Source: Streptomyces aquilus
Lineage (GTDB): Bacteria > Actinomycetota > Actinomycetes > Streptomycetales > Streptomycetaceae
DNA length: 64,000 nt
Direction of reading: 5' to 3'
NCBI RefSeq assembly: GCF_003955715.1
Contig: NZ_CP034463.1
Location: 930,001 to 994,000, forward strand
A program made the position numbers and the translations under genes. Each line of letters begins with the position of its first letter. The first letter of the stretch is position 1. Of the stretch, positions 1 to 64,000 are shown piece after piece. The notes under the pieces are model-generated. The model was not told the DNA's origin and did no database searches. It saw only the letters and a list, made by a program, of their open reading frames with translations.

Positions 1-753
1 TACGCCCCGATGGACGCCGTGCGGCTGGCCGCCGAGCACCCTGAGCGTGACGTCGTCTTCCTGGCCGTCGGGTTCGAGACGACGGCCCCCGCCAACGCGA
101 CGGCCGTGCTGCACGCGGCCCGCCTCGGCCTGACGAACTTCTCGATGCTGGTCAGCCATGTCCTCGTACCGCCCGCCATGACCGCCCTGCTCGACGATCC
201 CGACTGCGAGGTGCAGGCGTTCCTCGCGGCCGGGCATGTCTGCGCGGTGATGGGCTGGCGGGAGTACGAGCCGATCGCCGCCCGGTACCGGGTGCCGATC
301 GTGGTGACCGGGTTCGAGCCGCTGGATCTGCTGGAGGGCATCCTGCTGGCCGTGCGGCAGCTGGAGTCCGGCCGGTGCGAGGTGGAGAACCAGTACGCGC
401 GCGCCGTGCGGCGGGCCGGGAACACCGAGGCGCAGGATGCCGTGCGCGAGGTCTTCCGGGTCACCGACCGGGCCTGGCGCGGCATCGGCAAGCTGCCCGG
501 CAGCGGGCTCGAACTCACCGAGGAGTACGCGCGGTTCGACGCGGCCCGCCGCTTCGACGTGGGCGGGCTCAGCCCGGTCGAGGACCCGGAATGCATCGCG
601 GGCTCGATCCTCACCGGGGCCCGGCTGCCCACGGACTGCCCCGCGTACGGCACCCGTTGCACCCCCCGCCATCCCCTGGGCGCGCCCATGGTGTCGTCCG
701 AGGGCACCTGTGCCGCCTTCCACGCGGCCGGACGTGTCAGGAGTACGTCATGA
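1..753 (+). CDS. hypD: HypD, [NiFe]-hydrogenase maturation protein (C-terminal part)
   Basis: The reading frame is open from base 1, so the N-terminus lies outside the window; 250 residues are visible. HypD is the iron-sulfur scaffold on which HypC/HypE/HypF assemble the Fe(CN)2CO group of [NiFe] hydrogenases in the cytoplasm. The family's C-terminal cysteine signature is intact: ECIAG, then CPAYGTRC, then [16 protein letters not shown], supplying the 4Fe-4S and catalytic cysteines. The stop overlaps the hypE start (ATGA), so the two are translationally coupled. The other hyp and hydrogenase structural genes are presumably to the left. The family call is secure. Confidence 0.95.
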
Positions 754-1784
754 CCATCGAGTGCCCCACCCCCCGTCACGAGGACGAGGTCGTGCTGCTC
801 GGCCACGGCGCCGGGGGACGCCTCACCGCGGAGCTGCTGGACCGGCTGATCCTGCCGTCCTTGAACGGCGAGCCCGGTCCGCTGGAGGACGCGGCGCTGC
901 TGCCCGGCTACCGGGAACTGGTGATCAGCACGGACAGTTTCGTCGTCAGTCCGCTGTTCTTCCCCGGCGGGGACATCGGTTCCCTCGCCGTGCACGGGAC
1001 CGTCAACGACCTCGCGATGCGGGGTGCGTGGCCGATCGCGCTGTCCGTGTCCCTCATCGTCGAGGAGGGGCTGGCGCTGGCCGAACTGCGGGCCGTCATG
1101 GAGTCGTTGGGAAAGGCCGCGCAGGAGGCCGGGGTGCCGGTCGTCACCGGGGACACCAAGGTGGTGGGGCGGGGCGCGGCCGACCGGCTGTTCGTCAACA
1201 CCACCGGCGTCGGACAGCGGCACGGTTCGCTGCACCCGTCCGCGGCCCTCGCCCGGCCCGGCGACGCGGTGCTGCTGTCCGGGCCGATCGGGCTGCACGG
1301 CACGACCGTGCTGAGCACCCGGGAAGGCCTCGGATTCGAGGGTGACATCGCCTCGGACAGCCGGCCCCTGCACCGCCTCGTGCGGGCGCTCACCCCCTAC
1401 GGCCCCGACGTCCACGTCCTGCGCGATCCGACGCGAGGCGGCCTGGCCGCTGCCCTGAACGAGATCGCTCGCGACTCCGCCGTCACCGTCGAGATCGAGG
1501 AGAGCGCGGTGCCGGTTCCGGAGGCGGTGGCCGCCGCCTGCGACCTGCTCGGCCTCGATCCGCTGATCGTCGCCAACGAGGGCTGCCTGGTCGCCTTCGT
1601 CACCGCGGACGCGGCCGACGACGTCCTCGCCGCGATGCGATCGCTGCCGGAGGGGGCCCAGGCGGTGCGGATCGGCGAGGTGGCGGCGCGGGAGCCGCGA
1701 GGGCGGGTGGTGCTGCGGACGCTGGTGGGGGCGCGGCGGATCGTGGAGATGCCGCTGGGGGAGCAACTGCCGCGGATCTGCTGA
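750..1784 (+). CDS. hypE: HypE, carbamoyl-dehydrating hydrogenase maturation protein
   Basis: This 344-residue protein is of the AIR synthase (PurM)-like fold. HypE dehydrates the thiocarbamate on its C-terminal cysteine to thiocyanate and donates cyanide to the HypC-HypD complex. The N-terminus has the glycine-rich GHGAGGRL motif, GDTKVV and PTRGG motifs follow, and the protein ends LPRIC with the essential C-terminal Cys. The start ATG overlaps the hypD stop by four bases. Length and ends match intact HypE, so it is probably functional. It is likely the last gene of its operon; a short tandem repeat and a gene on the opposite strand follow. Confidence 0.96.
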
Positions 1785-1850
1785 GGGGTCGGTGACTGCC
1801 GCGGGTCGACGGATCTGTTGAGGGGCGGTGACCTGCCGCGGGTCAACCGG
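1766..1850. repeat. imperfect short tandem repeat at the end of hypE
   Basis: Three degenerate copies of a unit beginning ACTGCCGCGG: 1766-1794, 1795-1830 and a truncated copy at 1831-1850. The shared core is GCCGCGG, then GATCTG, TGAGGGG and CGGTGA. The first copy contains the end and stop of hypE and the last runs into the convergent gene's stop, so a local duplication of the hypE 3' end seems likely. Confidence 0.6.
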
Positions 1851-2433
1851 TCTTGTGACCCCACTGCGGGCCGACCTTCGCCCACTCCGAGTCCCACTGC
1901 GCCATGCGCCGCCGGTCCACACGCTCGTGGAGGACCCAGCCCAGGGGCAGGGCGACCACGCACACGAACACCGCGGTCGCGGCCCCCAGTACGACGCCCT
2001 GGAGCTCGGCCTCTTCGTCGCTCACCGGCGCAGGGGCGAGGTTGCCGTGCCGGTCCAGCCATATCCGGGTCACGCTGCCGGCCTTGATGCCGGGCTCGAC
2101 CCGGGCCAGCCCCGTACGGGACGATCCGTCGGCAGCCGTCCAGCGCACCTTGGCCCAGGCGTAGTCGTCCGAAGAGGTTGCCTTGACGGCCTCGTCGGAG
2201 GCGTCCTGGGTGAGCACGGCCGAGACGGGGTGGCGCTGCGCCCGCCGGTCGTCGAGGCTCTGCTCCACCCCGTGGGCGGTCACCATGCCGACGACGGCTC
2301 CCCCCGCGGCGGCCAAGCACCACAGCCCGAGCAGCAGCCAAGCCTCGACCACGTCGGTGCGGCGCCTGAGCGGGTTGGACCGCCACCGCCACAGCCGTAC
2401 CTTCCGCGCCTTCCTGTGAACCGTGCGTGTCAT
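1843..2433 (-). CDS. Rv1733c-like two-transmembrane protein
   Basis: A 196-residue membrane protein. A basic N-terminus (RKARKVRLWRWRSNPLRRR) precedes a membrane segment at about 30-52, an extracytoplasmic middle of about 90 residues, and a second membrane segment at about 148-170 with a basic tail. This layout, including the RSNPLRRRTDVVEAW start, matches the Rv1733c family. The Mycobacterium tuberculosis member is a DosR-regulon protein of unknown biochemical role. It sits downstream of an Acg-type nitroreductase on the same strand, with a dormancy-type box (2547-2562) in the gap. Family call from N-terminal motif and topology; function unknown. Confidence 0.7.
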   Translation of the reverse strand: MTRTVHRKARKVRLWRWRSNPLRRRTDVVEAWLLLGLWCLAAAGGAVVGMVTAHGVEQSLDDRRAQRHPVSAVLTQDASDEAVKATSSDDYAWAKVRWTAADGSSRTGLARVEPGIKAGSVTRIWLDRHGNLAPAPVSDEEAELQGVVLGAATAVFVCVVALPLGWVLHERVDRRRMAQWDSEWAKVGPQWGHKTG

Positions 2434-2546
2434 CGTCCGACACCTCCTGGCGGGCGAGCCGCAGCCCGAAAGCCGCTCCTACCGCCAATGTCCCGGGTCG
2501 GCGCCGGGCGGGGCAGGGGCCGATGGGGTGTCCGCCAGGGACCTCC

Positions 2547-2562
2547 GGGTCCGTTCGGCACC
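2547..2562. promoter_or_regulatory. DevR/OsdR-like box upstream of the Rv1733c-like gene
   Basis: GGGTCCGTTCGGCACC fits the window-wide palindrome GGGRCCGNNCGGYCCC with two deviations. It lies 114 bp upstream of the minus-strand start at 2433. Confidence 0.45.
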
Positions 2563-2575
2563 CGACCGGCCCGGT

Positions 2576-3628
2576 TCACGACGCGGGTGCGGAGACGGTC
2601 GCCACCGGGCCGGATCGGCTCGCGTGCAGCACGGTGGCAGCGGGTCGGCGCGGTGAGGCCGAGACCTGCGTGGTGTGTCCCAGGCGCAGGATCATCTGCG
2701 GAAACCGGTCTCCGGTGAGGCGTGCCTGCAACTCCGGACGCAACTCCGGCAGTTCGAGCGGCTGGGTGTGGAAAGCCGCCGTGACATCGTGGCTCGCGGC
2801 GTACAGCAGGACCCGCTGCAGGGCCTGGCCGGCCCGCAGCCAGTCCAGCCGGGTGTCGTGCGGGGTGCTCAGCACCACGACGGTGCCCGTCCGGGCCGTC
2901 CATCGCCGGGCCCGGCCCTCGCACTGCCCGACCAGGCCCGTGTAGTCCCGCCCGGCGAGCAGCGAACCGTCCGGCGGGAGGCGGCACGCGTCGGGGGACA
3001 CCCGCTCCCACCAGTCCCGCCGGGCGTGCCCGGACCAGCCGGAGACCTCCGAGGCATGACCGGGGTCGGCGCGGTGCACGGACTCCGCCGCCCGCACCCA
3101 TTGCGCCAGCATGCGCAGCTTCTCCGGATTGTCGACCGTGTGCAGCAGCGCGCCTTCCGCGCGGGCCTGGTCGCGCAGCTCCTCCATCAGCGACCACGAC
3201 ACGGGTGTGGGTGCGAACAGCCCCCGGTGCGTGTGCCGGCGGGACAGCGCGCGCTCCATCTCCTTCGCCCGAGTGGTGGCCACGGCGTGCGCGCCCCAGG
3301 CCACATGGGCCAAGAACGCCGGCTGCGCGGGTACCGGAAGCGGCGTCACGACGGGGCGGAAGCCAAGGTTCCGCACGGCGACCCGCACATTGAAGAGGGC
3401 CGCCCCGCAGCTGATCACCAGCTCCCGGCCGGCCGGGTCGGTCAGGGGAAGCCGCCGCCCGCCGTCGGCGTGCACCTCGAACCCGTGGTCGCGCCCCTCG
3501 TCCACGAAGAACCAGGGCTGGGTGTTGTGGAGCGAGGGCGCCCGGGTGGCAGCGCGGGCGAGATGGAAGGCCGCCCGGCCGAGGAGGGCGTGCTCCGGGG
3601 GTGCGGAGGCTTCGTACGTCAGGGACAT
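2576..3628 (-). CDS. Acg-family nitroreductase-like protein
   Basis: 350 residues. The N-terminal APSLHNTQPWFF motif is the flavin-binding signature of the Acg/Rv3131 subgroup of the nitroreductase superfamily. A C-terminal segment (about 250-290) has the subgroup's DWLRAGQALQRVLL helix, and the end shows RLGH. Acg-type proteins are DosR-regulated in M. tuberculosis and have been proposed to sequester flavin; a true reductase activity should not be assumed. The start at 3628 has an upstream GGGTGG ribosome site. It may be co-transcribed from the USP gene 156 bp upstream. It is the first of three paralogues here. Confidence 0.85.
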   Translation of the reverse strand: MSLTYEASAPPEHALLGRAAFHLARAATRAPSLHNTQPWFFVDEGRDHGFEVHADGGRRLPLTDPAGRELVISCGAALFNVRVAVRNLGFRPVVTPLPVPAQPAFLAHVAWGAHAVATTRAKEMERALSRRHTHRGLFAPTPVSWSLMEELRDQARAEGALLHTVDNPEKLRMLAQWVRAAESVHRADPGHASEVSGWSGHARRDWWERVSPDACRLPPDGSLLAGRDYTGLVGQCEGRARRWTARTGTVVVLSTPHDTRLDWLRAGQALQRVLLYAASHDVTAAFHTQPLELPELRPELQARLTGDRFPQMILRLGHTTQVSASPRRPAATVLHASRSGPVATVSAPAS

Positions 3629-3669
3629 GGTGTGCCACCCTTCGGATGCCGTCCGCCTCCGGTGGCCCG

Positions 3670-3698
3670 GTCGAGGGGCCCGGCGCCTGACCCTCGAC
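3670..3698. terminator. inverted repeat between the USP and nitroreductase genes
   Basis: GTCGAGGG (3670-3677) pairs perfectly with CCCTCGAC (3691-3698) around a 13-base loop. It could be a weak terminator or processing stem. An 18-bp perfect palindrome, CGCGGTCCGCGGACCGCG (3767-3784), immediately follows the USP stop and is a second candidate. Confidence 0.35.
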
Positions 3699-3784
3699 GC
3701 CTTGTGGAGACGTTCCTCGACAAGTCGGTGCGCACGGCGAGGCGTACGACTGCTGTCTGCGTTCGCCGCGGTCCGCGGACCGCG

Positions 3785-4690
3785 TCATGGGTGCGGGACG
3801 ACGGCGACGGGGGCCGCGGAGTGATGCAGGACGGCATGTGTGACGGGGCCGATGTGCGCGCCGAACGGAGAGCGGCGGATGCGCCGGCCGACGACGACCA
3901 GGGACGCGTCACGGGAGGCGTCCATCAGGAAGTTGCCGGCCCGGCCCCAGTGTGACTCCTCGACGACCTCGACGGTGGGGTATTTCCGTCGCCACGGGAG
4001 CACGGTCTCGGTCAGGGCCTTGGCCTGCTGTGTGCTCAGCTCGCCGTGGTACTCCAGGTCCGCGGGGAGCCGGTAGGCGTAGTAGGGCGGCGGGTTCCAG
4101 CCGTGGACGACCCGCAGGGAGGTCTGCCGTCGGGCCGCGGCGTCGAAGGCGAACCCGATGACCGCCTCGTCGGGGCTGTCGGTGTCGAGTCCGAGCACGA
4201 CGGGCCGGTACGGCGTCGTCACGGACGGCATGCCCGTCGGGTCGCTCGTGTGCTCGTCGGCCGCCTGTTCGCCGGCCCGGACGAGGACGACGGGACACTC
4301 GGCGTGGGCGACGACCGCAAGGCCGACGGATCCGATCATGAAGCCGCCGATGCCGCTGAGGCCACGGGATCCGAGGGCGAGGAGATCTGCCTCCTCGGCC
4401 AGGCCGGGGAGGACTTCGTAGGCACGGCCGACGATCTGCTCCGTGGTGACGTCGACACCGGGGTGTCGCGCGCGCAGGCCTGCCGCGGCCTCGCGAGGAA
4501 TCCGTTCGACCCAGTGCTGGAAGGACTCCGCCCCCGGCGTCGGGGACTCCGCCATGGCCTCGGGCACCCCCTCCCACACATGGACCAGCCGCAAGGGTGA
4601 CCCACGCAGCCGCGCCTCCCTCGCCGCCCAGTCGGCGGCGGCCCGGCTCTCCGACGAGCCGTCAAGGCCCACGATCAGGGTGCGGGGCAT
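3785..4690 (-). CDS. universal stress protein, two UspA domains
   Basis: 301 residues made of two tandem UspA domains (about 1-145 and 155-300). The first opens with LIVGLDGSSESRAAADWAA and carries the nucleotide-binding pattern GSRGLSGIGGFMIGSVG. The second carries the degenerate GRRIRRSPFGAHIGPVTH, as in many tandem USPs. The start at 4690 is set by a GGAGGTGGAGATC ribosome site and removes a spurious upstream extension. It is closely similar to the USP at 54733-55638, including the HxxxVLHHSAAPVAVVPHP type of ending. Two dormancy-type boxes lie 63-98 bp upstream. USPs bind ATP and act in persistence; the specific role is unknown. Confidence 0.92.
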   Translation of the reverse strand: MPRTLIVGLDGSSESRAAADWAAREARLRGSPLRLVHVWEGVPEAMAESPTPGAESFQHWVERIPREAAAGLRARHPGVDVTTEQIVGRAYEVLPGLAEEADLLALGSRGLSGIGGFMIGSVGLAVVAHAECPVVLVRAGEQAADEHTSDPTGMPSVTTPYRPVVLGLDTDSPDEAVIGFAFDAAARRQTSLRVVHGWNPPPYYAYRLPADLEYHGELSTQQAKALTETVLPWRRKYPTVEVVEESHWGRAGNFLMDASRDASLVVVGRRIRRSPFGAHIGPVTHAVLHHSAAPVAVVPHP

Positions 4691-4752
4691 GATCTCCACC
4701 TCCCCATTCGGTCTGATGACTCCAGCGTCGCGGTCGCGGCATTCGGGGTGCA

Positions 4753-4788
4753 GGGGCCGCTCGTCCCCGAGCCGGGCCGACCGGCCCC
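4753..4788. promoter_or_regulatory. paired DevR/OsdR-like boxes upstream of USP
   Basis: GGGGCCGCTCGTCCCC (4753-4768) and CGGGCCGACCGGCCCC (4773-4788) are offset by 20 bp, about two helical turns. The rest of the 4691-5034 divergent gap holds only a third box (4932-4947) and no gene. Confidence 0.62.
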
Positions 4789-4931
4789 ACCGGGTCGGCG
4801 GAGCGGCGCAGACTTCGGTGCCGAAGCGATGAGACCGTCCTTCCAGGCACACCGCGGCACCGGGAGCGTCCTCGACGCGATCGTGCGGCACGGCCGGAGG
4901 GCGGACCTTCGCGGGCCGTCCGGTGCCTCTC

Positions 4932-4947
4932 GGGGCCGTACGGCCCC
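4932..4947. promoter_or_regulatory. DevR/OsdR-like box upstream of nitroreductase
   Basis: GGGGCCGTACGGCCCC is a perfect 16-bp palindrome, 88 bp before the plus-strand nitroreductase start at 5035. It is one of the two best copies in the window. Confidence 0.68.
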
Positions 4948-5034
4948 TGCACGGTCCCGTGCGGGAGCAGCACACTGGGCAGCGTCCGCAGCGAGCTCCG
5001 AGGGCTCCGGCCCACGGGGCGGGGAGGAGTTCCG

Positions 5035-6030
5035 ATGCCGACCGCAGCCCTCGCTCCGCCGCCGCTGGAGACGCTGATCTCCGCCGCCGCGGCCGCGCCG
5101 TCGATTCACAACACTCAGCCCTGGCGGTTCCGGCTCGATCCGGACACCGCGACACTGGAGGTCCGGGCCGTGGCGGACCGTGCCCTGCGCCAGATCGATC
5201 CGACGGGCCGTGCCCTGCATGTCTCGGTCGGCTGCGCGGTCCTCAACCTCCGGGTGGCGGTGGCCCACTTCGGGCGGGAACCGGTGACACGCCTGCTGCC
5301 CAGGCCCGAGGAGCCGGATCTGCTGGCGGCCGTACGGCTCGGCGGCCGTGTGCGCAGCGGGACGGCTCACCAGCTGTACACAGCCCTGTGGCACCGGCAC
5401 AGCAGCCGGTTCCCGTTCTCCGACCTGCCGCTGCCCACGTCGGTGCTGACCGAACTCGCCGAAGCCGCACACAGCGAGGGCGCGCAGCTGAGCCGCCCCG
5501 GTCCTGGCGAGACCGAGCGGTTGCTGCGGCTCACCCGGGATGCGGAACGGCGCACCACGGTGGACGCCGACAGGGCCGCTGAGAGCCGTCGCTGGGTGCA
5601 TGAACCGACCGAGGCGTCCCTGGGGATACCGCCGGAGGCGCTGGGCCCGCAGGACATCCTGGAGCGTATGCCCATGCGGGACTTCGGCGCCCACCGGCAC
5701 CCGTCCGTCCTGTCCGGCCGCCCTTTCGAGCAACGGCCGGCGATCGTCGTACTGTCGACCGCGCACGACCGCAGGACCGACTGGCTGCGTGCCGGACAGG
5801 CCCTCGAACGGGTTCTGCTGGTCGCCACCGCCCACGGGGTCCGGGCGTCCTTGCTGCACCAGGCGTTGGAGTGGCCGGATCTGCGCGAGCAGTCCGCATC
5901 GACGGCGGACGACCGCAGGGCCCACGCCCAGATGGTGATCCGCCTCGGCTACGGCCCCGAGGGCCCGGCCACGCCGCGGCGTTCGGCGCGGCAGATGGTG
6001 GACGAGGGGGCGCTGTCCGTGCACCGGTGA
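5035..6030 (+). CDS. Acg-family nitroreductase-like protein
   Basis: 331 residues with the same signature as its paralogues: APSIHNTQPWRF near residue 22, TDWLRAGQALERVLL near 242, and a C-terminal MVIRLGYGPEGPATPRR. The start is supported by GGGGAGGAGTTCCG. It is divergently placed from the USP gene, with the best box of the region between them. Function is as for the other Acg-type proteins: flavin binding is expected and the substrate is unknown. It is convergent with the third paralogue, whose stop is 54 bp away. Confidence 0.87.
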   Translation: MPTAALAPPPLETLISAAAAAPSIHNTQPWRFRLDPDTATLEVRAVADRALRQIDPTGRALHVSVGCAVLNLRVAVAHFGREPVTRLLPRPEEPDLLAAVRLGGRVRSGTAHQLYTALWHRHSSRFPFSDLPLPTSVLTELAEAAHSEGAQLSRPGPGETERLLRLTRDAERRTTVDADRAAESRRWVHEPTEASLGIPPEALGPQDILERMPMRDFGAHRHPSVLSGRPFEQRPAIVVLSTAHDRRTDWLRAGQALERVLLVATAHGVRASLLHQALEWPDLREQSASTADDRRAHAQMVIRLGYGPEGPATPRRSARQMVDEGALSVHR

Positions 6031-6084
6031 GGTGCGACGCGCCGCACCCCGGTCTCCCCAGCAGCTCCTCAGCCGCTTCTCGGC

Positions 6085-7080
6085 TCAGCTGACATCCAGG
6101 ACGTCCCGCACCGGACGGCGGGGTGTGGCCGGGCCCCACGGACCGTAGCCGAGGCGCAACACCATCTGGACATGTCCCCGGCCCGTCACCGGATCGCGGG
6201 CGAGCGTGCGCAGGTCGGCGCTCTCCAGCGGATGCGAGGTGAGCGAACCGGCCAGGCCTGCCGACGTGGCCTCCAGCAGGACCCGTTCGAGGGCCTGCCC
6301 GGCACGCAGCCAGTCGACCGGCGTGTCCGCCCGCGTGGACAGCAGCGCCAGGTGCGGACTGCTCTCGAACGAGGTGGTGCCGCGGTCGGCCACCGGTCGC
6401 CGGCCGGCGAAGTCACGCAACGGTGCCCGGCCGTCCCGCTGATGCGGCCCGAAGGCGTACTCGGGAACGCCGTCGCGGGCGATGTCGGCCTCCGGACCGA
6501 GCCGGGTCCACCGGTCCAGGTCCTCCCGGCTTGCCGGGTCGAGGGCGTCGCGGCTCTCGGCGTCACGGACCAGTTCCAGAACGGTCTCGACATGCCAGGG
6601 CCCCGCGAACAGCAGCTCGGCCCCCTCCTGGGCGGCTGCCGCCCGGAGCGTCTCCCGCGTGTCCTCGGGAACGTCCTTCTCCTCGAAGGGGTAGCGGCTG
6701 GTGTGCCGTTCCCGGATCGCCGCATACAGCCGCTCCAGGTCGTCCTCCCCCGGTCCGGTCCCGGTGGCATCGGCCAGGTGGACGGCGGCCAGCGACTGCG
6801 GGTCGTCCGCATCCGGCAGCAACCGGACCCGCGGGGACAGGCCGGCGTGCACGGCGGCGACGCGCAGGTTGAACAACGCCGCCCCGCAGCCGATGTGCAG
6901 CGCCCGGTTGCCGGGGTCGGAGCGGGGCATGGCCCTGCCCAGGTCGGCCCTCAGCAGCAGGAGGCGTTCGCCGGTCACGAAGCGGAACCTCCAGGGCTGG
7001 GCGTTGTGCATCGACGGCGCGGTCGTCGCGTCGGCGATCAGCGAGGTCACTGTCCTCGTGTCCAGCTTCCGCATGGTCAT
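6085..7080 (-). CDS. Acg-family nitroreductase-like protein
   Basis: 331 residues. APSMHNAQPWRF (about residue 20), VDWLRAGQALERVLLEAT and MVLRLGYGPWGPATPRRP match the Acg subgroup. I chose ATG 7080 (MTMRKLDTR) because GAGGTGGCG lies just upstream; an upstream in-frame start at 7182 would overlap the next gene. It lies 98 bp downstream of the CBS/BON gene on the same strand and is likely transcribed with it. The intergenic gap has only a weak box-like palindrome (7132-7147). Confidence 0.87.
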   Translation of the reverse strand: MTMRKLDTRTVTSLIADATTAPSMHNAQPWRFRFVTGERLLLLRADLGRAMPRSDPGNRALHIGCGAALFNLRVAAVHAGLSPRVRLLPDADDPQSLAAVHLADATGTGPGEDDLERLYAAIRERHTSRYPFEEKDVPEDTRETLRAAAAQEGAELLFAGPWHVETVLELVRDAESRDALDPASREDLDRWTRLGPEADIARDGVPEYAFGPHQRDGRAPLRDFAGRRPVADRGTTSFESSPHLALLSTRADTPVDWLRAGQALERVLLEATSAGLAGSLTSHPLESADLRTLARDPVTGRGHVQMVLRLGYGPWGPATPRRPVRDVLDVS

Positions 7081-7178
7081 CGCCACCTCTTCGGCCCCGG
7101 CGCGATCACGCACGGGCCTCAACGGGATCGCCCGGCCGAGCGGGCCGGGCCGTTCCTGGTCCCACCGCAGTGGGCTGC

Positions 7179-8048
7179 TCACGCGGTCGCGACGAGGTGG
7201 TCCTCCACCTCGACCACGTCCGCGATCTGGGCGACGGCTCCGATCAGTTGCGGGATCCGCGCCGCGTTCAGCGAACCGGCCAGGGTCACCGTGCCGTTCT
7301 CGACCTCGACGTGGACAGCGGCCGCGTCCAGGCCGAATCCGCCCTCGATCACGCGGGCGACCACCTCGGCCCGGATCGCCGCGTCGTCCCGGACGAGAGC
7401 CTGCAACAGCTCACTGCGGCTGACGACGCCCACCAGCCGGCCCTGGTAGTCCGTGACGAACAGCTGCCTGATCCGCGAGTGGGCGGCCGTGCGCGCCGCT
7501 TCCACCACCAGGGTCCCGGGTTGCACGGTGAGCGCCGGCGCGGTCATCAACGTGGCCGCCGTCTCGTCCCCGCCCCCGTGCGAGCAGCGGTGCAGCAGGC
7601 CGGCGAGCGCACCCGGGCGCTCGGCTGCGGCGAGAGAGGCCGCCTTCGCGAGCAGGTCGGACTCGGCGATCACACCGATCACGTGCCGCTCGCCATCGAC
7701 CACGGGCGCGGCACCGGTCTGCCGCCTGGCCAGCATCCGGGCGATGTCCAGGAACGAGGTGTCGGCACGGATGCCGGTGACCGGCCGCTTCATGATGTCG
7801 CGCACCTGCAGATCCGTCACGGGGACGGAACCGTGTCCCGCGCGACCTGCCCTCCTGATGTGTGCCGGCCCGGCGGATGCTGTCGCGTCCTTCGTGGCGG
7901 CCCGTGCCGAGTGGGAGGCCATGGCCTGGAGGTAGCGCACCATCAGGTCGGCGCGATGGCCTTCGGCCGCCCTCGTGGCCCGGGTGGGCACCTCTCGCCG
8001 GGCTTCGACCGACGCGCTCCGGCGTTCCCGTGTCTCTCGTTCGTCCAT
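7179..8048 (-). CDS. CBS-domain pair plus BON domain protein
   Basis: 289 residues. An N-terminal region contains DLMVRYLQAMAS (about 35-46). Two CBS domains follow: VRDIMKRPVTGIRADTSFLD with GVIAESDLL, then TAPALTVQPGT with VGVVSRSELLQALVRDD. The C-terminus is a BON domain (AVHVEVENGTVTLAGSL). CBS pairs sense adenine nucleotides and BON domains are thought to bind membranes or ligands; no enzyme domain is attached. GGGAGGCTGCC precedes ATG 8048. It is a paralogue of 17306-18172, and the two flank the ATPase block in opposite orientation. Confidence 0.9.
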   Translation of the reverse strand: MDERETRERRSASVEARREVPTRATRAAEGHRADLMVRYLQAMASHSARAATKDATASAGPAHIRRAGRAGHGSVPVTDLQVRDIMKRPVTGIRADTSFLDIARMLARRQTGAAPVVDGERHVIGVIAESDLLAKAASLAAAERPGALAGLLHRCSHGGGDETAATLMTAPALTVQPGTLVVEAARTAAHSRIRQLFVTDYQGRLVGVVSRSELLQALVRDDAAIRAEVVARVIEGGFGLDAAAVHVEVENGTVTLAGSLNAARIPQLIGAVAQIADVVEVEDHLVATA

Positions 8049-8095
8049 GGCAGCCTCCCAGGGCGTGCGAGGGCTGGATGCTTCATCTCCACGGT

Positions 8096-8135
8096 CGCTC
8101 CGTACGGCCCGATCCTGGCAGGGCCGTACGGCCCC
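8096..8135. promoter_or_regulatory. DevR/OsdR-like boxes upstream of CBS/BON gene
   Basis: AGGGCCGTACGGCCCC (8120-8135) is a near-perfect copy; CGCTCCGTACGGCCCG (8096-8111) has one good half. Both are 48-87 bp upstream of the minus-strand start at 8048. Confidence 0.62.
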
Positions 8136-8778
8136 CTCTCCCGGGACGGGCAGCCCTCTGTGGGCAGAAGCGGCAGATCACCGGCGTGAGAATCATCAGA
8201 CCGGACCCCGTCATCCGGCTGTCCGGGCATGACCGGGCTTCGCGACCGTCTCGCCCGTTTCCGGTCCACCGGCGTGCCCGGACCTGAGGTGGGCGGCGCC
8301 CGGCGAGGTGCTCCTGGACCTCGTACCGACTGGACCGACGGGCCCGACCAGCACGCCGGAGGGGTGAGTCCTGACGGACGGCCGCTCACCTCGCGCGCCT
8401 GCGGAACAGATGCCCGGCTGCCGGGCACGGCCGTACAGCCGGGCGCCGACCAGGTCCGAGGCAGGCATTCCGGTGATCTCCGCGACGCGGTGGGACGGGT
8501 AGTCGTCCAGCAGGCCGGCGGCCCGCTCGCGCAGGAACTCCTCGTCGGCCAGGCCGCCGGCGGTGGCGCGGCTGCCGGACGGCGAGCACGTCGAACGTCG
8601 CGGTGCCGGCGTCGTCACCGGCCGGTTCCGACGCCACCGACCGCGTCCTCGTGCTCGGGATCAGCGCCGGAACGCTCAAGGCTTGCCGAATGCCGCAGGC
8701 GTTCCCATGGCGGACGGCCCTGTGCTGCCGCAGGCTGGAGTGGGAGCAGCCTTCGGATCTGCGCGAGAGAAGGACAGC
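8136..8778. other. gene-poor region between CBS/BON and USP genes
   Basis: No convincing intact gene. One box-like site, TGGACCGACGGGCCCG, is at 8331-8346. On the minus strand, short stretches at about 8420-8660 look protein-like (for example LADEEFLRERAAGLLDDYPS and GTATFDVLAVRQP) but are split between two frames, so a decayed gene is possible. I could not name it. Confidence 0.4.
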
Positions 8779-9216
8779 ATGGAGGAAAACTCGCCCGCGC
8801 CACGTGTCGTGGTGGGTGTCGACGGGTCCTCGTCATCGTTCGACGCACTGCGCTGGGCGGTCCGGTACGCCAGGCTGATCGGCGGCCAAGTGGACGCGGT
8901 GACCGCTTGGGACATGCCCCATGGCTGGTCCGCGCCCGCCGTGGACGCCGACTTCGATCTCGAGAGCGCCCGGGACCGGCAGGCCCGGGAGATCAGGGAC
9001 GCGCTCGACGAAGAAGCGGCGGCTTCCGTACGGGCACACCTGGTTCGCGGTGACACCTCCGACATCCTGTTCAGAGCTGCCGAGGGGGCGCAGGTCCTGG
9101 TCGTCGGCCGCCGGGGCCACGGCGGATTCGCGCGCACCGTGCTGGGCTCGATCAGCCACCGGGTGGCGCAGCACGCGCCCTGTCCCGTCGTCATCGTCCC
9201 TCCCGAGGAAGCGTGA
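8779..9216 (+). CDS. universal stress protein, single UspA domain
   Basis: 145 residues, one UspA domain. RVVVGVDGSSSSFDALRWA is the first strand-loop-helix, and GRRGHGGFARTVLGSISHRV fits the ATP-binding G-x2-G-x9-G-S/T pattern, followed by HAPCPVVIVP. The start at MEENSPAP is preceded by GAGAGAAGGA; longer in-frame extensions upstream lack ribosome sites and coding character. It is convergent with the V/A-ATPase operon. A box-like site is far upstream (8331-8346), so direct control by it is uncertain. Confidence 0.9.
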   Translation: MEENSPAPRVVVGVDGSSSSFDALRWAVRYARLIGGQVDAVTAWDMPHGWSAPAVDADFDLESARDRQAREIRDALDEEAAASVRAHLVRGDTSDILFRAAEGAQVLVVGRRGHGGFARTVLGSISHRVAQHAPCPVVIVPPEEA

Positions 9217-9382
9217 CCGGCCGGTCCGGAGTGGCGGAGCCCGCTGTGGCTGTGTGAGTCGTCGGGCCCGGACGCGATCGCACCGATGCCGGGACCGCCG
9301 GTGCGTCGATGGCCACGCCCGTGGCCGTGCCACCGGGCCACGCCGCGGAGCCGTCGGCGAACCCGCCGGTCCCTCGCCGCTG

Positions 9383-10003
9383 TCACATGCCGCCGCGGGA
9401 CTCGGCCGCGGCCCATCGCCTGCGGACCGCATCCTCGTGTTCGCCCTGCTCCAGCACCAGGTCCGCGTGGGCCAGCGCCGTCTCCAGCCGGGGGATCCAG
9501 TGGCGCTGCAGAGCCCGTACCCGCCGGCCGGTGGCGAGGACTTCGGCCCCGACCGCGCGCGCCGCCGCACCGGCGGCGGCGTACGCGGCGGCCGCCCGCA
9601 CGGCCTCCTGGTAGGCGGCCTCGGCATGAAGCAGTGCGGTGTTCGCGGGCACAAGCGCGTCCGGGTCCCGCGCCGGCAGTGCGCACGAGGCGGTACGGGG
9701 GTGTCGTACACCCATCGTGGACGTCCAGGCGATCTCCAGTTCTGCGGGACGTGTGCATTCCAGAGATGCGAGCGCCTCTTCGCCGCCGAGGAGCAGGCCG
9801 CGCCGCAGCCAGAGCTCTGCCTCCCGCAGTCGCTCGTGCCAGCGCTCCTGTGCGGTGTGCTCGGCGCGCAGCAGGTCCTCGTGGCGGGTGCGCAGGATGC
9901 GCAGCTTCTGGTCGAGCAGGCCGGCCCCGCGCCGGGCGACCTCCAGGCTGCGCCGCAGTCGCATCCGGCCGGCGCGGCCGGGCGGAACGCGCGGTTCTGG
10001 CAT
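9383..10003 (-). CDS. V/A-type ATPase subunit D (central rotor shaft)
   Basis: 206 residues. Subunit D forms the coiled-coil rotor shaft turning inside the A3B3 head. The start PGRAGRMRLRRSLEVARRGAG and KLRILRTRHEDLL resemble the family's N-terminal helix, and a long helical C-terminal half (about 120-200) follows, typical of the antiparallel coiled coil. It is the last gene of the nine-gene operon. ATG 10003 follows the subunit B stop by four bases, with GGAGGGTGGGTGAG as ribosome site. Assigned from operon position plus helix pattern. Confidence 0.85.
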   Translation of the reverse strand: MPEPRVPPGRAGRMRLRRSLEVARRGAGLLDQKLRILRTRHEDLLRAEHTAQERWHERLREAELWLRRGLLLGGEEALASLECTRPAELEIAWTSTMGVRHPRTASCALPARDPDALVPANTALLHAEAAYQEAVRAAAAYAAAGAAARAVGAEVLATGRRVRALQRHWIPRLETALAHADLVLEQGEHEDAVRRRWAAAESRGGM

Positions 10004-10007
10004 GGGC

Positions 10008-11402
10008 TCACCCACCCTCCGGTACTCGGCGGGCGTCCAGGAACTCGGCCGGCAGCATGGCCAGTTGACTGCGCGGCAGGGTGAGCAGCACCCGCCAGGC
10101 GCGCTCCAGCGTCTGCTCCAGCGTGCGCAGTTCGCCCTGTCCCTGGTCCACAAGGCCGCGGGCGAACGCCTCGTCGAAATCCAGGTAGCAGCGGTCGGTG
10201 CTGCTGAGTGCCGCCTGCCCGACGAGGTCGGCGAGTTCCTTGACCTGGCGCGCGCGTGCCAGCGCGGAGAGGATCTGGGCCGCGACGTCGAGGTGGTCGT
10301 CGCGGGTGCGACCGGGGCCCGCCCCCTTGCGCATCAGGCGGGACAGCGAGGACAGCGCGTCCACCGGCGGATAGACGCCCTTGGCGTGCATCTGGCGGGA
10401 CAGCACGATCTGGCCCTCCGTGATGTACCCGGTGAGGTCCGGCACGGGATGGGTGATGTCACCCGCGGGCATGGTGAGCACGGGGAGCACGGTGACGGAT
10501 CCCGGCAGGCCGCGAATGCGCCCGCAACGCTCGTACAGGGATGCGAGGTCGCTGTAGAGGTAGCCGGGGTAGGCCCGGCGAGCCGGGATCTCACCGCGGG
10601 CCGCGGAGACCTCACGCAGCGCCTCGGCGTAGCTCGTCATGTCCGTCATCACCACGAGGACGTGCCGGCCCTCGGTGAAGGCGAGCTGTTCGGCGACGGT
10701 GAGCGCGATGCGCGGGGTGAGGAGGCGCTCGATCACGGGATCGTCGGCGGTGTTGAGCAGGAGGACCAGTTCGTCGGCGGCGGAACGCTCCTCCAGCGCG
10801 TCGCGGACGAAGCGAGCGTCCGCGTGGGTCACTCCCATCGCGGCGAAGACCACACAGAAGGGCTCCCCTCCGGCCGTCGACTGAGCGGCGATCTGCGCGG
10901 CCAGCTCCAGGTGGGGAAGGCCCGCCGCCGAGAACACCGGGAGCTTTTGGCCCCGTACGAGCGTGGTGAGCGCGTCGATGGTGCTGACGCCGGTCAGAAC
11001 CGGTTCGGCGGGCGGTTCGCGGCGCACCGGGTTGACAGGGTTGCCGCCGACCGCCACGGTCGACTCGCCGAAGACGGGCGGTCCCGCGTCGAGCGGCTCA
11101 CCACGGCCGTTGCACACCCGGCCCAGCCAGCCGGGGCCCACCGGGATGCGCAGCGGCGACCCGGTGAAGGCGGCGCGCAGCCGAGCCGGGTCCAGGCCCG
11201 CGGTGTCCTCCAGCACCTGCACCACGGCCGTGCCACGGTCCACTTCCAGCACGAGACCGTGGCGTCGCTCGCCCGAGTCGGGGGTGAGCAGCACGAACTC
11301 GTCCCAGCCGACGCCCTCGACCTTGTCGACGACCGCGAGCGGACCGCGCAGTTCACGCACCGAGGTGTACTCGACGCGGCCCCAGTCCGGTGTGCCGTTC
11401 AC
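10008..11402 (-). CDS. V/A-type ATPase subunit B (non-catalytic)
   Basis: 464 residues, normal for subunit B. The Walker A loop is replaced, as in all V/A-type B subunits, by LPVFSAAGLPHLELAAQIA (about 150-168). MTDMTSYAEALREVSAARGE and YPGYLYSDLASLYERCGR are further hallmarks. B alternates with A in the catalytic head and contributes to nucleotide interfaces. The start is a GTG at 11402 overlapping the subunit A stop (GTGA), with GGGGAGGCGCC upstream; this indicates tight translational coupling between A and B. Confidence 0.96.
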   Translation of the reverse strand: MNGTPDWGRVEYTSVRELRGPLAVVDKVEGVGWDEFVLLTPDSGERRHGLVLEVDRGTAVVQVLEDTAGLDPARLRAAFTGSPLRIPVGPGWLGRVCNGRGEPLDAGPPVFGESTVAVGGNPVNPVRREPPAEPVLTGVSTIDALTTLVRGQKLPVFSAAGLPHLELAAQIAAQSTAGGEPFCVVFAAMGVTHADARFVRDALEERSAADELVLLLNTADDPVIERLLTPRIALTVAEQLAFTEGRHVLVVMTDMTSYAEALREVSAARGEIPARRAYPGYLYSDLASLYERCGRIRGLPGSVTVLPVLTMPAGDITHPVPDLTGYITEGQIVLSRQMHAKGVYPPVDALSSLSRLMRKGAGPGRTRDDHLDVAAQILSALARARQVKELADLVGQAALSSTDRCYLDFDEAFARGLVDQGQGELRTLEQTLERAWRVLLTLPRSQLAMLPAEFLDARRVPEGG

Positions 11403-13147
11403 GGCGCCTCCCCGAGCCTGGCGAGCATGGTCTCGCGCAGGGCGTCCACAGTCGCCGCGTCGTGCGGTCCCGCCTCCTCGCGGGCCCGCAGCACGGGCGA
11501 GAAGTCGACTTCCTCGATGCGTGCCGCGGGCACGCCGGCGTCGGCCAGTTCGCGACAGCGGGCGACGACCGCCAGCACCGCCTCGGCCAGCGCCGCGGTC
11601 TTCTCCTCGCCGCTGTAGGCGTCCCGGTCGGACAGGGCGCTCTGCTGCAGCACGCCTTCGCGCACCAGCCGTCCGCCCAGGACGCTGACGCGCTCCTGGT
11701 CGGGCAACGCCGTGATACCGAGCAGATCCACGAGGTCGGCGAGCCGGTCGGCCTCGGCGAGCAGGCCGGCCACCCGGGACCGCCGTGCGGACCGGCCCGA
11801 GGTGTCCGTGGCGGCGTGCCGGGCGTCGAGCGCCTCGGCATCCCGGGAGAACGACTCGGCCCAGGAGACGGCCGGGTAGTGGCGGGCGTAGGCGAGGTCC
11901 CGGTCGAGGGTCCACAGACATCGCACGAAGCGCTGCGTGTGGGCGGTGACCGGCTCCGCCATGTCGCCGCCGGGCGGGGAGACCGCGCCGATCACGGTGA
12001 CCGAGCCGGTGCGGCCGCCGAGTGTGGTCACCGCCCCGGCCCGCTCGTAGAACGCCGCGATCGCCGAGGCCAGGCCCGCCGGATAGCCCTCCTCCGCGGG
12101 CAGCGCCCCGGTGCGGGAGGCGAACTCGCGCAGCGCCTCGGCCCAGCGGGAGGTCGAGTCGGCGATGACGACCACGTCCAGGCCCATGTCGCGGAAGTAC
12201 TCGGCGACCGTGACGCCGGTGTAGACGCTGGCCTCCCTCGCCATCATCGGCATGTTGGAGGTGTTGGCGACGATCACGGTCCGGTCGGCGAGGCGGCCGC
12301 CGGTGCGCGGGTCCGTCAGTGCCGTGAACTCGTCGATGACGTCGGCCATCTCGTTGCCGCGTTCACCGCAGCCGACGTAGACGATGACGTCCGCGTCGCA
12401 CCACTTGGCGATCTGCTGCAGCAGCACGGTCTTGCCGGTTCCGAAGCCGCCCGGTACGGCGACGGTGCTGCCCAGCGCGACCGGGAAGAGCAGGTCGATG
12501 GCCCGCTGGCCGGAGTGCAGTGCCCGGCCGGCGGCCAGGCGCTCGCGGACCGGGCGGGGTGTGCGCACGGGCCAGTGGCTCACCATCCGGATCGGGGTAC
12601 CCGTCACCGTCGCGAGGACGGCGTCCTCCGCTTGTGGGCCCGCCCTGGCGATCCCCTGCACCGGTCCTGTGCAGCCGGGTGGCACGAGCACCCGCAGCGG
12701 CACCGGCCCCGCGTCCCGGATCTCACCGAGGACGTCTCCCGGCGCGACGCCGTCGCCCTCCGCCACTTTCGGCGCGAACTCCCGCATGGGCCGGGGCCCG
12801 TCTCCCTCGGCGCCGCCGGCACCGGGCTTCAGCCAGGCGCCCGCCGCCGACAGCGGGCGCAGCAGTCCGTCGAAGATCCCGCCCAGCAGGCCGGGGCCCA
12901 GAGCCGCCGAGAGCGGCCTGTGCAGTGGGCGCACCGGCATGCCGGGGGCGAGACCGCCGGTGTACTCGTACGCCTGCACGGTGACGACGGTGTCACGGAT
13001 CGCGACGACCTCCCCGGGCAGTCCTGTCTGGCCCAGGGCGACCAAGTCGTACATGGCGGTACCGGTCATGCCTTCGGCCTCGACGAGCGGTCCGGTGACC
13101 CGCAGGATGCGTCCGGTGTCGTGCGGGGCGTGCGTCAGGGTGCCCAC
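11399..13147 (-). CDS. V/A-type ATPase catalytic subunit A
   Basis: 582 residues, typical for the catalytic A subunit. The Walker A loop GGFGTGKT is at 233-240 and GCGERGNEM at about 259-267. STSRWAEALREFASRTGALPAEEGYP and PPGGDMAEPVT are conserved nucleotide-site and torque-loop segments. A non-homologous insert region (about 115-185) distinguishes A from F-type beta. I chose GTG 13147 because GGAGGAGCT precedes it; longer extensions run through the upstream gene. The A/B pair hydrolyses or makes ATP coupled to ion flow through subunits I and K. Confidence 0.97.
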   Translation of the reverse strand: MGTLTHAPHDTGRILRVTGPLVEAEGMTGTAMYDLVALGQTGLPGEVVAIRDTVVTVQAYEYTGGLAPGMPVRPLHRPLSAALGPGLLGGIFDGLLRPLSAAGAWLKPGAGGAEGDGPRPMREFAPKVAEGDGVAPGDVLGEIRDAGPVPLRVLVPPGCTGPVQGIARAGPQAEDAVLATVTGTPIRMVSHWPVRTPRPVRERLAAGRALHSGQRAIDLLFPVALGSTVAVPGGFGTGKTVLLQQIAKWCDADVIVYVGCGERGNEMADVIDEFTALTDPRTGGRLADRTVIVANTSNMPMMAREASVYTGVTVAEYFRDMGLDVVVIADSTSRWAEALREFASRTGALPAEEGYPAGLASAIAAFYERAGAVTTLGGRTGSVTVIGAVSPPGGDMAEPVTAHTQRFVRCLWTLDRDLAYARHYPAVSWAESFSRDAEALDARHAATDTSGRSARRSRVAGLLAEADRLADLVDLLGITALPDQERVSVLGGRLVREGVLQQSALSDRDAYSGEEKTAALAEAVLAVVARCRELADAGVPAARIEEVDFSPVLRAREEAGPHDAATVDALRETMLARLGEAP

Positions 13148-13662
13148 AGCTCCTCCATCTCCGTGCCGATCCGGTCGAGGGCCCGGTGCGCGAACGAGGC
13201 CAGACTGCAGTCGATCCGGCGGCCCGGGGCTTCGCCGATGACACCTCCGCCCGGGGCCTCGGTGATCCGGGCACCCGGCCCCACCAACCGCCTCACGCAC
13301 GTCGCCAGTTGCTCGCGCACGCGCGGGTAGGCCTCGGTGCCGCGCAGTTCCTCGACGCCCCGCACGACCTGTCGGCGCAGTTCCTCCCAGCACTCCCGGC
13401 GGGCGGCGAGCTCCTGGGTGCGGGCAGCCCGGCGAGATCGGGCGCGTATCGCGCGGCGGGCGGCCGCGGCGTCGGACGTGCCCTGCCCGCGGGCCTCGGC
13501 GAGGATCTCCGCGGCACGGTTCTCGGCGTTCTCGAGCACGCCGGCGGCGTCCGCGGCCGCCGCGGCCAGTACGGCCTCGGCGTCGGCCCTGGCGTCCCGG
13601 AGCAGCCGGTTTCGTACGGGTTCGAGTGCCGCCGTGGTTCCGGCGGGCGTCGAGGTCCTCAT
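13135..13662 (-). CDS. V/A-type ATPase subunit E (peripheral stalk)
   Basis: 175 residues. The N-terminal two thirds is an Ala/Glu/Arg-rich helix expected to form the stalk coiled coil with subunit G/H. The C-terminal part (about 100-175) contains EAPGGGVIGEAPGRRIDCSLASF, close to the globular E-subunit motif that binds the head. It overlaps the F gene (ATGA) upstream and the A gene by 13 bases downstream. Sequence divergence is high, so the call relies on this motif and operon position. Confidence 0.85.
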   Translation of the reverse strand: MRTSTPAGTTAALEPVRNRLLRDARADAEAVLAAAAADAAGVLENAENRAAEILAEARGQGTSDAAAARRAIRARSRRAARTQELAARRECWEELRRQVVRGVEELRGTEAYPRVREQLATCVRRLVGPGARITEAPGGGVIGEAPGRRIDCSLASFAHRALDRIGTEMEELWAP

Positions 13663-13880
13663 GGTGGCATCACCGCGGTGAGCGGATCCTCTGCGTCGAG
13701 CGGTCCCGGGCCGAGGGCGGCGGCCGCGGCAGGGGTGACGATGACGAGCCCCACCTCCGGAGGGAGCCCGCGCCAGGCGGCCCGCACGGCCTCCGGGTCC
13801 TCCGCGGGGAACGTGACGACGCCGGCTGTCGCCAGCCCGACGACGCGCAGCCGTTCCCCGATGGCCGCGATGTGCGTCAT
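13659..13880 (-). CDS. V/A-type ATPase subunit F (rotor)
   Basis: A short 73-residue protein; the family is usually about 100, so this is a compact version. THIAAIGERLRVVGLATAGV matches the first strand-helix of F subunits, and GLVIVTPAAAAAL matches the middle strand. F binds D in the central shaft and can modulate activity. ATG 13880 is preferred with GGAAAGAGT upstream; a TTG at 13886 overlapping the K stop is the alternative. Confidence 0.8.
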   Translation of the reverse strand: MTHIAAIGERLRVVGLATAGVVTFPAEDPEAVRAAWRGLPPEVGLVIVTPAAAAALGPGPLDAEDPLTAVMPP

Positions 13881-13882
13881 GG

Positions 13883-15727
<1,845 letters not shown>

Positions 15728-15744
<17 letters not shown>

Positions 15745-16654
15745 CGAAGACCTCCCGTGCCAGGCCGCCGTGCGCGGCGCACTCCAGACCGGCGCGGACC
15801 CGCCAGGCGTCGGTGCTCAGCACCGCGGCCGCACCGACGACCGGCGACACGTCGAAGCGTGCCCCGCTCAGCATGGACAAGGCGTCGCGTTCGACCGTCG
15901 GCCACCAGCGGGCCTCGGCGCGCCACAGGTCCTCCGGCCGTTCGACACCTGCCAGCGCCCAGCGGGCCGCCGGCGACAACCGGGTGCGGAAGTCGCCGAA
16001 GGACGGGGCACGTACGGCTGCCGTACCGAGCAGCCGCACGGCGTCCCGCGTGGCCGCCCCGGTCAGGCGACGGCTCATCAAGTAGACCTCCCGGGCCACC
16101 AGCAGCGCGGCGTCTCCCGCCGCCCACCGCGCGGCCGGCGGAAGGTTCGCCGCGGTGCGGGCGGCCGCCGACAGGCACATCCCGGTGATCACCGCCGCCG
16201 GGGTCTCGGCCCCGGGATCGCCCCACTGCGAGGAAGCCAGCACGGCCCGCACCTCGGCCGGGGAGGTGGCTCGGGACAGTCGCGGCCAGGCCGTCGACAA
16301 CGCCCCCAGCCGGTACGGCGGAGGCTGCGGCGAGCCGGCCAGGGCCCGTAGACGGTTGCGGGTGTTCGCGATCTCGAAACCCGATGCCAACAGGCGTACG
16401 GCGGCGGCACCGGGCCGTGGCTGCCAACCGGCCAGGACCCGCAGCTGCCACACCAGGGCGTCGAAGACCGCCCGCTGTGCCGCGGCGGCCTCGGCCTCCA
16501 CATCGAGTCCGCGCCGGTACGGAGTGCTCGCCAGCACACGCAGGGAATCGGACAGGCTCGTCGCGGTCGCCAGAGCACGCGCGGTGTCGGGCCCGGCGCG
16601 CCCGGCGGCCATGGCCCGGGCCCGGGTCACTCCTGCGACCCATCCCGCACCCAT
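15728..16654 (-). CDS. V/A-type ATPase subunit C (d-like rotor cap)
   Basis: 308 residues, helical and Ala/Arg-rich. Subunit C couples the central shaft to the membrane ring. Segments such as RGLDVEAEAAAAQRAVFDAL and GFEIANTRNRLRALAG fit the repeated helix bundle with the Asn-Arg motif seen in V-ATPase d/C subunits. AGGAGGCGTC precedes ATG 16654. The call is mostly from operon position and size between H and I. Confidence 0.8.
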
Positions 16655-17121
16655 GACGCCTCCTGACGTGCTCCGGGCGGCTCCGCCTCCGCGAGAGCGC
16701 TGAGTTCGTCGGCCACCTCGGCCACCAGGCGCGCCGCCAGGTCCGGAGTGCGCGCACGGGCCCGCTCCCGCAGTGCCTCCACGGCGCGCCGCGCGGCGCT
16801 CTCCGCGCGGGCGGCCTCGGTGAGGGCCTCGTCCCTGCCCCGGGCCGCGGTCTCGCTCCGCACGTCCAGGGCACGCGCCCGCGCCGCCCGCACGGTCCGG
16901 TCGGCCCGCTCCGCCGCGGCCGCACGGCGTGCCGCGGCATCGCGGGTGGCGGCCTCACGTATCGCCGCGGCCTCACGGGCGGTGTCGTCCAGCAAGGTCA
17001 GCGGAGGCTCCAGCTCGGCCGCCAGCTCGGCGGACCGATCGGCGGGTACGGCCCCACCGACCGCCGGACCAGGCGAACCGGCCGGCCGGAAACGCGCGAG
17101 GAACTCGCGAAAGCCAGGCAT
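16627..17121 (-). CDS. V/A-type ATPase subunit G/H (peripheral stalk)
   Basis: 164 residues, first gene of the operon. From about residue 45 onward it is a continuous Ala/Arg/Glu-rich helix, expected to form the stalk coiled coil with subunit E. No other domain is seen. GGGAGGTCTTC lies before ATG 17121. It overlaps the C gene by 28 bases. The operon promoter should be in the 184-bp gap to the divergent CBS/BON gene, where a dormancy-type box sits. Confidence 0.75.
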   Translation of the reverse strand: MPGFREFLARFRPAGSPGPAVGGAVPADRSAELAAELEPPLTLLDDTAREAAAIREAATRDAAARRAAAAERADRTVRAARARALDVRSETAARGRDEALTEAARAESAARRAVEALRERARARTPDLAARLVAEVADELSALAEAEPPGARQEASWVRDGSQE

Positions 17122-17218
17122 GAAGACCTCCCGGACCGAATTCCGGTGCCCACGGTGACCTCACTCCACGCTACGAAGCGCGGCCCGGAACCCCACAGGG
17201 GTCCTTCGACCTGCGGAA

Positions 17219-17234
17219 GGGGCCGGGCGGCCCT
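17219..17234. promoter_or_regulatory. DevR/OsdR-like box between the ATPase operon and CBS/BON gene
   Basis: GGGGCCGGGCGGCCCT lies in the divergent gap, 98 bp from the ATPase operon start and 72 bp from the CBS/BON start. Another inverted repeat, AACCCCACAGGGGT, is at about 17190-17203. Confidence 0.6.
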
Positions 17235-17305
17235 GTCCCTCCCGTCGAGCCGGCGAGACCATCACCATGGGAGTCATGCGTCCGCGCGCTTCTTGGGAGG
17301 TTGCC

Positions 17306-18172
17306 ATGGACGACCGACAGGCACGAGAGGCCGGTACGGCGGCGGGAGAGGCACGCCATGCCGTGCCGCACCACGCCCCGCGGCCGACCGAGGAGTTTCG
17401 CCAGGACCTGATGGTGCGCTACCTGCAGGCCATGGCCTCCAGCTCGGCGGCGGCCGCAGCCGAGGAGCCGTCCACCGGACGCGTCGCCCCCGGCACGCCT
17501 TCGCGTTCCCCTGCGCGAGCGACCACCCTCGCGGAGCTTCAGGTGCGCGACATCATGAACCGGTCCGTCACCGAGATCACCGCCGACACACCGTTCCTGG
17601 ACATCGCACGGATGCTGGCCCGCCGCCAGATCGGAGCCGCACCTGTGGTCGACGACGCCCGGCGCGTCATCGGCGTGATCGCGGAGTCCGACCTCCTCGC
17701 CCGGGCCGCCTCGCTCGCCTCGTCGGAGGAGCATCACGGCCGGTTCGCCGGGCTGCTCGGCCGACGGCAGCCTGCCGCAGACACGGGTGGCACAGCGGCC
17801 ACACTGATGTCGGCGCCGGCCTTCACCGTCCACCCCTGGACTCCCGTCCTTGAGGCGGCTCGCACAGCTGCCCACTCCCGGATCCGGCAGATCTTCGTGA
17901 CCGATCCCAAGGGCGGTCTCGTGGGCGTCGTGAGCCGCAGCGAGCTGTTGCAAGCCCTCGTCCGTGACGACACGGCGATCCGCGAGGAGGTCCTCTCCCA
18001 CATCCTCCGGGACGACCTGGGGATCGCACCCGAGACCGTGGACGTGCGGGTGCGGAACGGCACCGTCACGCTGAGCGGGAAACTCGACTCGGCCCTGGTC
18101 CCACGGCTCAACGAGGCGGTGGCGGGGATCCCGGACGTGGTCGAGGTGGTGAACCGCCTCACCGTGGTCTGA
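17306..18172 (+). CDS. CBS-domain pair plus BON domain protein
   Basis: 288 residues, paralogous along its whole length to the product of 7179-8048. It has the same DLMVRYLQAMAS N-terminal motif, two CBS domains (VRDIMNRSVTEITADTPFLD with GVIAESDLLARAASLA; SAPAFTVHPWT with VGVVSRSELLQALVRDD) and a C-terminal BON domain (VDVRVRNGTVTLSGKL). ATG 17306 is chosen for its TGGGAGGTTGCC ribosome site over an upstream ATG at 17267. A nucleotide-sensing regulatory role is likely; the partner is unknown. It is divergent from the V/A-ATPase operon. Confidence 0.9.
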   Translation: MDDRQAREAGTAAGEARHAVPHHAPRPTEEFRQDLMVRYLQAMASSSAAAAAEEPSTGRVAPGTPSRSPARATTLAELQVRDIMNRSVTEITADTPFLDIARMLARRQIGAAPVVDDARRVIGVIAESDLLARAASLASSEEHHGRFAGLLGRRQPAADTGGTAATLMSAPAFTVHPWTPVLEAARTAAHSRIRQIFVTDPKGGLVGVVSRSELLQALVRDDTAIREEVLSHILRDDLGIAPETVDVRVRNGTVTLSGKLDSALVPRLNEAVAGIPDVVEVVNRLTVV

Positions 18173-18197
18173 CGAGGCGCCGCACACGCCGGGGAAC

Positions 18198-18258
18198 GGG
18201 ACCGAACAGTCCCGCGAGGTGAGGGGCGATCCGTCCCGCCGGGGGGCCGGGTGGCCCA
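18198..18258. promoter_or_regulatory. two DevR/OsdR-like boxes upstream of P-type ATPase
   Basis: GGGACCGAACAGTCCC (18198-18213) and GGGGCCGGGTGGCCCA (18243-18258). The first is an 'A/T variant' closest to the classical DosR GGGAC...GTCCC form. The second recurs base for base at 58572-58587. Confidence 0.62.
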
Positions 18259-18321
18259 TGGCAGCCCCGCCGCCCGTGGCTGAGGCTGGAGCGGAGAGCA
18301 GTCATCCAGCCTGGGGGTCCC

Positions 18322-21168
18322 ATGGCAGGCCGTCTCGCCGCGAGCGCTCCGCCCGGGCATGCCCGAGCGGCGGTGGCCGCGGCCCCGCCCCTCGGCGATT
18401 CGGGCACACCGGTACAGCAGATGCGCCTGGACGAGGTGTTCGGCGCGTTCGGCACCTCACCGCGTGGGCTGTCCTCCCAGGAAGCGGACGCACGCCGGGA
18501 ACGATACGGCCCCAACGAACTGCCGCAGCCCCGCCGCAAGGGTCTGTGGCGGCGCTTCGCGGCCCAGTTCACCGACCTGTTCGCCCTCGTCCTGCTCGCC
18601 GCCTCGGCCCTGACGTTCCTCGCCTACGGCCTGCAGGACCCGCGCGACGTCGGGAACCTGCAACTGGCCTTCGCGATCCTGGGCGTCGTGGTGCTCAACG
18701 CGGTGATCGGCTTCTTCCAGGAGTACTCGGCCGAGCGCACCTCCCAGACACTGCAGGCGATGGTGCCCCACACCAGCCGGGTACTACGGGACGGGGAGCG
18801 GCTGGAGCTGCCGTCGGGTGCGCTGGTGCCTGGTGATCTCGTCGTGCTGGAGGCCGGGGACGCGGTGTCCGCGGACTGCCGGGTCGTCGAGGCCCACAGC
18901 CTCTCGGTGAACAACGCGCCGCTGACCGGGGAGAGCGCGGCCGTCGGCCGGGTGTCCGACCCGACCGGGACCACCACCGCGCTGGAGTCCCGCAACTGCG
19001 TCTTCATGGGTACCACGGTGGTCGCCGGTTCCGGCAAGGCCGTCGTCCACGCCACCGGCGCGGCCACGGAGTTCGGCCGGATCTTCCGGCTCACCGACCA
19101 GGCGCCGCAGCAGAGGACGCCGCTGCAGCGCGAGGTGGCCGTGATGGCGCGACGGGTCGCCGCGCTGGCCGTCGCAATCGGCGCGGGCATGTTCGCACTG
19201 CGCCTGCAGACCGGTCAGCCCCTGGTGTCGGCCTTCGTCTTCGCGCTCGGAGTGATGGTCGCGCTGGTGCCCGAGGGGCTGCCCGCGACGCTGTCGGTGT
19301 CACTGGCCATCGGCGTACGGCGGATGGCCCGTCGGCAGGCCCTGGTCAAGCGGCTGCTCGCGGTGGAGGCCCTGGGCTCCACCACCGTCATCTGTACGGA
19401 CAAGACCGGCACGCTCACCCAGGCCGAGATGACCGTCACCCAGGTCTGGAGCGAGGGGGCGTGGCACGCCGTCTCCGGCGTGGGATACGCCCCGGTCGGC
19501 GAGGTGGCCGACGCGCAGGCCGTCCGTGACCTGCTGCGCACCGCGGTGCTGTGCACGGACGCCCGGCTGGTGCCGCCCTCCGACGCCGAGAGCTGGCGGG
19601 TGCTCGGTGACACCACGGAGGGTGCCCTGCTCGTCGCGGCGGCCAAGGCCGGCCTGGACCCGGCCGCGGAGAAGGACGCGGCCCCGCGGATCGGGGAGTT
19701 CCCGTTCGATCCCGTGCGCAAGTTGATGAGCACCGTCCACCGGACGGCCGAAGGAGACGTGCTGTGCGTGAAGGGCGCACCGCAGGAGCTGCTCGCCCGG
19801 TGCACCCACCTTCGCGCGAACGAGGTCGAGCAGCCACTCACCGGGGAGCTGCGGAAGAGTGTCGCCGACGCCAACGACACCATGGCCGGCCGAGGGCTGC
19901 GCGTCCTGGGCGTCGCGGTGCGTCCGGTGGACGCGGTGCCGGGCAGCATGGAGCAGGCCGAATCCGGTCTGACCTTCCTCGGCCTGCTCGGCATGCTCGA
20001 CCCGCCCAGGCCCGAGGTCTCCGAGGCGGTACGGGCCTGTCGCCGGGCCGGCATCCGGATCGTGATGCTGACCGGGGACCACCCGCTGACGGCAGAGGCG
20101 ATCGCCCGCCGGGTCGGCATCGTCACCGGCCCCTCCCCCACCGTGGTGACCGGCTCCCGGCTCAACGCCATGAACGCGGCCGCGCTCGACGCGCTGCTCG
20201 CGGCCGACGGGCAGCTGCTGCTGTGCCGGGTCAGCCCGGAGCACAAGATGCGTGTCGTCGCGGCCCTGCAGGAGCGCGGAGAGGTCGTCGCGGTCACCGG
20301 GGACGGGGCCAACGACGCACCCGCGCTCAAACACGCCGACATCGGTGTGTCCATGGGAGCGGGCGGTACGGACGTCGCCCGTGAGGCCTCCGTGATGGTG
20401 CTGCTCGACGACTCCTTCGCCTCCATCACCGCCGCGGTGGAGCTCGGCCGGTCGGTCTACCGCAACATCCGTAAGTTCCTCGCCTACCTCTTCAGCCACA
20501 ACATCGCCGAACTCGCCCCGATCCTCGCCGCGGCCTTCGCCGGCTTCCCGTTGGTGCCGCTGACCGCGGTGCAGATCCTCGCCATCGACCTCGGCTCCGA
20601 TGTGCTGCCCGCGCTGGCGCTCGGCGCCGAGCCGCCCGAGGCCGACACCATGGAGCGTCCGCCCCGCTCCCGCCGCGAACGGCTGTTCTCCGCCGAGCTC
20701 GTGCGCCGGTTCCTCTTCCTGGGAGCCGTGATGTCCCTCGGGGTGTGCGCGGTCTTCTTCTGGCAGGTGCACCGCTCCGGGATTCCGTACGCCGACTTCA
20801 CCGCCGACGATCCGGCCTACCGCAAGGCCATCACCCTCACCCAGGCCGCGATCGTGGTGGGCCAGTTCTTCAACGCCCTGGCCGTACGCACCGACCGGCA
20901 GAGCATCTTCGCCGCCGGGCTGTTCTCCAACCCCCGGCTCATCGCGGCCGGCTGCTTCGGCATCGGCCTGATGGCCGCCATCAGCTACGCACCCCCCTTG
21001 CAGGAGGTGTTCCACACGGCCCCCCTCGCACTCGCCGACTGGGCGGTCCTGACCGCCTTCGGCGTACTGCTGCTGGCCGCGGAGGAGGCCCGCAAGTGGT
21101 GGGTGCGCCGCACCCCGGCCACCATCGAGAAGGCCGCCGTCGAGAAGGAGAAGGAGGCAACACCATGA
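18322..21168 (+). CDS. P-type cation-transporting ATPase (P2, CtpF-like)
   Basis: 948 residues. TGES (202-205, actuator), PEGLP (317-321, membrane helix 4), DKTGTLTQ with phosphorylated Asp360, TGD and GDGANDAPALKHADIG identify a P2-type ATPase of the Ca/Na/K group. An N-terminal cation-ATPase domain starts near 35 and a four-helix C-terminal domain ends the protein. M. tuberculosis CtpF, a DosR-regulon pump, is the closest concept. Exact cation unknown. The stop overlaps a TrkA-like gene, so transport is probably tied to potassium or redox sensing. An alternative start is ATG 18421. Confidence 0.93.
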   Translation: MAGRLAASAPPGHARAAVAAAPPLGDSGTPVQQMRLDEVFGAFGTSPRGLSSQEADARRERYGPNELPQPRRKGLWRRFAAQFTDLFALVLLAASALTFLAYGLQDPRDVGNLQLAFAILGVVVLNAVIGFFQEYSAERTSQTLQAMVPHTSRVLRDGERLELPSGALVPGDLVVLEAGDAVSADCRVVEAHSLSVNNAPLTGESAAVGRVSDPTGTTTALESRNCVFMGTTVVAGSGKAVVHATGAATEFGRIFRLTDQAPQQRTPLQREVAVMARRVAALAVAIGAGMFALRLQTGQPLVSAFVFALGVMVALVPEGLPATLSVSLAIGVRRMARRQALVKRLLAVEALGSTTVICTDKTGTLTQAEMTVTQVWSEGAWHAVSGVGYAPVGEVADAQAVRDLLRTAVLCTDARLVPPSDAESWRVLGDTTEGALLVAAAKAGLDPAAEKDAAPRIGEFPFDPVRKLMSTVHRTAEGDVLCVKGAPQELLARCTHLRANEVEQPLTGELRKSVADANDTMAGRGLRVLGVAVRPVDAVPGSMEQAESGLTFLGLLGMLDPPRPEVSEAVRACRRAGIRIVMLTGDHPLTAEAIARRVGIVTGPSPTVVTGSRLNAMNAAALDALLAADGQLLLCRVSPEHKMRVVAALQERGEVVAVTGDGANDAPALKHADIGVSMGAGGTDVAREASVMVLLDDSFASITAAVELGRSVYRNIRKFLAYLFSHNIAELAPILAAAFAGFPLVPLTAVQILAIDLGSDVLPALALGAEPPEADTMERPPRSRRERLFSAELVRRFLFLGAVMSLGVCAVFFWQVHRSGIPYADFTADDPAYRKAITLTQAAIVVGQFFNALAVRTDRQSIFAAGLFSNPRLIAAGCFGIGLMAAISYAPPLQEVFHTAPLALADWAVLTAFGVLLLAAEEARKWWVRRTPATIEKAAVEKEKEATP

Positions 21169-21824
21169 GAGTCATCGTGGTGGGCTGCGGCCGGGTCGGT
21201 TCCGCGCTCGCCGCACAGCTCGCGGGCGAAGACCACGACGTCCGCATCATCGACCGCAACCCGAAGACCCGACGCCTGCTGCCCGCCGACTTCTCGGGCC
21301 AGGTCCTGCACGGCAACGGCTTCAGCCGCACGCTGCTGGAGTCCGCCGGCATCGAACTCGCCGACGCGTTCGTCGCCGTGACCTCCGGTGACAACACCAA
21401 CATCGTCAGCGCCCGCACGGCGAAGGAGACCTACCGGGTGCCGATCGTGCTGGCCCGCATCTACGACCCCCGGCGCGCCGACATCTACCGCGGCCTCGGC
21501 ATCCCCACCATCACCAGCGTCCGTTGGACCGTGCACCAGCTGCACCAGCTGCTGCTGCACCGCCATCTCACCCCGGAACTCGACTTCGGCAACGGGGAAA
21601 CCCTGCTGCTCCGCTCCCGGCTGCCCGCCTACCTCACCGGGCGGCACCTCGGCGAGCTGGAGGTCGACGGCGAGATCCGGATCGTCGAAGTGACCCGCGG
21701 TGGCCGGTCGTTCCTGCCCACGCACCACACACCCGCCGAGGTGGACGACCTCGTCACCTTCGCCGTCGCCGCGGACGCCCTCGGCCGGCTGCGCGGCTTC
21801 CTAGACAAGGAGCTCGGCACATGA
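21165..21824 (+). CDS. TrkA-like NAD-binding potassium regulator
   Basis: 219 residues. The RCK/TrkA-N Rossmann fold starts VIVVGCGRVGSALAAQLA with acidic IIDRN ending the second strand; a TrkA-C domain follows (about 140-215). Such proteins bind NAD(H) or nucleotides and gate K+ transporters. AAGGAGGCAACACC precedes ATG 21165, which overlaps the P-type ATPase stop (ATGA). It resembles the CeoB/CeoC pair of mycobacteria in arrangement. No K+ channel subunit is adjacent. Confidence 0.88.
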   Translation: MRVIVVGCGRVGSALAAQLAGEDHDVRIIDRNPKTRRLLPADFSGQVLHGNGFSRTLLESAGIELADAFVAVTSGDNTNIVSARTAKETYRVPIVLARIYDPRRADIYRGLGIPTITSVRWTVHQLHQLLLHRHLTPELDFGNGETLLLRSRLPAYLTGRHLGELEVDGEIRIVEVTRGGRSFLPTHHTPAEVDDLVTFAVAADALGRLRGFLDKELGT

Positions 21825-22477
21825 AGGTCATCGTCGCCGGAGCCGGACGCCTCGGCACCCAGGTCGCCCACGTCCTGAGCGCCGCCCGCAACCAGGTCAC
21901 CCTCATCGACCAGGACGACAGCCGCATCGACGCGCTGCACGGCCGCGTCCCCGCCGATCTGCGCATCGGCGACGCCTGCGAACCCGGCGTCCTGGAGGAC
22001 GCGGGCGCCCACACCGCCGACCTCGTCGTCGCCACCACCGGCGAGGACGAGGACAACCTCGTGATCAGTCTGCTCGCCAAACGCCAGTTCAAGGTCGCCC
22101 GCGTCATCGCCCGCGTCAACGACGACGAGAACACCTGGCTGTTCACCTCTCACTGGGGCGTCGACACCGCGGTGCCGGCCGCCGCGCCCCTCGTCTCCCT
22201 CATCGAGGAGGCGACCAGCGCCACCGACACCGTCGCCCTGCTGCGTCTGAGCAAGGCGGGAGTCAATGTGATCGAGACGACCATCACCCCTCAGTCCCGT
22301 GCCGCGGGCCGCACCCTCACGGAACTCGCCGTCCCTGCGGGCATCGTGGTCACCACCGTCGTCCGCGACGGGGACCCCGTGGCCCCGGCCCCGGACCTGC
22401 GGCTACGGGAGGGCGACGAACTCCTCGTCGTGTCCCACACGGCCACCGAGAGCGAGGTCCACGCCGTCTTCCAGTGA
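21821..22477 (+). CDS. TrkA-like NAD-binding potassium regulator
   Basis: 218 residues. VIVAGAGRLGTQVAHVLS is the nucleotide-binding loop and TLIDQDD ends the second strand. VATTGEDEDNLVISLLAK is a strong TrkA-N motif. The TrkA-C domain (about 135-217) ends LREGDELLVVSH. The start overlaps the preceding TrkA stop by four bases with AAGGAG upstream. The pair probably forms a hetero-oligomeric ring; what it gates is not in the window. Confidence 0.9.
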   Translation: MKVIVAGAGRLGTQVAHVLSAARNQVTLIDQDDSRIDALHGRVPADLRIGDACEPGVLEDAGAHTADLVVATTGEDEDNLVISLLAKRQFKVARVIARVNDDENTWLFTSHWGVDTAVPAAAPLVSLIEEATSATDTVALLRLSKAGVNVIETTITPQSRAAGRTLTELAVPAGIVVTTVVRDGDPVAPAPDLRLREGDELLVVSHTATESEVHAVFQ

Positions 22478-22648
22478 CCCATTCGCGAGAAGACGGCGTG
22501 AGCGCGGCCGGTCACCTCGCCGACAGCCCCGACGGGCGTACGGGCGGCGCCGCGGGTCCCAGGAGCAGCCGCCGTTCACCACGTTCTCCCGGGGCTCGGC
22601 CGTGGGCCGTACCGAACCGTGGGCCGCGGCAAGCCGTCGCCCCCGGGC

Positions 22649-23845
22649 TCAGTCCGCCACCGTGTCCTCGGGAAGCCGGGCGTCCGTCCGGTCCTGGGCC
22701 GCGTCCTCGGGGAGCCGTACATGGATGCGGGTCGCGTCCTGAGCCTCGCCCAACCGCAGGCCGGTCCCGACCGAGAAACAGTGCACGGCGCCCGGGCGTA
22801 CCGACACGCGCAGCTGATCCCCCTTGCCCTGGGTGGGACGTCCCGGAAGGCGGACGACCACCGGGACGAGCTGCCGGCCGATCTTCGCGGTCGTGTGCAG
22901 GTAGGCGACGGCGCCGGTGTCCTCGACCGCGTCGATCACGAGATCGAGCGCGGGGGTTTCCAGGTCGTGGGGCGAGTGGACCTCGAACCGCTCGGGCCGG
23001 ACGCCGAGCATGAGTTCGGTGGCGCCCTCGGCTCCGGCGGCCTCCAGCATGACGCGGGGCAACGGCAGGTCCAGCCCGCCGAGCCGGACGCCGTCGGCGG
23101 TGAGCGGAAGCTGGAAGAGGTTCATCGCGGGTGACCCGATGAAGCCGGCGACGAAGGTGTTGGCGGGGCGGGCGAACACCTCCTTGGGCGTGCCCACTTG
23201 TTGCAGCGCGCCGTCCTTGAGGACGGCCAGCCGGTCCCCCATGGTCATGGCCTCGGTCTGGTCGTGGGTGACGTAGACGGTGGTGGTGCCGAGGCGGCGC
23301 TGCAGCACGGCGATCTGGGTACGGGTCTGGACGCGCAGTTTGGCGTCGAGGTTGGACAGCGGCTCGTCCATGAGGAACACCTGCGGCTCGCGGACGATGG
23401 CGCGCCCCATCGCGACGCGCTGGCGCTGGCCGCCGGAGAGGGACTTGGGCTTGCGGTCGAGGTAGTCGTGCAGGTCGAGGATGGCGGCGGCCTCCTGGAC
23501 CCGGTCCCGGATGCGCGGCCTGGGCATACGCGCGATCTTCAGGGCGAAGCCCATGTTGTCGGCCGTCGTCATGTGCGGATAGAGCGCGTAGTTCTGGAAC
23601 ACCATCGCGATGTCGCGGTCCTTGGGCGGCAGATGTGTCACGTCCCGGTTGCCGATGCGGATGGTTCCGGAGTCGACCTCCTCAAGCCCGGCGAGCATCC
23701 GCAGGCTGGTCGACTTGCCGCAGCCGGACGGGCCCACCAGGACCATGAACTCGCCGTCGGCGATGGCCAGATCGAGCTCGCAGACGGCTGGGCGCTCCAT
23801 GCCCGCGAACCATCGGGTGGCCTTGTCGAAGATGACGGACGCCAT
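22649..23845 (-). CDS. sugar ABC transporter ATP-binding protein (MsiK/UgpC type)
   Basis: 398 residues. Walker A GPSGCGKST, Q-loop, signature LSGGQRQRVAMGRAI, Walker B VFLMDEPLSNLDAKLR and switch His in VTHDQTEAMTMGD are complete. A C-terminal TOBE/OB region (about 290-370) is that of the MalK/MsiK/UgpC class, which energises several carbohydrate importers. No permease or binding protein is adjacent, so it may serve importers elsewhere. GGGAGGGGGCAGTG precedes ATG 23845. A box-like site lies 85 bp upstream. Confidence 0.92.
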   Translation of the reverse strand: MASVIFDKATRWFAGMERPAVCELDLAIADGEFMVLVGPSGCGKSTSLRMLAGLEEVDSGTIRIGNRDVTHLPPKDRDIAMVFQNYALYPHMTTADNMGFALKIARMPRPRIRDRVQEAAAILDLHDYLDRKPKSLSGGQRQRVAMGRAIVREPQVFLMDEPLSNLDAKLRVQTRTQIAVLQRRLGTTTVYVTHDQTEAMTMGDRLAVLKDGALQQVGTPKEVFARPANTFVAGFIGSPAMNLFQLPLTADGVRLGGLDLPLPRVMLEAAGAEGATELMLGVRPERFEVHSPHDLETPALDLVIDAVEDTGAVAYLHTTAKIGRQLVPVVVRLPGRPTQGKGDQLRVSVRPGAVHCFSVGTGLRLGEAQDATRIHVRLPEDAAQDRTDARLPEDTVAD

Positions 23846-23929
23846 CACTGCCCCCTCCCTGGAACGACTCTCGTATCCAGGCTGGAACGCATGCCGCTCC
23901 CGTCGGCAGGACCCGATCGACCCGCCCTC

Positions 23930-23945
23930 GGTGCCGGTCGGCCCC
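23930..23945. promoter_or_regulatory. DevR/OsdR-like box upstream of MsiK-like gene
   Basis: GGTGCCGGTCGGCCCC, one deviation from the consensus, lies between the minus-strand ABC ATPase start (23845) and the plus-strand gene at 24005. Confidence 0.5.
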
Positions 23946-24004
23946 TTGGGAACCGGGACATCCCCGACAAGCCTGGAGGTGACCGGCGTTGAAGGGGGGA
24001 CGCC

Positions 24005-24694
24005 ATGCTTCGGCCCCGCACAAGGGGGCTTCGGCCCGGACATCCGGGCAGGAGCCGGGCGGACAACACCGCCACCGTGCCGTTGGTTCCACCGCAGGCC
24101 GCGAGCCCGGCCACGCATGAGGACGGTGCCGATCCCGTCTTCGTCGACTCCACCGGGCGCCGAAGCCGGCGCGTCCGGCGGGTCGCCTGCGCGGTTGGCG
24201 CGAGCTGTGCCGCGTACACCGTCGTGCTGGTACTCAGCTTCATGGGCGCGACACCGTTCGCGCCGAGGACCGTTCTGCCCGTGCCGGGCGTGCCGTCTCA
24301 GGAGCCGGGCACCGTGCGGGACGTTCCGCGCGACGACCTGCCGGTTGCGTCCGTCACTCCCCCGTCGGGCGGCCCGTCCGCCTCTCCGTCGGGCCTCCCC
24401 GGAGCGTCCGCCTCTCCCACGGGTTCGTCCCCCGGCGAACCCCCCTCCGCCCCGGTCACGAGCCCCGGCCCCTCGTCCACCCCGACGGGCGGCCCGTCTC
24501 CGACCCCCACCCCGACGAGCTCCGGCAGCCCTTCCGGCACCAGCCCCACGACCTCCCCCAGCCCCTCCGGTGGCACCCCGAGCACGAGCCCCGAGACCTC
24601 CGGCAGCACACCGAGCGGGTCGCCGGGCGCCGGTGACGCGGCGCCGACCGGTGGGGCGTCACCCACCACCGCCAGTGTCCTCCCGGGAACTTGA
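24005..24694 (+). CDS. single-pass membrane protein with Pro/Ser/Thr-rich tail
   Basis: 229 residues. Residues 1-55 are basic and cytoplasmic; one membrane segment follows (about 60-82, VACAVGASCAAYTVVLVLS). The rest (about 100-225) is almost only Pro, Ser, Thr and Gly (repeats such as SGSPSGTSPTTSPSPSGG), as in wall-spanning linkers. AAGGGGGGACGCC precedes ATG 24005. Its stop almost touches the next gene's start, so the two should be co-translated. No function recognised; perhaps an anchor or accessory factor for the polysaccharide synthase. Confidence 0.65.
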   Translation: MLRPRTRGLRPGHPGRSRADNTATVPLVPPQAASPATHEDGADPVFVDSTGRRSRRVRRVACAVGASCAAYTVVLVLSFMGATPFAPRTVLPVPGVPSQEPGTVRDVPRDDLPVASVTPPSGGPSASPSGLPGASASPTGSSPGEPPSAPVTSPGPSSTPTGGPSPTPTPTSSGSPSGTSPTTSPSPSGGTPSTSPETSGSTPSGSPGAGDAAPTGGASPTTASVLPGT

Positions 24695-24696
24695 CG

Positions 24697-27600
24697 ATGT
24701 CCGCGCCGCAGCCGGGGCACCCCGCCTCAGCACACGTCACCCGTCCCCGTGACGGCGCCTTGCGCGCACGCCGCGCCACGTCCCGCCCCAAGGTCGCGGT
24801 CCTGCTCCTCGTACTGGCCGTGATGGCGGGTGTCCTGCTGCTGCACGGCTATGTGCACGGGGAGTTCGCCGCCGACCACCGCGTCCATCCGCCGGCGGCG
24901 GCCGACCATGTGCCGCGGGAGGTCCTGCGCGGCGGACCGGTGATCGACACCACCGGCTCCCACCCGAGCAGCCACACGCTCCCGGACCGCACCGTCGCCC
25001 TGACCTTCGACGACGGCCCGGACCCGGCCTGGACTCCCCAGGTCCTCGACACCCTCGACCGCTACGACGCCAAGGGCACGTTCTTCGTGACCGGGGCGGC
25101 GGTCGCCCGGGAGCCCGGGCTCGTGCGGCGGATGGTCGGCTCCGGACACGAGGTCGGCGTGCACACCTTCACCCACCCCGACCTGGTGTACCAGTCCGAG
25201 TCCCGGCTGGAACGCGAACTGGCACAGACCCAGCTCGCGTTGGCCGGAGCCGCCGGTGTCCACAGCTCGCTCGTCCGACCGCCCTACTCGGCGCACGCCG
25301 CGGACCTGGACGACCTGTCCTGGCCGGTGGTCCAGCGGCTCGGGACGAAGGGGTACATCACCACGCTCGTCGACATCGACACCGAGGACTGGCGGCGGCC
25401 GGGCGCCGCCGCCATCGCCGCCCGTGTCACAGAGAAACTGACCGGACAGGGCGCCGTGGTGCTGCTGCACGACGCCGGCGGCGATCGTTCGCAGACCGTC
25501 CGCGCGCTGCGGACCCTCATCCCCGAACTGCGCGCCCGCGGCTACCGGTTCACCACCGTCACCGCGGGGCTCGGAGCCACCGGCGCCCACCAGCCGGTCT
25601 CCGGAACCGCGTTGTGGAGCGGGCGGATCTTCGTGACGGCCGTGACGGTCGGCGACCGCATCGCGCCTGCCCTGGCCGCGCTGACGGCCCTGGTGGGCGG
25701 ACTGATGCTGGTCCGGTTCGCCGCCATGCTGGTGCTCGCCCACCACCATGCCCGGCGCCGCCGGGCCCCGCACTTCTCCTGGGGACCGGAGGTCGCCGAA
25801 CCGGTCAGTGTGGTGATCCCCGCCTACAACGAGCACGAATGCATCGCCCAGACCGTGCTGTCCGTGGTCAAGAGCGACCACCCGGTCCAGGTCGTCGTGG
25901 TGGACGACGGCTCCACCGACGGCACCGCCGAGGTCGTGCAGTCGCTCGCGCTGCCCGGCGTCACCGTCGTACGGCAGCCCAACCGCGGCAAGGCGGCTGC
26001 CCTCAACACCGGTATGGCGTATGCCTCGCACCGGCTGATCGTGATGATGGACGGCGACACCGTCTTCGAACCGGGCACCGTACGCCACCTCGTGCAGCCC
26101 TTCGCCGACCGCCGGGTCGGGGCGGTGGCCGGCAACACCAAGGTCGGCAACCGCGGCCGCATGCTGGGCAGATGGCAGCATCTCGAATACGTGATGGGCC
26201 TCAACCTCGACCGCCGCATGTACGACGTCCTCGACTGCATCCCCACCGTGCCCGGAGCCGTCGGCGCCTACCGCCGCACCGCCCTGCGGCACGTCGGCGG
26301 CCTGAGCGACGACACCCTCGCCGAGGACACCGACCTCACCATGGCCCTGCACCGGGCGGGCTGGCACGTGGTGTACGACGAACGTGCCCGCGCCTGGACC
26401 GAGACGCCCACCGGCGTCGGTCAGTTGTGGCGGCAGCGTTACCGGTGGAGCTACGGCACCCTGCAGGCGATGTGGAAGCACCGCCACGCCGTCGTCGAAC
26501 GGGGACACGCGGGCCACTTCGGTCGCTACGGCCTGGCGCTGGTAGTGCTGTTCACGGTCCTCACCCCGCTGCTGGCCCCGCTGATCGACCTGTTCCTGCT
26601 CTACGGGCTGTTCTTCCAGGACCCGGCACGTACCGCGTCGGCCTGGGGCGCCCTGCTCGTCGTCCAACTCCTGTGCGCCGCCTACGCGCTGCGACTCGAC
26701 GGCGAGAAGCAGCGCGCGCTGTGGGCGCTGCCGCTGCAGCAGTTCTTCTACCGTCAGCTCCTCTACACCGTTCTCCTGCAGTCCTGCACCACCGCGCTCA
26801 CCGGCGCCCGGCTGCGCTGGCACAAGCTGCGGCGCACGGGCCAGGTCACGGCGCCACCGCTGCCGGTCGGCGGGGCAGGGAGGCCGCCGGTCGAGGAACG
26901 GGTCCCGGCCGGCGTCGAGACCGCGCCGCCGACGGAGGAACGGGCCACCGTCGCCCTCGGCACCGCACCCCCGGCGAAGGACCCGGGCGCGGCCGCCGCC
27001 GAGGCCGTGCCACGGGCTCCCCGCCCGGGCGGCCGCAACCTCTACCTGGACTTCCTGCGCGCCGTGGCGCTGATCCGCGTGGTGACGTACCACGCCTTCA
27101 ACTGGGCCTGGCTCACTCTGGCCTTCCCCGCCATGGGCGTGATGTTCGCCCTGGCCGGCTCGCTGATGGCCCGTTCGCTCGACCGCGGCGACCGCTCCGC
27201 CGCCGCGGTGGTGCGCGCCCGCATGCGCCGGCTGCTGCCACCGGTGTGGCTGTTCGGCGCGGCCGTCGTCACCGCCATGCTGCTGACCGGTTGGCGGCCG
27301 GACGAGGGCAGTGGCTCCAAGGCGGCCGCGTGGGCGAGGATGGCCTTCTGGATCGTGCCGGTCGGCGAGCCTCCGTTCGCCCCCACCGACTGGGCCTGGC
27401 AGATCGTCGCACCGCTCTGGTACATCCGCGCCTACCTGCTGTTCGTCCTCCTGTCACCGATGCTGCTGCGCGTCTTCCGCAAGATCCCGTGGATCTCGGT
27501 GGCCGTGTTCCTGGGGCTCGCGGCCCTGGCCCAGAGCGAGCTGCTGCCCCTGCCCGCGCGTGCCGCGGAGCCGTTCACCGATCTCTCGACGTTCGGGGCC

Positions 27601-28134
27601 TGTTGGCTGCTGGGTTTCGCGTACCGCGACGGACTCGTACGCCGAACGGCGACCGCGCGCCTGGCGACGGTGGCGACGGCCGTCATGGCCGCGGGCGGCT
27701 GGTTCGCCCTGACCCACCCGACCGAGGAGGGCTACGACCTCGGGTCGATCCCGCTCGCCCAGGCCTTGTGGTCCTTCGGCTTCGTCCTCCTGCTGCTGCG
27801 GTTCGGGCCGACCGGCGACCAGTGGGTGAGGCGCCTGCGACCGGTGCACGCCGCGGTCGTGCTGCTCAACGCCCGCGCCGTGACCGTGTATCTGTGGCAC
27901 GAGGTGGCGCTCGTGCTCGGGGTGCTGCTGATCGACCGGATGTGGCGCGTGCCCGCGCTGGAGAACTCCCTGCCCCTGGGCGCCACTTGGTTCCTCTATC
28001 TCGTCGCCTGGCCGCTCATCGCCCTGGCGGTCATCATGGTCGGCTGGTGCGAGGACCGCGCGGCCCAACGCGCGGTACGACTGTGGCCCCGACCGCCTCA
28101 CCAGGTCCGCCGTGCGGGGCCATTTGAGGGCTGA
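24697..28134 (+). CDS. NodB deacetylase / family-2 glycosyltransferase / acyltransferase-3 fusion
   Basis: 1145 residues, three enzymes in one. After a membrane anchor (32-50), a NodB polysaccharide deacetylase has TFDDGPD (103-109) and metal-binding HTFTH (156-160). Next is a processive GT2 synthase with DDGSTDGT (about 402), DGDT (about 451), AEDTDL (about 542) and QRYRW (about 579), flanked by membrane helices. After a Pro/Ala linker (about 715-775) comes an acyltransferase-3 domain (LYLDFLRAVALIRVVTYHAF) with about ten membrane segments. The first two modules resemble Streptomyces MatB-type beta-linked GlcNAc polymer synthases; the third may acylate the product. ATG 24697 is preferred over TTG 24691. 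Confidence 0.9.
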   Translation: MSAPQPGHPASAHVTRPRDGALRARRATSRPKVAVLLLVLAVMAGVLLLHGYVHGEFAADHRVHPPAAADHVPREVLRGGPVIDTTGSHPSSHTLPDRTVALTFDDGPDPAWTPQVLDTLDRYDAKGTFFVTGAAVAREPGLVRRMVGSGHEVGVHTFTHPDLVYQSESRLERELAQTQLALAGAAGVHSSLVRPPYSAHAADLDDLSWPVVQRLGTKGYITTLVDIDTEDWRRPGAAAIAARVTEKLTGQGAVVLLHDAGGDRSQTVRALRTLIPELRARGYRFTTVTAGLGATGAHQPVSGTALWSGRIFVTAVTVGDRIAPALAALTALVGGLMLVRFAAMLVLAHHHARRRRAPHFSWGPEVAEPVSVVIPAYNEHECIAQTVLSVVKSDHPVQVVVVDDGSTDGTAEVVQSLALPGVTVVRQPNRGKAAALNTGMAYASHRLIVMMDGDTVFEPGTVRHLVQPFADRRVGAVAGNTKVGNRGRMLGRWQHLEYVMGLNLDRRMYDVLDCIPTVPGAVGAYRRTALRHVGGLSDDTLAEDTDLTMALHRAGWHVVYDERARAWTETPTGVGQLWRQRYRWSYGTLQAMWKHRHAVVERGHAGHFGRYGLALVVLFTVLTPLLAPLIDLFLLYGLFFQDPARTASAWGALLVVQLLCAAYALRLDGEKQRALWALPLQQFFYRQLLYTVLLQSCTTALTGARLRWHKLRRTGQVTAPPLPVGGAGRPPVEERVPAGVETAPPTEERATVALGTAPPAKDPGAAAAEAVPRAPRPGGRNLYLDFLRAVALIRVVTYHAFNWAWLTLAFPAMGVMFALAGSLMARSLDRGDRSAAAVVRARMRRLLPPVWLFGAAVVTAMLLTGWRPDEGSGSKAAAWARMAFWIVPVGEPPFAPTDWAWQIVAPLWYIRAYLLFVLLSPMLLRVFRKIPWISVAVFLGLAALAQSELLPLPARAAEPFTDLSTFGACWLLGFAYRDGLVRRTATARLATVATAVMAAGGWFALTHPTEEGYDLGSIPLAQALWSFGFVLLLLRFGPTGDQWVRRLRPVHAAVVLLNARAVTVYLWHEVALVLGVLLIDRMWRVPALENSLPLGATWFLYLVAWPLIALAVIMVGWCEDRAAQRAVRLWPRPPHQVRRAGPFEG

Positions 28135-28147
28135 TCGGCTCATACGC

Positions 28148-28163
28148 CGGGTCGACCGGCCCA
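28148..28163. promoter_or_regulatory. possible DevR/OsdR-like box upstream of DUF1906 gene
   Basis: CGGGTCGACCGGCCCA has one good half-site; it lies 69 bp before ATG 28232. This is a weak match. Confidence 0.3.
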
Positions 28164-28231
28164 GGGCGTCGACGACGGAGGTCCGGCGAACATGGCGCCA
28201 TCTGCGTCGACCCGCTCAAGGGGGGATCGCC

Positions 28232-29566
28232 ATGTCGCACCGATTCTTCGTCCTGCGAAGACTGCTCGCCGCCTCGTCCACCTGCCTTCTGGGCGCCGGC
28301 ACCTGCCTGTTCCTCGCCCCCGAGGCCGCCGCCGAACCGGCCACGCCGGTCGGCTACCCGGCCGGTGCGAGCGCGACCCGGTACGCGGGGCTCGCCTTCG
28401 ACGCCTGCTCGGCTCCGCCGCTCGCCACGATCCGGGCGTGGAACGCCTCGCCGTACCGCGCCCTCGGCGTCTACATCGGCGGGGTCAACCGCACTTGCGC
28501 GCAGCCGCAGTTGACGGCGTCATGGGTGGTCTCCGTCTCGACGCTGAAATGGCGTCTGCTGCCCATCTACAAAGGGCTGCAGCCGCCGTGCGGAGCCCGG
28601 CCCACCGACGCCAAGATCAGCACCGACCCGGCGACCGCCAGGGCTCAGGGAACCACCGCCGCAGCCGACGCCGTCACCGCGGCGAAGGCGCTCGGCATGC
28701 GGCCCGGCAGCGCCTTCTACAACGACATCGAGAACTACGCACAGACAGACGCCACGTGCCGGACCGCCGTACTGAGCCACCTCTCCGCCTGGACCAAGGA
28801 ACTGCACCGGCGCGGCTACCTCTCCGGCGTCTACATGAACCTCAACCTCGGCGCCAAACAGCTCTCCGACGTCTTCACATCCACGTCCTACGCCCGCCCG
28901 GACGCCCTGTGGATCGCCCGCTACGACGGCATCGACTCCCTGAAGGGCTGGACCGGTATTGCCGATTCCAGGTGGGCCGTCCACCAACGCGCCAAGCAGT
29001 ACCGCGGCGGCCACGACGAGACATACGGCGGCGTCACCGTCAACATCGACACCGACCGCCTCGACGCCCCGGTCGCCACCGTCGCGTACACGTACTCGGT
29101 GACCAGCGCCACCGCCCTCAACGCCCGTACAGGGCCGTCGACGAGCTATCCCGTCGCCAAGACGTACGCACCCGGCTCGTCCCTCGCGGTCGTGTGCCAG
29201 GCTCCCGGACTCAAGGTGGGCACCACCACCGTGTGGGACAGACTCACCGACGGCAGCTACGTCACCGACTACTACGTCAGCACCCCCTCCAACACCGGCT
29301 ACAGTTCACCGCTGCCCCGCTGCACGTACCCCTACCAGGTCACCGCGAGCAACGGCCTCACCGAGCGCAGCGGGCCCGGCGCCTCGTACGCCGCGGTCGG
29401 TTCCTCTCCCAACGGGGCCCTGGCCTGGGTCACTTGCCAGCGGGCCGGCTCGACGGTCGGCACCACGAAGGTCTGGGACCGGCTCGACAACGGCCACTAC
29501 GTCTCGGACCACTACGTGGCCTCGCCCAGCAGAACCACCTACAGCAAGCCCGTCCCGCGCTGCTGA
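28232..29566 (+). CDS. secreted DUF1906 glycoside-hydrolase-like protein with SH3-type repeats
   Basis: 444 residues. A signal peptide ends near AAAEPATPVG (about 35). A DUF1906 (glycoside hydrolase-like, GH25-related) domain spans about 45-285: GLAFDACSAPPLATIRAW, GVYIGG, FYNDIENY and ALWIARYDG line the TIM-barrel pocket, with Asp/Glu in DIE as likely catalytic acids. Two repeats of about 75 residues follow (GLNARTGP-like, each with VGTTxVWDRL), matching SH3-type wall-binding domains. Likely acts on peptidoglycan or a secreted polysaccharide. AAGGGGGGATCGCC precedes the ATG. It follows the polymer synthase on the same strand. Confidence 0.85.
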   Translation: MSHRFFVLRRLLAASSTCLLGAGTCLFLAPEAAAEPATPVGYPAGASATRYAGLAFDACSAPPLATIRAWNASPYRALGVYIGGVNRTCAQPQLTASWVVSVSTLKWRLLPIYKGLQPPCGARPTDAKISTDPATARAQGTTAAADAVTAAKALGMRPGSAFYNDIENYAQTDATCRTAVLSHLSAWTKELHRRGYLSGVYMNLNLGAKQLSDVFTSTSYARPDALWIARYDGIDSLKGWTGIADSRWAVHQRAKQYRGGHDETYGGVTVNIDTDRLDAPVATVAYTYSVTSATALNARTGPSTSYPVAKTYAPGSSLAVVCQAPGLKVGTTTVWDRLTDGSYVTDYYVSTPSNTGYSSPLPRCTYPYQVTASNGLTERSGPGASYAAVGSSPNGALAWVTCQRAGSTVGTTKVWDRLDNGHYVSDHYVASPSRTTYSKPVPRC

Positions 29567-29617
29567 GGGGGCCTCGCTCGCTCGCGGGTCTCGCGGCCAC
29601 GAGCGGCGCACGGGACA

Positions 29618-29633
29618 GGGGCCCACCGGCCCT
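29618..29633. promoter_or_regulatory. DevR/OsdR-like box
   Basis: GGGGCCCACCGGCCCT. Both half-sites are good but the central four bases differ from GNNC. There is no gene start nearby except the distant USP (30294). Confidence 0.4.
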
Positions 29634-29995
29634 CAGGACAGGTCACTTGGTCCTGACCCCGCTGCCTCCGGTGCGCGAAACTGTAATCGAGCAAGGATGT
29701 TACGGCGACCTCATCGCCACCGTCCCCCGCGGGAGGACATCCTTGCCCAGGGGACCGCTTTCGGGCGAAGCGGTGGCCGTACGTGGGTCGTCGGCCACGT
29801 GCCCGTGAGCACTGCGCTCCCCCCGGCGGGCACGTCCCCGCCCGCGGGCCTCCGCCTCCTGGCAGGGGTGGGGGCCCGGAAGGCCTGGCCCACGAGGGGC
29901 ACGATCCCTGGCTCCGCAGCTGTCCGGCACCGTCCCGCCCGGGTCATGCCTCAGCTGCGTCGCTCTCATCGGCCTGGTCCACCTTGCCCCGCAAC

Positions 29996-30011
29996 CGGGC
30001 CGAACGGCCCC
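29996..30011. promoter_or_regulatory. DevR/OsdR-like box upstream of decayed ORF and USP
   Basis: CGGGCCGAACGGCCCC, nearly perfect. It lies about 35 bp before a decayed reading frame that leads into the USP gene, so it probably drove both. Confidence 0.6.
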
Positions 30012-30044
30012 TGGAGAGGGGCTGCCTCGCGCGCCACGCTGGCA

Positions 30045-30297
30045 GTGGAAGCGGAGGCGAACCGAGGACAGCTCGAACCCGAGCACGCCCCGGCCTTCTC
30101 CACACCGGACGTCGACCTCTTCGGGGCCTGGAACCTCGCCGTGAGCAACGACACCATCGCCACCACGATCACCGGACTCCTCATCGCGGGAGAGCGTACT
30201 TCTGGCACGAAGTGCTCCACTTCCTCGCCGGATCACCCGCAAGTTCACCGACGAGGCCGCGGCCATCGAGAAGGCACATCCGAGGAGGGTGTCATGA
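30045..30297 (+). pseudogene. frameshifted small ORF, possibly DUF2061-like
   Basis: Coding-like sequence is spread over three frames: first DVDLFGAWNLAVSNDTIATT and ITGLLIAGE, then AYFWHEVLHFLA, then RITRKFTDEAAAIEKAHPRR with a stop that overlaps the USP start (ATGA). Joining them needs two shifts of one base each in the same sense. The G-W-x-LA...GE..AYFWHE pattern recalls DUF2061 membrane proteins, but I am unsure. The overlap with the USP start suggests a once-coupled gene. Sequencing error is an alternative. Confidence 0.4.
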
Positions 30298-30806
30298 CCG
30301 AACACTCCGCAGGCAACAGCATCGTGGTGGGCATCGACGGGTCCGAGGCATCCAGGGCCGCACTGCGCTGGGCCACCCGGCAGGCCCACGCGCTGCACGC
30401 GGACGTCATCGCCGTGCATGCCTGGGAACCGGCCGGGAACGGCTTCGCCCCCTACGCTCCCGCCTCCGTTCGACCCTCCGTCCCCGAACAGCGGGCCCGG
30501 GCCGCGCGATTGCTCGCCTCGACGGTGAGAGAAGTCTCGGGGCCGCGGATCGACGATGCCGTACGCGTCGTCGTGGTGGAGGGCGCGCCCGCGCGGGTGC
30601 TGACCCAGCAGGCGAGCGGCGCCCTGCTGCTCGCGCTCGGCCGCACGGCCCACGCAGAGCACGGCCTGCCCGCGATGGGTGCGGTGGGCCGCGCGTGCCT
30701 GCGGCAGGCCACGGTGCCCGTGGTCACGGTGCCGGCCACCGGCCGGCCCGCACCTGCAGCGCGCGCCGCCGAGACTGCTCCGCGCGCCACGAGGGGAACC
30801 CCGTAG
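30294..30806 (+). CDS. universal stress protein, single UspA domain (divergent)
   Basis: 170 residues. IVVGIDGSEASRAALRWATRQA is a clear UspA start and VIAVHAWEP the following strand. The usual G-x2-G-x9-G-S/T loop is replaced by GRTAHAEHGLPAMGAVGRAC, so ATP binding may be lost. A loose Pro/Ala tail ends it. CGAGGAGGGTGTC precedes ATG 30294. It is followed 95 bp later by a flavodoxin-domain gene on the same strand. Confidence 0.85.
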   Translation: MTEHSAGNSIVVGIDGSEASRAALRWATRQAHALHADVIAVHAWEPAGNGFAPYAPASVRPSVPEQRARAARLLASTVREVSGPRIDDAVRVVVVEGAPARVLTQQASGALLLALGRTAHAEHGLPAMGAVGRACLRQATVPVVTVPATGRPAPAARAAETAPRATRGTP

Positions 30807-30901
30807 TCCGTGGGCAACGGGAAGCGGGCTGCCGCAGTCGACCATCCCGTGCTGGCCCGTGCGGCCCTGTCACAAGAGTTCGAGGAAGGGCGAGGGACGT
30901 C

Positions 30902-31411
30902 ATGGACATCCTGGTGGGATACGCAACCTCCCACGGTTCGACCCGCGAGATCGCCGAGCGACTGGCCGCCAGGCTCGGCGAGGCAGGACTCAAGGCCGAG
31001 GCGAGGGCCCTGGAGACGGTGGACGACGCCGACGCGTACCGGGCGTTCGTCCTGGGCAGCGCCGTGCACGGGCAGGCCTGGCTGGACGCGGCCAAGGACT
31101 TCGTCCGCGACAACTCCGACGTCCTGGGAGGCCGACCCGTGTGGATCTTCAGCGTCGGGATGCCGGGCGCCCTGCGCGGGCCCTGGAAGCGCCTGGCGGC
31201 CAAAGAGATCCCGGTGATCGTCGAGAGCCTGCCGGGGGAGCTGTCGTACCGGGACCACCGGCTGTTCTCCGGTGTCGTCACCCGAGACCAGCTGCCCCGC
31301 ACCGGACGTTTCCTGTTCCACCTGGTGGGCGGCCGGTTCGGCGACTACCGCGACTGGGACGCAATGGACGCGTGGGCGGCCGGTATCGCCGCCGAACTGG
31401 CTCACACATGA
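30902..31411 (+). CDS. flavodoxin-domain protein
   Basis: 169 residues. The FMN-phosphate loop is VGYATSHGSTREIAERLA at the N-terminus, followed by VLGSAVHGQAWLDAAKDFV and VWIFSVGMPG, as in the flavodoxin_5/HemG-like group. A C-terminal DYRDWDAMDAWAAGIA helix is shared with the paralogue at 47992-48501. Expected to be a cytoplasmic FMN electron carrier or small oxidoreductase. GAGGGACGTC precedes ATG 30902. Confidence 0.85.
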   Translation: MDILVGYATSHGSTREIAERLAARLGEAGLKAEARALETVDDADAYRAFVLGSAVHGQAWLDAAKDFVRDNSDVLGGRPVWIFSVGMPGALRGPWKRLAAKEIPVIVESLPGELSYRDHRLFSGVVTRDQLPRTGRFLFHLVGGRFGDYRDWDAMDAWAAGIAAELAHT

Positions 31412-31508
31412 GCGGCGACATCCGTGTGCTGAACCGCACTGCGGACCCCACGGATCACCCGTGGAGCGCCTTTGACACGTTTCCCACCCAGCATGATCGC
31501 TCGCGCGC

Positions 31509-33104
31509 CTATCCCACGTCACGTCGACGGAAGCCGGTCAGGCCCGCCGTGACCAGGGCGGCCGCGATCGCTGTCAGGATCGCGGGTGGCGTGGCGGTCA
31601 GATGATCGGCGGGCAACTGCGGGACGTGCTCGAACGGTGAGAGGGCGGCGACCCAGCCGGGCAGGTCGAGGACATCGCCGAGGACACCGACGACAAGGCA
31701 GAGGCCGAGCATCGCCCAGGCGATGGCGCCGGCCCGCGGGAGCAGTCCGAACAGCGCGGTCGTGAGCCCTGTGAGCACCCACAACGCCGGGGCGTAGACA
31801 AGTGCGGCGCCCAGCAGGCGGGGGATCTGACGCAGGTCGTGGCTGACCAGACCGTAGGCGAGACCGGTTCCCAATCCCGCCGCGGCGAGGACCAGCACGC
31901 TGCCCAGCAGAGAGACGGTCAGGTGACCGGAGACCCAGCGGCGCCGTGAGATCGGGGTGGCCAGCACGGGTTCGGCACGCAGTGCGCTCTCCTCACCGCG
32001 CGGCCGCAGCGCGGACTGGACGGCGTAGCCGGTGGCGACGAGCGCCACGGTGAGCAGTGAGCGAGTGAGGAAGGCGTCGGTGAGACTGGCCCCGCCGAAG
32101 CTGGCGATGAGGTCCCGCACGGTGTCGTTGTCGCCGACGAAGTCCTCGACGTCGTCCGCGACCCATCCGTAGGCGAGCCCCGCGAGGAACACGGCGCTGC
32201 TCCAGCCGATGAGGCCGCCTCGCTGCAGCCGCAGGGCCAGGCCCAGCGGGCGGCCCAGGGCGGGGGCGGCACGCGGCGGGCCGGGGCGGGGCTGCACGAG
32301 GCCCGCCCCGAGGTCGCGCCGGGCGGCGAGCCGTGCCGCCACCACGATCGCCCCGGCTGCGCTGGCGGCCGCGACCAGCAGGGGCCACCAGCGTTCGCCC
32401 GCGTAGGGACGGGTCTTCTGCACCCAGCCGATGGGCGAGAGCCACGAGAGCCTGCCGTCGCCCATGTCCCCGACCGCGCGCAGCACGAAGGCCACGCCCA
32501 GCACCGCACCGGTGCCGCCGTGGACCACGCGGGTGTTCTCGCTGATCTGGGCCGCGGCGGTGGTGATCGCGGCGAAGACGATCCCGAGTGCGCAGAAGGA
32601 AGCCCCGAGGACGAGCGATCCGGTCGTGGGCAGGTCCATGGCGACCAGGCCGAGCGCCACCGCGGCGCCGACAGCCACGCTCATGCCGGTCGCGGCCATG
32701 AGGGCGGCGGCGGTGCCCGCGTGGCGGCCGACCGGCAGGGCACGGATCAGCTCGGTGCGGCCGGCCTCCTCCTCGCCCCTGGTGTTGCGCCCAACCGTGA
32801 ACATGCTCATCAGAGCGACGACGACCAGGCCGAGGGTGCCGGTCTGGAAGGCCACTTCGCCGCCGAGTGTGTCCAGGGCCAGGGGCGGTCCGTTGAAGGC
32901 GATGGCCGCGGCGTTGCCCTCAGTGCCCCGGGCCGCCACGTCGAGGTCGTGCTGCGTGGGATAGAGCTCCTTGACGCCGGCCGCGGTCAGCAGCACCAGC
33001 AGCGGTGTCGCCACGATCCAGACGGCGACGCGGACACGTTCGCGACGCAGGAGGAGCCGGGTGAGTCTGCCGGTGCCGGTCAGTTCCACCGGCAGGGCCG
33101 TCAT
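31509..33104 (-). CDS. ABC-2 type exporter permease (duplicated half-transporters)
   Basis: 531 residues with about twelve membrane segments arranged as two similar six-helix halves. Each half contains the pattern [15 protein letters not shown] / [21 protein letters not shown], typical of the large Streptomyces permeases that pair with drug- or polyketide-exporter ATPases. It is coupled to the ATPase gene by an ATGA overlap (33101-33104). The substrate cannot be predicted. Confidence 0.88.
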
Positions 33105-34084
33105 CGCCCGGCCCCGTTCAGATGACCGTCCGCCGGCTTGCGCTCCTCGGCCGGCTCGTCGCCGTAGTGGCGCAGGAACAACTCCTCCAACGTGGGCGGC
33201 CGGCTGGTGAGGGTACGGATCCCGAAGCCGGTGAGGTGGCGTACAGCCTCGTCGAGACGGTCGGTGTCGACGTCGAAGCGGGCCCGGTCGCCGTCGGCGC
33301 GCATGTCGTGCACGCCCGGCAGCTCCCGCAGCCCCGTCAGCGGCCGGGTGGTGGAGACATCGATGGAGGTGCGGGTCAGGTGGCGCAGTTCGGCGAGGCT
33401 GCCGCTCTCCACCGTGCGGCCGGACCGGATGATGTCGACCCGGTCGCAGAGCGTCTCGACCTCGGCGAGGATGTGGCTGGACAGCAGCACGGTGCGCCCC
33501 TCGGCCTTCACCTCGCGGATGCAGTCCTGGAAGACCGTCTCCATCAGCGGGTCCAGGCCGGAGGTCGGTTCGTCGAGGATGAGCAGCTCGGCACGGGATG
33601 CCAGCGCCGCCACCAGGCCGGTCTTCTGCCGGTTGCCCTTGGAGTAGGTGCGCGCTTTCTTGGTGGGGTCCAGCTCGAACCGCTCCAGCAGCTCGTCCCG
33701 CCTGGCCCGGTCGAGGTCGCCACGCATCCGCCCGAAGACGTCGATGATCTCGCCGCCGGTCAGCTTCGGCCACAGGCTGACGTCGCCGGGCACGTAGGCC
33801 AGTCGCCGGTGCAGGGCGACCGCGTCGCGCCAGGGGTCGGCGCCCAGCAGCCGCACCTCGCCGGCATCCGGCCGCAGCAGGCCCAGCAGTACCCGGATGG
33901 TGGTGGTCTTGCCGGAGCCGTTGGGGCCGAGGAAGCCGTGCACCTCACCGGTGGCCACGGTCAGGTCGAGGCCGTCCAGGGCGCGCGTCCGGCCGAACGT
34001 CTTCACCAGTCCGGAGACGGAGATCGCCGCGATGTTGCCGCCCCGTGGCGAGCCGGACCGTTGCTGCGCATCGGTGACGGCCAT
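33101..34084 (-). CDS. ABC exporter ATP-binding protein
   Basis: 327 residues. [21 protein letters not shown] is Walker [17 protein letters not shown]alker B and [20 protein letters not shown] the switch region. The signature motif is [15 protein letters not shown] rather than LSGGQ, as in the NatA/DrrA-like export group. A C-terminal 80-residue domain follows. ATG 34084 has GGGGAGGCCCGCC upstream. A perfect dormancy-type box lies 58 bp upstream of the start, so the exporter probably belongs to the same regulon. Confidence 0.9.
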
Positions 34085-34141
34085 GGCGGGCCTCCCCACT
34101 CGGTTACCACCGACGCTGCCGCACGTCGTTCGGCGCGAGTA

Positions 34142-34157
34142 GGGGCCGATGGTCCCC
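34142..34157. promoter_or_regulatory. DevR/OsdR-like box upstream of ABC exporter
   Basis: GGGGCCGATGGTCCCC. Both halves match the consensus; only a central base departs. Confidence 0.65.
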
Positions 34158-34622
34158 TCACCCGGCCCGAACGACGTGCCGCGGGGCCCTGGGCAGTACC
34201 CGAGCAGTCCTGGGCCTGCTCGATCGGCTCGTGATCAGGGCCGTCGCGCTCACCGCGCATGACGGCCCGGCCGCCGGGCAGCCACGTCGTACTGCACCCC
34301 CTTGGTGTTCTCCCCGGGGCCGTGGTGAGCGCGCCCCGCAGGGTCAGGGGGCGCTGGCCCGGTCACGCCGCGCGGGGGGGCGCGAACGTCAGTGAGTCCC
34401 GCGCCGGTGCCGCAGCGAGCACCGCGCGCACCCGGGCGGACGCCCGCATCGCGCTTCCGGTTGCACGCCGTGGACGCGGTCGGCCACGGCGGCCTCGGCA
34501 CGGTGGTGGCCTGCGCGGCACGGAGATCGTCCGTGCGCCTCTCACCGGCGCGAAGGCGAGGACCGACTTGGCGGCCCCCGTCGCTGTACGAGGGGTTCGA
34601 GGGTTCACCCTGCTGCCGCCAC

Positions 34623-34658
34623 AGGGCCGTTCGGCCTCGACGAGGGCCCGACGGGCTC
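34623..34658. promoter_or_regulatory. paired DevR/OsdR-like boxes upstream of aldolase
   Basis: AGGGCCGTTCGGCCTC (34623-34638) and a weaker AGGGCCCGACGGGCTC (34643-34658), offset by 20 bp, 72-107 bp before the aldolase start. Confidence 0.55.
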
Positions 34659-34729
34659 TGCCGGACGGCGGCGCCGCGCCCCAGGGTTGACCGGGAGCCG
34701 CGCTTCCGGGCGACAGGAGAGGTGGAGTG

Positions 34730-35782
34730 ATGACCGACATCCAGGGTTTGCTGGGCGACGAGGCCAAGGACCTGCTCACCCACACCGTTCGAGGGATCCC
34801 GCGCGAGGATCTGGTCCTTCCGGGTCGCGACTTCGTCGACCGGGTCGTGGCGGCGACCGACCGCTCACCCCGCGTGCTGCGCAGCCTGCAGTCGCTCTTC
34901 GACCACGGCCGCCTGGCCGGCACCGGATACGTGTCGATCCTGCCGGTCGACCAGGGCATCGAGCACTCGGCGGCGTCGGCGTTCGCCGCCAACCCCCGCT
35001 ACCTCGACCCGGCGAACATCGTCGAACTCGCCGTCGAGGGCGGCTGCAACGCGGTCGCCAGCACGCTGGGCGTGCTCGGGGCGGTCTCCCGGCGCCACGC
35101 GCACCGGATCCCCTTCATCGTCAAGCTCAACCACAACGAACTGCTGACCCACCCGAACCACTACGACCAGATCATGTTCGGCGATGTCGAGCAGTGCTTC
35201 GACCTCGGCGCGGTCGGGGTCGGCGCCACGGTCTACTTCGGCTCACAGCAGTCGGACCGTCAGTTGCAGGAGGTCAGCGAGGTCTTCGCACGCGCCCACC
35301 AACTGGGCATGTTCACGGTCCTGTGGTGTTACCTGCGCAACTCGGCGTTCAAAAAGGACGGTGTGGACTACTCGGCATCGGCCGACCTCACCGGCCAGGC
35401 CAACCACCTCGGCGTGACCATCGAGGCCGACATCGTCAAGCAGAAGCAGGCGGAGAACAACGGCGGTTACCGCGCGCTGGGCTTCGGCAGGACCGACGAC
35501 CTGCTGTACGACAGGCTCACCACCGACCACCCCATCGACCTCACCCGCTGGCAGGTGGCCAACTGCTACATGGGCCGCGTCGGGTTGATCAACAGCGGCG
35601 GCGCGTCGGGCGGCCAGGGGGACCTCGCTCAGGCCGTGCGCACCGCGGTCATCAACAAGCGGGCCGGCGGCACCGGCCTCATCACCGGCCGCAAAGCCTT
35701 CCAACGGCCCACCGGCGAAGGCATCGACCTCCTCCACGCCGTCCAGGACGTCTACCTCGACGACAGCGTCACCATCGCCTGA
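34730..35782 (+). CDS. class I fructose-bisphosphate aldolase (DhnA type)
   Basis: 350 residues. [22 protein letters not shown] with the first active-site Lys region, GATVYFGS, and [11 protein letters not shown] for phosphate binding identify the archaeal/DhnA-type class I aldolase, which uses a Schiff-base lysine and needs no metal. It cleaves or forms fructose 1,6-bisphosphate in glycolysis or gluconeogenesis. ATG 34730 is preferred, with GGAGAGGTGGAG upstream; a GTG at 34727 is the alternative. Being regulated by dormancy-type boxes would fit anaerobic carbon flow. Confidence 0.93.
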
Positions 35783-35865
35783 CGCAAGCTGCCGGGCCGA
35801 CGCGATTCGGTGCCCCACCGGTTCCATGGCTCCGCAGCCGGGACGCGCCGGTGTCGCGGCGGGGT

Positions 35866-36102
35866 TCAGTTCGTGCCGGTCGTCCCCCGTTCGACGGCCG
35901 GGTTCTCCTGACTGTGGACGACGTGGCGGATGTGCGCGTCGGGCCCGGGGAAGACGAGCGTGACCCGGTCGGTGTCCGACCAGCACACGTCGTAAGGGGG
36001 TGTGCCGTCCTCGTGGTGCAGCCCGACGATCTCCCCGTCGCGCTTGGTCACGCCGGTGGTGGGGCTCTCGACGACGAGGACATCACCCAGTTGAGCTCGC
36101 AT
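35866..36102 (-). CDS. DUF1918 domain protein
   Basis: 78 residues. [25 protein letters not shown], then GSPPY-like [13 protein letters not shown] and a VFPGPD turn fit DUF1918, a small beta-barrel of unknown role found in actinobacteria, often near stress genes. GGGTGGAGATC precedes ATG 36102. It is divergent from a CBS/BON gene with two strong boxes between, and convergent with the aldolase. Confidence 0.85.
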
Positions 36103-36193
36103 GATCTCCACCCGCTTCTTCAGAGGTCGGCTCCTGAACCCACCGTGGCACGCGCGGCGCCCCGGCGCATGGGGTCGAGAACCCTGATCCCGG

Positions 36194-36230
36194 GGGGCCG
36201 AACAGCCCGGTTTCCGGGCCGTCCGGCCCT
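36194..36230. promoter_or_regulatory. paired DevR/OsdR-like boxes between DUF1918 and CBS/BON genes
   Basis: GGGGCCGAACAGCCCG (36194-36209) and CGGGCCGTCCGGCCCT (36215-36230), offset by 21 bp, in the divergent gap. They could serve both genes. Confidence 0.66.
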
Positions 36231-36328
36231 CGAACGGTCCTGAGCGGCTCTGCTGAGGACGGTCGGCTCCTGACACGCTGGACATGTGACGGCCGTCGGG
36301 CCGTCCCCTCGGGAAAGGGAGGAGCGAC

Positions 36329-36991
36329 ATGCAGCACCGTACTGTCGCCGATCTGATGACCCACGGTGTCGTCCGGGTCCGGTACGACACGTCGTTCAAG
36401 GAGATCGTGAAGCTGCTGGCCGATCACGACATCACCGCCGTGCCCGTGGTGGACGAGATGGACCGCCCGCTGGGCGTGGTGTCCGAGGCCGATCTGCTGC
36501 GCAAGTGCTCCGCGGGCCCCACGGCCGACGGCACCAGGGCCGAGGAGCTGATGTCGGCTCCGGCCGTGTGCGCGGGTCCGGAGTGGAGCGTGGTGGAGGC
36601 GGCCCGGCTCATGGCGGAGCGGAACGTCAAACGGCTGCCCGTGGTGGACGAGGCGGGCCGGCTCACGGGAGTCGTCAGCCGGAGCGACCTGTTGCGGATC
36701 TTCCTGCGCCGTGACGACGCGATCCGTGACGAGATCACCCGGGACGTGCTGGAGCGGACGTTGAGCCTCGCGCCCTCGGAGGTGACCGTGGAGGTACGCG
36801 AAGGACAAGTGACCCTGCGGGGATCCGTGGAGGTGAGCAGCCTCGTCCCCGTCATCGAGCGGCTGTGCCGCAGCGTCGACGGCGTGGTCTCGGTCTCCGC
36901 GCACATCGGGCACCGCATCGATGCCGGCCACGCGGGTCCGATCACAGCGGCGCCGGCGAGCCGGCTGACCGGCGAGCAGCTGCGTCGGTGA
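36329..36991 (+). CDS. CBS-domain pair plus BON domain protein (short form)
   Basis: 220 residues: two CBS domains (TVADLMTHGVVRVRYDTSFKEIV with GVVSEADLL; SAPAVCAGPEWSVVEAARLM with GVVSRSDLLRIFLRRDD) and a C-terminal BON domain (VTVEVREGQVTLRGSVE, about 145-205). It lacks the longer N-terminus of the 7179 and 17306 proteins. GGGAGGAGCGAC precedes ATG 36329. It resembles M. tuberculosis Hrp1 (DosR regulon) in the CBS part. Likely senses adenylates or a redox signal. Confidence 0.9.
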   Translation: MQHRTVADLMTHGVVRVRYDTSFKEIVKLLADHDITAVPVVDEMDRPLGVVSEADLLRKCSAGPTADGTRAEELMSAPAVCAGPEWSVVEAARLMAERNVKRLPVVDEAGRLTGVVSRSDLLRIFLRRDDAIRDEITRDVLERTLSLAPSEVTVEVREGQVTLRGSVEVSSLVPVIERLCRSVDGVVSVSAHIGHRIDAGHAGPITAAPASRLTGEQLRR

Positions 36992-37203
36992 GTCGGCGAG
37001 CTGCCTCGGGTGCTCGATGTACGTAGCGCCACCGAGCGTGCAGAGGGTCTCGTCGAGGGATGTCCCGCCCACCGCCCTCGCGGCGGCGAACAGGGCACGG
37101 GCAGACATCGACGAGGAACAATCCGGCCTCGGCCGACGCTGTTCCTGATGCCCTGCCCGGCAAGGGCGACATCCACCTGGGCCTACCGGCCGCAAGGAGG
37201 CGC

Positions 37204-37482
37204 GTGAGCATCATGGCGACGTCAGGACCTGACCGGCGTCCGGCCGGCGAGAGCGATTCCCTGGTGACCGCCTGCGGGCGCAGGATCTCCGTGCACGGCC
37301 TGCGGCTGCCGCCCGTGGGTCGCCCCATCCGGCGGATCGCCCTGGACGTGGGCCGCGACCAGGGCGGCGAACCGGGCGTGTGGGCGGCCCTCACCGCGGA
37401 GGAGGCACGCACCCTGGCGCACCTCCTCCTGGCGCAGGCCACCCTGACCGAGAGCGGCACCGAAGACGGCAGTCAGGTGTAG
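37204..37482 (+). CDS. hypothetical small protein
   Basis: 92 residues from GTG 37204, or 89 from ATG 37213; AAGGAGG at 37194-37200 is close to the GTG and far from the ATG, so the start is uncertain. A central segment (RRISVHGLRLPPVGRPIRRI, ALDVGRDQGG) and the C-terminal LTAEEARTLAHLLLAQA helix look genuine. Family not recognised. It overlaps the end of the convergent DsrE-like gene by ten bases. A box-like palindrome (37178-37193) sits on its ribosome site. Confidence 0.6.
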   Translation: MSIMATSGPDRRPAGESDSLVTACGRRISVHGLRLPPVGRPIRRIALDVGRDQGGEPGVWAALTAEEARTLAHLLLAQATLTESGTEDGSQV

Positions 37483-37946
37483 ATGATCTGCCCGCCGGCC
37501 GCGTGCTCGTAGAACTCGCCGACGGTGATGATGCCCTGGACCTGCTCCACGAGGTCGTCCTTGTCGAGTTCGAAGAGGTCGACGGACGCCTTGCACGCGT
37601 AGATGCCCGCGCCGGTGTCGGCGATCATCTCGATGAACTCGGGGATCGGCGGGATGTCGAGCGTCTCCATCTTGCGTTCCATGTACCGGGTGACCAGGTC
37701 GGGGACCCCGGGCAGGCCGCCCAGCAGGGTCGGCAGGTGCAGACCGGGGTTGCCGACCGTGGCCAGCTTGATGTGCTCCCAGCGCTTCTTCGTGATCGCG
37801 TCCAGCCCGAAGAAGGTGAAGAACAGATCGGCCTCGATGCCCTCGGCGCGCGCGCCGTTGGCCATGATCAGGGCCGGGTAGATCCCCTCCAGGGACCCCT
37901 TCGAGACGATGATCGAGACCTTCTCGATCGTGGCGGTGGCGGCCAT
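37473..37946 (-). CDS. DsrE/DsrF-like sulfur-relay family protein
   Basis: 157 residues. VSIIVSKGSLEGIYPALIMANGA is the first strand-loop-helix; ADLFFTFFGLDAI follows; GIYACKASVDLF holds the single conserved Cys expected to carry persulfide. The whole matches the DsrE/DsrF/DrsH-like family. GAAGGGGTCCGCG precedes ATG 37946. It lies 13 bp downstream of the DsrC-like gene, and so is part of an operon with it and the SQR-like gene. A sulfur-transfer role is likely. Confidence 0.87.
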   Translation of the reverse strand: MAATATIEKVSIIVSKGSLEGIYPALIMANGARAEGIEADLFFTFFGLDAITKKRWEHIKLATVGNPGLHLPTLLGGLPGVPDLVTRYMERKMETLDIPPIPEFIEMIADTGAGIYACKASVDLFELDKDDLVEQVQGIITVGEFYEHAAGGQIIYT

Positions 37947-37959
37947 CGCGGACCCCTTC

Positions 37960-38277
37960 TCAGATGCAGCCGCGCGGCTTGGGAATCCCGGCGATCTTCG
38001 CGGCGGTCTTCGCCGGGCCCTTGGGGAAGAGCTGGTACAGCTCCTTGACACTCACACCGGAGGTCTTGCCGAGGACGCGCACCGTGGGGCCGGTGCCCTT
38101 GGCGGCGTACTGCTCGCGCATGAAGCGGATCACCGTCCAGTGCCGGTCGGTGAGTTCGGTGATGCCCTGCTCGTGGGCGATCTGTTCGGCCATCGGCTCG
38201 CTCCAGCGGCCGGGGTCGGTGAAGAAGCCCTCGTCGTCGACCGGGACGGCCGTGTCGGCGTAGGTGGCGGTGGGCAT
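37960..38277 (-). CDS. DsrC/TusE-like sulfur-carrier protein
   Basis: 105 residues. GFFTDPGRWSEPMAEQIA, ELTDRHWTVIRFMREQYA and the C-terminal PKGPAKTAAKIAGIPKPRGC-Ile tail match DsrC/TusE. The penultimate Cys is present. The second Cys found ten to eleven residues earlier in true dissimilatory DsrC is replaced by Ala, so it should behave as a single-Cys carrier like TusE. ATG 38277 follows GAGGAGAGG. Middle gene of the SQR-DsrC-DsrE operon. Confidence 0.9.
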   Translation of the reverse strand: MPTATYADTAVPVDDEGFFTDPGRWSEPMAEQIAHEQGITELTDRHWTVIRFMREQYAAKGTGPTVRVLGKTSGVSVKELYQLFPKGPAKTAAKIAGIPKPRGCI

Positions 38278-38308
38278 GGTCGGGTCCTCTCCTCGAAGTC
38301 GGCGGGGC

Positions 38309-39550
38309 TCAGGCGAGGCTGTGCGACTTGCCCTGCTCGGGCATCTCCGCGCCGATACCGGGCAGTTCCCGGCCAGGCAGCAGGGTGTGCCAGTACAGCC
38401 ACTCGAAGGCCAGCTTGCCGAGGTGGTTGGCGTACGACTCCTTCAGCAGCGGCAGGCCGACGGCGCCCGGGAAGTGGCCGGGCAGCGGTTCGGTGTCGTA
38501 GTTGAAGTCGATCAGCAGGGCCTTGTGGAAGCCGGTCTCGACGAAGCAGTTGGTGTGGCCGTCGTAGGAGGGCTCCACGGGCCGCCCGGCCAGGAGGCGG
38601 GCGATGTTGCCGGTGAGCGTCGCACCCTCGAAGTGGGCCACCGAGCCCGCCTTGGAGGCGGGCAGTCCGGCCGCGTCGCCGATGGCGAAGACCTCGGGGT
38701 GGTCGGGGTGCTGGAGGGTGTGCGGGTCGACGGGGACGAAGCCGAGTTCGTCGCCGAGTCCCGGGGAGCGGTCCACGTAGGCCGCGCCGCCGTGCAGCGG
38801 CACGACCACGGCCAGGTCGAAGGGGACCTCGCGTTCGTCGTACGACACCAGCCGCCCGCCCGCACCGTCGACCTCGCCGAGCGTGAACTCGGTGACCAGT
38901 TCGACGCCCTTGTCCGCCAGGAGTCCGCCCAGCGCCTTCGCCGCGGCCGGCTTGGTGAACGCGGCGTCCAGCGGGGTGGCGTACGTCAGCTGCACGCGGT
39001 CGCGGACACCGCAGCGCCGGAAGTACCAGTCGGCGAGGAAGGTGAACTCCAAAGGCGCGACGGGGCACTTGAACGGCAGATCCGCCACGTTCACCACGAC
39101 TCGGCCGCCCTGGAAGCGCTCCAGCGCGTGATGCAGGCCCACGGCGCCCGGCAGGTCGTAGAAGGTGAAGACGTTCTCGCCCCAGCCCGGACCGGTCAGC
39201 CCCTCGGTCTCCTCCGGCAGCAGCCGGGCTCCGGTCGCGACCACCAGGACGTCGTACGACACCCAGCCGCCGACCGCGAAGTGGACCGTGCGTGCGTCGA
39301 GGTCGACGCGGTCGATGCGGGCGCGCTGGTAGTCGATGCCGGCATGCAGCTGGCGGGGCCGGGAGCGCACGAGATGGTGCGGCTGGGCGAGACCGAACGG
39401 CACGAACAGCAGGCCCGGTTGGTACACGTGGTCGTCGTCCTGGTCGACGACCGTGATCCGGCACTCGCCCGCGTCGTACATCCGCCGCAGCCGGTTGGCC
39501 GTGAGCGTACCGGCGGTGCCCCCGCCGAGAACCACGATGTGTGTGCTCAT
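38309..39550 (-). CDS. sulfide:quinone oxidoreductase-like flavoprotein
   Basis: 413 residues. The FAD site is IVVLGGGTAGTLTANRLRRM, the second dinucleotide site about 150-185, and FAIGDAAGLPASKAGS the C-terminal FAD contact. FKCPVAPLEFTFL and HTNCFVETG supply the cysteines typical of SQR-type enzymes. Such enzymes oxidise sulfide and pass electrons to quinone at the membrane face; the following sulfur-carrier genes agree. NADH dehydrogenase-type activity is the alternative. Start MSTHIVV; a box lies 36 bp upstream. Confidence 0.87.
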   Translation of the reverse strand: MSTHIVVLGGGTAGTLTANRLRRMYDAGECRITVVDQDDDHVYQPGLLFVPFGLAQPHHLVRSRPRQLHAGIDYQRARIDRVDLDARTVHFAVGGWVSYDVLVVATGARLLPEETEGLTGPGWGENVFTFYDLPGAVGLHHALERFQGGRVVVNVADLPFKCPVAPLEFTFLADWYFRRCGVRDRVQLTYATPLDAAFTKPAAAKALGGLLADKGVELVTEFTLGEVDGAGGRLVSYDEREVPFDLAVVVPLHGGAAYVDRSPGLGDELGFVPVDPHTLQHPDHPEVFAIGDAAGLPASKAGSVAHFEGATLTGNIARLLAGRPVEPSYDGHTNCFVETGFHKALLIDFNYDTEPLPGHFPGAVGLPLLKESYANHLGKLAFEWLYWHTLLPGRELPGIGAEMPEQGKSHSLA

Positions 39551-39585
39551 GTCTTCACTGTCGTGTCGGCGGCATGTCGGGGGCA

Positions 39586-39644
39586 TGGGCCGCAGGTCCC
39601 TGGCACAGGTACCCACCCGGGTATGGCTTCGGCCTGTCGGCCCC
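39586..39644. promoter_or_regulatory. DevR/OsdR-like boxes between SQR-like and OsmC genes
   Basis: TGGGCCGCAGGTCCCT (39586-39601) lies before the minus-strand SQR operon. TCGGCCTGTCGGCCCC (39629-39644) lies before the plus-strand OsmC gene. Confidence 0.58.
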
Positions 39645-39713
39645 TCCCCCGGCCCTCACGCGCGAGCTCCACTGGAAGTGCCGACACGGAGCACGGAGCA
39701 GGGAGGCTCGATC

Positions 39714-40166
39714 ATGACCGGTACGGCGCAACAGACTCCTTCCACGGCCCGGCCGTCGGAGGTGGAGGTGCACAGCCTGGACGTCACGCACGTCCACGGT
39801 GACGCGTACACGGTGGAGGTCCGCGGTCACCAGCTGCTGGTCGACCAGCCCACGCAGGCGGGTGGCACGGACACCGCACCCACGCCGACCGAGCTCTTCG
39901 CCGCCTCCTTGGCCACCTGCGTCGCCTTCTACGCGGGCCGGTACCTCAAGCGGCACGGTCTGCACCACGCGGGCCTGCGGGTGCACGCGGAGTTCGCCAT
40001 GTCCACCGACCGGCCGGCCCGCGTCGGTTCCGTCCGGGTGGTCATCTCCCTGCCGCCCGCCCTGTCCGAGCAGCGCCGGGCCGCCCTGCTGGCCGTCGCC
40101 TCGCACTGCACCGTCCACAACACGTTGCACGAGCCGCCCGAGGTCAGCGTGGAGCTGGAGCCCTGA
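39714..40166 (+). CDS. OsmC/Ohr-family protein
   Basis: 150 residues. PTPTELFAASLATCVAFYAGRYLKR carries the first conserved peroxidatic Cys, and ASHCTVHNTLHEPPEV the second, as in OsmC/YhfA-type organic hydroperoxide reductases. RBS AGGGAGGCTCGATC sets ATG 39714. Detoxifies organic peroxides or persulfides using dithiols. Divergent from the SQR operon and followed by DUF1876. Confidence 0.9.
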   Translation: MTGTAQQTPSTARPSEVEVHSLDVTHVHGDAYTVEVRGHQLLVDQPTQAGGTDTAPTPTELFAASLATCVAFYAGRYLKRHGLHHAGLRVHAEFAMSTDRPARVGSVRVVISLPPALSEQRRAALLAVASHCTVHNTLHEPPEVSVELEP

Positions 40167-40177
40167 TCCCGGTGCTG

Positions 40178-40193
40178 AGGGCCGTTCGACTCC
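40178..40193. promoter_or_regulatory. DevR/OsdR-like box upstream of DUF1876 gene
   Basis: AGGGCCGTTCGACTCC, good left half, 68 bp before ATG 40261. Confidence 0.45.
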
Positions 40194-40260
40194 TGGACCG
40201 GCTGCCGGGGCGGGCGCAGGCTGGAAACGGAGGACGAGAAGCGGGACGGAAGTGATCACG

Positions 40261-40530
40261 ATGGAAGCGAAGCAGTGGACCGTTCACATCTACATCAGCG
40301 AGGAAGGCGACGAGACGCATGCGCGCGCCGTCCTGGCCACGCGGGACACCTCGAACCTCACGGGTCGGGGACTGGCCCGCCGCAACCCGATCGACCGGCC
40401 CGTTCCGGAGATCGGTGACGAGCTCGCGGCGAGCCGCGCCCTGGAGGACCTCGCCATCCGGCTGCGCGACGTCGCCGCCGACGACATCGCGGAGCCGGCC
40501 AGGCCGCTCCAGGCATGGATCCAGGCGTGA
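40261..40530 (+). CDS. DUF1876 domain protein (Rv1738/Rv2632c-like)
   Basis: 89 residues. WTVHIYISEEGDETHARAVL and TGRGLARRNPIDRPVPEIGDELA with a C-terminal helix (SRALEDLAIRLRDVAADDI) match DUF1876. The M. tuberculosis members Rv1738 and Rv2632c are strongly DosR-induced; Rv1738 resembles ribosome hibernation factors in fold, so ribosome protection is a possible role. ATG 40261 is preferred; GTG 40252 would add three residues. Confidence 0.88.
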   Translation: MEAKQWTVHIYISEEGDETHARAVLATRDTSNLTGRGLARRNPIDRPVPEIGDELAASRALEDLAIRLRDVAADDIAEPARPLQAWIQA

Positions 40531-40582
40531 CCGAAGCGGGACGGCATTCCGCCGTGCCCGCTCACCACGCCGCCACCCGAGA

Positions 40583-40607
40583 GGCGGGGCACGGACCGTG
40601 CCCCGCC
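40583..40607. terminator. bidirectional terminator hairpin
   Basis: GGCGGGGCACGG (40583-40594) and CCGTGCCCCGCC (40596-40607) are perfect inverted copies. They lie between the convergent DUF1876 and GerMN genes, and so can serve both. Confidence 0.75.
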
Positions 40608-40643
40608 CCTCGGCGCCCGCGCCCGGCGCTGTGCTTCCTCCCG

Positions 40644-41657
40644 TCACCGCTGCAGCGTCAGCGGAATCGTGTCCTCGACCACGGCGTGACCGTCCTCCAG
40701 CGAGTTCCAGTACGCGGTCAGCGTCCCGGCGCCGGACCGGGTCGCCCGGTAGGGGATCGTGACGTCGAACGTGCCACGGGTACCGGTGCCGGAGGTGGCC
40801 GTGACGTAGACGTCGGCGGCGGTACGCCCGGCCGCGTCGGTGATCTTCAGCTTGAACGTCGCCTCGAAGGTGTTGGCGCTGCCCCACACCCGCACCGGGG
40901 TCCGGACGGAGTCGCCGATCAGCGGCGACTCCACGAGGATCTGCGGGGCCAGGTCCTCGAAGTCGGCACGGCCAACGGGGTGGTTGAGGACGATGCCCTC
41001 GCCGCCGAAGGACGTCACCGGCTTGCCGTCCAGCTCGAACCGCACCTTCTCGATCGACGGGAACCGGGTCGCGGTGAAGACGACCTGCGCGAGCCGGGCC
41101 TGCATCGACAGGCTTCCCCCGCCGTCGTCGTAGCGCCCGGAAAGGTCGATCGTCGCCACGTGCCGGCGGACCACGATCGAGCGAAGTGCCGTTCCCGAGG
41201 GAATGGCCGTGGTGCGACCGTTGCGGGCTTCGTACTTGCTGGGCCCGGCCAGCAAGGCACGCAGGGCACCGGCCGCGGTGGTCGGCGCGGCCACGGTCCG
41301 CGGCGCCGGCGAGACCTGCTCCCCGTGCAGGAAGTACACGGAGGTACGGATCTGACGGTGGCCCTGGCCCGGCATGGTCGGCACCGACGGCATGGTCGGG
41401 CCGTTCGGCGTTCCGGGCATGGTGGGAGCGGTCGCGCCGCCCTCGCCCGGGGTGGTGTCGCCGTTCCCGGTCGCCCCTTCCGTGCCGTCCGTGCCCGGCG
41501 CGCTCGTCCGGTCGGCCCCGGCGGGCGTGGTGGCCCCACTGCCGTCGTCCTGTCCACACGCGGTGGCCAGGGACGACGCCAACACGACGGCCGTGGCGAG
41601 GACCAGCGTGCGGCGAAGCCGGTACGGCCTGTTCATGGTCGCGTTCTCGGCACTCAT
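40644..41657 (-). CDS. GerMN/Gmad2-domain lipoprotein
   Basis: 337 residues. The signal peptide ends in lipobox LATAC, so the mature protein is lipid-anchored outside the membrane. A Gly/Thr/Pro linker (about 35-100) precedes a GerMN domain (SVYFLHGEQVSPAPRTV to about 215) and a Gmad2 immunoglobulin-like domain (about 230-335, ESPLIGDSVRTPVRVWGSAN). In sporulating bacteria these domains act at the cell surface or in spore formation. AGGAGGCTGTC precedes ATG 41657. Three phased boxes lie upstream. Confidence 0.88.
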   Translation of the reverse strand: MSAENATMNRPYRLRRTLVLATAVVLASSLATACGQDDGSGATTPAGADRTSAPGTDGTEGATGNGDTTPGEGGATAPTMPGTPNGPTMPSVPTMPGQGHRQIRTSVYFLHGEQVSPAPRTVAAPTTAAGALRALLAGPSKYEARNGRTTAIPSGTALRSIVVRRHVATIDLSGRYDDGGGSLSMQARLAQVVFTATRFPSIEKVRFELDGKPVTSFGGEGIVLNHPVGRADFEDLAPQILVESPLIGDSVRTPVRVWGSANTFEATFKLKITDAAGRTAADVYVTATSGTGTRGTFDVTIPYRATRSGAGTLTAYWNSLEDGHAVVEDTIPLTLQR

Positions 41658-41707
41658 GACAGCCTCCTACGACACTTCCAGCCAACTCCGTCCGTCGGGG
41701 CGCCCCA

Positions 41708-41768
41708 AGTGCCGTACGGCTCCCCGTGGATGGGCCGTCCGGCACCGACCGGAGGACCGTTCGGCCAC
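41708..41768. promoter_or_regulatory. three phased DevR/OsdR-like boxes upstream of GerMN lipoprotein
   Basis: AGTGCCGTACGGCTCC (41708-41723), TGGGCCGTCCGGCACC (41731-41746) and AGGACCGTTCGGCCAC (41753-41768), offset by 23 and 22 bp. Confidence 0.6.
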
Positions 41769-41952
41769 GGTTGACACACCGTCGGAGGCACAGCCGAACC
41801 CCCTCCGCCTCCCGTGCAACCGCCCCACCGGTGACGTGAGTTGCGCTCCGACGTCGTCGCACCTACCGCAACTGCCCTTCTCCGGGCGGGTGAGGTGCCC
41901 GGTGAGGGATGGCCGAATCGGACGGGCACCAGGCCGCCTGCGCATGGGCGTC

Positions 41953-42483
41953 TCATACGTCCTGCGGTCGGTGCCCCACCGGTGTGCAGTGGTACGCCTC
42001 GACGAGCGTCCAGGGTCCGCCGTCGGCCGACATCTCGTTGCTCCACACCAGGTCCTGCGGGTCGGTCGCGTCCCACACCAGGCGCAGCCGGAGCGACTCG
42101 CCGCCGATCTGCTCGAACGTCAGCCGGTCGCCGTCGATACGGCCTCGCATCACGCCGACGCGGCCGTAGTCGTCGGCGAGGGTGGCCCGGTAGTCACCGG
42201 TCTGCGGGGCCCAGCCGACCACCCAGAGGAGCTGCCAGGTCAGGACGGGGGTGCCGTCGAGCAGGTACTGGTCCTGCTCGTAGGTGCCGACGATCCAGCG
42301 GCCGTCCTGGACGGACTCGTGGCTGCCCCGGCCGCGTGCGGTCATCGCCGGTGTGCCGGGTCCCGTCCCGCCCGCTTCGACGCGGCCGGTCCAGGTCATG
42401 TCCCGGCAGAAGCGGGCGAGGGCCGCCGTCTCGGGTCCCGGCGTGACGGGCCGGGGAATCGCGTCGTGCGCGGTGGCGGGCGT
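41953..42483 (-). CDS. DUF1579-like protein, probably starting at a non-standard ACG
   Basis: Coding sequence clearly extends upstream of the first ATG (42399): GPETAALARFCRD directly precedes MTWTGRVEAGG, and no ATG, GTG or TTG exists in frame above. An excellent ribosome site, GGAGGGACCACC, sits six bases before ACG 42483, where the frame reads TPATAHDAIPRPV. From there the protein is 176 residues. GRWIVGTYEQDQYLLDGTPV and LTWQLLWVVGWAPQTGDYRA fit the lipocalin-like DUF1579 barrel. Either an ATG mutated to ACG, making it weak or dead, or true rare initiation. A hairpin separates it from hsp20. Confidence 0.6.
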   Translation of the reverse strand, partial: TPATAHDAIPRPVTPGPETAALARFCRDMTWTGRVEAGGTGPGTPAMTARGRGSHESVQDGRWIVGTYEQDQYLLDGTPVLTWQLLWVVGWAPQTGDYRATLADDYGRVGVMRGRIDGDRLTFEQIGGESLRLRLVWDATDPQDLVWSNEMSADGGPWTLVEAYHCTPVGHRPQDV

Positions 42484-42528
42484 GGTGGTCCCTCCGTTGC
42501 CGAGCGTCTCGCCGACAGGGGGAATACG

Positions 42529-42563
42529 TGTGCGCAGCCGGATGGAAACGCCGGCTGCGCACA
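42529..42563. terminator. terminator hairpin after hsp20
   Basis: TGTGCGCAGCCGG (42529-42541) and CCGGCTGCGCACA (42551-42563), 13-bp perfect stem with a nine-base loop, 26 bp beyond the hsp20 stop (minus strand). Confidence 0.75.
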
Positions 42564-42588
42564 GGGTGCGGCCTGGGGGAACCCGTGC

Positions 42589-43011
42589 TCAGCCGTGCCG
42601 CACCGGGATGGTCCGGGTGCCTGCCTTCGCCTCGGGCACCGGGACCGTGATGGTCAGGACGCCGTCCTTGTACTCCGCGGTCGCTTCGTCGCCGTTGGCT
42701 CCGGCGGGCAGCCGGACGGAACGGGTGAAGGTCCCGTACCGGAACTCCGTGCGGTGCTTCTCCGCGGTCTCCTCACCGCGCTCGGCCCGCAAGGTCAGGA
42801 CGCCTTCCGTGACAGTGATCTCGACGTCCTTGGCGGGGTCGATCCCCGGCAGCTCCGCCCGCAGCACGTACGTCTCGCCCGCGAGGTGCTCCTCGATCCG
42901 GATGCCGTGCGTACCGACGGCCATGTGCGCCCCGGGCAACCCGCCCTCGACCCAGCCGAACAGGTCGGGCAGCGTGGGCCAGAGGGGCAGCCGCTCGATC
43001 ATGCCGCTCAT
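42589..43011 (-). CDS. Hsp20 small heat-shock protein
   Basis: 140 residues. The alpha-crystallin domain (about 35-130) includes YVLRAELPGIDPAKDVEITV, LTLRAER, EFRYGTFTRSVRLP and the C-terminal IPV anchor TIPVRHG. Such chaperones hold unfolding proteins without ATP. M. tuberculosis HspX is the best-known DosR target. AAGGAGGGAGAC precedes ATG 43011. Two phased boxes lie upstream. It is about 70 percent alike, by eye, to the Hsp20 at 47531-47950. Confidence 0.95.
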   Translation of the reverse strand: MSGMIERLPLWPTLPDLFGWVEGGLPGAHMAVGTHGIRIEEHLAGETYVLRAELPGIDPAKDVEITVTEGVLTLRAERGEETAEKHRTEFRYGTFTRSVRLPAGANGDEATAEYKDGVLTITVPVPEAKAGTRTIPVRHG

Positions 43012-43082
43012 GTCTCCCTCCTTCTTCGTGCCTCATGACTTCTCGTCACTTCCAGCGTCCCGCCGCGCGACCCCGCCGCGCG

Positions 43083-43119
43083 TGGGCCGACCGGTCCCGT
43101 CGGGGAGCCGCTCGGCCCT
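43083..43119. promoter_or_regulatory. paired DevR/OsdR-like boxes upstream of hsp20
   Basis: TGGGCCGACCGGTCCC (43083-43098) and GGAGCCGCTCGGCCCT (43104-43119), offset by 21 bp, between the pntB stop and the hsp20 start (43011). Confidence 0.66.
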
Positions 43120-43129
43120 GGCGCCACGC

Positions 43130-44545
43130 TCAGGTGACGAACTCCGCCACCGACGACTTGAGTTCGGCCAGCCCCTTCTTCGCGTCGGTGAAGAACATGC
43201 CGGTCCTCGGGTCGGTGTAGAGCTCGTTGTCGACGCCCGCGTAGCCGTGCCCCATGGAGCGCTTGATGACGACGACGCTCTTCGCCTTGTCCACGTCGAG
43301 GATCGGCATCCCGGAGATCGCGTTGCCGGGGCGGCGGGCGATGGGATTCGTCACGTCGTTCGCGCCGATCACCAGGGCGACGTCCGCCTGCGGGAACTCG
43401 GGGTTGATCTCGTCCATCTCCTTGAGCTGCGTGTACGGCACGTTCGCCTCGGCCAGCAGCACGTTCATGTGGCCCGGCATCCGGCCGGCGACCGGGTGGA
43501 CGGCGTAGCTGACGTCGACGCCATGATCGGTCAGCAGCTCGGCCAGGTCGCCCAGTTCGTGCTGGGCCTGCGCGGCGGCGAGACCGTAACCGGGGACGAG
43601 CACGACCTTGCTCGCGTAGGCCAGCTGGATCGCCACGTCGTCGGCGGAGACCGAGCGCACCTGAGCCGGGACGCCGGATCCGGTTGCCGTGGGGGCACCG
43701 TCGCCGGTGCCGAAGCCGCCGACCACGATGTTGGCGACGGACCGGTTCATGGCGTCGGCCATCAGCTTGGTGAGAATGCCGCCGGAGGAGCTGACGAGCA
43801 TGCCCGCGATGATCAGCGCGGTCTCGTCGAGGACGAAGCCCGCCATCGCGACCGCGGAGCCGGTGAAGGCGTTCAGCAGGGCGATGACGACCGGCATGTC
43901 GGCCCCGCCGATCGGCAGCACCATCGTCACGCCGAACAGCAGTGCCACCACGGTGAGTCCGTACAGCGCGGTGCGGGACTCCGGAGCCAGCACCAGCCAG
44001 GCCGTGCCGGCGACGAAGGAGGCGGGCAGCAGTACGTTCAGCAGCCGTGCCCCCGGGAACACCACCGGCGCGCCGGAGACGACGCCCTGGAGCTTGCCCG
44101 CGGCGATCAGTGAGCCGGAGAACGTGACCGCGCCGATGACGATGTCGAGTGCCGCGGGGACCGAGACCCGGGCTCCGATCGCAGCCGGGGTGTCGGCCTG
44201 AAGCAGGTCGTTGACGGCGATCAGCGCGGCGGCCCCGCCGCCGACGGCGTTGAAGAGGCTGACCAGTTGGGGCATGGCGGTCATCCGCACCTCGCGCGCG
44301 GCCCACAGCCCGAGCGCCGCGCCGAGGAGCCCACCACCGGCCAGCACCAGCCAGCCGGTGCGGCTGATGGCGCCCTCGTCGGCCACGAGCCACACGGTGG
44401 CGGCGACAGCGACGCTCATGGCCGTGCCGGACAGGGTGTTGCCGCGGCGTGCCGTGCGCGGATGGTTCATCAGGTGCAGGCCGAGCACGAAGCAGGCGGC
44501 CGCGGCCAGGAAGACGTAGTGGACGGTGTCGGAGACAGTGGTCAT
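43130..44545 (-). CDS. pntB: proton-translocating NAD(P) transhydrogenase, beta subunit
   Basis: 471 residues. About nine membrane helices (1-265) precede the NADP(H)-binding domain III, which contains VPGYGLAAAQAQHEL, GADVT-like VIGANDVTNP and GYAGVDNELY. The enzyme couples hydride transfer between NADH and NADP+ to proton movement. It is the last gene of pntAA-pntAB-pntB. ATG 44545 is seven bases past the pntAB stop. Supplies NADPH or dissipates the proton gradient depending on conditions. Confidence 0.96.
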   Translation of the reverse strand: MTTVSDTVHYVFLAAAACFVLGLHLMNHPRTARRGNTLSGTAMSVAVAATVWLVADEGAISRTGWLVLAGGGLLGAALGLWAAREVRMTAMPQLVSLFNAVGGGAAALIAVNDLLQADTPAAIGARVSVPAALDIVIGAVTFSGSLIAAGKLQGVVSGAPVVFPGARLLNVLLPASFVAGTAWLVLAPESRTALYGLTVVALLFGVTMVLPIGGADMPVVIALLNAFTGSAVAMAGFVLDETALIIAGMLVSSSGGILTKLMADAMNRSVANIVVGGFGTGDGAPTATGSGVPAQVRSVSADDVAIQLAYASKVVLVPGYGLAAAQAQHELGDLAELLTDHGVDVSYAVHPVAGRMPGHMNVLLAEANVPYTQLKEMDEINPEFPQADVALVIGANDVTNPIARRPGNAISGMPILDVDKAKSVVVIKRSMGHGYAGVDNELYTDPRTGMFFTDAKKGLAELKSSVAEFVT

Positions 44546-44551
44546 GGCGGC

Positions 44552-44863
44552 TCACACCTCCGTCTTCTCGTGGGCCGGTGGCTTGGTCCTGAACATCCTC
44601 AGCATCCGGTCCGTGACGACGTATCCGCCGACGACGTTCATGGCGCCGAAGACCATCGCCACGAAGGCCAGCGTGTAGCCGAGCCAGCTGTGCGACTCGG
44701 CCGCGATCAGCATGGCGCCGACGACGACGATGCCGTGCACGGCGTTGGAGCCGGACATCAGCGGGGTGTGGAGGGTCGCGGGGACCTTGCTGATGACTTC
44801 GATACCGACCAGCACACTCAGCACGAACACCGTGATCGCGGTGAGCAGGTCGAGGTCGTTCAT
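44552..44863 (-). CDS. pntAB: NAD(P) transhydrogenase, small membrane alpha-2 subunit
   Basis: 103 residues with three membrane segments. ISKVPATLHTPLMSGSNAVHGIVVVGA is the characteristic PntA C-terminal sequence. A charged tail (FRTKPPAHEKTEV) follows. Splitting of PntA into AA and AB is the usual actinobacterial arrangement. ATGA overlap with pntAA. Confidence 0.95.
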   Translation of the reverse strand: MNDLDLLTAITVFVLSVLVGIEVISKVPATLHTPLMSGSNAVHGIVVVGAMLIAAESHSWLGYTLAFVAMVFGAMNVVGGYVVTDRMLRMFRTKPPAHEKTEV

Positions 44864-45975
44864 GACGGTCCGCCTCCCATCAGGGCTCCCGTGATCTCGT
44901 CGGCCGGGTCGAGGACGAGTTCGCCTTCACGCACCAGGTGGCGCAGGAGTGCGACGAGGTTGCGGGCGTACGCGGTGGACGCGGCGGTGGCCATCGCGGA
45001 CGGCAGCCGGCCGGCCCCGATCACGGTGACCCCGTTGTCGAGGACGTCGGTCTTGTCGGGCTCGGAGCCCTCGACGTTCCCGCCGAGTTCACCCGTCGCC
45101 AGGTCGACGACGACCGAGCCCGGCTTCATCCGCTCCAGCGCCGCCGTGCTCACCAGCAGCGGGGGGCGGTGGCCGGGGACCTGGGCGGTGGTGATCACGA
45201 CGTCGGAGCGCGCGATGTGCGCGTCCGTCGCCTCGCGCTGGTCCCGCTGCTCCTGGTCCGTCAACTCCCTTGCGTAACCGCCGAGTCCGGCGCCCGGTCC
45301 CGCGTGCGGAGGGCTCTTGACATCGAGGAACCGGGCACCCAGCGATTCCACCTCCCCTCGTGACTCGGGGCGTACGTCGTACGCCGTGACCACGGCGCCG
45401 AGGCGGCGGGCGGTGGCGATCGCCTGGAGCCCGGCCACTCCGGCGCCGAGGACCAGCACCTGGGCGGGGCGCATGGTGCCCGCCGCGGTGGTCAGCATCG
45501 GGAAGAACCGGTCGTAGGACTCGGCGGCCAGCAGCGCCGCCTTGTACCCGGCGACGGAGGCCTGCGAGGTCAGCGCGTCCATGGACTGGGCGCGACTGAG
45601 GGTGCGCGGCAGCAGGTCGAGGCTCAGGGTGCGTACGCCGCGCCGGTGGAGGTCCGCCACCAGATCGGGGTGGCGCAGCGGCTCCAGCAGCCCGGCCAGG
45701 GTCTGCCCGGAGCGCAGGGAGGCGGTGGTCGCCGCGTCCGGCGGCCCCACGCACAGCACTACGTCGGCCCGCGCGTACAGGTCCTCGGCCGCCACGGTCT
45801 CGGCGCCGGTGGCGGTGTAGTCGGCGTCGGTGAACCAGGCGCCGGACCCCGCCCCCGTCTCGACGAGGACGTCGAGGCCCACTCGGCGCAGCAGGGTGAC
45901 GGTCTCGGGGACGAGGGCGACGCGGCGTTCGCCGGGCGCCCTTTCCCGTACGGCTCCCACGGTGACGGTGGCCAT
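44860..45975 (-). CDS. pntAA: NAD(P) transhydrogenase, soluble alpha-1 subunit
   Basis: 371 residues of the alanine dehydrogenase/PNT family. RAPGERRVALVPETV is the N-terminal motif and VLVLGAGVAGLQAIATARRLGA the NAD-binding loop, followed by DVRPES. MKPGSVVVDLATGELGGNVEGS is conserved. It forms the NAD(H)-binding domain I on the cytoplasmic side. GGGGAGAGGCAGCAG precedes ATG 45975. A strong hairpin (45993-46019) lies right in front of that ribosome site. Confidence 0.95.
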   Translation of the reverse strand: MATVTVGAVRERAPGERRVALVPETVTLLRRVGLDVLVETGAGSGAWFTDADYTATGAETVAAEDLYARADVVLCVGPPDAATTASLRSGQTLAGLLEPLRHPDLVADLHRRGVRTLSLDLLPRTLSRAQSMDALTSQASVAGYKAALLAAESYDRFFPMLTTAAGTMRPAQVLVLGAGVAGLQAIATARRLGAVVTAYDVRPESRGEVESLGARFLDVKSPPHAGPGAGLGGYARELTDQEQRDQREATDAHIARSDVVITTAQVPGHRPPLLVSTAALERMKPGSVVVDLATGELGGNVEGSEPDKTDVLDNGVTVIGAGRLPSAMATAASTAYARNLVALLRHLVREGELVLDPADEITGALMGGGPS

Positions 45976-45992
45976 GATCTGCTGCCTCTCCC

Positions 45993-46019
45993 CCTGGACC
46001 CGGGGCGCCCGGGCCCAGG
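45993..46019. terminator. GC-rich hairpin upstream of pntAA
   Basis: CCTGGACCCGGG and CCCGGGCCCAGG pair around GCG with one internal mismatch. It could end transcription from the zinc-ADH gene or act as a leader attenuator for pntAA. Confidence 0.45.
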
Positions 46020-46026
46020 GAACTGG

Positions 46027-46180
46027 TCAGAACTGGAAGACGAGCCGTGCCTCGGCGGGGTCCTGCGGGTGCCGACGACGGAGCCGTCCCCGGCCGTCCG
46101 GCGCAACCGTGGCAGGCAGCCGCCGTCCGGTCGTGCACGGCGCGCAGTGCGGACGGCAAAGGGTGGTTGGACGCGTCCAT
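46027..46180 (-). pseudogene. frameshifted small ORF upstream of pntAA
   Basis: A strong ribosome site (GGGAGGTGCC) precedes ATG 46180, reading MDASNHPLPSALRAVHDRT. One frame over, GRRLPATVAPDGRGRLRRRH continues to PQDPAEARLVFQF and a stop at 46027. The 154 bases are one more than a multiple of three, so a single base change in length would give a protein of about 50 residues. The 45976-46292 gap otherwise holds only the hairpin at 45993-46019. Sequencing error is possible. Confidence 0.4.
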
Positions 46181-46292
46181 GGCACCTCCCGCGCGCCCGT
46201 TCAGTGGTCCTCCCCGTCAGCCTCACGCTCACGCCGCGCCGGGACCCCGCCGCAGAGGCCGAACGTCCCCTGCGCCAGGGCCCCTTGGGCCG

Positions 46293-47363
46293 TCAGGCCG
46301 CCGGTACGGCGACGACGTCGTGCCGCGGCCCGCCCAGCACCACCTTGAGCGCGCCGGTGTCAGCGGCGCGGGCGAAGACGTCGTACGCCTCTTCCATGGC
46401 GTCCAACGGGAAGGTGTGGGTGACCAGCGACGAGGTCGGCAGCCGACCGGCGGCCGCCATCCGCAGCAGGGTGGGTGTGGAGTGGGTGTCGACGAGACCG
46501 GTGGTGATGGTCAGGTTCTTGATCCACAGTTCTTCGAGGTGCAGGGTGGCCGGCCTGCCGTGCACGCCGACGTTGGCCACGTGCCCGCCGGGCCGCACCA
46601 TGCGGGTGCACAGCTCGAAGGTCTCCGGCACGCCGACGGCCTCGATGGCCACGTCCGCGCCGAGTCCGTCGGTGAGGTCGGCGATCAGCTGCTCGGGAGA
46701 CTCGCCGGCGAAGGCCACCGCGTCGGCGCCGAACGACCGGGCGGCCTCCAGCCGGGACGCGGCCAGGTCCACGACGACGATCCGCTCGGGGGCGAACAGC
46801 CGGGCCGTGGCCACGGCCGCCAGCCCGATGGGACCGGCACCGACGACAGCGACGGTGTCCCCGGGCCGAACCCGCCCGTTGAGCACGCCCACCTCGTAGG
46901 CCGTCGGGAAGATGTCGGCCAGCAACACGGCGTCCTGGCTCTCCAGGGTGCTGGGCAGCGGGTGGACGGACAGGTCGGCGTACGGGACCCGTACGTACTC
47001 GGCCTGAGTGCCGTCGATGAGGTGGCCGAGGATCCAGCCCCCGCCGCCCCGGCACTGGCCGTAGCCGCCCTCACGGCAGTAGCGGCAGCGCCCGCAGGCG
47101 GTGATGCAGGAGACGAGGACGCGGTCCCCCGGGCGCACGGTGCGGACGTCTCCGCCGACCTCGACGATCTCGCCGACCGCCTCGTGCCCGAGGACGGTCC
47201 CGGGGCGGACCTCGGGCACGTCGCCCTTGAGGATGTGCAGGTCCGTTCCGCAGATGGTGACGGTGTCGACGCGGACGATCGCGTCCGTGGGTTCCTTGAC
47301 ACCGGGGTCCGGGACGTCCTCCCAGGAGGACTGTCCGGGCCCGTGGAAGACGAAGCCCTTCAT
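46293..47363 (-). CDS. zinc-dependent alcohol dehydrogenase (MDR family)
   Basis: 356 residues. Catalytic zinc ligands lie in ICGTDLHILKG and GHEAVGEIV; the structural zinc cysteines are in CGRCRYCREGGYGQC, one fewer spacing than usual but all four present. VAVVGAGPIGLAAVATARL is the NAD-binding loop. Belongs to the Tdh/FdhA-like MDR dehydrogenases; substrate unknown. A tiny ATG-TCA-TGA reading unit overlaps its start, with GAAAGGCAGGC in front. One strong box lies 59 bp upstream. Confidence 0.92.
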   Translation of the reverse strand: MKGFVFHGPGQSSWEDVPDPGVKEPTDAIVRVDTVTICGTDLHILKGDVPEVRPGTVLGHEAVGEIVEVGGDVRTVRPGDRVLVSCITACGRCRYCREGGYGQCRGGGGWILGHLIDGTQAEYVRVPYADLSVHPLPSTLESQDAVLLADIFPTAYEVGVLNGRVRPGDTVAVVGAGPIGLAAVATARLFAPERIVVVDLAASRLEAARSFGADAVAFAGESPEQLIADLTDGLGADVAIEAVGVPETFELCTRMVRPGGHVANVGVHGRPATLHLEELWIKNLTITTGLVDTHSTPTLLRMAAAGRLPTSSLVTHTFPLDAMEEAYDVFARAADTGALKVVLGGPRHDVVAVPAA

Positions 47364-47421
47364 GACATGCCTGCCTTTCTCCCCCTCAGCTCCAGCCTGG
47401 CCCTCCGGACCGTGCCACGCA

Positions 47422-47437
47422 TGGGCCGGTCGGCCCC
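47422..47437. promoter_or_regulatory. DevR/OsdR-like box upstream of zinc ADH
   Basis: TGGGCCGGTCGGCCCC, near-perfect palindrome, 59 bp before the minus-strand start at 47363. Confidence 0.66.
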
Positions 47438-47472
47438 GCGGGCCTGCCGGAGGGTTCCTTCAGCCGACAGGC

Positions 47473-47511
47473 GTCCGCGCACCCGGGCCTCCCCTGTCCG
47501 GGTGCGCGGAC
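47473..47511. terminator. terminator hairpin after the second hsp20
   Basis: GTCCGCGCACCCGG (47473-47486) and CCGGGTGCGCGGAC (47498-47511) form a 14-bp perfect stem with an 11-base loop, 20 bp beyond the hsp20 stop at 47531 (minus strand). Confidence 0.8.
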
Positions 47512-47530
47512 GTGGCGGCACGGACCCCGA

Positions 47531-47950
47531 TCAGCCGTGCCGCACCGGAATGGTCGTGGTGCCCGACTTCGCCCTGGGCACCGGGACCGTGATCGTCAGC
47601 ACGCCGTCCTGGTACACGGCGGTCGCCTTGTCGCCCTTCGCCCCGGCCGGCAGCCGGACGCAGCGGGCGAAGGTGCCGTACCGGAACTCGGTGCGGTGCT
47701 TCTCGGTGAGCTCCGCGGCGCGCTCGGCGCGCAGCGTCAGCAGCCCTCCCTCGACGGTGATCTCGACGTCCCGCGCGGGGTCGAGGCCGGGGAGCTCGGC
47801 CCGCAGCACGTACGCCTCGTCCGTGAGGTGCTCCTCGACGCGGATCGCGTGCAGTCCGGGGACGCCGTGCGTCCCGGGGTGCCCGGCCTCGACCCAGCCG
47901 AACAGGTCGGGCAGGGTCGGCCGGCCGTGCAGCAGCTCGATCATTCCCAT
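47531..47950 (-). CDS. Hsp20 small heat-shock protein
   Basis: 139 residues, paralogue of 42589-43011. It shares PTLPDLFGWVE at the N-terminus, the alpha-crystallin core (YVLRAELPGLDPARDVEITV, EFRYGTFARCVRLP) and the TIPVRHG end. It carries a Cys (FARCV) absent in the other copy. GGAGTGAGGAGAG precedes ATG 47950; ATG 47944 is also possible. Last gene of the GNAT-CBS-flavodoxin-Hsp20 operon, closed by a hairpin. Confidence 0.95.
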   Translation of the reverse strand: MGMIELLHGRPTLPDLFGWVEAGHPGTHGVPGLHAIRVEEHLTDEAYVLRAELPGLDPARDVEITVEGGLLTLRAERAAELTEKHRTEFRYGTFARCVRLPAGAKGDKATAVYQDGVLTITVPVPRAKSGTTTIPVRHG

Positions 47951-47991
47951 CTCTCCTCACTCCTTGGCGGATCGGCTCTCTCGCCGCCCGT

Positions 47992-48501
47992 TCAGCTCCC
48001 TGTCGCGTCCTTCGTCAGCTCGTCGGCGATGCCCTGGGCCCACTCCTCGATGCGGGCGAAGTCCCGGAAGTCGCCGCCCTTTCCGTTGCGGACGATCATC
48101 TTGGCGATGCGCCCCCGGGCGCCCTCCACCAGGCGGCCGCCGAAGGTGACATGGCCGCGGGCGTCGAGCCGGGTCATGGCCCGCCGGACACCGGGCACCG
48201 GCGGGATGTCCTTCTCCGACGCCGAGGCGTCCAGCGGTCCGCTGCTGAACAGCCACAGCGGCTTCTCGGCGAGTGCGCGGTGATGGCGGCGGACGAAGCG
48301 GCGTGCGTGCCGGTGCCAGCGCCCCGCGTACAAGCCTCCCCCCACCACCACGGCGTCGTAGTCGGCCACGCTCGCGACGGAGGCGGCCGGCCGGGCCCAT
48401 GCCTGCAGGCCCGCCTTGTTCAGCACTTCGGCGACGGTCTCCGCGATCTGTGCGGTGGATCCGTTCGTCGTCCCGTAGGCGACCAGCACGCCACCCGACA
48501 T
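47992..48501 (-). CDS. flavodoxin-domain protein
   Basis: 169 residues. LVAYGTTNGSTAQIAETVAEVL is the FMN-phosphate loop. VVVGGGLYAGRWHRHARRFVRRH and LWLFSSGPLD follow, as in the flavodoxin_5/HemG-like group. The end (FRDFARIEEWAQGIADEL) matches the product of 30902-31411. AGGAGGTGGGCCGTC precedes ATG 48501. Likely FMN-dependent electron transfer; partner unknown. Confidence 0.86.
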   Translation of the reverse strand: MSGGVLVAYGTTNGSTAQIAETVAEVLNKAGLQAWARPAASVASVADYDAVVVGGGLYAGRWHRHARRFVRRHHRALAEKPLWLFSSGPLDASASEKDIPPVPGVRRAMTRLDARGHVTFGGRLVEGARGRIAKMIVRNGKGGDFRDFARIEEWAQGIADELTKDATGS

Positions 48502-48538
48502 GACGGCCCACCTCCTTTCGACCTTTGGGTTCGTGAGT

Positions 48539-49270
48539 TCACAGCTTGCGCAGCCAGTCGTCGCCGATGCCGTGCAGCGCCTGTGCCGCGGGCTCCACAC
48601 GGGAGTCGTCGAGGCGGTAGGTGAGCTTGCTGACGACATCGACCACGCCGTCGATCTGGCGGGTCATCGAGACGGCGATCTCCGTCTCGCTCTTGCGTTC
48701 CATGTGTCCGGAGAGCGTGACGACGCCCTCGACCACGGCCACCTCGACACTCCTCGGCGGCAGCCACAGGGCGCGGATCAGAACCTCGTCGATGACCGCG
48801 GCACGGATCTCGGCGTCGGGCCGCAGGAAGACCTGGAGGAGGTCGCGGCGGGTGACGATGCCGACCAGGCGCTGCTCCTCGTCCAGGACGGGCAGCCGCT
48901 CGATGTGGTGCTCGGCCATGGTGCGGGCGGCCTCGACGATGGTGTCGTCGGCGAGGACCGTGACGGGCGGCGTGGTCATCAACTGGCCTGCCGTACGGGC
49001 CCTGGCCTTCACGGCCCGCGCACGGCCCCGGCGGGTGAGCGCGGCGAACCGGAAGCGCTTCTTCGGTTCGTAGGGGTCCGGGGCGTCGGCCTGCCGAACC
49101 ATGAGATCGGTCTCGGAGATGACGCCGACGACCTTCTCGTCCTCGTCGACCACCGGCAGTCCGCTGATGCGGTGCTCGCCCAGCAGCCGGGCCACTTCCT
49201 TGAACGGCGTGCCGTACTGGGCGCGGACGACGTCCGTGGTCATGACGGAGCCGACCTTGTTGTGCTTCAT
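48539..49270 (-). CDS. CBS-domain pair plus BON domain protein
   Basis: 243 residues. CBS 1: VGSVMTTDVVRAQYGTPFKEVARLL with GVISETDLM. A basic loop (about 68-95, KKRFRFAALTRRGRARAV) separates it from CBS 2: MTTPPVTVLADDTIVEAARTM with GIVTRRDLLQVFLRPD. A BON domain (VEVAVVEGVVTLSGHMERKS) ends the protein. It lies 12 bp after the GNAT/acyl-CoA synthetase gene, suggesting that its nucleotide sensing is linked to acyl-CoA or acetylation. Confidence 0.9.
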   Translation of the reverse strand: MKHNKVGSVMTTDVVRAQYGTPFKEVARLLGEHRISGLPVVDEDEKVVGVISETDLMVRQADAPDPYEPKKRFRFAALTRRGRARAVKARARTAGQLMTTPPVTVLADDTIVEAARTMAEHHIERLPVLDEEQRLVGIVTRRDLLQVFLRPDAEIRAAVIDEVLIRALWLPPRSVEVAVVEGVVTLSGHMERKSETEIAVSMTRQIDGVVDVVSKLTYRLDDSRVEPAAQALHGIGDDWLRKL

Positions 49271-49282
49271 CGTTGTCCCTCC

Positions 49283-51988
49283 TCAGCGGAGACGGCGCAG
49301 ATACGGGTCGTGGGGCCTGCGGGGCAGCAGGCGTAGGCGCGCATCGAGCACACTGGCTCCGCCCGGTGTCGCGAGAACGGGGTTGAAGTCGGCCTCGGCG
49401 AGCTGCGGCAGGTCGCTCGCCATGCGGGACAGCCGCAGCAGCAGTTGTTCGAGGCCTGCGAGGTCCACGGGCCGGGCGCCGCCGGCTCCGAAGAGGAGCG
49501 GGGCGCAGCGCGGTGCCGTGATCAGGTCGTGCACGTCGTGGTCGGTGAGCGGGGCGAGGCGGGCGGCGTGGTCGGCGAGGATCTCGGTGGCGGTGCCGCC
49601 GAGCCCGAAGAGGACGAGTGGTCCGAACACCTCGTCCTGCACGACCCCCGCGAACAGCTCGGTGCCGCGGTCGGCGAGCGGCTGCACGACGACTCCGGTC
49701 AGCAGGCCGGCGAACCGGGTCTCCAAGTCGCGGTAGGCGGCGCGTACTTGGGCGTCGCCGCGCAGGTCGAGGTGGACCGCGTGCTCGGCGCTCTTGTGCA
49801 GCAGTCCCGGCCAGTGGGCCTTCATCACGACCCGGCCGTCGGCACCGCGCAGCCGCTGGGCGGCGAGGACGGCGGCGTCCTCGGTGTCGGCCCATGCCCA
49901 GGACAGCTGGGGGATGCCGTAGCAGTCGAGGAGTTCGGCGCAGTCGCGCGGGTCGAGCCAGCCGCCGTCCGGATGGGCCTGCAGCCAGGCCTCCACGGCG
50001 GCGTGGGCGCGTTCCGTCTCCACGCCGTCGAGGTCGGGGACCGTACCGGCCGGGCGCGCGAGCCAGGCCGCACGGCGGGCCGCGTGGGCCAACGCCCGTG
50101 CCGCCGCCTGGGGTTCGGAGTACGACGGCACGGTGCCGTCGCCCTGCGCGGTGGGCAGCAGCTCGACGGGCAGGGCCTGCTCCAGCCGGACCGCGGCGAC
50201 CGGCTTCGTCCTCCGCCCGGGGGCGCCGGTGAGAGCCCGGACGAGGTCGTCGCCGGTCGCCGCGGCGACCGCCGTGGGGACCAGGGCCACGAGGACGGCG
50301 TCGATCCCGCCGTACCGCATGATCCGGTCCACACAGTCCATGAGCTGCCCCTCCGAGACGGCCGCGGTGGCGTCGACGGGGTTGCCGACGGCGGCGCCCT
50401 CGGGGAGTACGGCGAGCAGTGCGTCGATGAGTTCGGGGGTGGGCGTCGGCAGCGTGAGCCCGGCCTCGGCGCAGGCGTCGGCCGCGAGGACGCCCGCGCC
50501 GCCCGCGTTGGTGACGATCAGGACGCGGGGTCCGGCGGGCAGCGGCTGGGAGTGCAACAGGGCGGCGGCTTCGAGGAGTTCGCCGACCGAGCGGGTGGCG
50601 GTGACGCCGGCCTGGGTGAACAGGGCGCCGCGGGTCATGGTGCGGGTGGCGGCGGCCGCGGTGTGCGAGGCGGCGGCGCGTCGTCCGGCCTCGGTACGGC
50701 CGGCGTCGACCGTGAGGACCGGCATCCGGCGGGTGACGCGGCGGGCGGTGCGGGAGAAGGCGCGGGGGCTGCCGAAGGACTCCAGGTGCAGCAGGGCGAG
50801 GTCGGTGCGGCCGTCGCTCTCCCACCACTGGAGCATGTCGTTGCCGCTGACGTCGTACTTGTCGCCGAGGGAGACGAAGGAGGAGACGCCGATGCCGAGC
50901 CGGGACATCCCGTCGAGCAGGGCGATGCCGACGCCGCCGGACTGCACGGCGACGCCCGCGGTGCCGGGGCGCGGGTGGCCGGCGGCGAAGGTGGCGTCGA
51001 GGTGCAGGGCGGGGTCGGTGTTCGACAGGCCGAGGCAGTTGGGGCCGACGAGGCGCATGCCGTGCTCGCGGCAGGCCGCCAGCAGGGCCTTGGCCTGGCC
51101 CGCGTCCAGACCCGCGGTGACGACGAGGAGGGCGCGCACGCCCGCCTTGCCGCACTCCTCGGCGGTCGCGGGGACGGCGGCGGCCGGTACGGCGAGCACC
51201 GCGAGGTCCGGCGTCCTGGGCAGCGCGGTGACGGAAGGGTGGCAGGGCACGCCGAGGATGGCGTGCGCGCCGGGGTTCACCGCGAAGAGCTGCCCGGTGT
51301 AGCCGCCCGTGCGCAGCTGGTGCAGCACGGCCCGGCCCACCGAGCCGGCCTTGCGTCCGGCGCCGACGACGGCGACCGCACGCGGTCGCAGCAGCGGTTC
51401 CATGCTGGCGATGTCGGCGCCCCGGCCGCGTTCCTCGACCGCGGTGAGGTAGGTGTCGCTGTCGTCGAGGGCGATGGTGCAGCGCACCTCCGGGCCCTCG
51501 AAGCGGCGGGCGGTGCGCAGGCCGAGGTCGGCGAAGAGCCGCAGCACCTCGTGGTTCTCGCTGAGCGCGTCGGCGGTGAAGGTCGTGATGCCCTCGGCGC
51601 GGGCGGCCGAGACGAGATGTTCGATGAGCAGGGTGCCGACGCCGCGGTGGTGCAGTCCGTCGGCGACCGCGATGGAGATCTCGGCCGTGCGGGCGTCTGG
51701 TTCGGTGCCGCCGGTGTCGTATTCGGCGAGGCCGATGACCTGGCCCTCCGTCTCGGCCAGCAGCGCCCGGTAGCCGAAGTGGCGCGGGGCGCAGGCCCGG
51801 TCGGCGGCCCTCGCGGCCGATCGGCGGCTCGCGGCGAAGAACCGCAGGCGCAGGTTCTCCGGGGACATCTCCTCGTACAGCCCCTGGAGCTGGTCGTGGT
51901 CGTCGCGCCGCACCGGGCGGATGCGGACCGTGCGGCCGTCCGCGAGCAGGGCGTGGACCGAGGGCTGGTCGAGTGTGTCGTCCGTCAT
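49283..51988 (-). CDS. GNAT acetyltransferase fused to NDP-forming acyl-CoA synthetase
   Basis: 901 residues. An N-terminal GNAT domain (about 20-175) with IAVADGLHHRGVGTLLIEHL for acetyl-CoA binding is followed by a CoA-binding domain (about 195-290), a succinyl-CoA-ligase-like domain with SHTAAAA holding the phospho-His, and a C-terminal ATP-grasp part (about 670-890, VQPLADRGTELFAG). This order is the type found in Streptomyces Pat-like protein lysine acetyltransferases. Either a regulatory acetyltransferase or a true ligase. AAGGAGATCCGTC precedes ATG 51988. First gene of a four-gene operon under a strong box. Confidence 0.9.
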   Translation of the reverse strand: MTDDTLDQPSVHALLADGRTVRIRPVRRDDHDQLQGLYEEMSPENLRLRFFAASRRSAARAADRACAPRHFGYRALLAETEGQVIGLAEYDTGGTEPDARTAEISIAVADGLHHRGVGTLLIEHLVSAARAEGITTFTADALSENHEVLRLFADLGLRTARRFEGPEVRCTIALDDSDTYLTAVEERGRGADIASMEPLLRPRAVAVVGAGRKAGSVGRAVLHQLRTGGYTGQLFAVNPGAHAILGVPCHPSVTALPRTPDLAVLAVPAAAVPATAEECGKAGVRALLVVTAGLDAGQAKALLAACREHGMRLVGPNCLGLSNTDPALHLDATFAAGHPRPGTAGVAVQSGGVGIALLDGMSRLGIGVSSFVSLGDKYDVSGNDMLQWWESDGRTDLALLHLESFGSPRAFSRTARRVTRRMPVLTVDAGRTEAGRRAAASHTAAAATRTMTRGALFTQAGVTATRSVGELLEAAALLHSQPLPAGPRVLIVTNAGGAGVLAADACAEAGLTLPTPTPELIDALLAVLPEGAAVGNPVDATAAVSEGQLMDCVDRIMRYGGIDAVLVALVPTAVAAATGDDLVRALTGAPGRRTKPVAAVRLEQALPVELLPTAQGDGTVPSYSEPQAAARALAHAARRAAWLARPAGTVPDLDGVETERAHAAVEAWLQAHPDGGWLDPRDCAELLDCYGIPQLSWAWADTEDAAVLAAQRLRGADGRVVMKAHWPGLLHKSAEHAVHLDLRGDAQVRAAYRDLETRFAGLLTGVVVQPLADRGTELFAGVVQDEVFGPLVLFGLGGTATEILADHAARLAPLTDHDVHDLITAPRCAPLLFGAGGARPVDLAGLEQLLLRLSRMASDLPQLAEADFNPVLATPGGASVLDARLRLLPRRPHDPYLRRLR

Positions 51989-52051
51989 GACGGATCTCCT
52001 TACGGGTCTTCTCGTCACCTAGAGCGTCCAGCGGATCCGGCACCGCTCCCA

Positions 52052-52089
52052 TGGGCCGCCCGGGCGGCTCCGCTGGGCCGGTCGGCCCT
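52052..52089. promoter_or_regulatory. DevR/OsdR-like boxes upstream of the GNAT/acyl-CoA synthetase operon
   Basis: TGGGCCGGTCGGCCCT (52074-52089) is nearly perfect; TGGGCCGCCCGGGCGG (52052-52067) is a weaker copy 22 bp away. Confidence 0.62.
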
Positions 52090-52164
52090 CATGGGAGGGA
52101 CCGGCCCGAAGGGTGGGTAGGGGCTCCGGGGCAAGCACGGGCGGGGTGGATGACAGGGGGGACG

Positions 52165-52742
52165 ATGCCGCTCATGGATCAACTGCCGGCACTGCTCGGC
52201 GTGGTCGTCGGCTCGGTGGGGTCGTACGCGGCGCAGAGCCTCACCGAGCGCAGGAAGTGGAAGCGGCAGCGCGAGGAACGGTGGGACGAGAAACGCTTCG
52301 AGATCTACGGCTCCTACGGCAACGTCCTCAAGGCGCAACTGCGCATCGCCCAGCGGATCGGCGCGGCCCTGGGGTATCCCGACGTCGCCGATCCCCTGCC
52401 GCCGGCCGAGGGGCTGCCGCAACTCGCGGAGGCGGAGTCGCGGCGGACGGCGTGGGGGCACCTCCCACGCCTTTTGGGCAGTGGGGGAGGGAGTCGGTGC
52501 TGCTGATCGGGGACGCCGCCACCATCGCGGCCGCGCGGCGTTGGCACGAAATGGTGTGGACGATCGAGTTGCTGGTGCGGGAAGGGTGTGCGACCCCGCA
52601 GGACTGGACCCTCGCCCTCGGACAGGCGAGCGCCGCGCAGGACGCCTTCTACGCGTGCGCCCGGTGTGATCTGGGCATTGCGGGGGCTCCTCCCCCGGCC
52701 GGCGAGTGGCCACGGCCGTGGCGCGCCGAACTCTCCTCGTGA
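52165..52742 (+). pseudogene. hypothetical gene split by a 35-bp palindromic insertion
   Basis: From ATG 52165 (AGGGGGGACG upstream) the frame reads LLGVVVGSVGSYAAQSLTER, an N-terminal helix followed by charged helices, up to AEAESRRTAW. Then a 35-bp insert shifts the frame and it stops at 52506. Deleting 52456-52490 joins TAW to ESVLLIGDAATIAAARRWHE and restores one frame to the stop at 52742, about 180 residues. The family is a membrane-anchored helical protein I do not recognise. Probably inactive unless the two parts act separately. Confidence 0.75.
52456..52490. repeat. 35-bp palindromic insertion element
   Basis: GC-rich inverted repeat: CCTCCCAC (52461-52468) pairs with GTGGGGGAGG (52481-52490) around a GCCTTTTGGGCA core. 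It resembles the small palindromic repeats scattered in Streptomyces genomes. Exact ends are blurred by G runs at both sides. I saw no second copy in the window. Confidence 0.65.
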
Positions 52743-52803
52743 CCCGGGTGCCCGCCGCGCGGTCCGCGGGCCGGAGCCCGGGATCGCGCGGTACCGGTGC
52801 TGT

Positions 52804-53679
52804 TCACGCCGGATGCGGTACGACCGCCACCGGGCACGCCGAGTGGTGCAGGGCGGCGTGGGCGACCCGGCCGAGTTGCAGGCCGAGGTGGCCTTTGCGT
52901 CGCTTCGCGCCCACCACCAGCAGGTCGGCGCCGTGCGAGGTGGTCACCAGGACGTGGTGGGCGGGGCCCTCCAGCGTGCGGGGACGTACCTCGACGTCCG
53001 GCGGGGCGTCGCGCAGGGCCTCGGTCAGGGACTTCTCGGCCTCCTCCGCGTGCAGCCGGGCGGGGGCGTCGGCCAGCAGGGGGTGGTCGGTGGTCTCGTG
53101 CGCGGGGCATCGCCAGGCCTTCACGGCGTCCAGGACCACCCCGCGCCGCCGGGCCTCCTCGTAGGCGAACCGCCGGACGGCCGCCGCCTCGTCGGGGTCC
53201 TCGCCGATGCCCACGACGACGCGGCCGTGGGTGCCGTGCGCGGCCTTGGTGTCGTGGTTGCCGCGCAGCACGATGACCGGGCAGTGGGCGTGGGCGGCGA
53301 CCGTCAGGCTGACCGACCCGAGCAGCGCTTCGGCGATGCCGCTGCGGCCGCGGGTGCCCACGACCAGCACGGAGGCGTTGCGGCCCTCGTGCACGAGGGT
53401 GTACTCGGGTTCTTCGAAGACGACGTCGGTGGTCACCTTCAGCTCGGGCTGCCGACTGCGGGCGCGTCGGGCGGCGCCGGCGACGACGTCCTGCGGCAGC
53501 ACCTCGGCGTCGGGCTTGCCGAGGTCATGGGCGAGGGCGGCGCCCTCGTAGCGGTCCCACCGGCAGGCGTACACCACCCGCAGCGGCACTCCTCGCAGCG
53601 CGGCCTCGTCGGCCGCCCAGTCCGCGGCGCGCAGGCTCGGTTCGGAGCCGTCGACGCCTACGACGACGGGCAGTTCCAT
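52804..53679 (-). CDS. universal stress protein, two UspA domains
   Basis: 291 residues. Domain 1: VVVGVDGSEPSLRAADWAADEA with GTRGRSGIAEALLGSVS. Domain 2 (about 150-290) has VVVGIGEDPDEAAAVRRFA and a degenerate loop GAKRRKGHLGLQLGRVAHA. GGGGAGGTGAACGTG precedes ATG 53679, five bases after the ADH stop. Last gene of the USP-ADH-USP operon transcribed from 55638. Confidence 0.92.
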   Translation of the reverse strand: MELPVVVGVDGSEPSLRAADWAADEAALRGVPLRVVYACRWDRYEGAALAHDLGKPDAEVLPQDVVAGAARRARSRQPELKVTTDVVFEEPEYTLVHEGRNASVLVVGTRGRSGIAEALLGSVSLTVAAHAHCPVIVLRGNHDTKAAHGTHGRVVVGIGEDPDEAAAVRRFAYEEARRRGVVLDAVKAWRCPAHETTDHPLLADAPARLHAEEAEKSLTEALRDAPPDVEVRPRTLEGPAHHVLVTTSHGADLLVVGAKRRKGHLGLQLGRVAHAALHHSACPVAVVPHPA

Positions 53680-53684
53680 CACGT

Positions 53685-54707
53685 TCACCTCCCCAGGGCG
53701 AGGTCGAAGACGATGCGGGCCTTGACCTGGCCGCGCAGGACGTCCTCGATCGACTCGTTGACGGACGACAGCGGCCGGGTCTCGCTGATGACCTTCGTGC
53801 GGCCGGCCGCGTGCAGGTCGAACACCTCGGCGAGGTCCTGCCGGGTGCCGACGATGGAGCCGATCACGCTCGTCCCGTTCAGGACGGTGTCGAAGATCGG
53901 GACCTGGATCGTGCCGTGCGCGGGCAGCGCGACCATGACGAGCTTCCCGCCGCGCCGCAGCCCGGCGTTGACTGCCGTGAAGGCGGCCTCGTTCACGGCG
54001 AGGGCGATCGCCGCGTGGGCCCCGCCGTGTTCCTTGAGGACCTCGGCGACGTCCTGCTTGCGGGCGTCGATGACGAGGTCGGCACCGAGTTCCGCGGCGA
54101 GTTCGAGCTTGTCGTCGGTGACGTCGATCGCGGCGACGGTGGCACCGGCGATCTTCGCGTACTGCACGGCGAGATGACCGAGTCCGCCGACGCCGGAGAT
54201 CGCGACCAGCTGGCTCGGGCGCACTCCCGCGACCTTGAGCGCCTTGTACGTCGTCACGCCCGCGCAGGTCAGCGGGGCGGCGTCGACGGCGCTGACGCCG
54301 TCGGGCACCGGCTGGGCGAAGTCGGCCCAGGCGAGCATCTTCTCGGCGTAGCCGCCGTCGCAGCCGTACCCGGTGTTGATCTGCTGCTCGCACAGCGTCT
54401 CCCAGCCGGACAGGCAGTGCTCGCACCGCCCGCAGGCCTTGCCGAGCCACGGCACCGCGACCCGCTGTCCGAGGCTCAGGTGGGCGACGCCGGCGCCGAG
54501 TTCCTCGACGATGCCGACACCCTCGTGCCCGGGCACGAACGGGGGGCTGGGTTTGACGGGCCAGTCGCCGTGCGCGGCGTGGATGTCGGTGTGGCACAGC
54601 CCGGAGGCCTCGACCCGGATGCGGACCTGTCCGGGGCCGGGTGCGGGGTCGGGGCGCTCCTCGATGACCAGGGGCTCGCCGAAGGCCCGTACGACGGCTG
54701 CCTTCAT
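53685..54707 (-). CDS. zinc-dependent alcohol dehydrogenase (AdhP/AdhT type)
   Basis: 340 residues. CHTDIHAAHGDWP and GHEGVGIVEELG hold the catalytic zinc ligands; CGRCEHCLSGWETLC the structural zinc cysteines. VAISGVGGLGHLAVQYAKI is the NAD-binding loop followed by AIDVTDDKL. Length and motifs match the AdhP/AdhT ethanol-active group, which interconverts alcohols and aldehydes with NAD(H). Upstream AGAGGAGTTGACCCC sets ATG 54707. Position between two USPs in a box-controlled operon suggests fermentative NADH disposal under low oxygen. Confidence 0.95.
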   Translation of the reverse strand: MKAAVVRAFGEPLVIEERPDPAPGPGQVRIRVEASGLCHTDIHAAHGDWPVKPSPPFVPGHEGVGIVEELGAGVAHLSLGQRVAVPWLGKACGRCEHCLSGWETLCEQQINTGYGCDGGYAEKMLAWADFAQPVPDGVSAVDAAPLTCAGVTTYKALKVAGVRPSQLVAISGVGGLGHLAVQYAKIAGATVAAIDVTDDKLELAAELGADLVIDARKQDVAEVLKEHGGAHAAIALAVNEAAFTAVNAGLRRGGKLVMVALPAHGTIQVPIFDTVLNGTSVIGSIVGTRQDLAEVFDLHAAGRTKVISETRPLSSVNESIEDVLRGQVKARIVFDLALGR

Positions 54708-54732
54708 GGGGTCAACTCCTCTGTTGGTGACG

Positions 54733-55638
54733 TCAGTTGTGGGCGACCACGGCGACAGGCGCGGTGGCGTGGTGCAGGACGGCATGCACGACGGGCCCGA
54801 CATGGGCCCCGAGGGCGCTGCGCCGGATGCGGCGGCCGACGACGACCAGGCTGGCGTCCCGGGCGGCGTCCACCAGCCGGTTGCCGGGGCTGCCGGAGGC
54901 GGGTGCCTCGGTGACCTCGACGTCCGGGTACTTCTGCCGCCAGGGCTTGAGCGCCTCGGCCAGGGCCGCGGCTTGCTGACGTGTGATCTCGTCGTGCAGA
55001 TACGGGTCGGCGGACAGGCCGTAGACGTAGTACGGCGGCAGGTTCCAGCCGTACACGGCCCGCAGGCCGGTACCGCGCCGGGCGGCCGTCTCGAAGGCGA
55101 AGCCGATGACGGTGTCGTCGGGGCTGTGCGGATCCAGTCCGAGGACCACCGGCTTGAAGGGGGTGGCGGCCGAGGGGATGCCGACCGGGTCCGCCTCGTG
55201 CTCGTCGGCGGCCTGTTCCCCGGCGCGGACCAGGACGACGGGCCGTTCGGCGTGGGCGATGACGGACAGGCCGACGGAGCCCACCAGGAATCCGCCGAGT
55301 CCGCTCAGCCCGCGTGAGCCGAGGACGAGCAGTTCGGCGTCCTCGGCGGCCTTGGTGAGCACCTCGGCCGCGCCGCCGGTCAGCTGCTCCACGGTCACCT
55401 CGACACCGGGGTGCCGCAGCCGCAGTCCCTCGGCGGCCTCGCGGGGAATGCGCTCGCTCCAGTGCTGCTGGGTCTCCGCGCCGAGGAGCGGGGCCTGGGC
55501 CATGGGGTCCGGGACGGGCTCCCAGACATTGACGATCTTCAACGGCAGGCCGCGCAGCCTCGCCTCGCGGGCCGCCCATTCGGCGGCGGCCCGGCTCTCG
55601 GAGGAGCCGTCGAGACCTGCGACAACGGTGCGCACCAT
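54733..55638 (-). CDS. universal stress protein, two UspA domains
   Basis: 301 residues. Domain 1: VVAGLDGSSESRAAAEWAAREA with GSRGLSGLGGFLVGSVG. Domain 2 has the degenerate GRRIRRSALGAHVGPVVHAV. It is a close paralogue of the product of 3785-4690, same length and many identical segments (for example ARLRGLPL / ARLRGSPL). First gene of the USP-ADH-USP operon; 25 bp to the ADH start. Two excellent boxes lie upstream. Confidence 0.93.
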   Translation of the reverse strand: MVRTVVAGLDGSSESRAAAEWAAREARLRGLPLKIVNVWEPVPDPMAQAPLLGAETQQHWSERIPREAAEGLRLRHPGVEVTVEQLTGGAAEVLTKAAEDAELLVLGSRGLSGLGGFLVGSVGLSVIAHAERPVVLVRAGEQAADEHEADPVGIPSAATPFKPVVLGLDPHSPDDTVIGFAFETAARRGTGLRAVYGWNLPPYYVYGLSADPYLHDEITRQQAAALAEALKPWRQKYPDVEVTEAPASGSPGNRLVDAARDASLVVVGRRIRRSALGAHVGPVVHAVLHHATAPVAVVAHN

Positions 55639-55698
55639 GAGTTCTGCCTCCTGTCGGTGTCTGTGTTCAGCGTCGCGCCTGGTGACGCCGGTGCAGCA

Positions 55699-55734
55699 GG
55701 GGCCGCAGGTCCCCGCGCGGGGCCGAACGGCCCA
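55699..55734. promoter_or_regulatory. paired DevR/OsdR-like boxes between USP operon and SulP
   Basis: GGGGCCGCAGGTCCCC (55699-55714) and GGGGCCGAACGGCCCA (55719-55734), offset by 20 bp, in the divergent gap between 55638 and 55816. Confidence 0.7.
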
Positions 55735-55815
55735 CCCTCGGGCGGGGGTCTGAAGGACCCTTTGCCGCAGGGCGTACCGTCGCCGAATCTGAAGGCAGCC
55801 GGCGAAGGGAACCGC

Positions 55816-57528
55816 ATGTCACACGGCTCGGGCGGACGCGCCCCGCGATGGCGCCGTCTCACGCCCGGACTGGCCGCGCTCGCGGGCTATCGCCGGGCCT
55901 GGTGGCGCGGAGACCTGCTGGCCGGGGTCACCGTGGCGGCCTATCTCGTGCCCCAGGTGATGGCGTACGCGGGCGTGGCCGGGCTGCCGCCGGTGGCCGG
56001 GCTGTGGGCGATCCTGCCCGCCCTCGGCCTGTACGCGGTGCTGGGGTCGTCACGCCTGCTGTCGGTGGGCCCGGAGTCGACGACCGCGCTGATGACGGCG
56101 ACCGTGGTGGCACCCCTCGCGGGCGCGGACCCGGACCGTTACGCCACGCTGGCCGCGACGCTCGCGGTGACGGTCGGCCTGCTGTGTCTGGCGGCCCGGC
56201 TGCTGCGCCTGGGTTTCGTCGCCGATCTGCTGTCCCGCCCGGTCCTCATCGGGTACTTGGCGGGCGTGGCCCTGATCATGATCGTGGACCAGCTGCCGAA
56301 GCTGACGGGCGTCGACACCTCGGGCGAGGGCTTCTTCCCCCAACTCTGGTCCTTCTTCAGCCACTTGAAGCAGCTCGACCCGGCCACCACGATCTTCTCC
56401 GCCGTCGCGCTCGCGTTCCTGTTCACGGTGGCACGCCTGTTCCGCACGGTCCCCGGTCCGCTGCTCGCGGTGGTCCTCGGCACCGCGACCGTGGCCGTGT
56501 TCGACCTCGACCACACCCACGGCCTGAAGGTGATCGGCGAGGTCCCCTCGGGCCTGCCCTCCGTCGCGGCTCCCGACCTCACCGAGCTGCCACGGCTGGT
56601 GCTGCCCGCCCTGGGTGTCCTGCTGGTCGCCTACACGGACTTCATCCTCACCGCCCGCGCCTTCGACCCCCGCGACGACAGTGGGCCGGGGCTCGACGCC
56701 GACCAGGAGTTCCTCGCGCTGGGCGCGGTCAACCTGGGCTCCGGCTTTCTGCGGGGCTTCCCGGTCAGCAGCAGCGCCAGCCGTACCGCGCTCGCCTCCT
56801 CTGCGGGCGCCCGCAGCCCGGCGTACTCCCTGGTGGCCGGCGTAGCGGTGCTCGCCGTGCTGCTGTTCCTCAGCCCGCTGCTGGCCCGCACCCCGTCGGC
56901 GGTGCTCGGCGCGCTCGTCGCCTACGCCGCGGTCCGCATGACGGACCTGGCCGGCTTCGCCCGCCTCGCCTCCTTCCGCCGCCGCGAACTGCTGCTGGCG
57001 CTCGGCTGCCTGGCCGGTGTGCTCACGCTGGACCTGCTGTACGGCGTGCTGGTCGCCGTCGGTCTGTCGGTCGCCGAGCTGCTCAGCCGGGTGGCCCGGC
57101 CGCACGACGCGGTGGAGGGGCTGGTGCCCGGCGTGGCCGGCATGCACGACGTGGACGACTACCCCTCGGCCCGCACCATCCCCGGGCTGCTCATCTACCG
57201 CTACGACTCCCCGCTGTTCTTCGCCAACGCCCAGGACTTCCACCGCCGCGCCCTGGCAGCCGTCGACGAACAGGCCGAGCCGGTCCGCTGGTTCGTCCTC
57301 AACACGGAGGCGAACGTCGAGGTCGACATCACCGCCCTCGACGCGGTCGACGACCTGCGGCGCGAACTCACCCGCCGCGGCGTCGTGTTCGCCCTGGCCC
57401 GGGTGAAGCAGGATCTGCTGGACGACCTGGAGGCGTACGGGCTCGTCGAGTCGGTGGGCCGACAGCTGATCTTCCCGACGCTGCCGACGGCGGTGGCGGC
57501 GTACCGGGCCTGGTCGGCCGCGCGCTGA
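55816..57528 (+). CDS. SulP-family anion transporter with STAS domain
   Basis: 570 residues. About twelve membrane helices start with RGDLLAGVTVAAYLVPQVMAYAGVAG, the SulP signature. QEFLALGAVNLGSGFLRGFPVSSSASRTA is the second conserved motif. A STAS domain occupies about 460-565 (LLIYRYDSPLFFANAQDF, LNTEANVEVDITALDAVDDL). Transports sulfate, bicarbonate or another anion. M. tuberculosis Rv1739c, near DosR genes, is of this family. GAAGGGAACCGC precedes ATG 55816. Divergent from the USP operon with two boxes between. Confidence 0.94.
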   Translation: MSHGSGGRAPRWRRLTPGLAALAGYRRAWWRGDLLAGVTVAAYLVPQVMAYAGVAGLPPVAGLWAILPALGLYAVLGSSRLLSVGPESTTALMTATVVAPLAGADPDRYATLAATLAVTVGLLCLAARLLRLGFVADLLSRPVLIGYLAGVALIMIVDQLPKLTGVDTSGEGFFPQLWSFFSHLKQLDPATTIFSAVALAFLFTVARLFRTVPGPLLAVVLGTATVAVFDLDHTHGLKVIGEVPSGLPSVAAPDLTELPRLVLPALGVLLVAYTDFILTARAFDPRDDSGPGLDADQEFLALGAVNLGSGFLRGFPVSSSASRTALASSAGARSPAYSLVAGVAVLAVLLFLSPLLARTPSAVLGALVAYAAVRMTDLAGFARLASFRRRELLLALGCLAGVLTLDLLYGVLVAVGLSVAELLSRVARPHDAVEGLVPGVAGMHDVDDYPSARTIPGLLIYRYDSPLFFANAQDFHRRALAAVDEQAEPVRWFVLNTEANVEVDITALDAVDDLRRELTRRGVVFALARVKQDLLDDLEAYGLVESVGRQLIFPTLPTAVAAYRAWSAAR

Positions 57529-57535
57529 AGCCCGG

Positions 57536-58459
57536 TCAGGCGCCCGGCAGATCGGGCCGCACCAGCGTCCCCGAGCGACCGTGCACGATCTCGTACGCCG
57601 CGTCCAGCGCCCCGATCGCGGCCAGTTGACCGGTGTGCTCCACGAACCGGGCGGCGGCCTCCGCCTTCGGCCCCATGGTGGCGGGGTCGTAGGCGGCGGC
57701 ACGGAGTTCGGCGGGGGTGACGTCGAGCACCGGCCGCCGGTCGGGGGTGCCGTGTCCGGCGTAGACGTTGGGGACGTCGGTGAGGACGAGCAGGAAGTCG
57801 GCCTTCACGTCCTCGGCGAGCCGGGCGGCGGCGAGGTCCTTGTCGACGACCGCCTCCACGCCGCGCAGCGCTCCGGTGGCCCCGTCGGAGACGACGGGTA
57901 CGCCGCCACCGCCCGCGCACACCACCACACTGCCCGTCTCCAGCAGCACCCGGACCGAGTCGCACTCCAGAACTCGCTCGGGCTGCGGTGCCGGGACCAT
58001 CCGGCGTCGGCCGCCCCGCGTCCTGGCCATGACCCAGCCGTGCTCGGCCGCCAGGAAGTCGGCGATCTTGTCCGGGTAGGCCGGTCCGACGGGTTCCGTG
58101 GGCCGCTCGAAGGCCGGGTCGTCGCCTCGCACCTGAGTGTGGGTGAGCAGGGCGACGACCCGGCGCCCGGGCAGCGCGTCGCGCAGGCCGCGCACCAGGA
58201 GGGTGCCGATCAGGCCTTGGGTCTGGGCGCCGAGCAGGTCCAGCGGGTAGGGCGCGGCGAGCGACCGGTTCGCCACGCTCTCGTGGGCCAGTAGCCCCAG
58301 CTGGGGGGTGTTGCCGTGGGTGATGACGAGGTCGTGTTCATGGGCGAGGGCCGCGACGGCGGTGGCGACGCGGACGACGTTCGCCCGCTGGACGTCCGCG
58401 TCCGGCCGGTCGCCGCGGCGGAGCAGGGCGTTGCCGCCGAGGGCGACGACGATGCGCAT
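57536..58459 (-). CDS. arcC: carbamate kinase
   Basis: 307 residues of the amino-acid kinase fold. IVVALGGNALLRRGD is the N-terminal phosphate loop, VCAGGGGVPVV the second glycine motif, and VVDKDLAAARLA with LLVLTDVPNVYAG the nucleotide region. MGPKAEAAARFVE closes the family signature. It makes ATP from carbamoyl phosphate and ADP, usually after arginine or agmatine breakdown; no arcA/arcB is adjacent. GAGGAGTCCAGCC precedes ATG 58459. Fits substrate-level ATP supply without oxygen. Confidence 0.96.
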   Translation of the reverse strand: MRIVVALGGNALLRRGDRPDADVQRANVVRVATAVAALAHEHDLVITHGNTPQLGLLAHESVANRSLAAPYPLDLLGAQTQGLIGTLLVRGLRDALPGRRVVALLTHTQVRGDDPAFERPTEPVGPAYPDKIADFLAAEHGWVMARTRGGRRRMVPAPQPERVLECDSVRVLLETGSVVVCAGGGGVPVVSDGATGALRGVEAVVDKDLAAARLAEDVKADFLLVLTDVPNVYAGHGTPDRRPVLDVTPAELRAAAYDPATMGPKAEAAARFVEHTGQLAAIGALDAAYEIVHGRSGTLVRPDLPGA

Positions 58460-58571
58460 GGCTGGACTCCTCGATCCGGGGCCGCTGGAGCTGGTCCCCA
58501 TCGAACGACGTCCCGTACCCCGTACGCAGGGTGCTGAAGGGCATCGACGCACCGCCGGCCGGCCCTGGGGC

Positions 58572-58587
58572 GGGGCCGGGTGGCCCA
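58572..58587. promoter_or_regulatory. DevR/OsdR-like box between carbamate kinase and cNMP-domain genes
   Basis: GGGGCCGGGTGGCCCA, identical over 16 bases to the box at 18243-18258. It lies in the divergent gap 58460-58703. Confidence 0.62.
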
Positions 58588-58703
58588 TGGCCGGGGCGTG
58601 TCCGGACGTCCACGCTGGTGGTGGTAGCTCCGTATGCCGTCCCGGACGCCCGTGGCTCCCCGTCCCCGGGTCCGTGCGGCACGCGACCCTCTGGAGGCAC
58701 GCC

Positions 58704-59168
58704 ATGAACGCACCCGCAACGACGAGCATGCCGCGGGCGCTGCCTGCCGCACACCGCGAGCGCCTGATGCGGATCGGCCGTGAGGTCTCCTTCCCCGAGG
58801 GCGTCCGGCTCTTCGAGGAGGGCTCTCACGCCGACCGTTTCTGGATCGTCCGCACCGGAACGGTCGACCTGGACATCCGGGTGCCGGGCCGGCGGGCCGC
58901 GGTCATCGAGTCCCTGGGACACAACGAACTCGTCGGCTGGTCCTGGCTGTTCCCGCCGTACGTCTGGCACCTGGGCGCCGGCACATCGTCGCCGCTGCGG
59001 GCGTACGAGTTCGACGCGGCCGCCGTGCGCCGGATGTGCGAGGACGACCCCGAGTTCGGCCGGACGATCGCCCGGTGGGTCGCCGAGGTCGTCGCCCATC
59101 GCCTGCAGGCGGCCCGTACCCGGCTGCTCGACCTGTACGCCCCCTATGGCAGCGGCGGACTGCGCTGA
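58704..59168 (+). CDS. cyclic-nucleotide-binding-domain protein without DNA-binding domain
   Basis: 154 residues. REVSFPEGVRLFEEGSHADRFWIVRTGTVDLDI is a Crp-type beta-barrel start, and the core continues through IESLGHNELVGWSWLFPPY and a closing helix. The helix-turn-helix of Crp/Fnr regulators is absent, and the Arg-Ser phosphate cassette is not evident, so ligand binding is uncertain. TGGAGGCACGCC precedes ATG 58704. A CBS/BON gene follows 37 bp later. Possibly a stand-alone sensor. Confidence 0.85.
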   Translation: MNAPATTSMPRALPAAHRERLMRIGREVSFPEGVRLFEEGSHADRFWIVRTGTVDLDIRVPGRRAAVIESLGHNELVGWSWLFPPYVWHLGAGTSSPLRAYEFDAAAVRRMCEDDPEFGRTIARWVAEVVAHRLQAARTRLLDLYAPYGSGGLR

Positions 59169-59205
59169 CCCGAGTCCCGTACCGATCTCGTACCAAGGAG
59201 TCACC

Positions 59206-59868
59206 GTGCCCGGAACACCGCACATCGTCAGTGACGTCATGACGCGCGACGTGGCCTGCGTGGATCGCGGCGCCGCCTTCAAGGACATCGTGCGGACCAT
59301 GCAGGACCGCAAGGTCAGCGCGCTGCCCGTGGTGGACGGCCGCGGCCGGATCGTCGGGGTGGTCTCCGAGGCCGATCTGCTGCCGAAGGAGGAGTTCCGC
59401 GACAGCGACCCCGACCGGTACACCCAGTTGCGCCGGCTGGCCGACCTGGCGAAGGCCGGTTCGGTCACGGCCGGCGAGCTGATGACCTCCCCCGCCCTGA
59501 CCGTCACGCCCGACGTGACGCTCGCCCAGGCGGCACGGACGATGGCGCGGGCCAGGGTCAAGCGGCTGCCGGTCGTCGACGCCGAGGGCCGGCCGACCGG
59601 GATCGTCAGCCGGGCCGATCTGCTCAAGGTGTTCCTGCGCGGCGACGAGGACATCGCGGAGGAGGTGCGGCGGGAGGTCGTCGCCTATCTGTTCCCGACC
59701 CAGGCGGACGCGGTGCGCGTCGAGGTCCGCGACGGTGTCGTGCGGCTGGGCGGCCGGGTCCGTGACACGTCCCTGGTCCCGGTGGCGGCGCGGTTGGTCC
59801 GCGCGGTGGAGGGGGTCGTGGACATCGAGTTCCGGCTCGACCACGGTGAGCAAGCGGATCTTCACTGA
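59206..59868 (+). CDS. CBS-domain pair plus BON domain protein (short form)
   Basis: 220 residues from GTG 59206, chosen for AAGGAGTCACC upstream. CBS 1: VSDVMTRDVACVDRGAAFKDIV with GVVSEADLLPKEEF; CBS 2: LMTSPALTVTPDVTLAQAARTM with GIVSRADLLKVFLRGDE. BON part (about 155-215): VRVEVRDGVVRLGGRV. Same architecture as 36329-36991. Fifth CBS/BON gene of the window; co-transcribed with the cNMP-domain gene. Confidence 0.9.
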   Translation: MPGTPHIVSDVMTRDVACVDRGAAFKDIVRTMQDRKVSALPVVDGRGRIVGVVSEADLLPKEEFRDSDPDRYTQLRRLADLAKAGSVTAGELMTSPALTVTPDVTLAQAARTMARARVKRLPVVDAEGRPTGIVSRADLLKVFLRGDEDIAEEVRREVVAYLFPTQADAVRVEVRDGVVRLGGRVRDTSLVPVAARLVRAVEGVVDIEFRLDHGEQADLH

Positions 59869-59882
59869 TCCTGCGCGCGACT

Positions 59883-59898
59883 GGGGCCGGTCGGCCCT
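59883..59898. promoter_or_regulatory. DevR/OsdR-like box upstream of the DevR-like regulator
   Basis: GGGGCCGGTCGGCCCT, near-perfect palindrome 83 bp before ATG 59981. A weaker TGGTGCAGTCGGCCCC follows at 59898-59913. Suggests autoregulation. Confidence 0.66.
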
Positions 59899-59980
59899 GG
59901 TGCAGTCGGCCCCGACGGGTGACGATCGTTGGCACGGGACACCCCGCAGTCCGTCACTCACCGGGAAACCAGGGGTCGAC

Positions 59981-60685
59981 ATGACCGAGGTACGCACCTT
60001 TTCGGCACAGGACCCGATCCGTGTCTTCCTCCTCGATGACCACGAGGTCGTCCGGCGCGGCGTGGCGGACATGCTGGACGCCGAGCCGGACATCTCCGTC
60101 GTCGGCGACGCCGCGAACGCCGAACACGCCCTGGTCCGCGCCCCGGCCGTACGGCCGCACGTGGCCGTTCTCGACGTACGCCTGCCGGACGGCGACGGCA
60201 TCACCGTCTGCCGCGAGCTGCGCAGCCGGATGCCGGAGCTCGCGGTGCTGATGCTGACGTCGTTCGACGACGAAGAAGCCCTGCTCGACGCGATCATGGC
60301 CGGCGCGTCCGGCTACGTCCTCAAGCAGATCAAAGGCTCGGACCTGGTGTCCGCCGTGCGCACCGTCGCCACCGGGCAGTCGATGCTCGATCCCGCGACC
60401 ACGGCCCGCCTGATGCGTTCGCTGCGCACCGAGCCCGTCGAGGCCCCGGCGGAGCCGCCCGAGCTGGCGGGACTGTCCCCACGCGAGCGGGAGATCCTCG
60501 CGTTGATCGGCGACGGACTGACCAACCGGGAGATCGGCAAGCGGCTGTACCTGTCGGAGAAGACCGTCAAGAACCACATCTCCCGGCTGCTGGCCAAGCT
60601 CGGTGTCCAGCGGCGGGTGCAGGCGGCGGTCCTCGCCACCCATCTGGAGCATCCGGAGGCGGCGGAGGACCACCCGGCCCGCTGA
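59981..60685 (+). CDS. DevR/DosR/OsdR-like response regulator
   Basis: 234 residues. The receiver domain has acidic Asp19/Asp20, phospho-acceptor Asp65 in VAVLDVRLPDGDG, the LTS switch, and Lys in GYVLKQIKG. The LuxR-type helix-turn-helix (about 160-225) reads LSPREREILALIGDGLTNRE and EKTVKNHISRLLAKLGVQRR. Along the receiver and DNA-binding helices it is very close to M. tuberculosis DosR (for example AVLDVRLPDGxGI, CRxLxSRMP, AGASGYVxKxIKG, SRLLAKLG). No sensor kinase is adjacent. AGGGGTCGAC precedes ATG 59981. It is the most likely reader of the palindromic boxes. Confidence 0.92.
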   Translation: MTEVRTFSAQDPIRVFLLDDHEVVRRGVADMLDAEPDISVVGDAANAEHALVRAPAVRPHVAVLDVRLPDGDGITVCRELRSRMPELAVLMLTSFDDEEALLDAIMAGASGYVLKQIKGSDLVSAVRTVATGQSMLDPATTARLMRSLRTEPVEAPAEPPELAGLSPREREILALIGDGLTNREIGKRLYLSEKTVKNHISRLLAKLGVQRRVQAAVLATHLEHPEAAEDHPAR

Positions 60686-60697
60686 CCGACCGCTCTC

Positions 60698-63354
<2,657 letters not shown>

Positions 63355-63358
<4 letters not shown>

Positions 63359-64000
63359 GGCCGCTCCTCCGCCGACCGCACGACGGCGACCGGGCAGTCG
63401 GCGTGGTGGAGCAGGGCCTGACTGACCGAGCCGAGGAGCAGCCCGGCGAATCCGCCGTGGCCCCGCGCACCGAGCACCAGGAGCCCGGCCTCCGTGGTCG
63501 CCTCGATGAGGCTGTGCCGGACGCGGCCGCGCACCAGCCTGGGACGGACGCCGACGTCGGGGTACTTCTCCCGCAGTCCGCCCAGCGCTTCGGAGAGCAC
63601 CCGCTGCTCCTCGTCGCGCAGCCGGTCCTCGTCGTACGTCACGAAGGGCGGGTCGCCGGGACCGTCGTAGGCGCGTTCGGTGTGCGTGTTCCAGACGTGC
63701 ACGGCGACGATGTCGACGCCGTGCAGGGAGGCCTGCGCGAAGGCGAACTCGACGGCGCCGCGGGACGCGGGGGACCCGTCGACGGCGAGGAGCACCGGGC
63801 CGGCCGGGTCGGGCCGGCCGCGCACCACCAGCACGGGGCAGGCGGCGTGCGCGGCGAGGTGCCCCGCGGTGGAGCCGAGGAGCAGGCTGCCGAAACGGCT
63901 CCGGCCCCGGCTGCCGACGACGGCCAGCGACGCCGTGCGGGACTCGCTCTCCAGGACCATCACCGGTTCGCCGACGACGACTTCGCGCCGCACGTCGATC
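63355..64000 (-). CDS. universal stress protein (C-terminal part)
   Basis: The frame is open to the window edge, so the N-terminus is missing. The end of UspA domain 1 (VVGSRGRSRFGSLLLGSTAGHLAAHAACPVLVV) and all of domain 2 (VLLAVDGSPASRGAVEFAF ... GARGHGGFAGLLLGSVSQALLHH) are visible; both nucleotide loops are intact here. The stop overlaps the P-type ATPase start. A USP-ATPase operon is also reminiscent of Rv1996-ctpF in M. tuberculosis. Confidence 0.93.

Follow-up and report, generated by a model that had tools for sequence, protein, structure and literature searches.

A palindromic box and the predicted OsdR/DevR-type regulon of a putative low-oxygen survival island in Streptomyces aquilus

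Introduction

A 16-bp palindrome recurs before genes in a 64-kb stretch of the Streptomyces aquilus chromosome (contig NZ_CP034463.1, positions 930001-994000; 'the window' means this whole stretch). The palindromes very probably represent binding sites of OsdR/DevR-family regulators, and are predicted to drive a low-oxygen survival island that includes an anaerobic energy module. The prediction is based on box statistics, a spacing rule for tandem boxes and conservation of boxes before orthologous genes. The original prediction had offered a putative DevR/OsdR regulon as a find. The regulon reading holds, as the motif is the published OsdR consensus AGGGCCGATCGGCCCT, but both motif and regulon were already known (Urem et al., 2016). 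A known switch thus has a putatively extended, partly new regulon.

Results

Do the palindromes represent more than a genome of 73% GC yields by chance? One exact copy of GGGRCCGNNCGGYCCC is present in the window (4932-4947). There are 12 copies with at most one mismatch, compared with a mean of 1.41 and a maximum of 6 in 100 dinucleotide shuffles, and 36 with at most two (shuffle mean 17.0, largest 28). All 12 of the former and 29 of the 36 are intergenic, in a window that is 11.9% intergenic according to a simple codon-usage gene caller. At three mismatches or fewer, 138 copies stand against a shuffle mean of 130, which is chance level, and that scan was dropped. It had been claimed that there are about 30 copies, nearly all intergenic, with the caution that GC-rich DNA produces such palindromes by chance; the number holds only at two mismatches or fewer, where about half of the copies are expected by chance.

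A matrix (PWM) was made from 25 distinct S. coelicolor OsdR sites (Table 1 of Urem et al., PMC5069765). The sites that it finds in the window are intergenic in 17 of 17 cases at a score of at least 11, 21 of 23 at 10 and 25 of 31 at 8 (binomial P of 2e-16, 8e-18 and 3e-18, respectively). Those scoring at least 11 have a density of 2.7 per 10 kb in the window, 7.6-fold that of 400 kb of spaced stretches from the same genome (14 sites, 0.35 per 10 kb), and the reversed matrix finds five in the window. Column-permuted matrices (mean 3.4 such sites, maximum 23, against 17 for the real one) are a poor control because some permutations rebuild GGCC-like palindromes; comparisons were instead based on stretches of the same genome, on the reversed pattern and on windows of coding DNA. 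All ten of the originally listed coordinates that were checked are correct and intergenic. Seven of these score 11.3-19.5 by the published matrix, but those at 58572 (4.0), 55699 (5.9) and 2547 (10.2) are weaker, and several listed positions are background or the weaker partners in a tandem pair. The boxes are collected in Table 1.

Table 1. Boxes, regulator gene and V/A-type ATPase operon in the window, with matrix scores and neighbouring genes
Feature	Position	Strand	PWM score	Context
Tandem boxes, 20 bp apart	4753..4788		10.2 + 15.3	Before USP-like gene 3785-4690(-), named by eye
Tandem boxes, 20 bp apart	4912..4947		5.7 + 17.5	Before nitroreductase-like gene 5035-6030(+), by eye
Triple box array, 24 + 22 bp spacing	8096..8157		5.6, 19.5, 4.9	Before CBS/BON-like gene 7179-8048(-), by eye
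V/A-type ATPase operon	10008..17121	-		B, A, E, F, K (c ring), I, C/AC39; Pfam + NCBIfam
Box in divergent promoter	17219..17234		11.5	V/A-ATPase operon (10008-17121,-) / CBS-BON gene (17306-18172,+)
Box	23930..23945		12.8	Centre 89 bp before start of ABC transporter ATPase gene 22649-23848(-), ABC_tran
Box	29618..29633		15.0	Upstream region of USP-like gene 30045-30806(+); uncertain target
Box	29996..30011		16.6	Before USP-like gene 30045-30806(+)
Box	34142..34157		13.7	Centre 65 bp before start of ABC exporter-like pair 31509-34084(-), by eye
Tandem boxes, 20 bp apart	34623..34658		17.0 + 7.6	Before class I fructose-bisphosphate aldolase gene 34727-35782(+); NF006707 630 bits, cut-off 327
Tandem boxes, 21 bp apart	36194..36230		12.7 + 16.7	Before CBS/BON-like gene 36329-36991(+), by eye
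Triple box array, 23 + 22 bp spacing	41708..41768		8.4, 10.6, 9.2	Before putative lipoprotein gene 40644-41657(-), by eye
Tandem boxes, 21 bp apart	43083..43119		11.3 + 6.3	Before Hsp20 gene 42589-43011(-), HSP20
Box + weak second site, 31 bp apart	46255..46301		13.9 + 6.4	~290-320 bp before NAD(P) transhydrogenase operon 43130-45975(-), PNTB and AlaDh_PNT matches; weak site (6.4) falls at ADH gene end
Box	47422..47437		15.2	66 bp before zinc ADH-like gene 46293-47363(-), ADH_N
Box	52074..52089		17.1	93 bp before GNAT / acetate--CoA ligase-like gene 49283-51988(-)
Tandem boxes, 20 bp apart	55699..55734		5.9 + 16.5	Between divergent USP-ADH-USP genes (52804-55638,-) and SulP transporter (55816-57528,+); ADH and SulP by family search, USPs by eye
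Putative autoregulatory box GGGGCCGGTCGGCCCT	59883..59898		18.7	Centre -90 from regulator start
DevR/OsdR-type response regulator	59981..60685	+		Best PDB match DevR 3c3w, E 2.4e-72; next 2.7e-41

USP, Hsp20, nitroreductase and ADH genes are all among those that bear boxes; the nitroreductases and several USPs of the window were named by eye, and one nitroreductase of the flank by Pfam. By eye, the USP-like gene at 30045-30806 may truly begin about 250 bp downstream of its called start.

Over the whole genome, GGGRCCGNNCGGYCCC matches 127 places with at most one mismatch; the window holds 12 where 0.78 would be expected (P 5e-11). The same letters read backwards, used as the control pattern for consensus scans, match 95 places, so a loose match outside the island is mostly background. 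Another loose pattern gave 54 places against 51 for its reversed control, and a genome-wide regulon list by consensus alone was rejected. Genome-wide, the loose patterns barely rise above the reversed control. The strict form RGGGCCGNNCGGCCCY has 12 copies in 10.39 Mb (reversed control, 3), and ten of these lie within 934-1064 kb, 1.25% of the chromosome (P 6e-18). The box-rich region overruns both window edges, to ~920-1065 kb, and the window is the middle of an island of ~145 kb. Among other Streptomyces, the mean number of strict boxes per genome is 7.6 in the 39 with an osdR-clade copy and 4.9 in the 21 without (P 0.0015; own genome left out), and that of the control pattern is 7.0 and 7.9. 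That the palindromes are chance products of GC-rich DNA would agree with the count at three mismatches and with the loose genome-wide patterns, but not with the intergenic placement of all the closest copies, nor with positions that are kept before orthologues; the shuffles and the clustering already refute this explanation, and its remaining probability is negligible.

How are the boxes arranged? Pairs 20-24 bp apart are found in 16 of 37 promoters, and none of the remaining bins between 16 and 54 bp holds more than one; across 80 related loci this spacing takes 139 of 411, and other bins 3-22. These adjacent pairs are of the kind suited to cooperative binding. In Mycobacterium tuberculosis, DevR/DosR is reported to bind closely packed primary and secondary boxes cooperatively (PMC3029386), and by analogy the tandem boxes of S. 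aquilus may be bound likewise. The two regulons are alike in having a related regulator and close-packed box pairs, and differ in box core (compared with the DosR box form GGGAC-N4-GTCCC of the original prediction), in the 20-24 bp centre-to-centre rule and in gene content. A search for a TANNNT -10 sequence at constant spacing from the boxes found none. The word CTGGA occurs in 6 copies 27 bp beyond the box, where 0.16 would be expected per position; it is not claimed, because 10 of 300 shifted controls did as well and several of the promoters concerned seem to be duplicates.

The window was also said to encode a DosR-like regulator, and this is upheld by the structural match (Table 1); its stretch EKTVKN(H/Y)(I/V)SRLLAKLG aligns with the recognition-helix stretch of DevR. 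Of the 80 closest related loci, which are not independent samples, 76 have a box of at least 11 in the 300 bp ahead of the regulator, usually at -86 to -96; 1.1% of 300-bp control windows of the own genome reach this score, and 7.1% of random windows in the same box-rich loci. In the regulator promoter the box carries 1.49 bits per column, the 30 bp downstream 0.86 and the upstream side 0.11; as the downstream 30 bp are also kept, more than the box is conserved there. The osdR promoters of 12 Streptomyces were, moreover, the source of the published consensus (Urem et al., 2016; PMC5069765), which counts against the conservation seen at this promoter. Given its strong box, kept in relatives, the window regulator is predicted to be autoregulated; the corresponding box of S. 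coelicolor OsdR is reported at -81 (PMC5069765), that of the S. aquilus window at -90.

Is the window protein the main binder? The genome has three close DevR-like paralogues, the other two being 77% and 61% identical to the window protein, and the boxes could be real operators bound mainly by the copy at 1060 kb or the one at 5.49 Mb. The 1060-kb copy is nearer to DevR (E 1.8e-78, 267 bits, versus 246 bits for the window regulator) and carries the top-scoring box of the island (22.0) plus another of 20.7. This 77% paralogue, 70 kb off, adjoins a kinase gene that is DevS/DosT-like by homology (the pair at ~1058.1-1060.7 kb). None of the genome's 45 HisKA_3 matches lies in the window (930001-994000), and the two DevS-like copies of DosT/DevS GAF-type kinases are both outside it. 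In S. coelicolor, the SCO0203 kinase is reported to serve the orphan regulator SCO3818 as well as SCO0204 (PMC3881020, PMC5069765), and the 5.49-Mb paralogue is perhaps the counterpart of SCO3818. The likeness lies in one DevS-like kinase for more than one DevR-like regulator, although in S. aquilus the close DevS-like kinases number two and the close DevR-like regulators three. Against a paralogue stand the box that regulators of the window type keep before their own genes and the recognition-helix match to DevR. A paralogue as main binder is a serious, if somewhat doubtful, possibility.

Subunits A and B of the V/A-ATPase are above subfamily cut-offs; K, I and E exceed Pfam cut-offs, C is at the cut-off and F just below, and the first gene of the operon has no Pfam match. 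Of eight other genomes, seven have a box ~70-155 bp ahead of the operon's first gene, with a score of at least 11 in six and 7.3 in one, and the eighth has none of at least 7; 19 of 354 tiles from seven of those loci reach 11. A further genome with a V/A-ATPase A subunit was left out of this count as its contig begins too close to that gene. The acetate--CoA ligase has CoA-binding, CoA-ligase and ATP-grasp Pfam domains and is probably of the ADP-forming type, its best NCBIfam match being TIGR02717 (372 bits, below the cut-off of 567). A box of at least 11 precedes the ligase in 22 of 30 loci (from 37 matches), POR gamma in 6 of 7 and the hydrogenase beta subunit in 15 of 28, own genome included each time; coding controls gave 0 of 240, 0 of 7 and 2 of 84. 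Such a box is lacking in 4 of 80 regulators, 8 of 30 ligases, 1 of 7 POR, 13 of 28 hydrogenases and 2 of 8 ATPases, and in these families too the relatives do not count as independent samples.

Of the ligase boxes, 19 of 22 are centred at -89 to -95. Might the palindromes act in RNA, as hairpins of terminators or 5' UTRs, and not as sites for a protein? They could form GC hairpins, but so constant a position, the location before starts and in divergent promoters and the retained tandem spacing argue for operators, as does the S. coelicolor finding that a like sequence is an EMSA-tested OsdR site, the consensus having been assayed on selected targets (PMC5069765). Hairpins are thus very improbable.

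The [NiFe] hydrogenase in the flank of the window has its best matches to sulfhydrogenase alpha, delta and beta and to gamma AsrB, all below NCBIfam cut-offs, and is accompanied by hypF, hypC and a maturation protease; it may belong to group 3b. The boxes appear to tie the OsdR switch to a kit of hydrogenase, POR, acetate--CoA ligase and V/A-type ATPase. A GAPDH gene is also present in the island, with no box of its own shown.

Discussion

As described (PMC5069765), the S. coelicolor OsdR (SCO0204)/OsdK regulon shares with S. aquilus the 16-bp palindrome, a DevR-type regulator, a heme-GAF kinase homologue and USP, ADH and nitroreductase genes around the regulator. S. aquilus differs in a window regulator without a HisKA_3-type kinase neighbour, in two DevS-like kinases and in boxes before the genes for hydrogenase, POR, acetate--CoA ligase, class I aldolase and V/A-ATPase. 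The main text of Urem et al. (PMC5069765) has no words that begin with hydrogenase, ATPase, ferredoxin, acetyl-CoA, aldolase, tandem, spaced or paralog; tandem boxes 20-24 bp apart, a second DevS-like kinase and an anaerobic energy module preceded by boxes are absent from it and are seen here. The same two-component pair, SCO0203/SCO0204, was described as DevSR, a nitric oxide system that binds upstream of narG2 and whose kinase autophosphorylation is lowered by NO (PMC4766573). That account, in the portion drawn on here, deals with nitrate reductase and NO and has no box or energy module, unlike the island; in the part of the S. aquilus gene set that was scanned and annotated, nothing was recognised as a nitrate reductase operon. 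Stress, nitrate reduction, NO and development are the themes of the Streptomyces papers on this switch (PMC5069765, PMC4766573, PMC3881020), and the portions used do not assign an anaerobic energy kit to it. Among titles and abstract openings of the open-access literature, neither a V-type ATPase or group 3b hydrogenase linked with Streptomyces hypoxia nor an actinobacterial V-type ATP synthase tied to this switch was found. A parallel is the Hyh hydrogenase of M. smegmatis, reported to be DosR-controlled and to mediate fermentation in hypoxia (PMC13098282): there too a hydrogenase is under a dormancy regulator, a link that in S. aquilus is predicted. What sets the Streptomyces case apart is that the box is shared with the genes for POR, acetate--CoA ligase and V/A-ATPase.

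What follows on binding in S. aquilus, on gene activation and on the signal and physiology is inferred. As oxygen falls, a heme-GAF kinase of the DevS/DosT kind (two copies, outside the window), most likely, judging from the families, would phosphorylate the regulators. A phosphorylated dimer on a strong box would help another dimer onto a weaker one at a distance of two helical turns (20-24 bp), and the promoters, with boxes centred mostly ~65-110 bp before start codons, would then be activated. The targets would be the survival island: USP, Hsp20, CBS-BON and nitroreductase-like genes, the regulator itself and the energy module, i.e. class I aldolase, pyruvate:ferredoxin oxidoreductase, acetate--CoA ligase, 3b-like [NiFe] hydrogenase, transhydrogenase and V/A-type ATPase.

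Streptomyces are textbook strict aerobes. Could some of them carry an OsdR-switched, H2-producing fermentation island that is active under anoxia? The gene content suggests this tentatively, at a little short of an even chance. Glycolysis, with its box-bearing class I aldolase, would feed POR under anoxia; the ligase, of ADP-forming type, would yield acetate and ATP; the 3b-like hydrogenase would shed electrons as H2; and transhydrogenase and V/A-ATPase would balance NADPH and membrane energy. With such an island under OsdR, the dormancy switch would turn on a real ATP-yielding anaerobic metabolism.

The 20-24 bp tandem rule may predict true OsdR targets more sharply than the consensus for a single box, whose matches hardly exceed background away from the island. 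If the boxes work, the switch would be linked to a rotary V/A-ATPase and an energy module of fermentative type, and, if true, this would open to experiment the question of how strictly aerobic filamentous bacteria keep energised without oxygen.

Box statistics

The original prediction had placed a 16-bp palindrome in the window and had cautioned that GC-rich DNA yields some such sites by chance. The palindrome is there, in 12 copies at ≤1 mismatch, one of them exact; the genome is a single contig of 10.39 Mb, of which the window covers bases 930001-994000, and the window's nearest named relatives are Streptomyces. Against shuffled sequence, the good sites stand far from chance (12 at ≤1 mismatch versus a mean of 1.41, largest 6; 36 at ≤2 mismatches versus a mean of 17.0, largest 28), whereas the loose ones do not (138 at ≤3 mismatches versus a mean of 130). 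The predicted intergenic placement is borne out: our own gene calls leave 11.9% of the window intergenic, and this fraction holds 12/12 copies at ≤1 mismatch and 29/36 at ≤2. Genome-wide, the strict form RGGGCCGNNCGGCCCY has 12 copies versus 3 for the reversed control, 10 of them within 934-1064 kb (P 6e-18); looser patterns lie slightly above the control (127 versus 95; 54 versus 51).

Is this a known box? The main text of Urem et al. (2016, PMC5069765) gives AGGGCCGATCGGCCCT as the consensus from osdR promoters of 12 Streptomyces, with binding tested by gel shift. A matrix was built, in both orientations, from its Table 1, which prints 25 distinct sites (authors' count 43 sites). Sites scoring ≥11 number 17 in the 64-kb window, 3 in the 40-kb left flank and 19 in the 100-kb right flank, and twenty control stretches of the same genome hold 14 in 400 kb. 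Every one of the 17 in the window is intergenic (P 2e-16), as are 37/39 in the whole 204-kb region. Some column-permuted matrices match or exceed the real window total (permuted maximum 23 versus real 17).

Tandem spacing

With every promoter entered once, a second box (≥4) centred 20-24 bp away accompanies the first in 16/37 promoters across the 204-kb region (8/16 in the window); the other spacing bins, 16 to 54 bp, hold 0 or 1 promoter each. The same spacing recurs in 139 of 411 promoters of 80 related loci, versus 3-22 per other bin. At about two helical turns, a spacing of 20-24 bp would set paired dimers on almost the same side of the helix. DevR binds adjacent primary and secondary boxes cooperatively (PMC3029386). 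The main text of PMC5069765 has no word starting tandem, spaced or paralog, and its single instance of 'cooperativ' belongs to the title of a reference.

Conservation

Among the 80 closest loci, 78 of them titled Streptomyces, 76 retain the regulator box (≥11), in most cases between -86 and -96; it is missing in L081, L083, L097 and L111. That score is reached by 1.1% of random 300-bp control windows of the own genome and by 7.1% of random windows of the 80 loci, which are box-rich. In 75 distinct aligned osdR-type promoters, the box carries 1.5 bits per column, the upstream flank 0.1 and the downstream 30 bp 0.86; a GATGATC-like word conserved at a fixed 22-28 bp downstream of the box is a candidate -10 element. 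A CTGGA word at +27 beyond boxes of the 204-kb region (6 copies) is marginal (10/300 shifted controls).

For three energy genes, 121 Streptomyces genomes were searched, own included, and the upstream DNA of returned loci was scanned; relatives are non-independent samples in all these conservation counts. A box ≥11 precedes acetate–CoA ligase in 22/30 loci (30 of 37 matches scanned; 19/22 centred at -89 to -95), POR (pyruvate:ferredoxin oxidoreductase) gamma in 6/7 and the hydrogenase beta subunit in 15/28, and coding windows of the same loci reach this score in 0/240, 0/7 and 2/84 cases, respectively. POR is rare (7/121 genomes), and hydrogenase and ligase occur in 6/6 other POR genomes (P 6e-5 and 3e-4).

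The V/A-ATPase A subunit is found in 6/61 genomes of mixed kinship (2/37 Streptomyces, own included) and in 4/11 picked for regulator closeness or large contigs. Promoters from eight of nine other genomes were scanned (four Streptomyces by named loci, one further Streptomyces, two of the same order, one of the same class). In six of the eight, a box ≥11 lies some 70-155 bp upstream of the first gene; of the remaining two, one has a best box of 7.3 and the other (L124) none ≥7. The loci sit in box-rich DNA, so tiles are the fair comparison, and of 354 tiles drawn from seven of the eight loci, 19 reach 11. The V/A-ATPase promoters of loci L119 and L120 lack a shared CBS gene of the window kind.

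Regulators and kinases

The DosR-like regulator claimed for the window is encoded there: its best solved-structure match is M. tuberculosis DevR (246 bits). Its paralogues lie at about 1060.0-1060.7 kb (77%) and 5.49 Mb (61%), the next being 46%. None of 45 genome matches in a HisKA_3 family search falls inside the window. A 574-aa GAF-GAF-HisKA_3-HATPase kinase adjoins the 1060-kb paralogue, its GAF domain matching the sensor domains of DosT and DevS (E 3e-51 to 9e-45), and a second kinase, its 79% copy, is encoded at 1015.4-1017.1 kb. Boxes of 20.7 and 22.0, the latter the strongest in the region, precede the 1060-kb regulator. Since one S. coelicolor kinase serves both SCO0204 and the orphan SCO3818 (PMC3881020, PMC5069765), cross-feeding between kinases and regulators is plausible here.

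An osdR-clade copy occurs in 39 of 60 other Streptomyces genomes, by a cut-off (1e-90) picked only after values were in view. Strict boxes average 7.6 per genome in these 39 versus 4.9 in the 21 without (P 0.0015); the reversed control (7.0 versus 7.9) has no difference in that direction.

Gene content and implications

Box-bearing genes in the window, some named by eye, encode universal stress proteins (USPs), a nitroreductase-like protein, Hsp20, CBS-BON proteins, zinc alcohol dehydrogenase, SulP, ABC transporters, class I aldolase, a GNAT/acetate–CoA ligase-like protein and the V/A-ATPase operon; a transhydrogenase has a box about 290 bp away. Outside it are a hydrogenase operon with maturation genes (14.3 and 12.9), POR gamma-alpha-beta (18.9), a flavohaemoglobin-like gene (20.6) and further USPs. 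For the hydrogenase subunits (sulfhydrogenase models) and for the ligase (its own model), the matches fall below cut-off, so '3b-like' and 'ADP-forming' are leads. Further genes are collected in the table; the carbamate kinase is a possible respiration-independent ATP source.

Coordinates of regulators and other genes (L002, L003, L004 and L006 are same-genome flank loci outside the window)
Feature	Location	Strand	Remarks
DevR/OsdR-type regulator	59981-60685	+	
Regulator-kinase pair	L006:5993-6742 and 4147-5871	-	By homology
CBS-type genes (at least seven in island)	7179-8048, 17306-18172, 36329-36991, 48539-49270, 59206-59868; L002:19033-19659; L003:14876-15562		17306, 59206 and two flank copies CBS-BON by Pfam, others by eye; several adjoin boxes
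Type III sulfide:quinone reductase, DsrC/TusE-like and DsrE-like genes	37473-39550	-	Reductase matches NF049943 ('selenoprotein subtype' model), 551 bits versus cut-off 525; weak boxes only upstream (6.2, 7.0)
1145-aa protein	24697-28134	+	By eye, polysaccharide deacetylase, glycosyltransferase and acyltransferase-like membrane domain
Two similar-looking 154-aa proteins	58704-59168; L002:15663-16127		Cyclic-nucleotide-binding-type domain only; near regulator and beside hydrogenase genes, respectively
Carbamate kinase	57536-58459	-	Upstream box 9.4, weak second box 4.0
GAPDH	L004:3273-4340		No box assigned to GAPDH itself

To the box statistics, tandem spacing, conservation and homologies established here, family knowledge would add a mechanism: a heme kinase would sense, the regulator would be phosphorylated, dimers would bind cooperatively and promoters would be activated. 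In S. coelicolor, NO lowers kinase autophosphorylation (PMC4766573). That the boxes are used in S. aquilus, and by which paralogue, we infer. Motif and regulator are already known. The analysis extends them by the content of the regulon, the spacing rule and, in the S. aquilus genome, a second kinase along with a third close regulator, all absent from print within the literature searches made and the main text of PMC5069765. The closest precedent is the M. smegmatis Hyh hydrogenase, reported as a fermentation mediator in hypoxia under DosST/DosR control (PMC13098282). Together, the energy genes of S. aquilus may support an anoxic fermentation that forms hydrogen and acetate.
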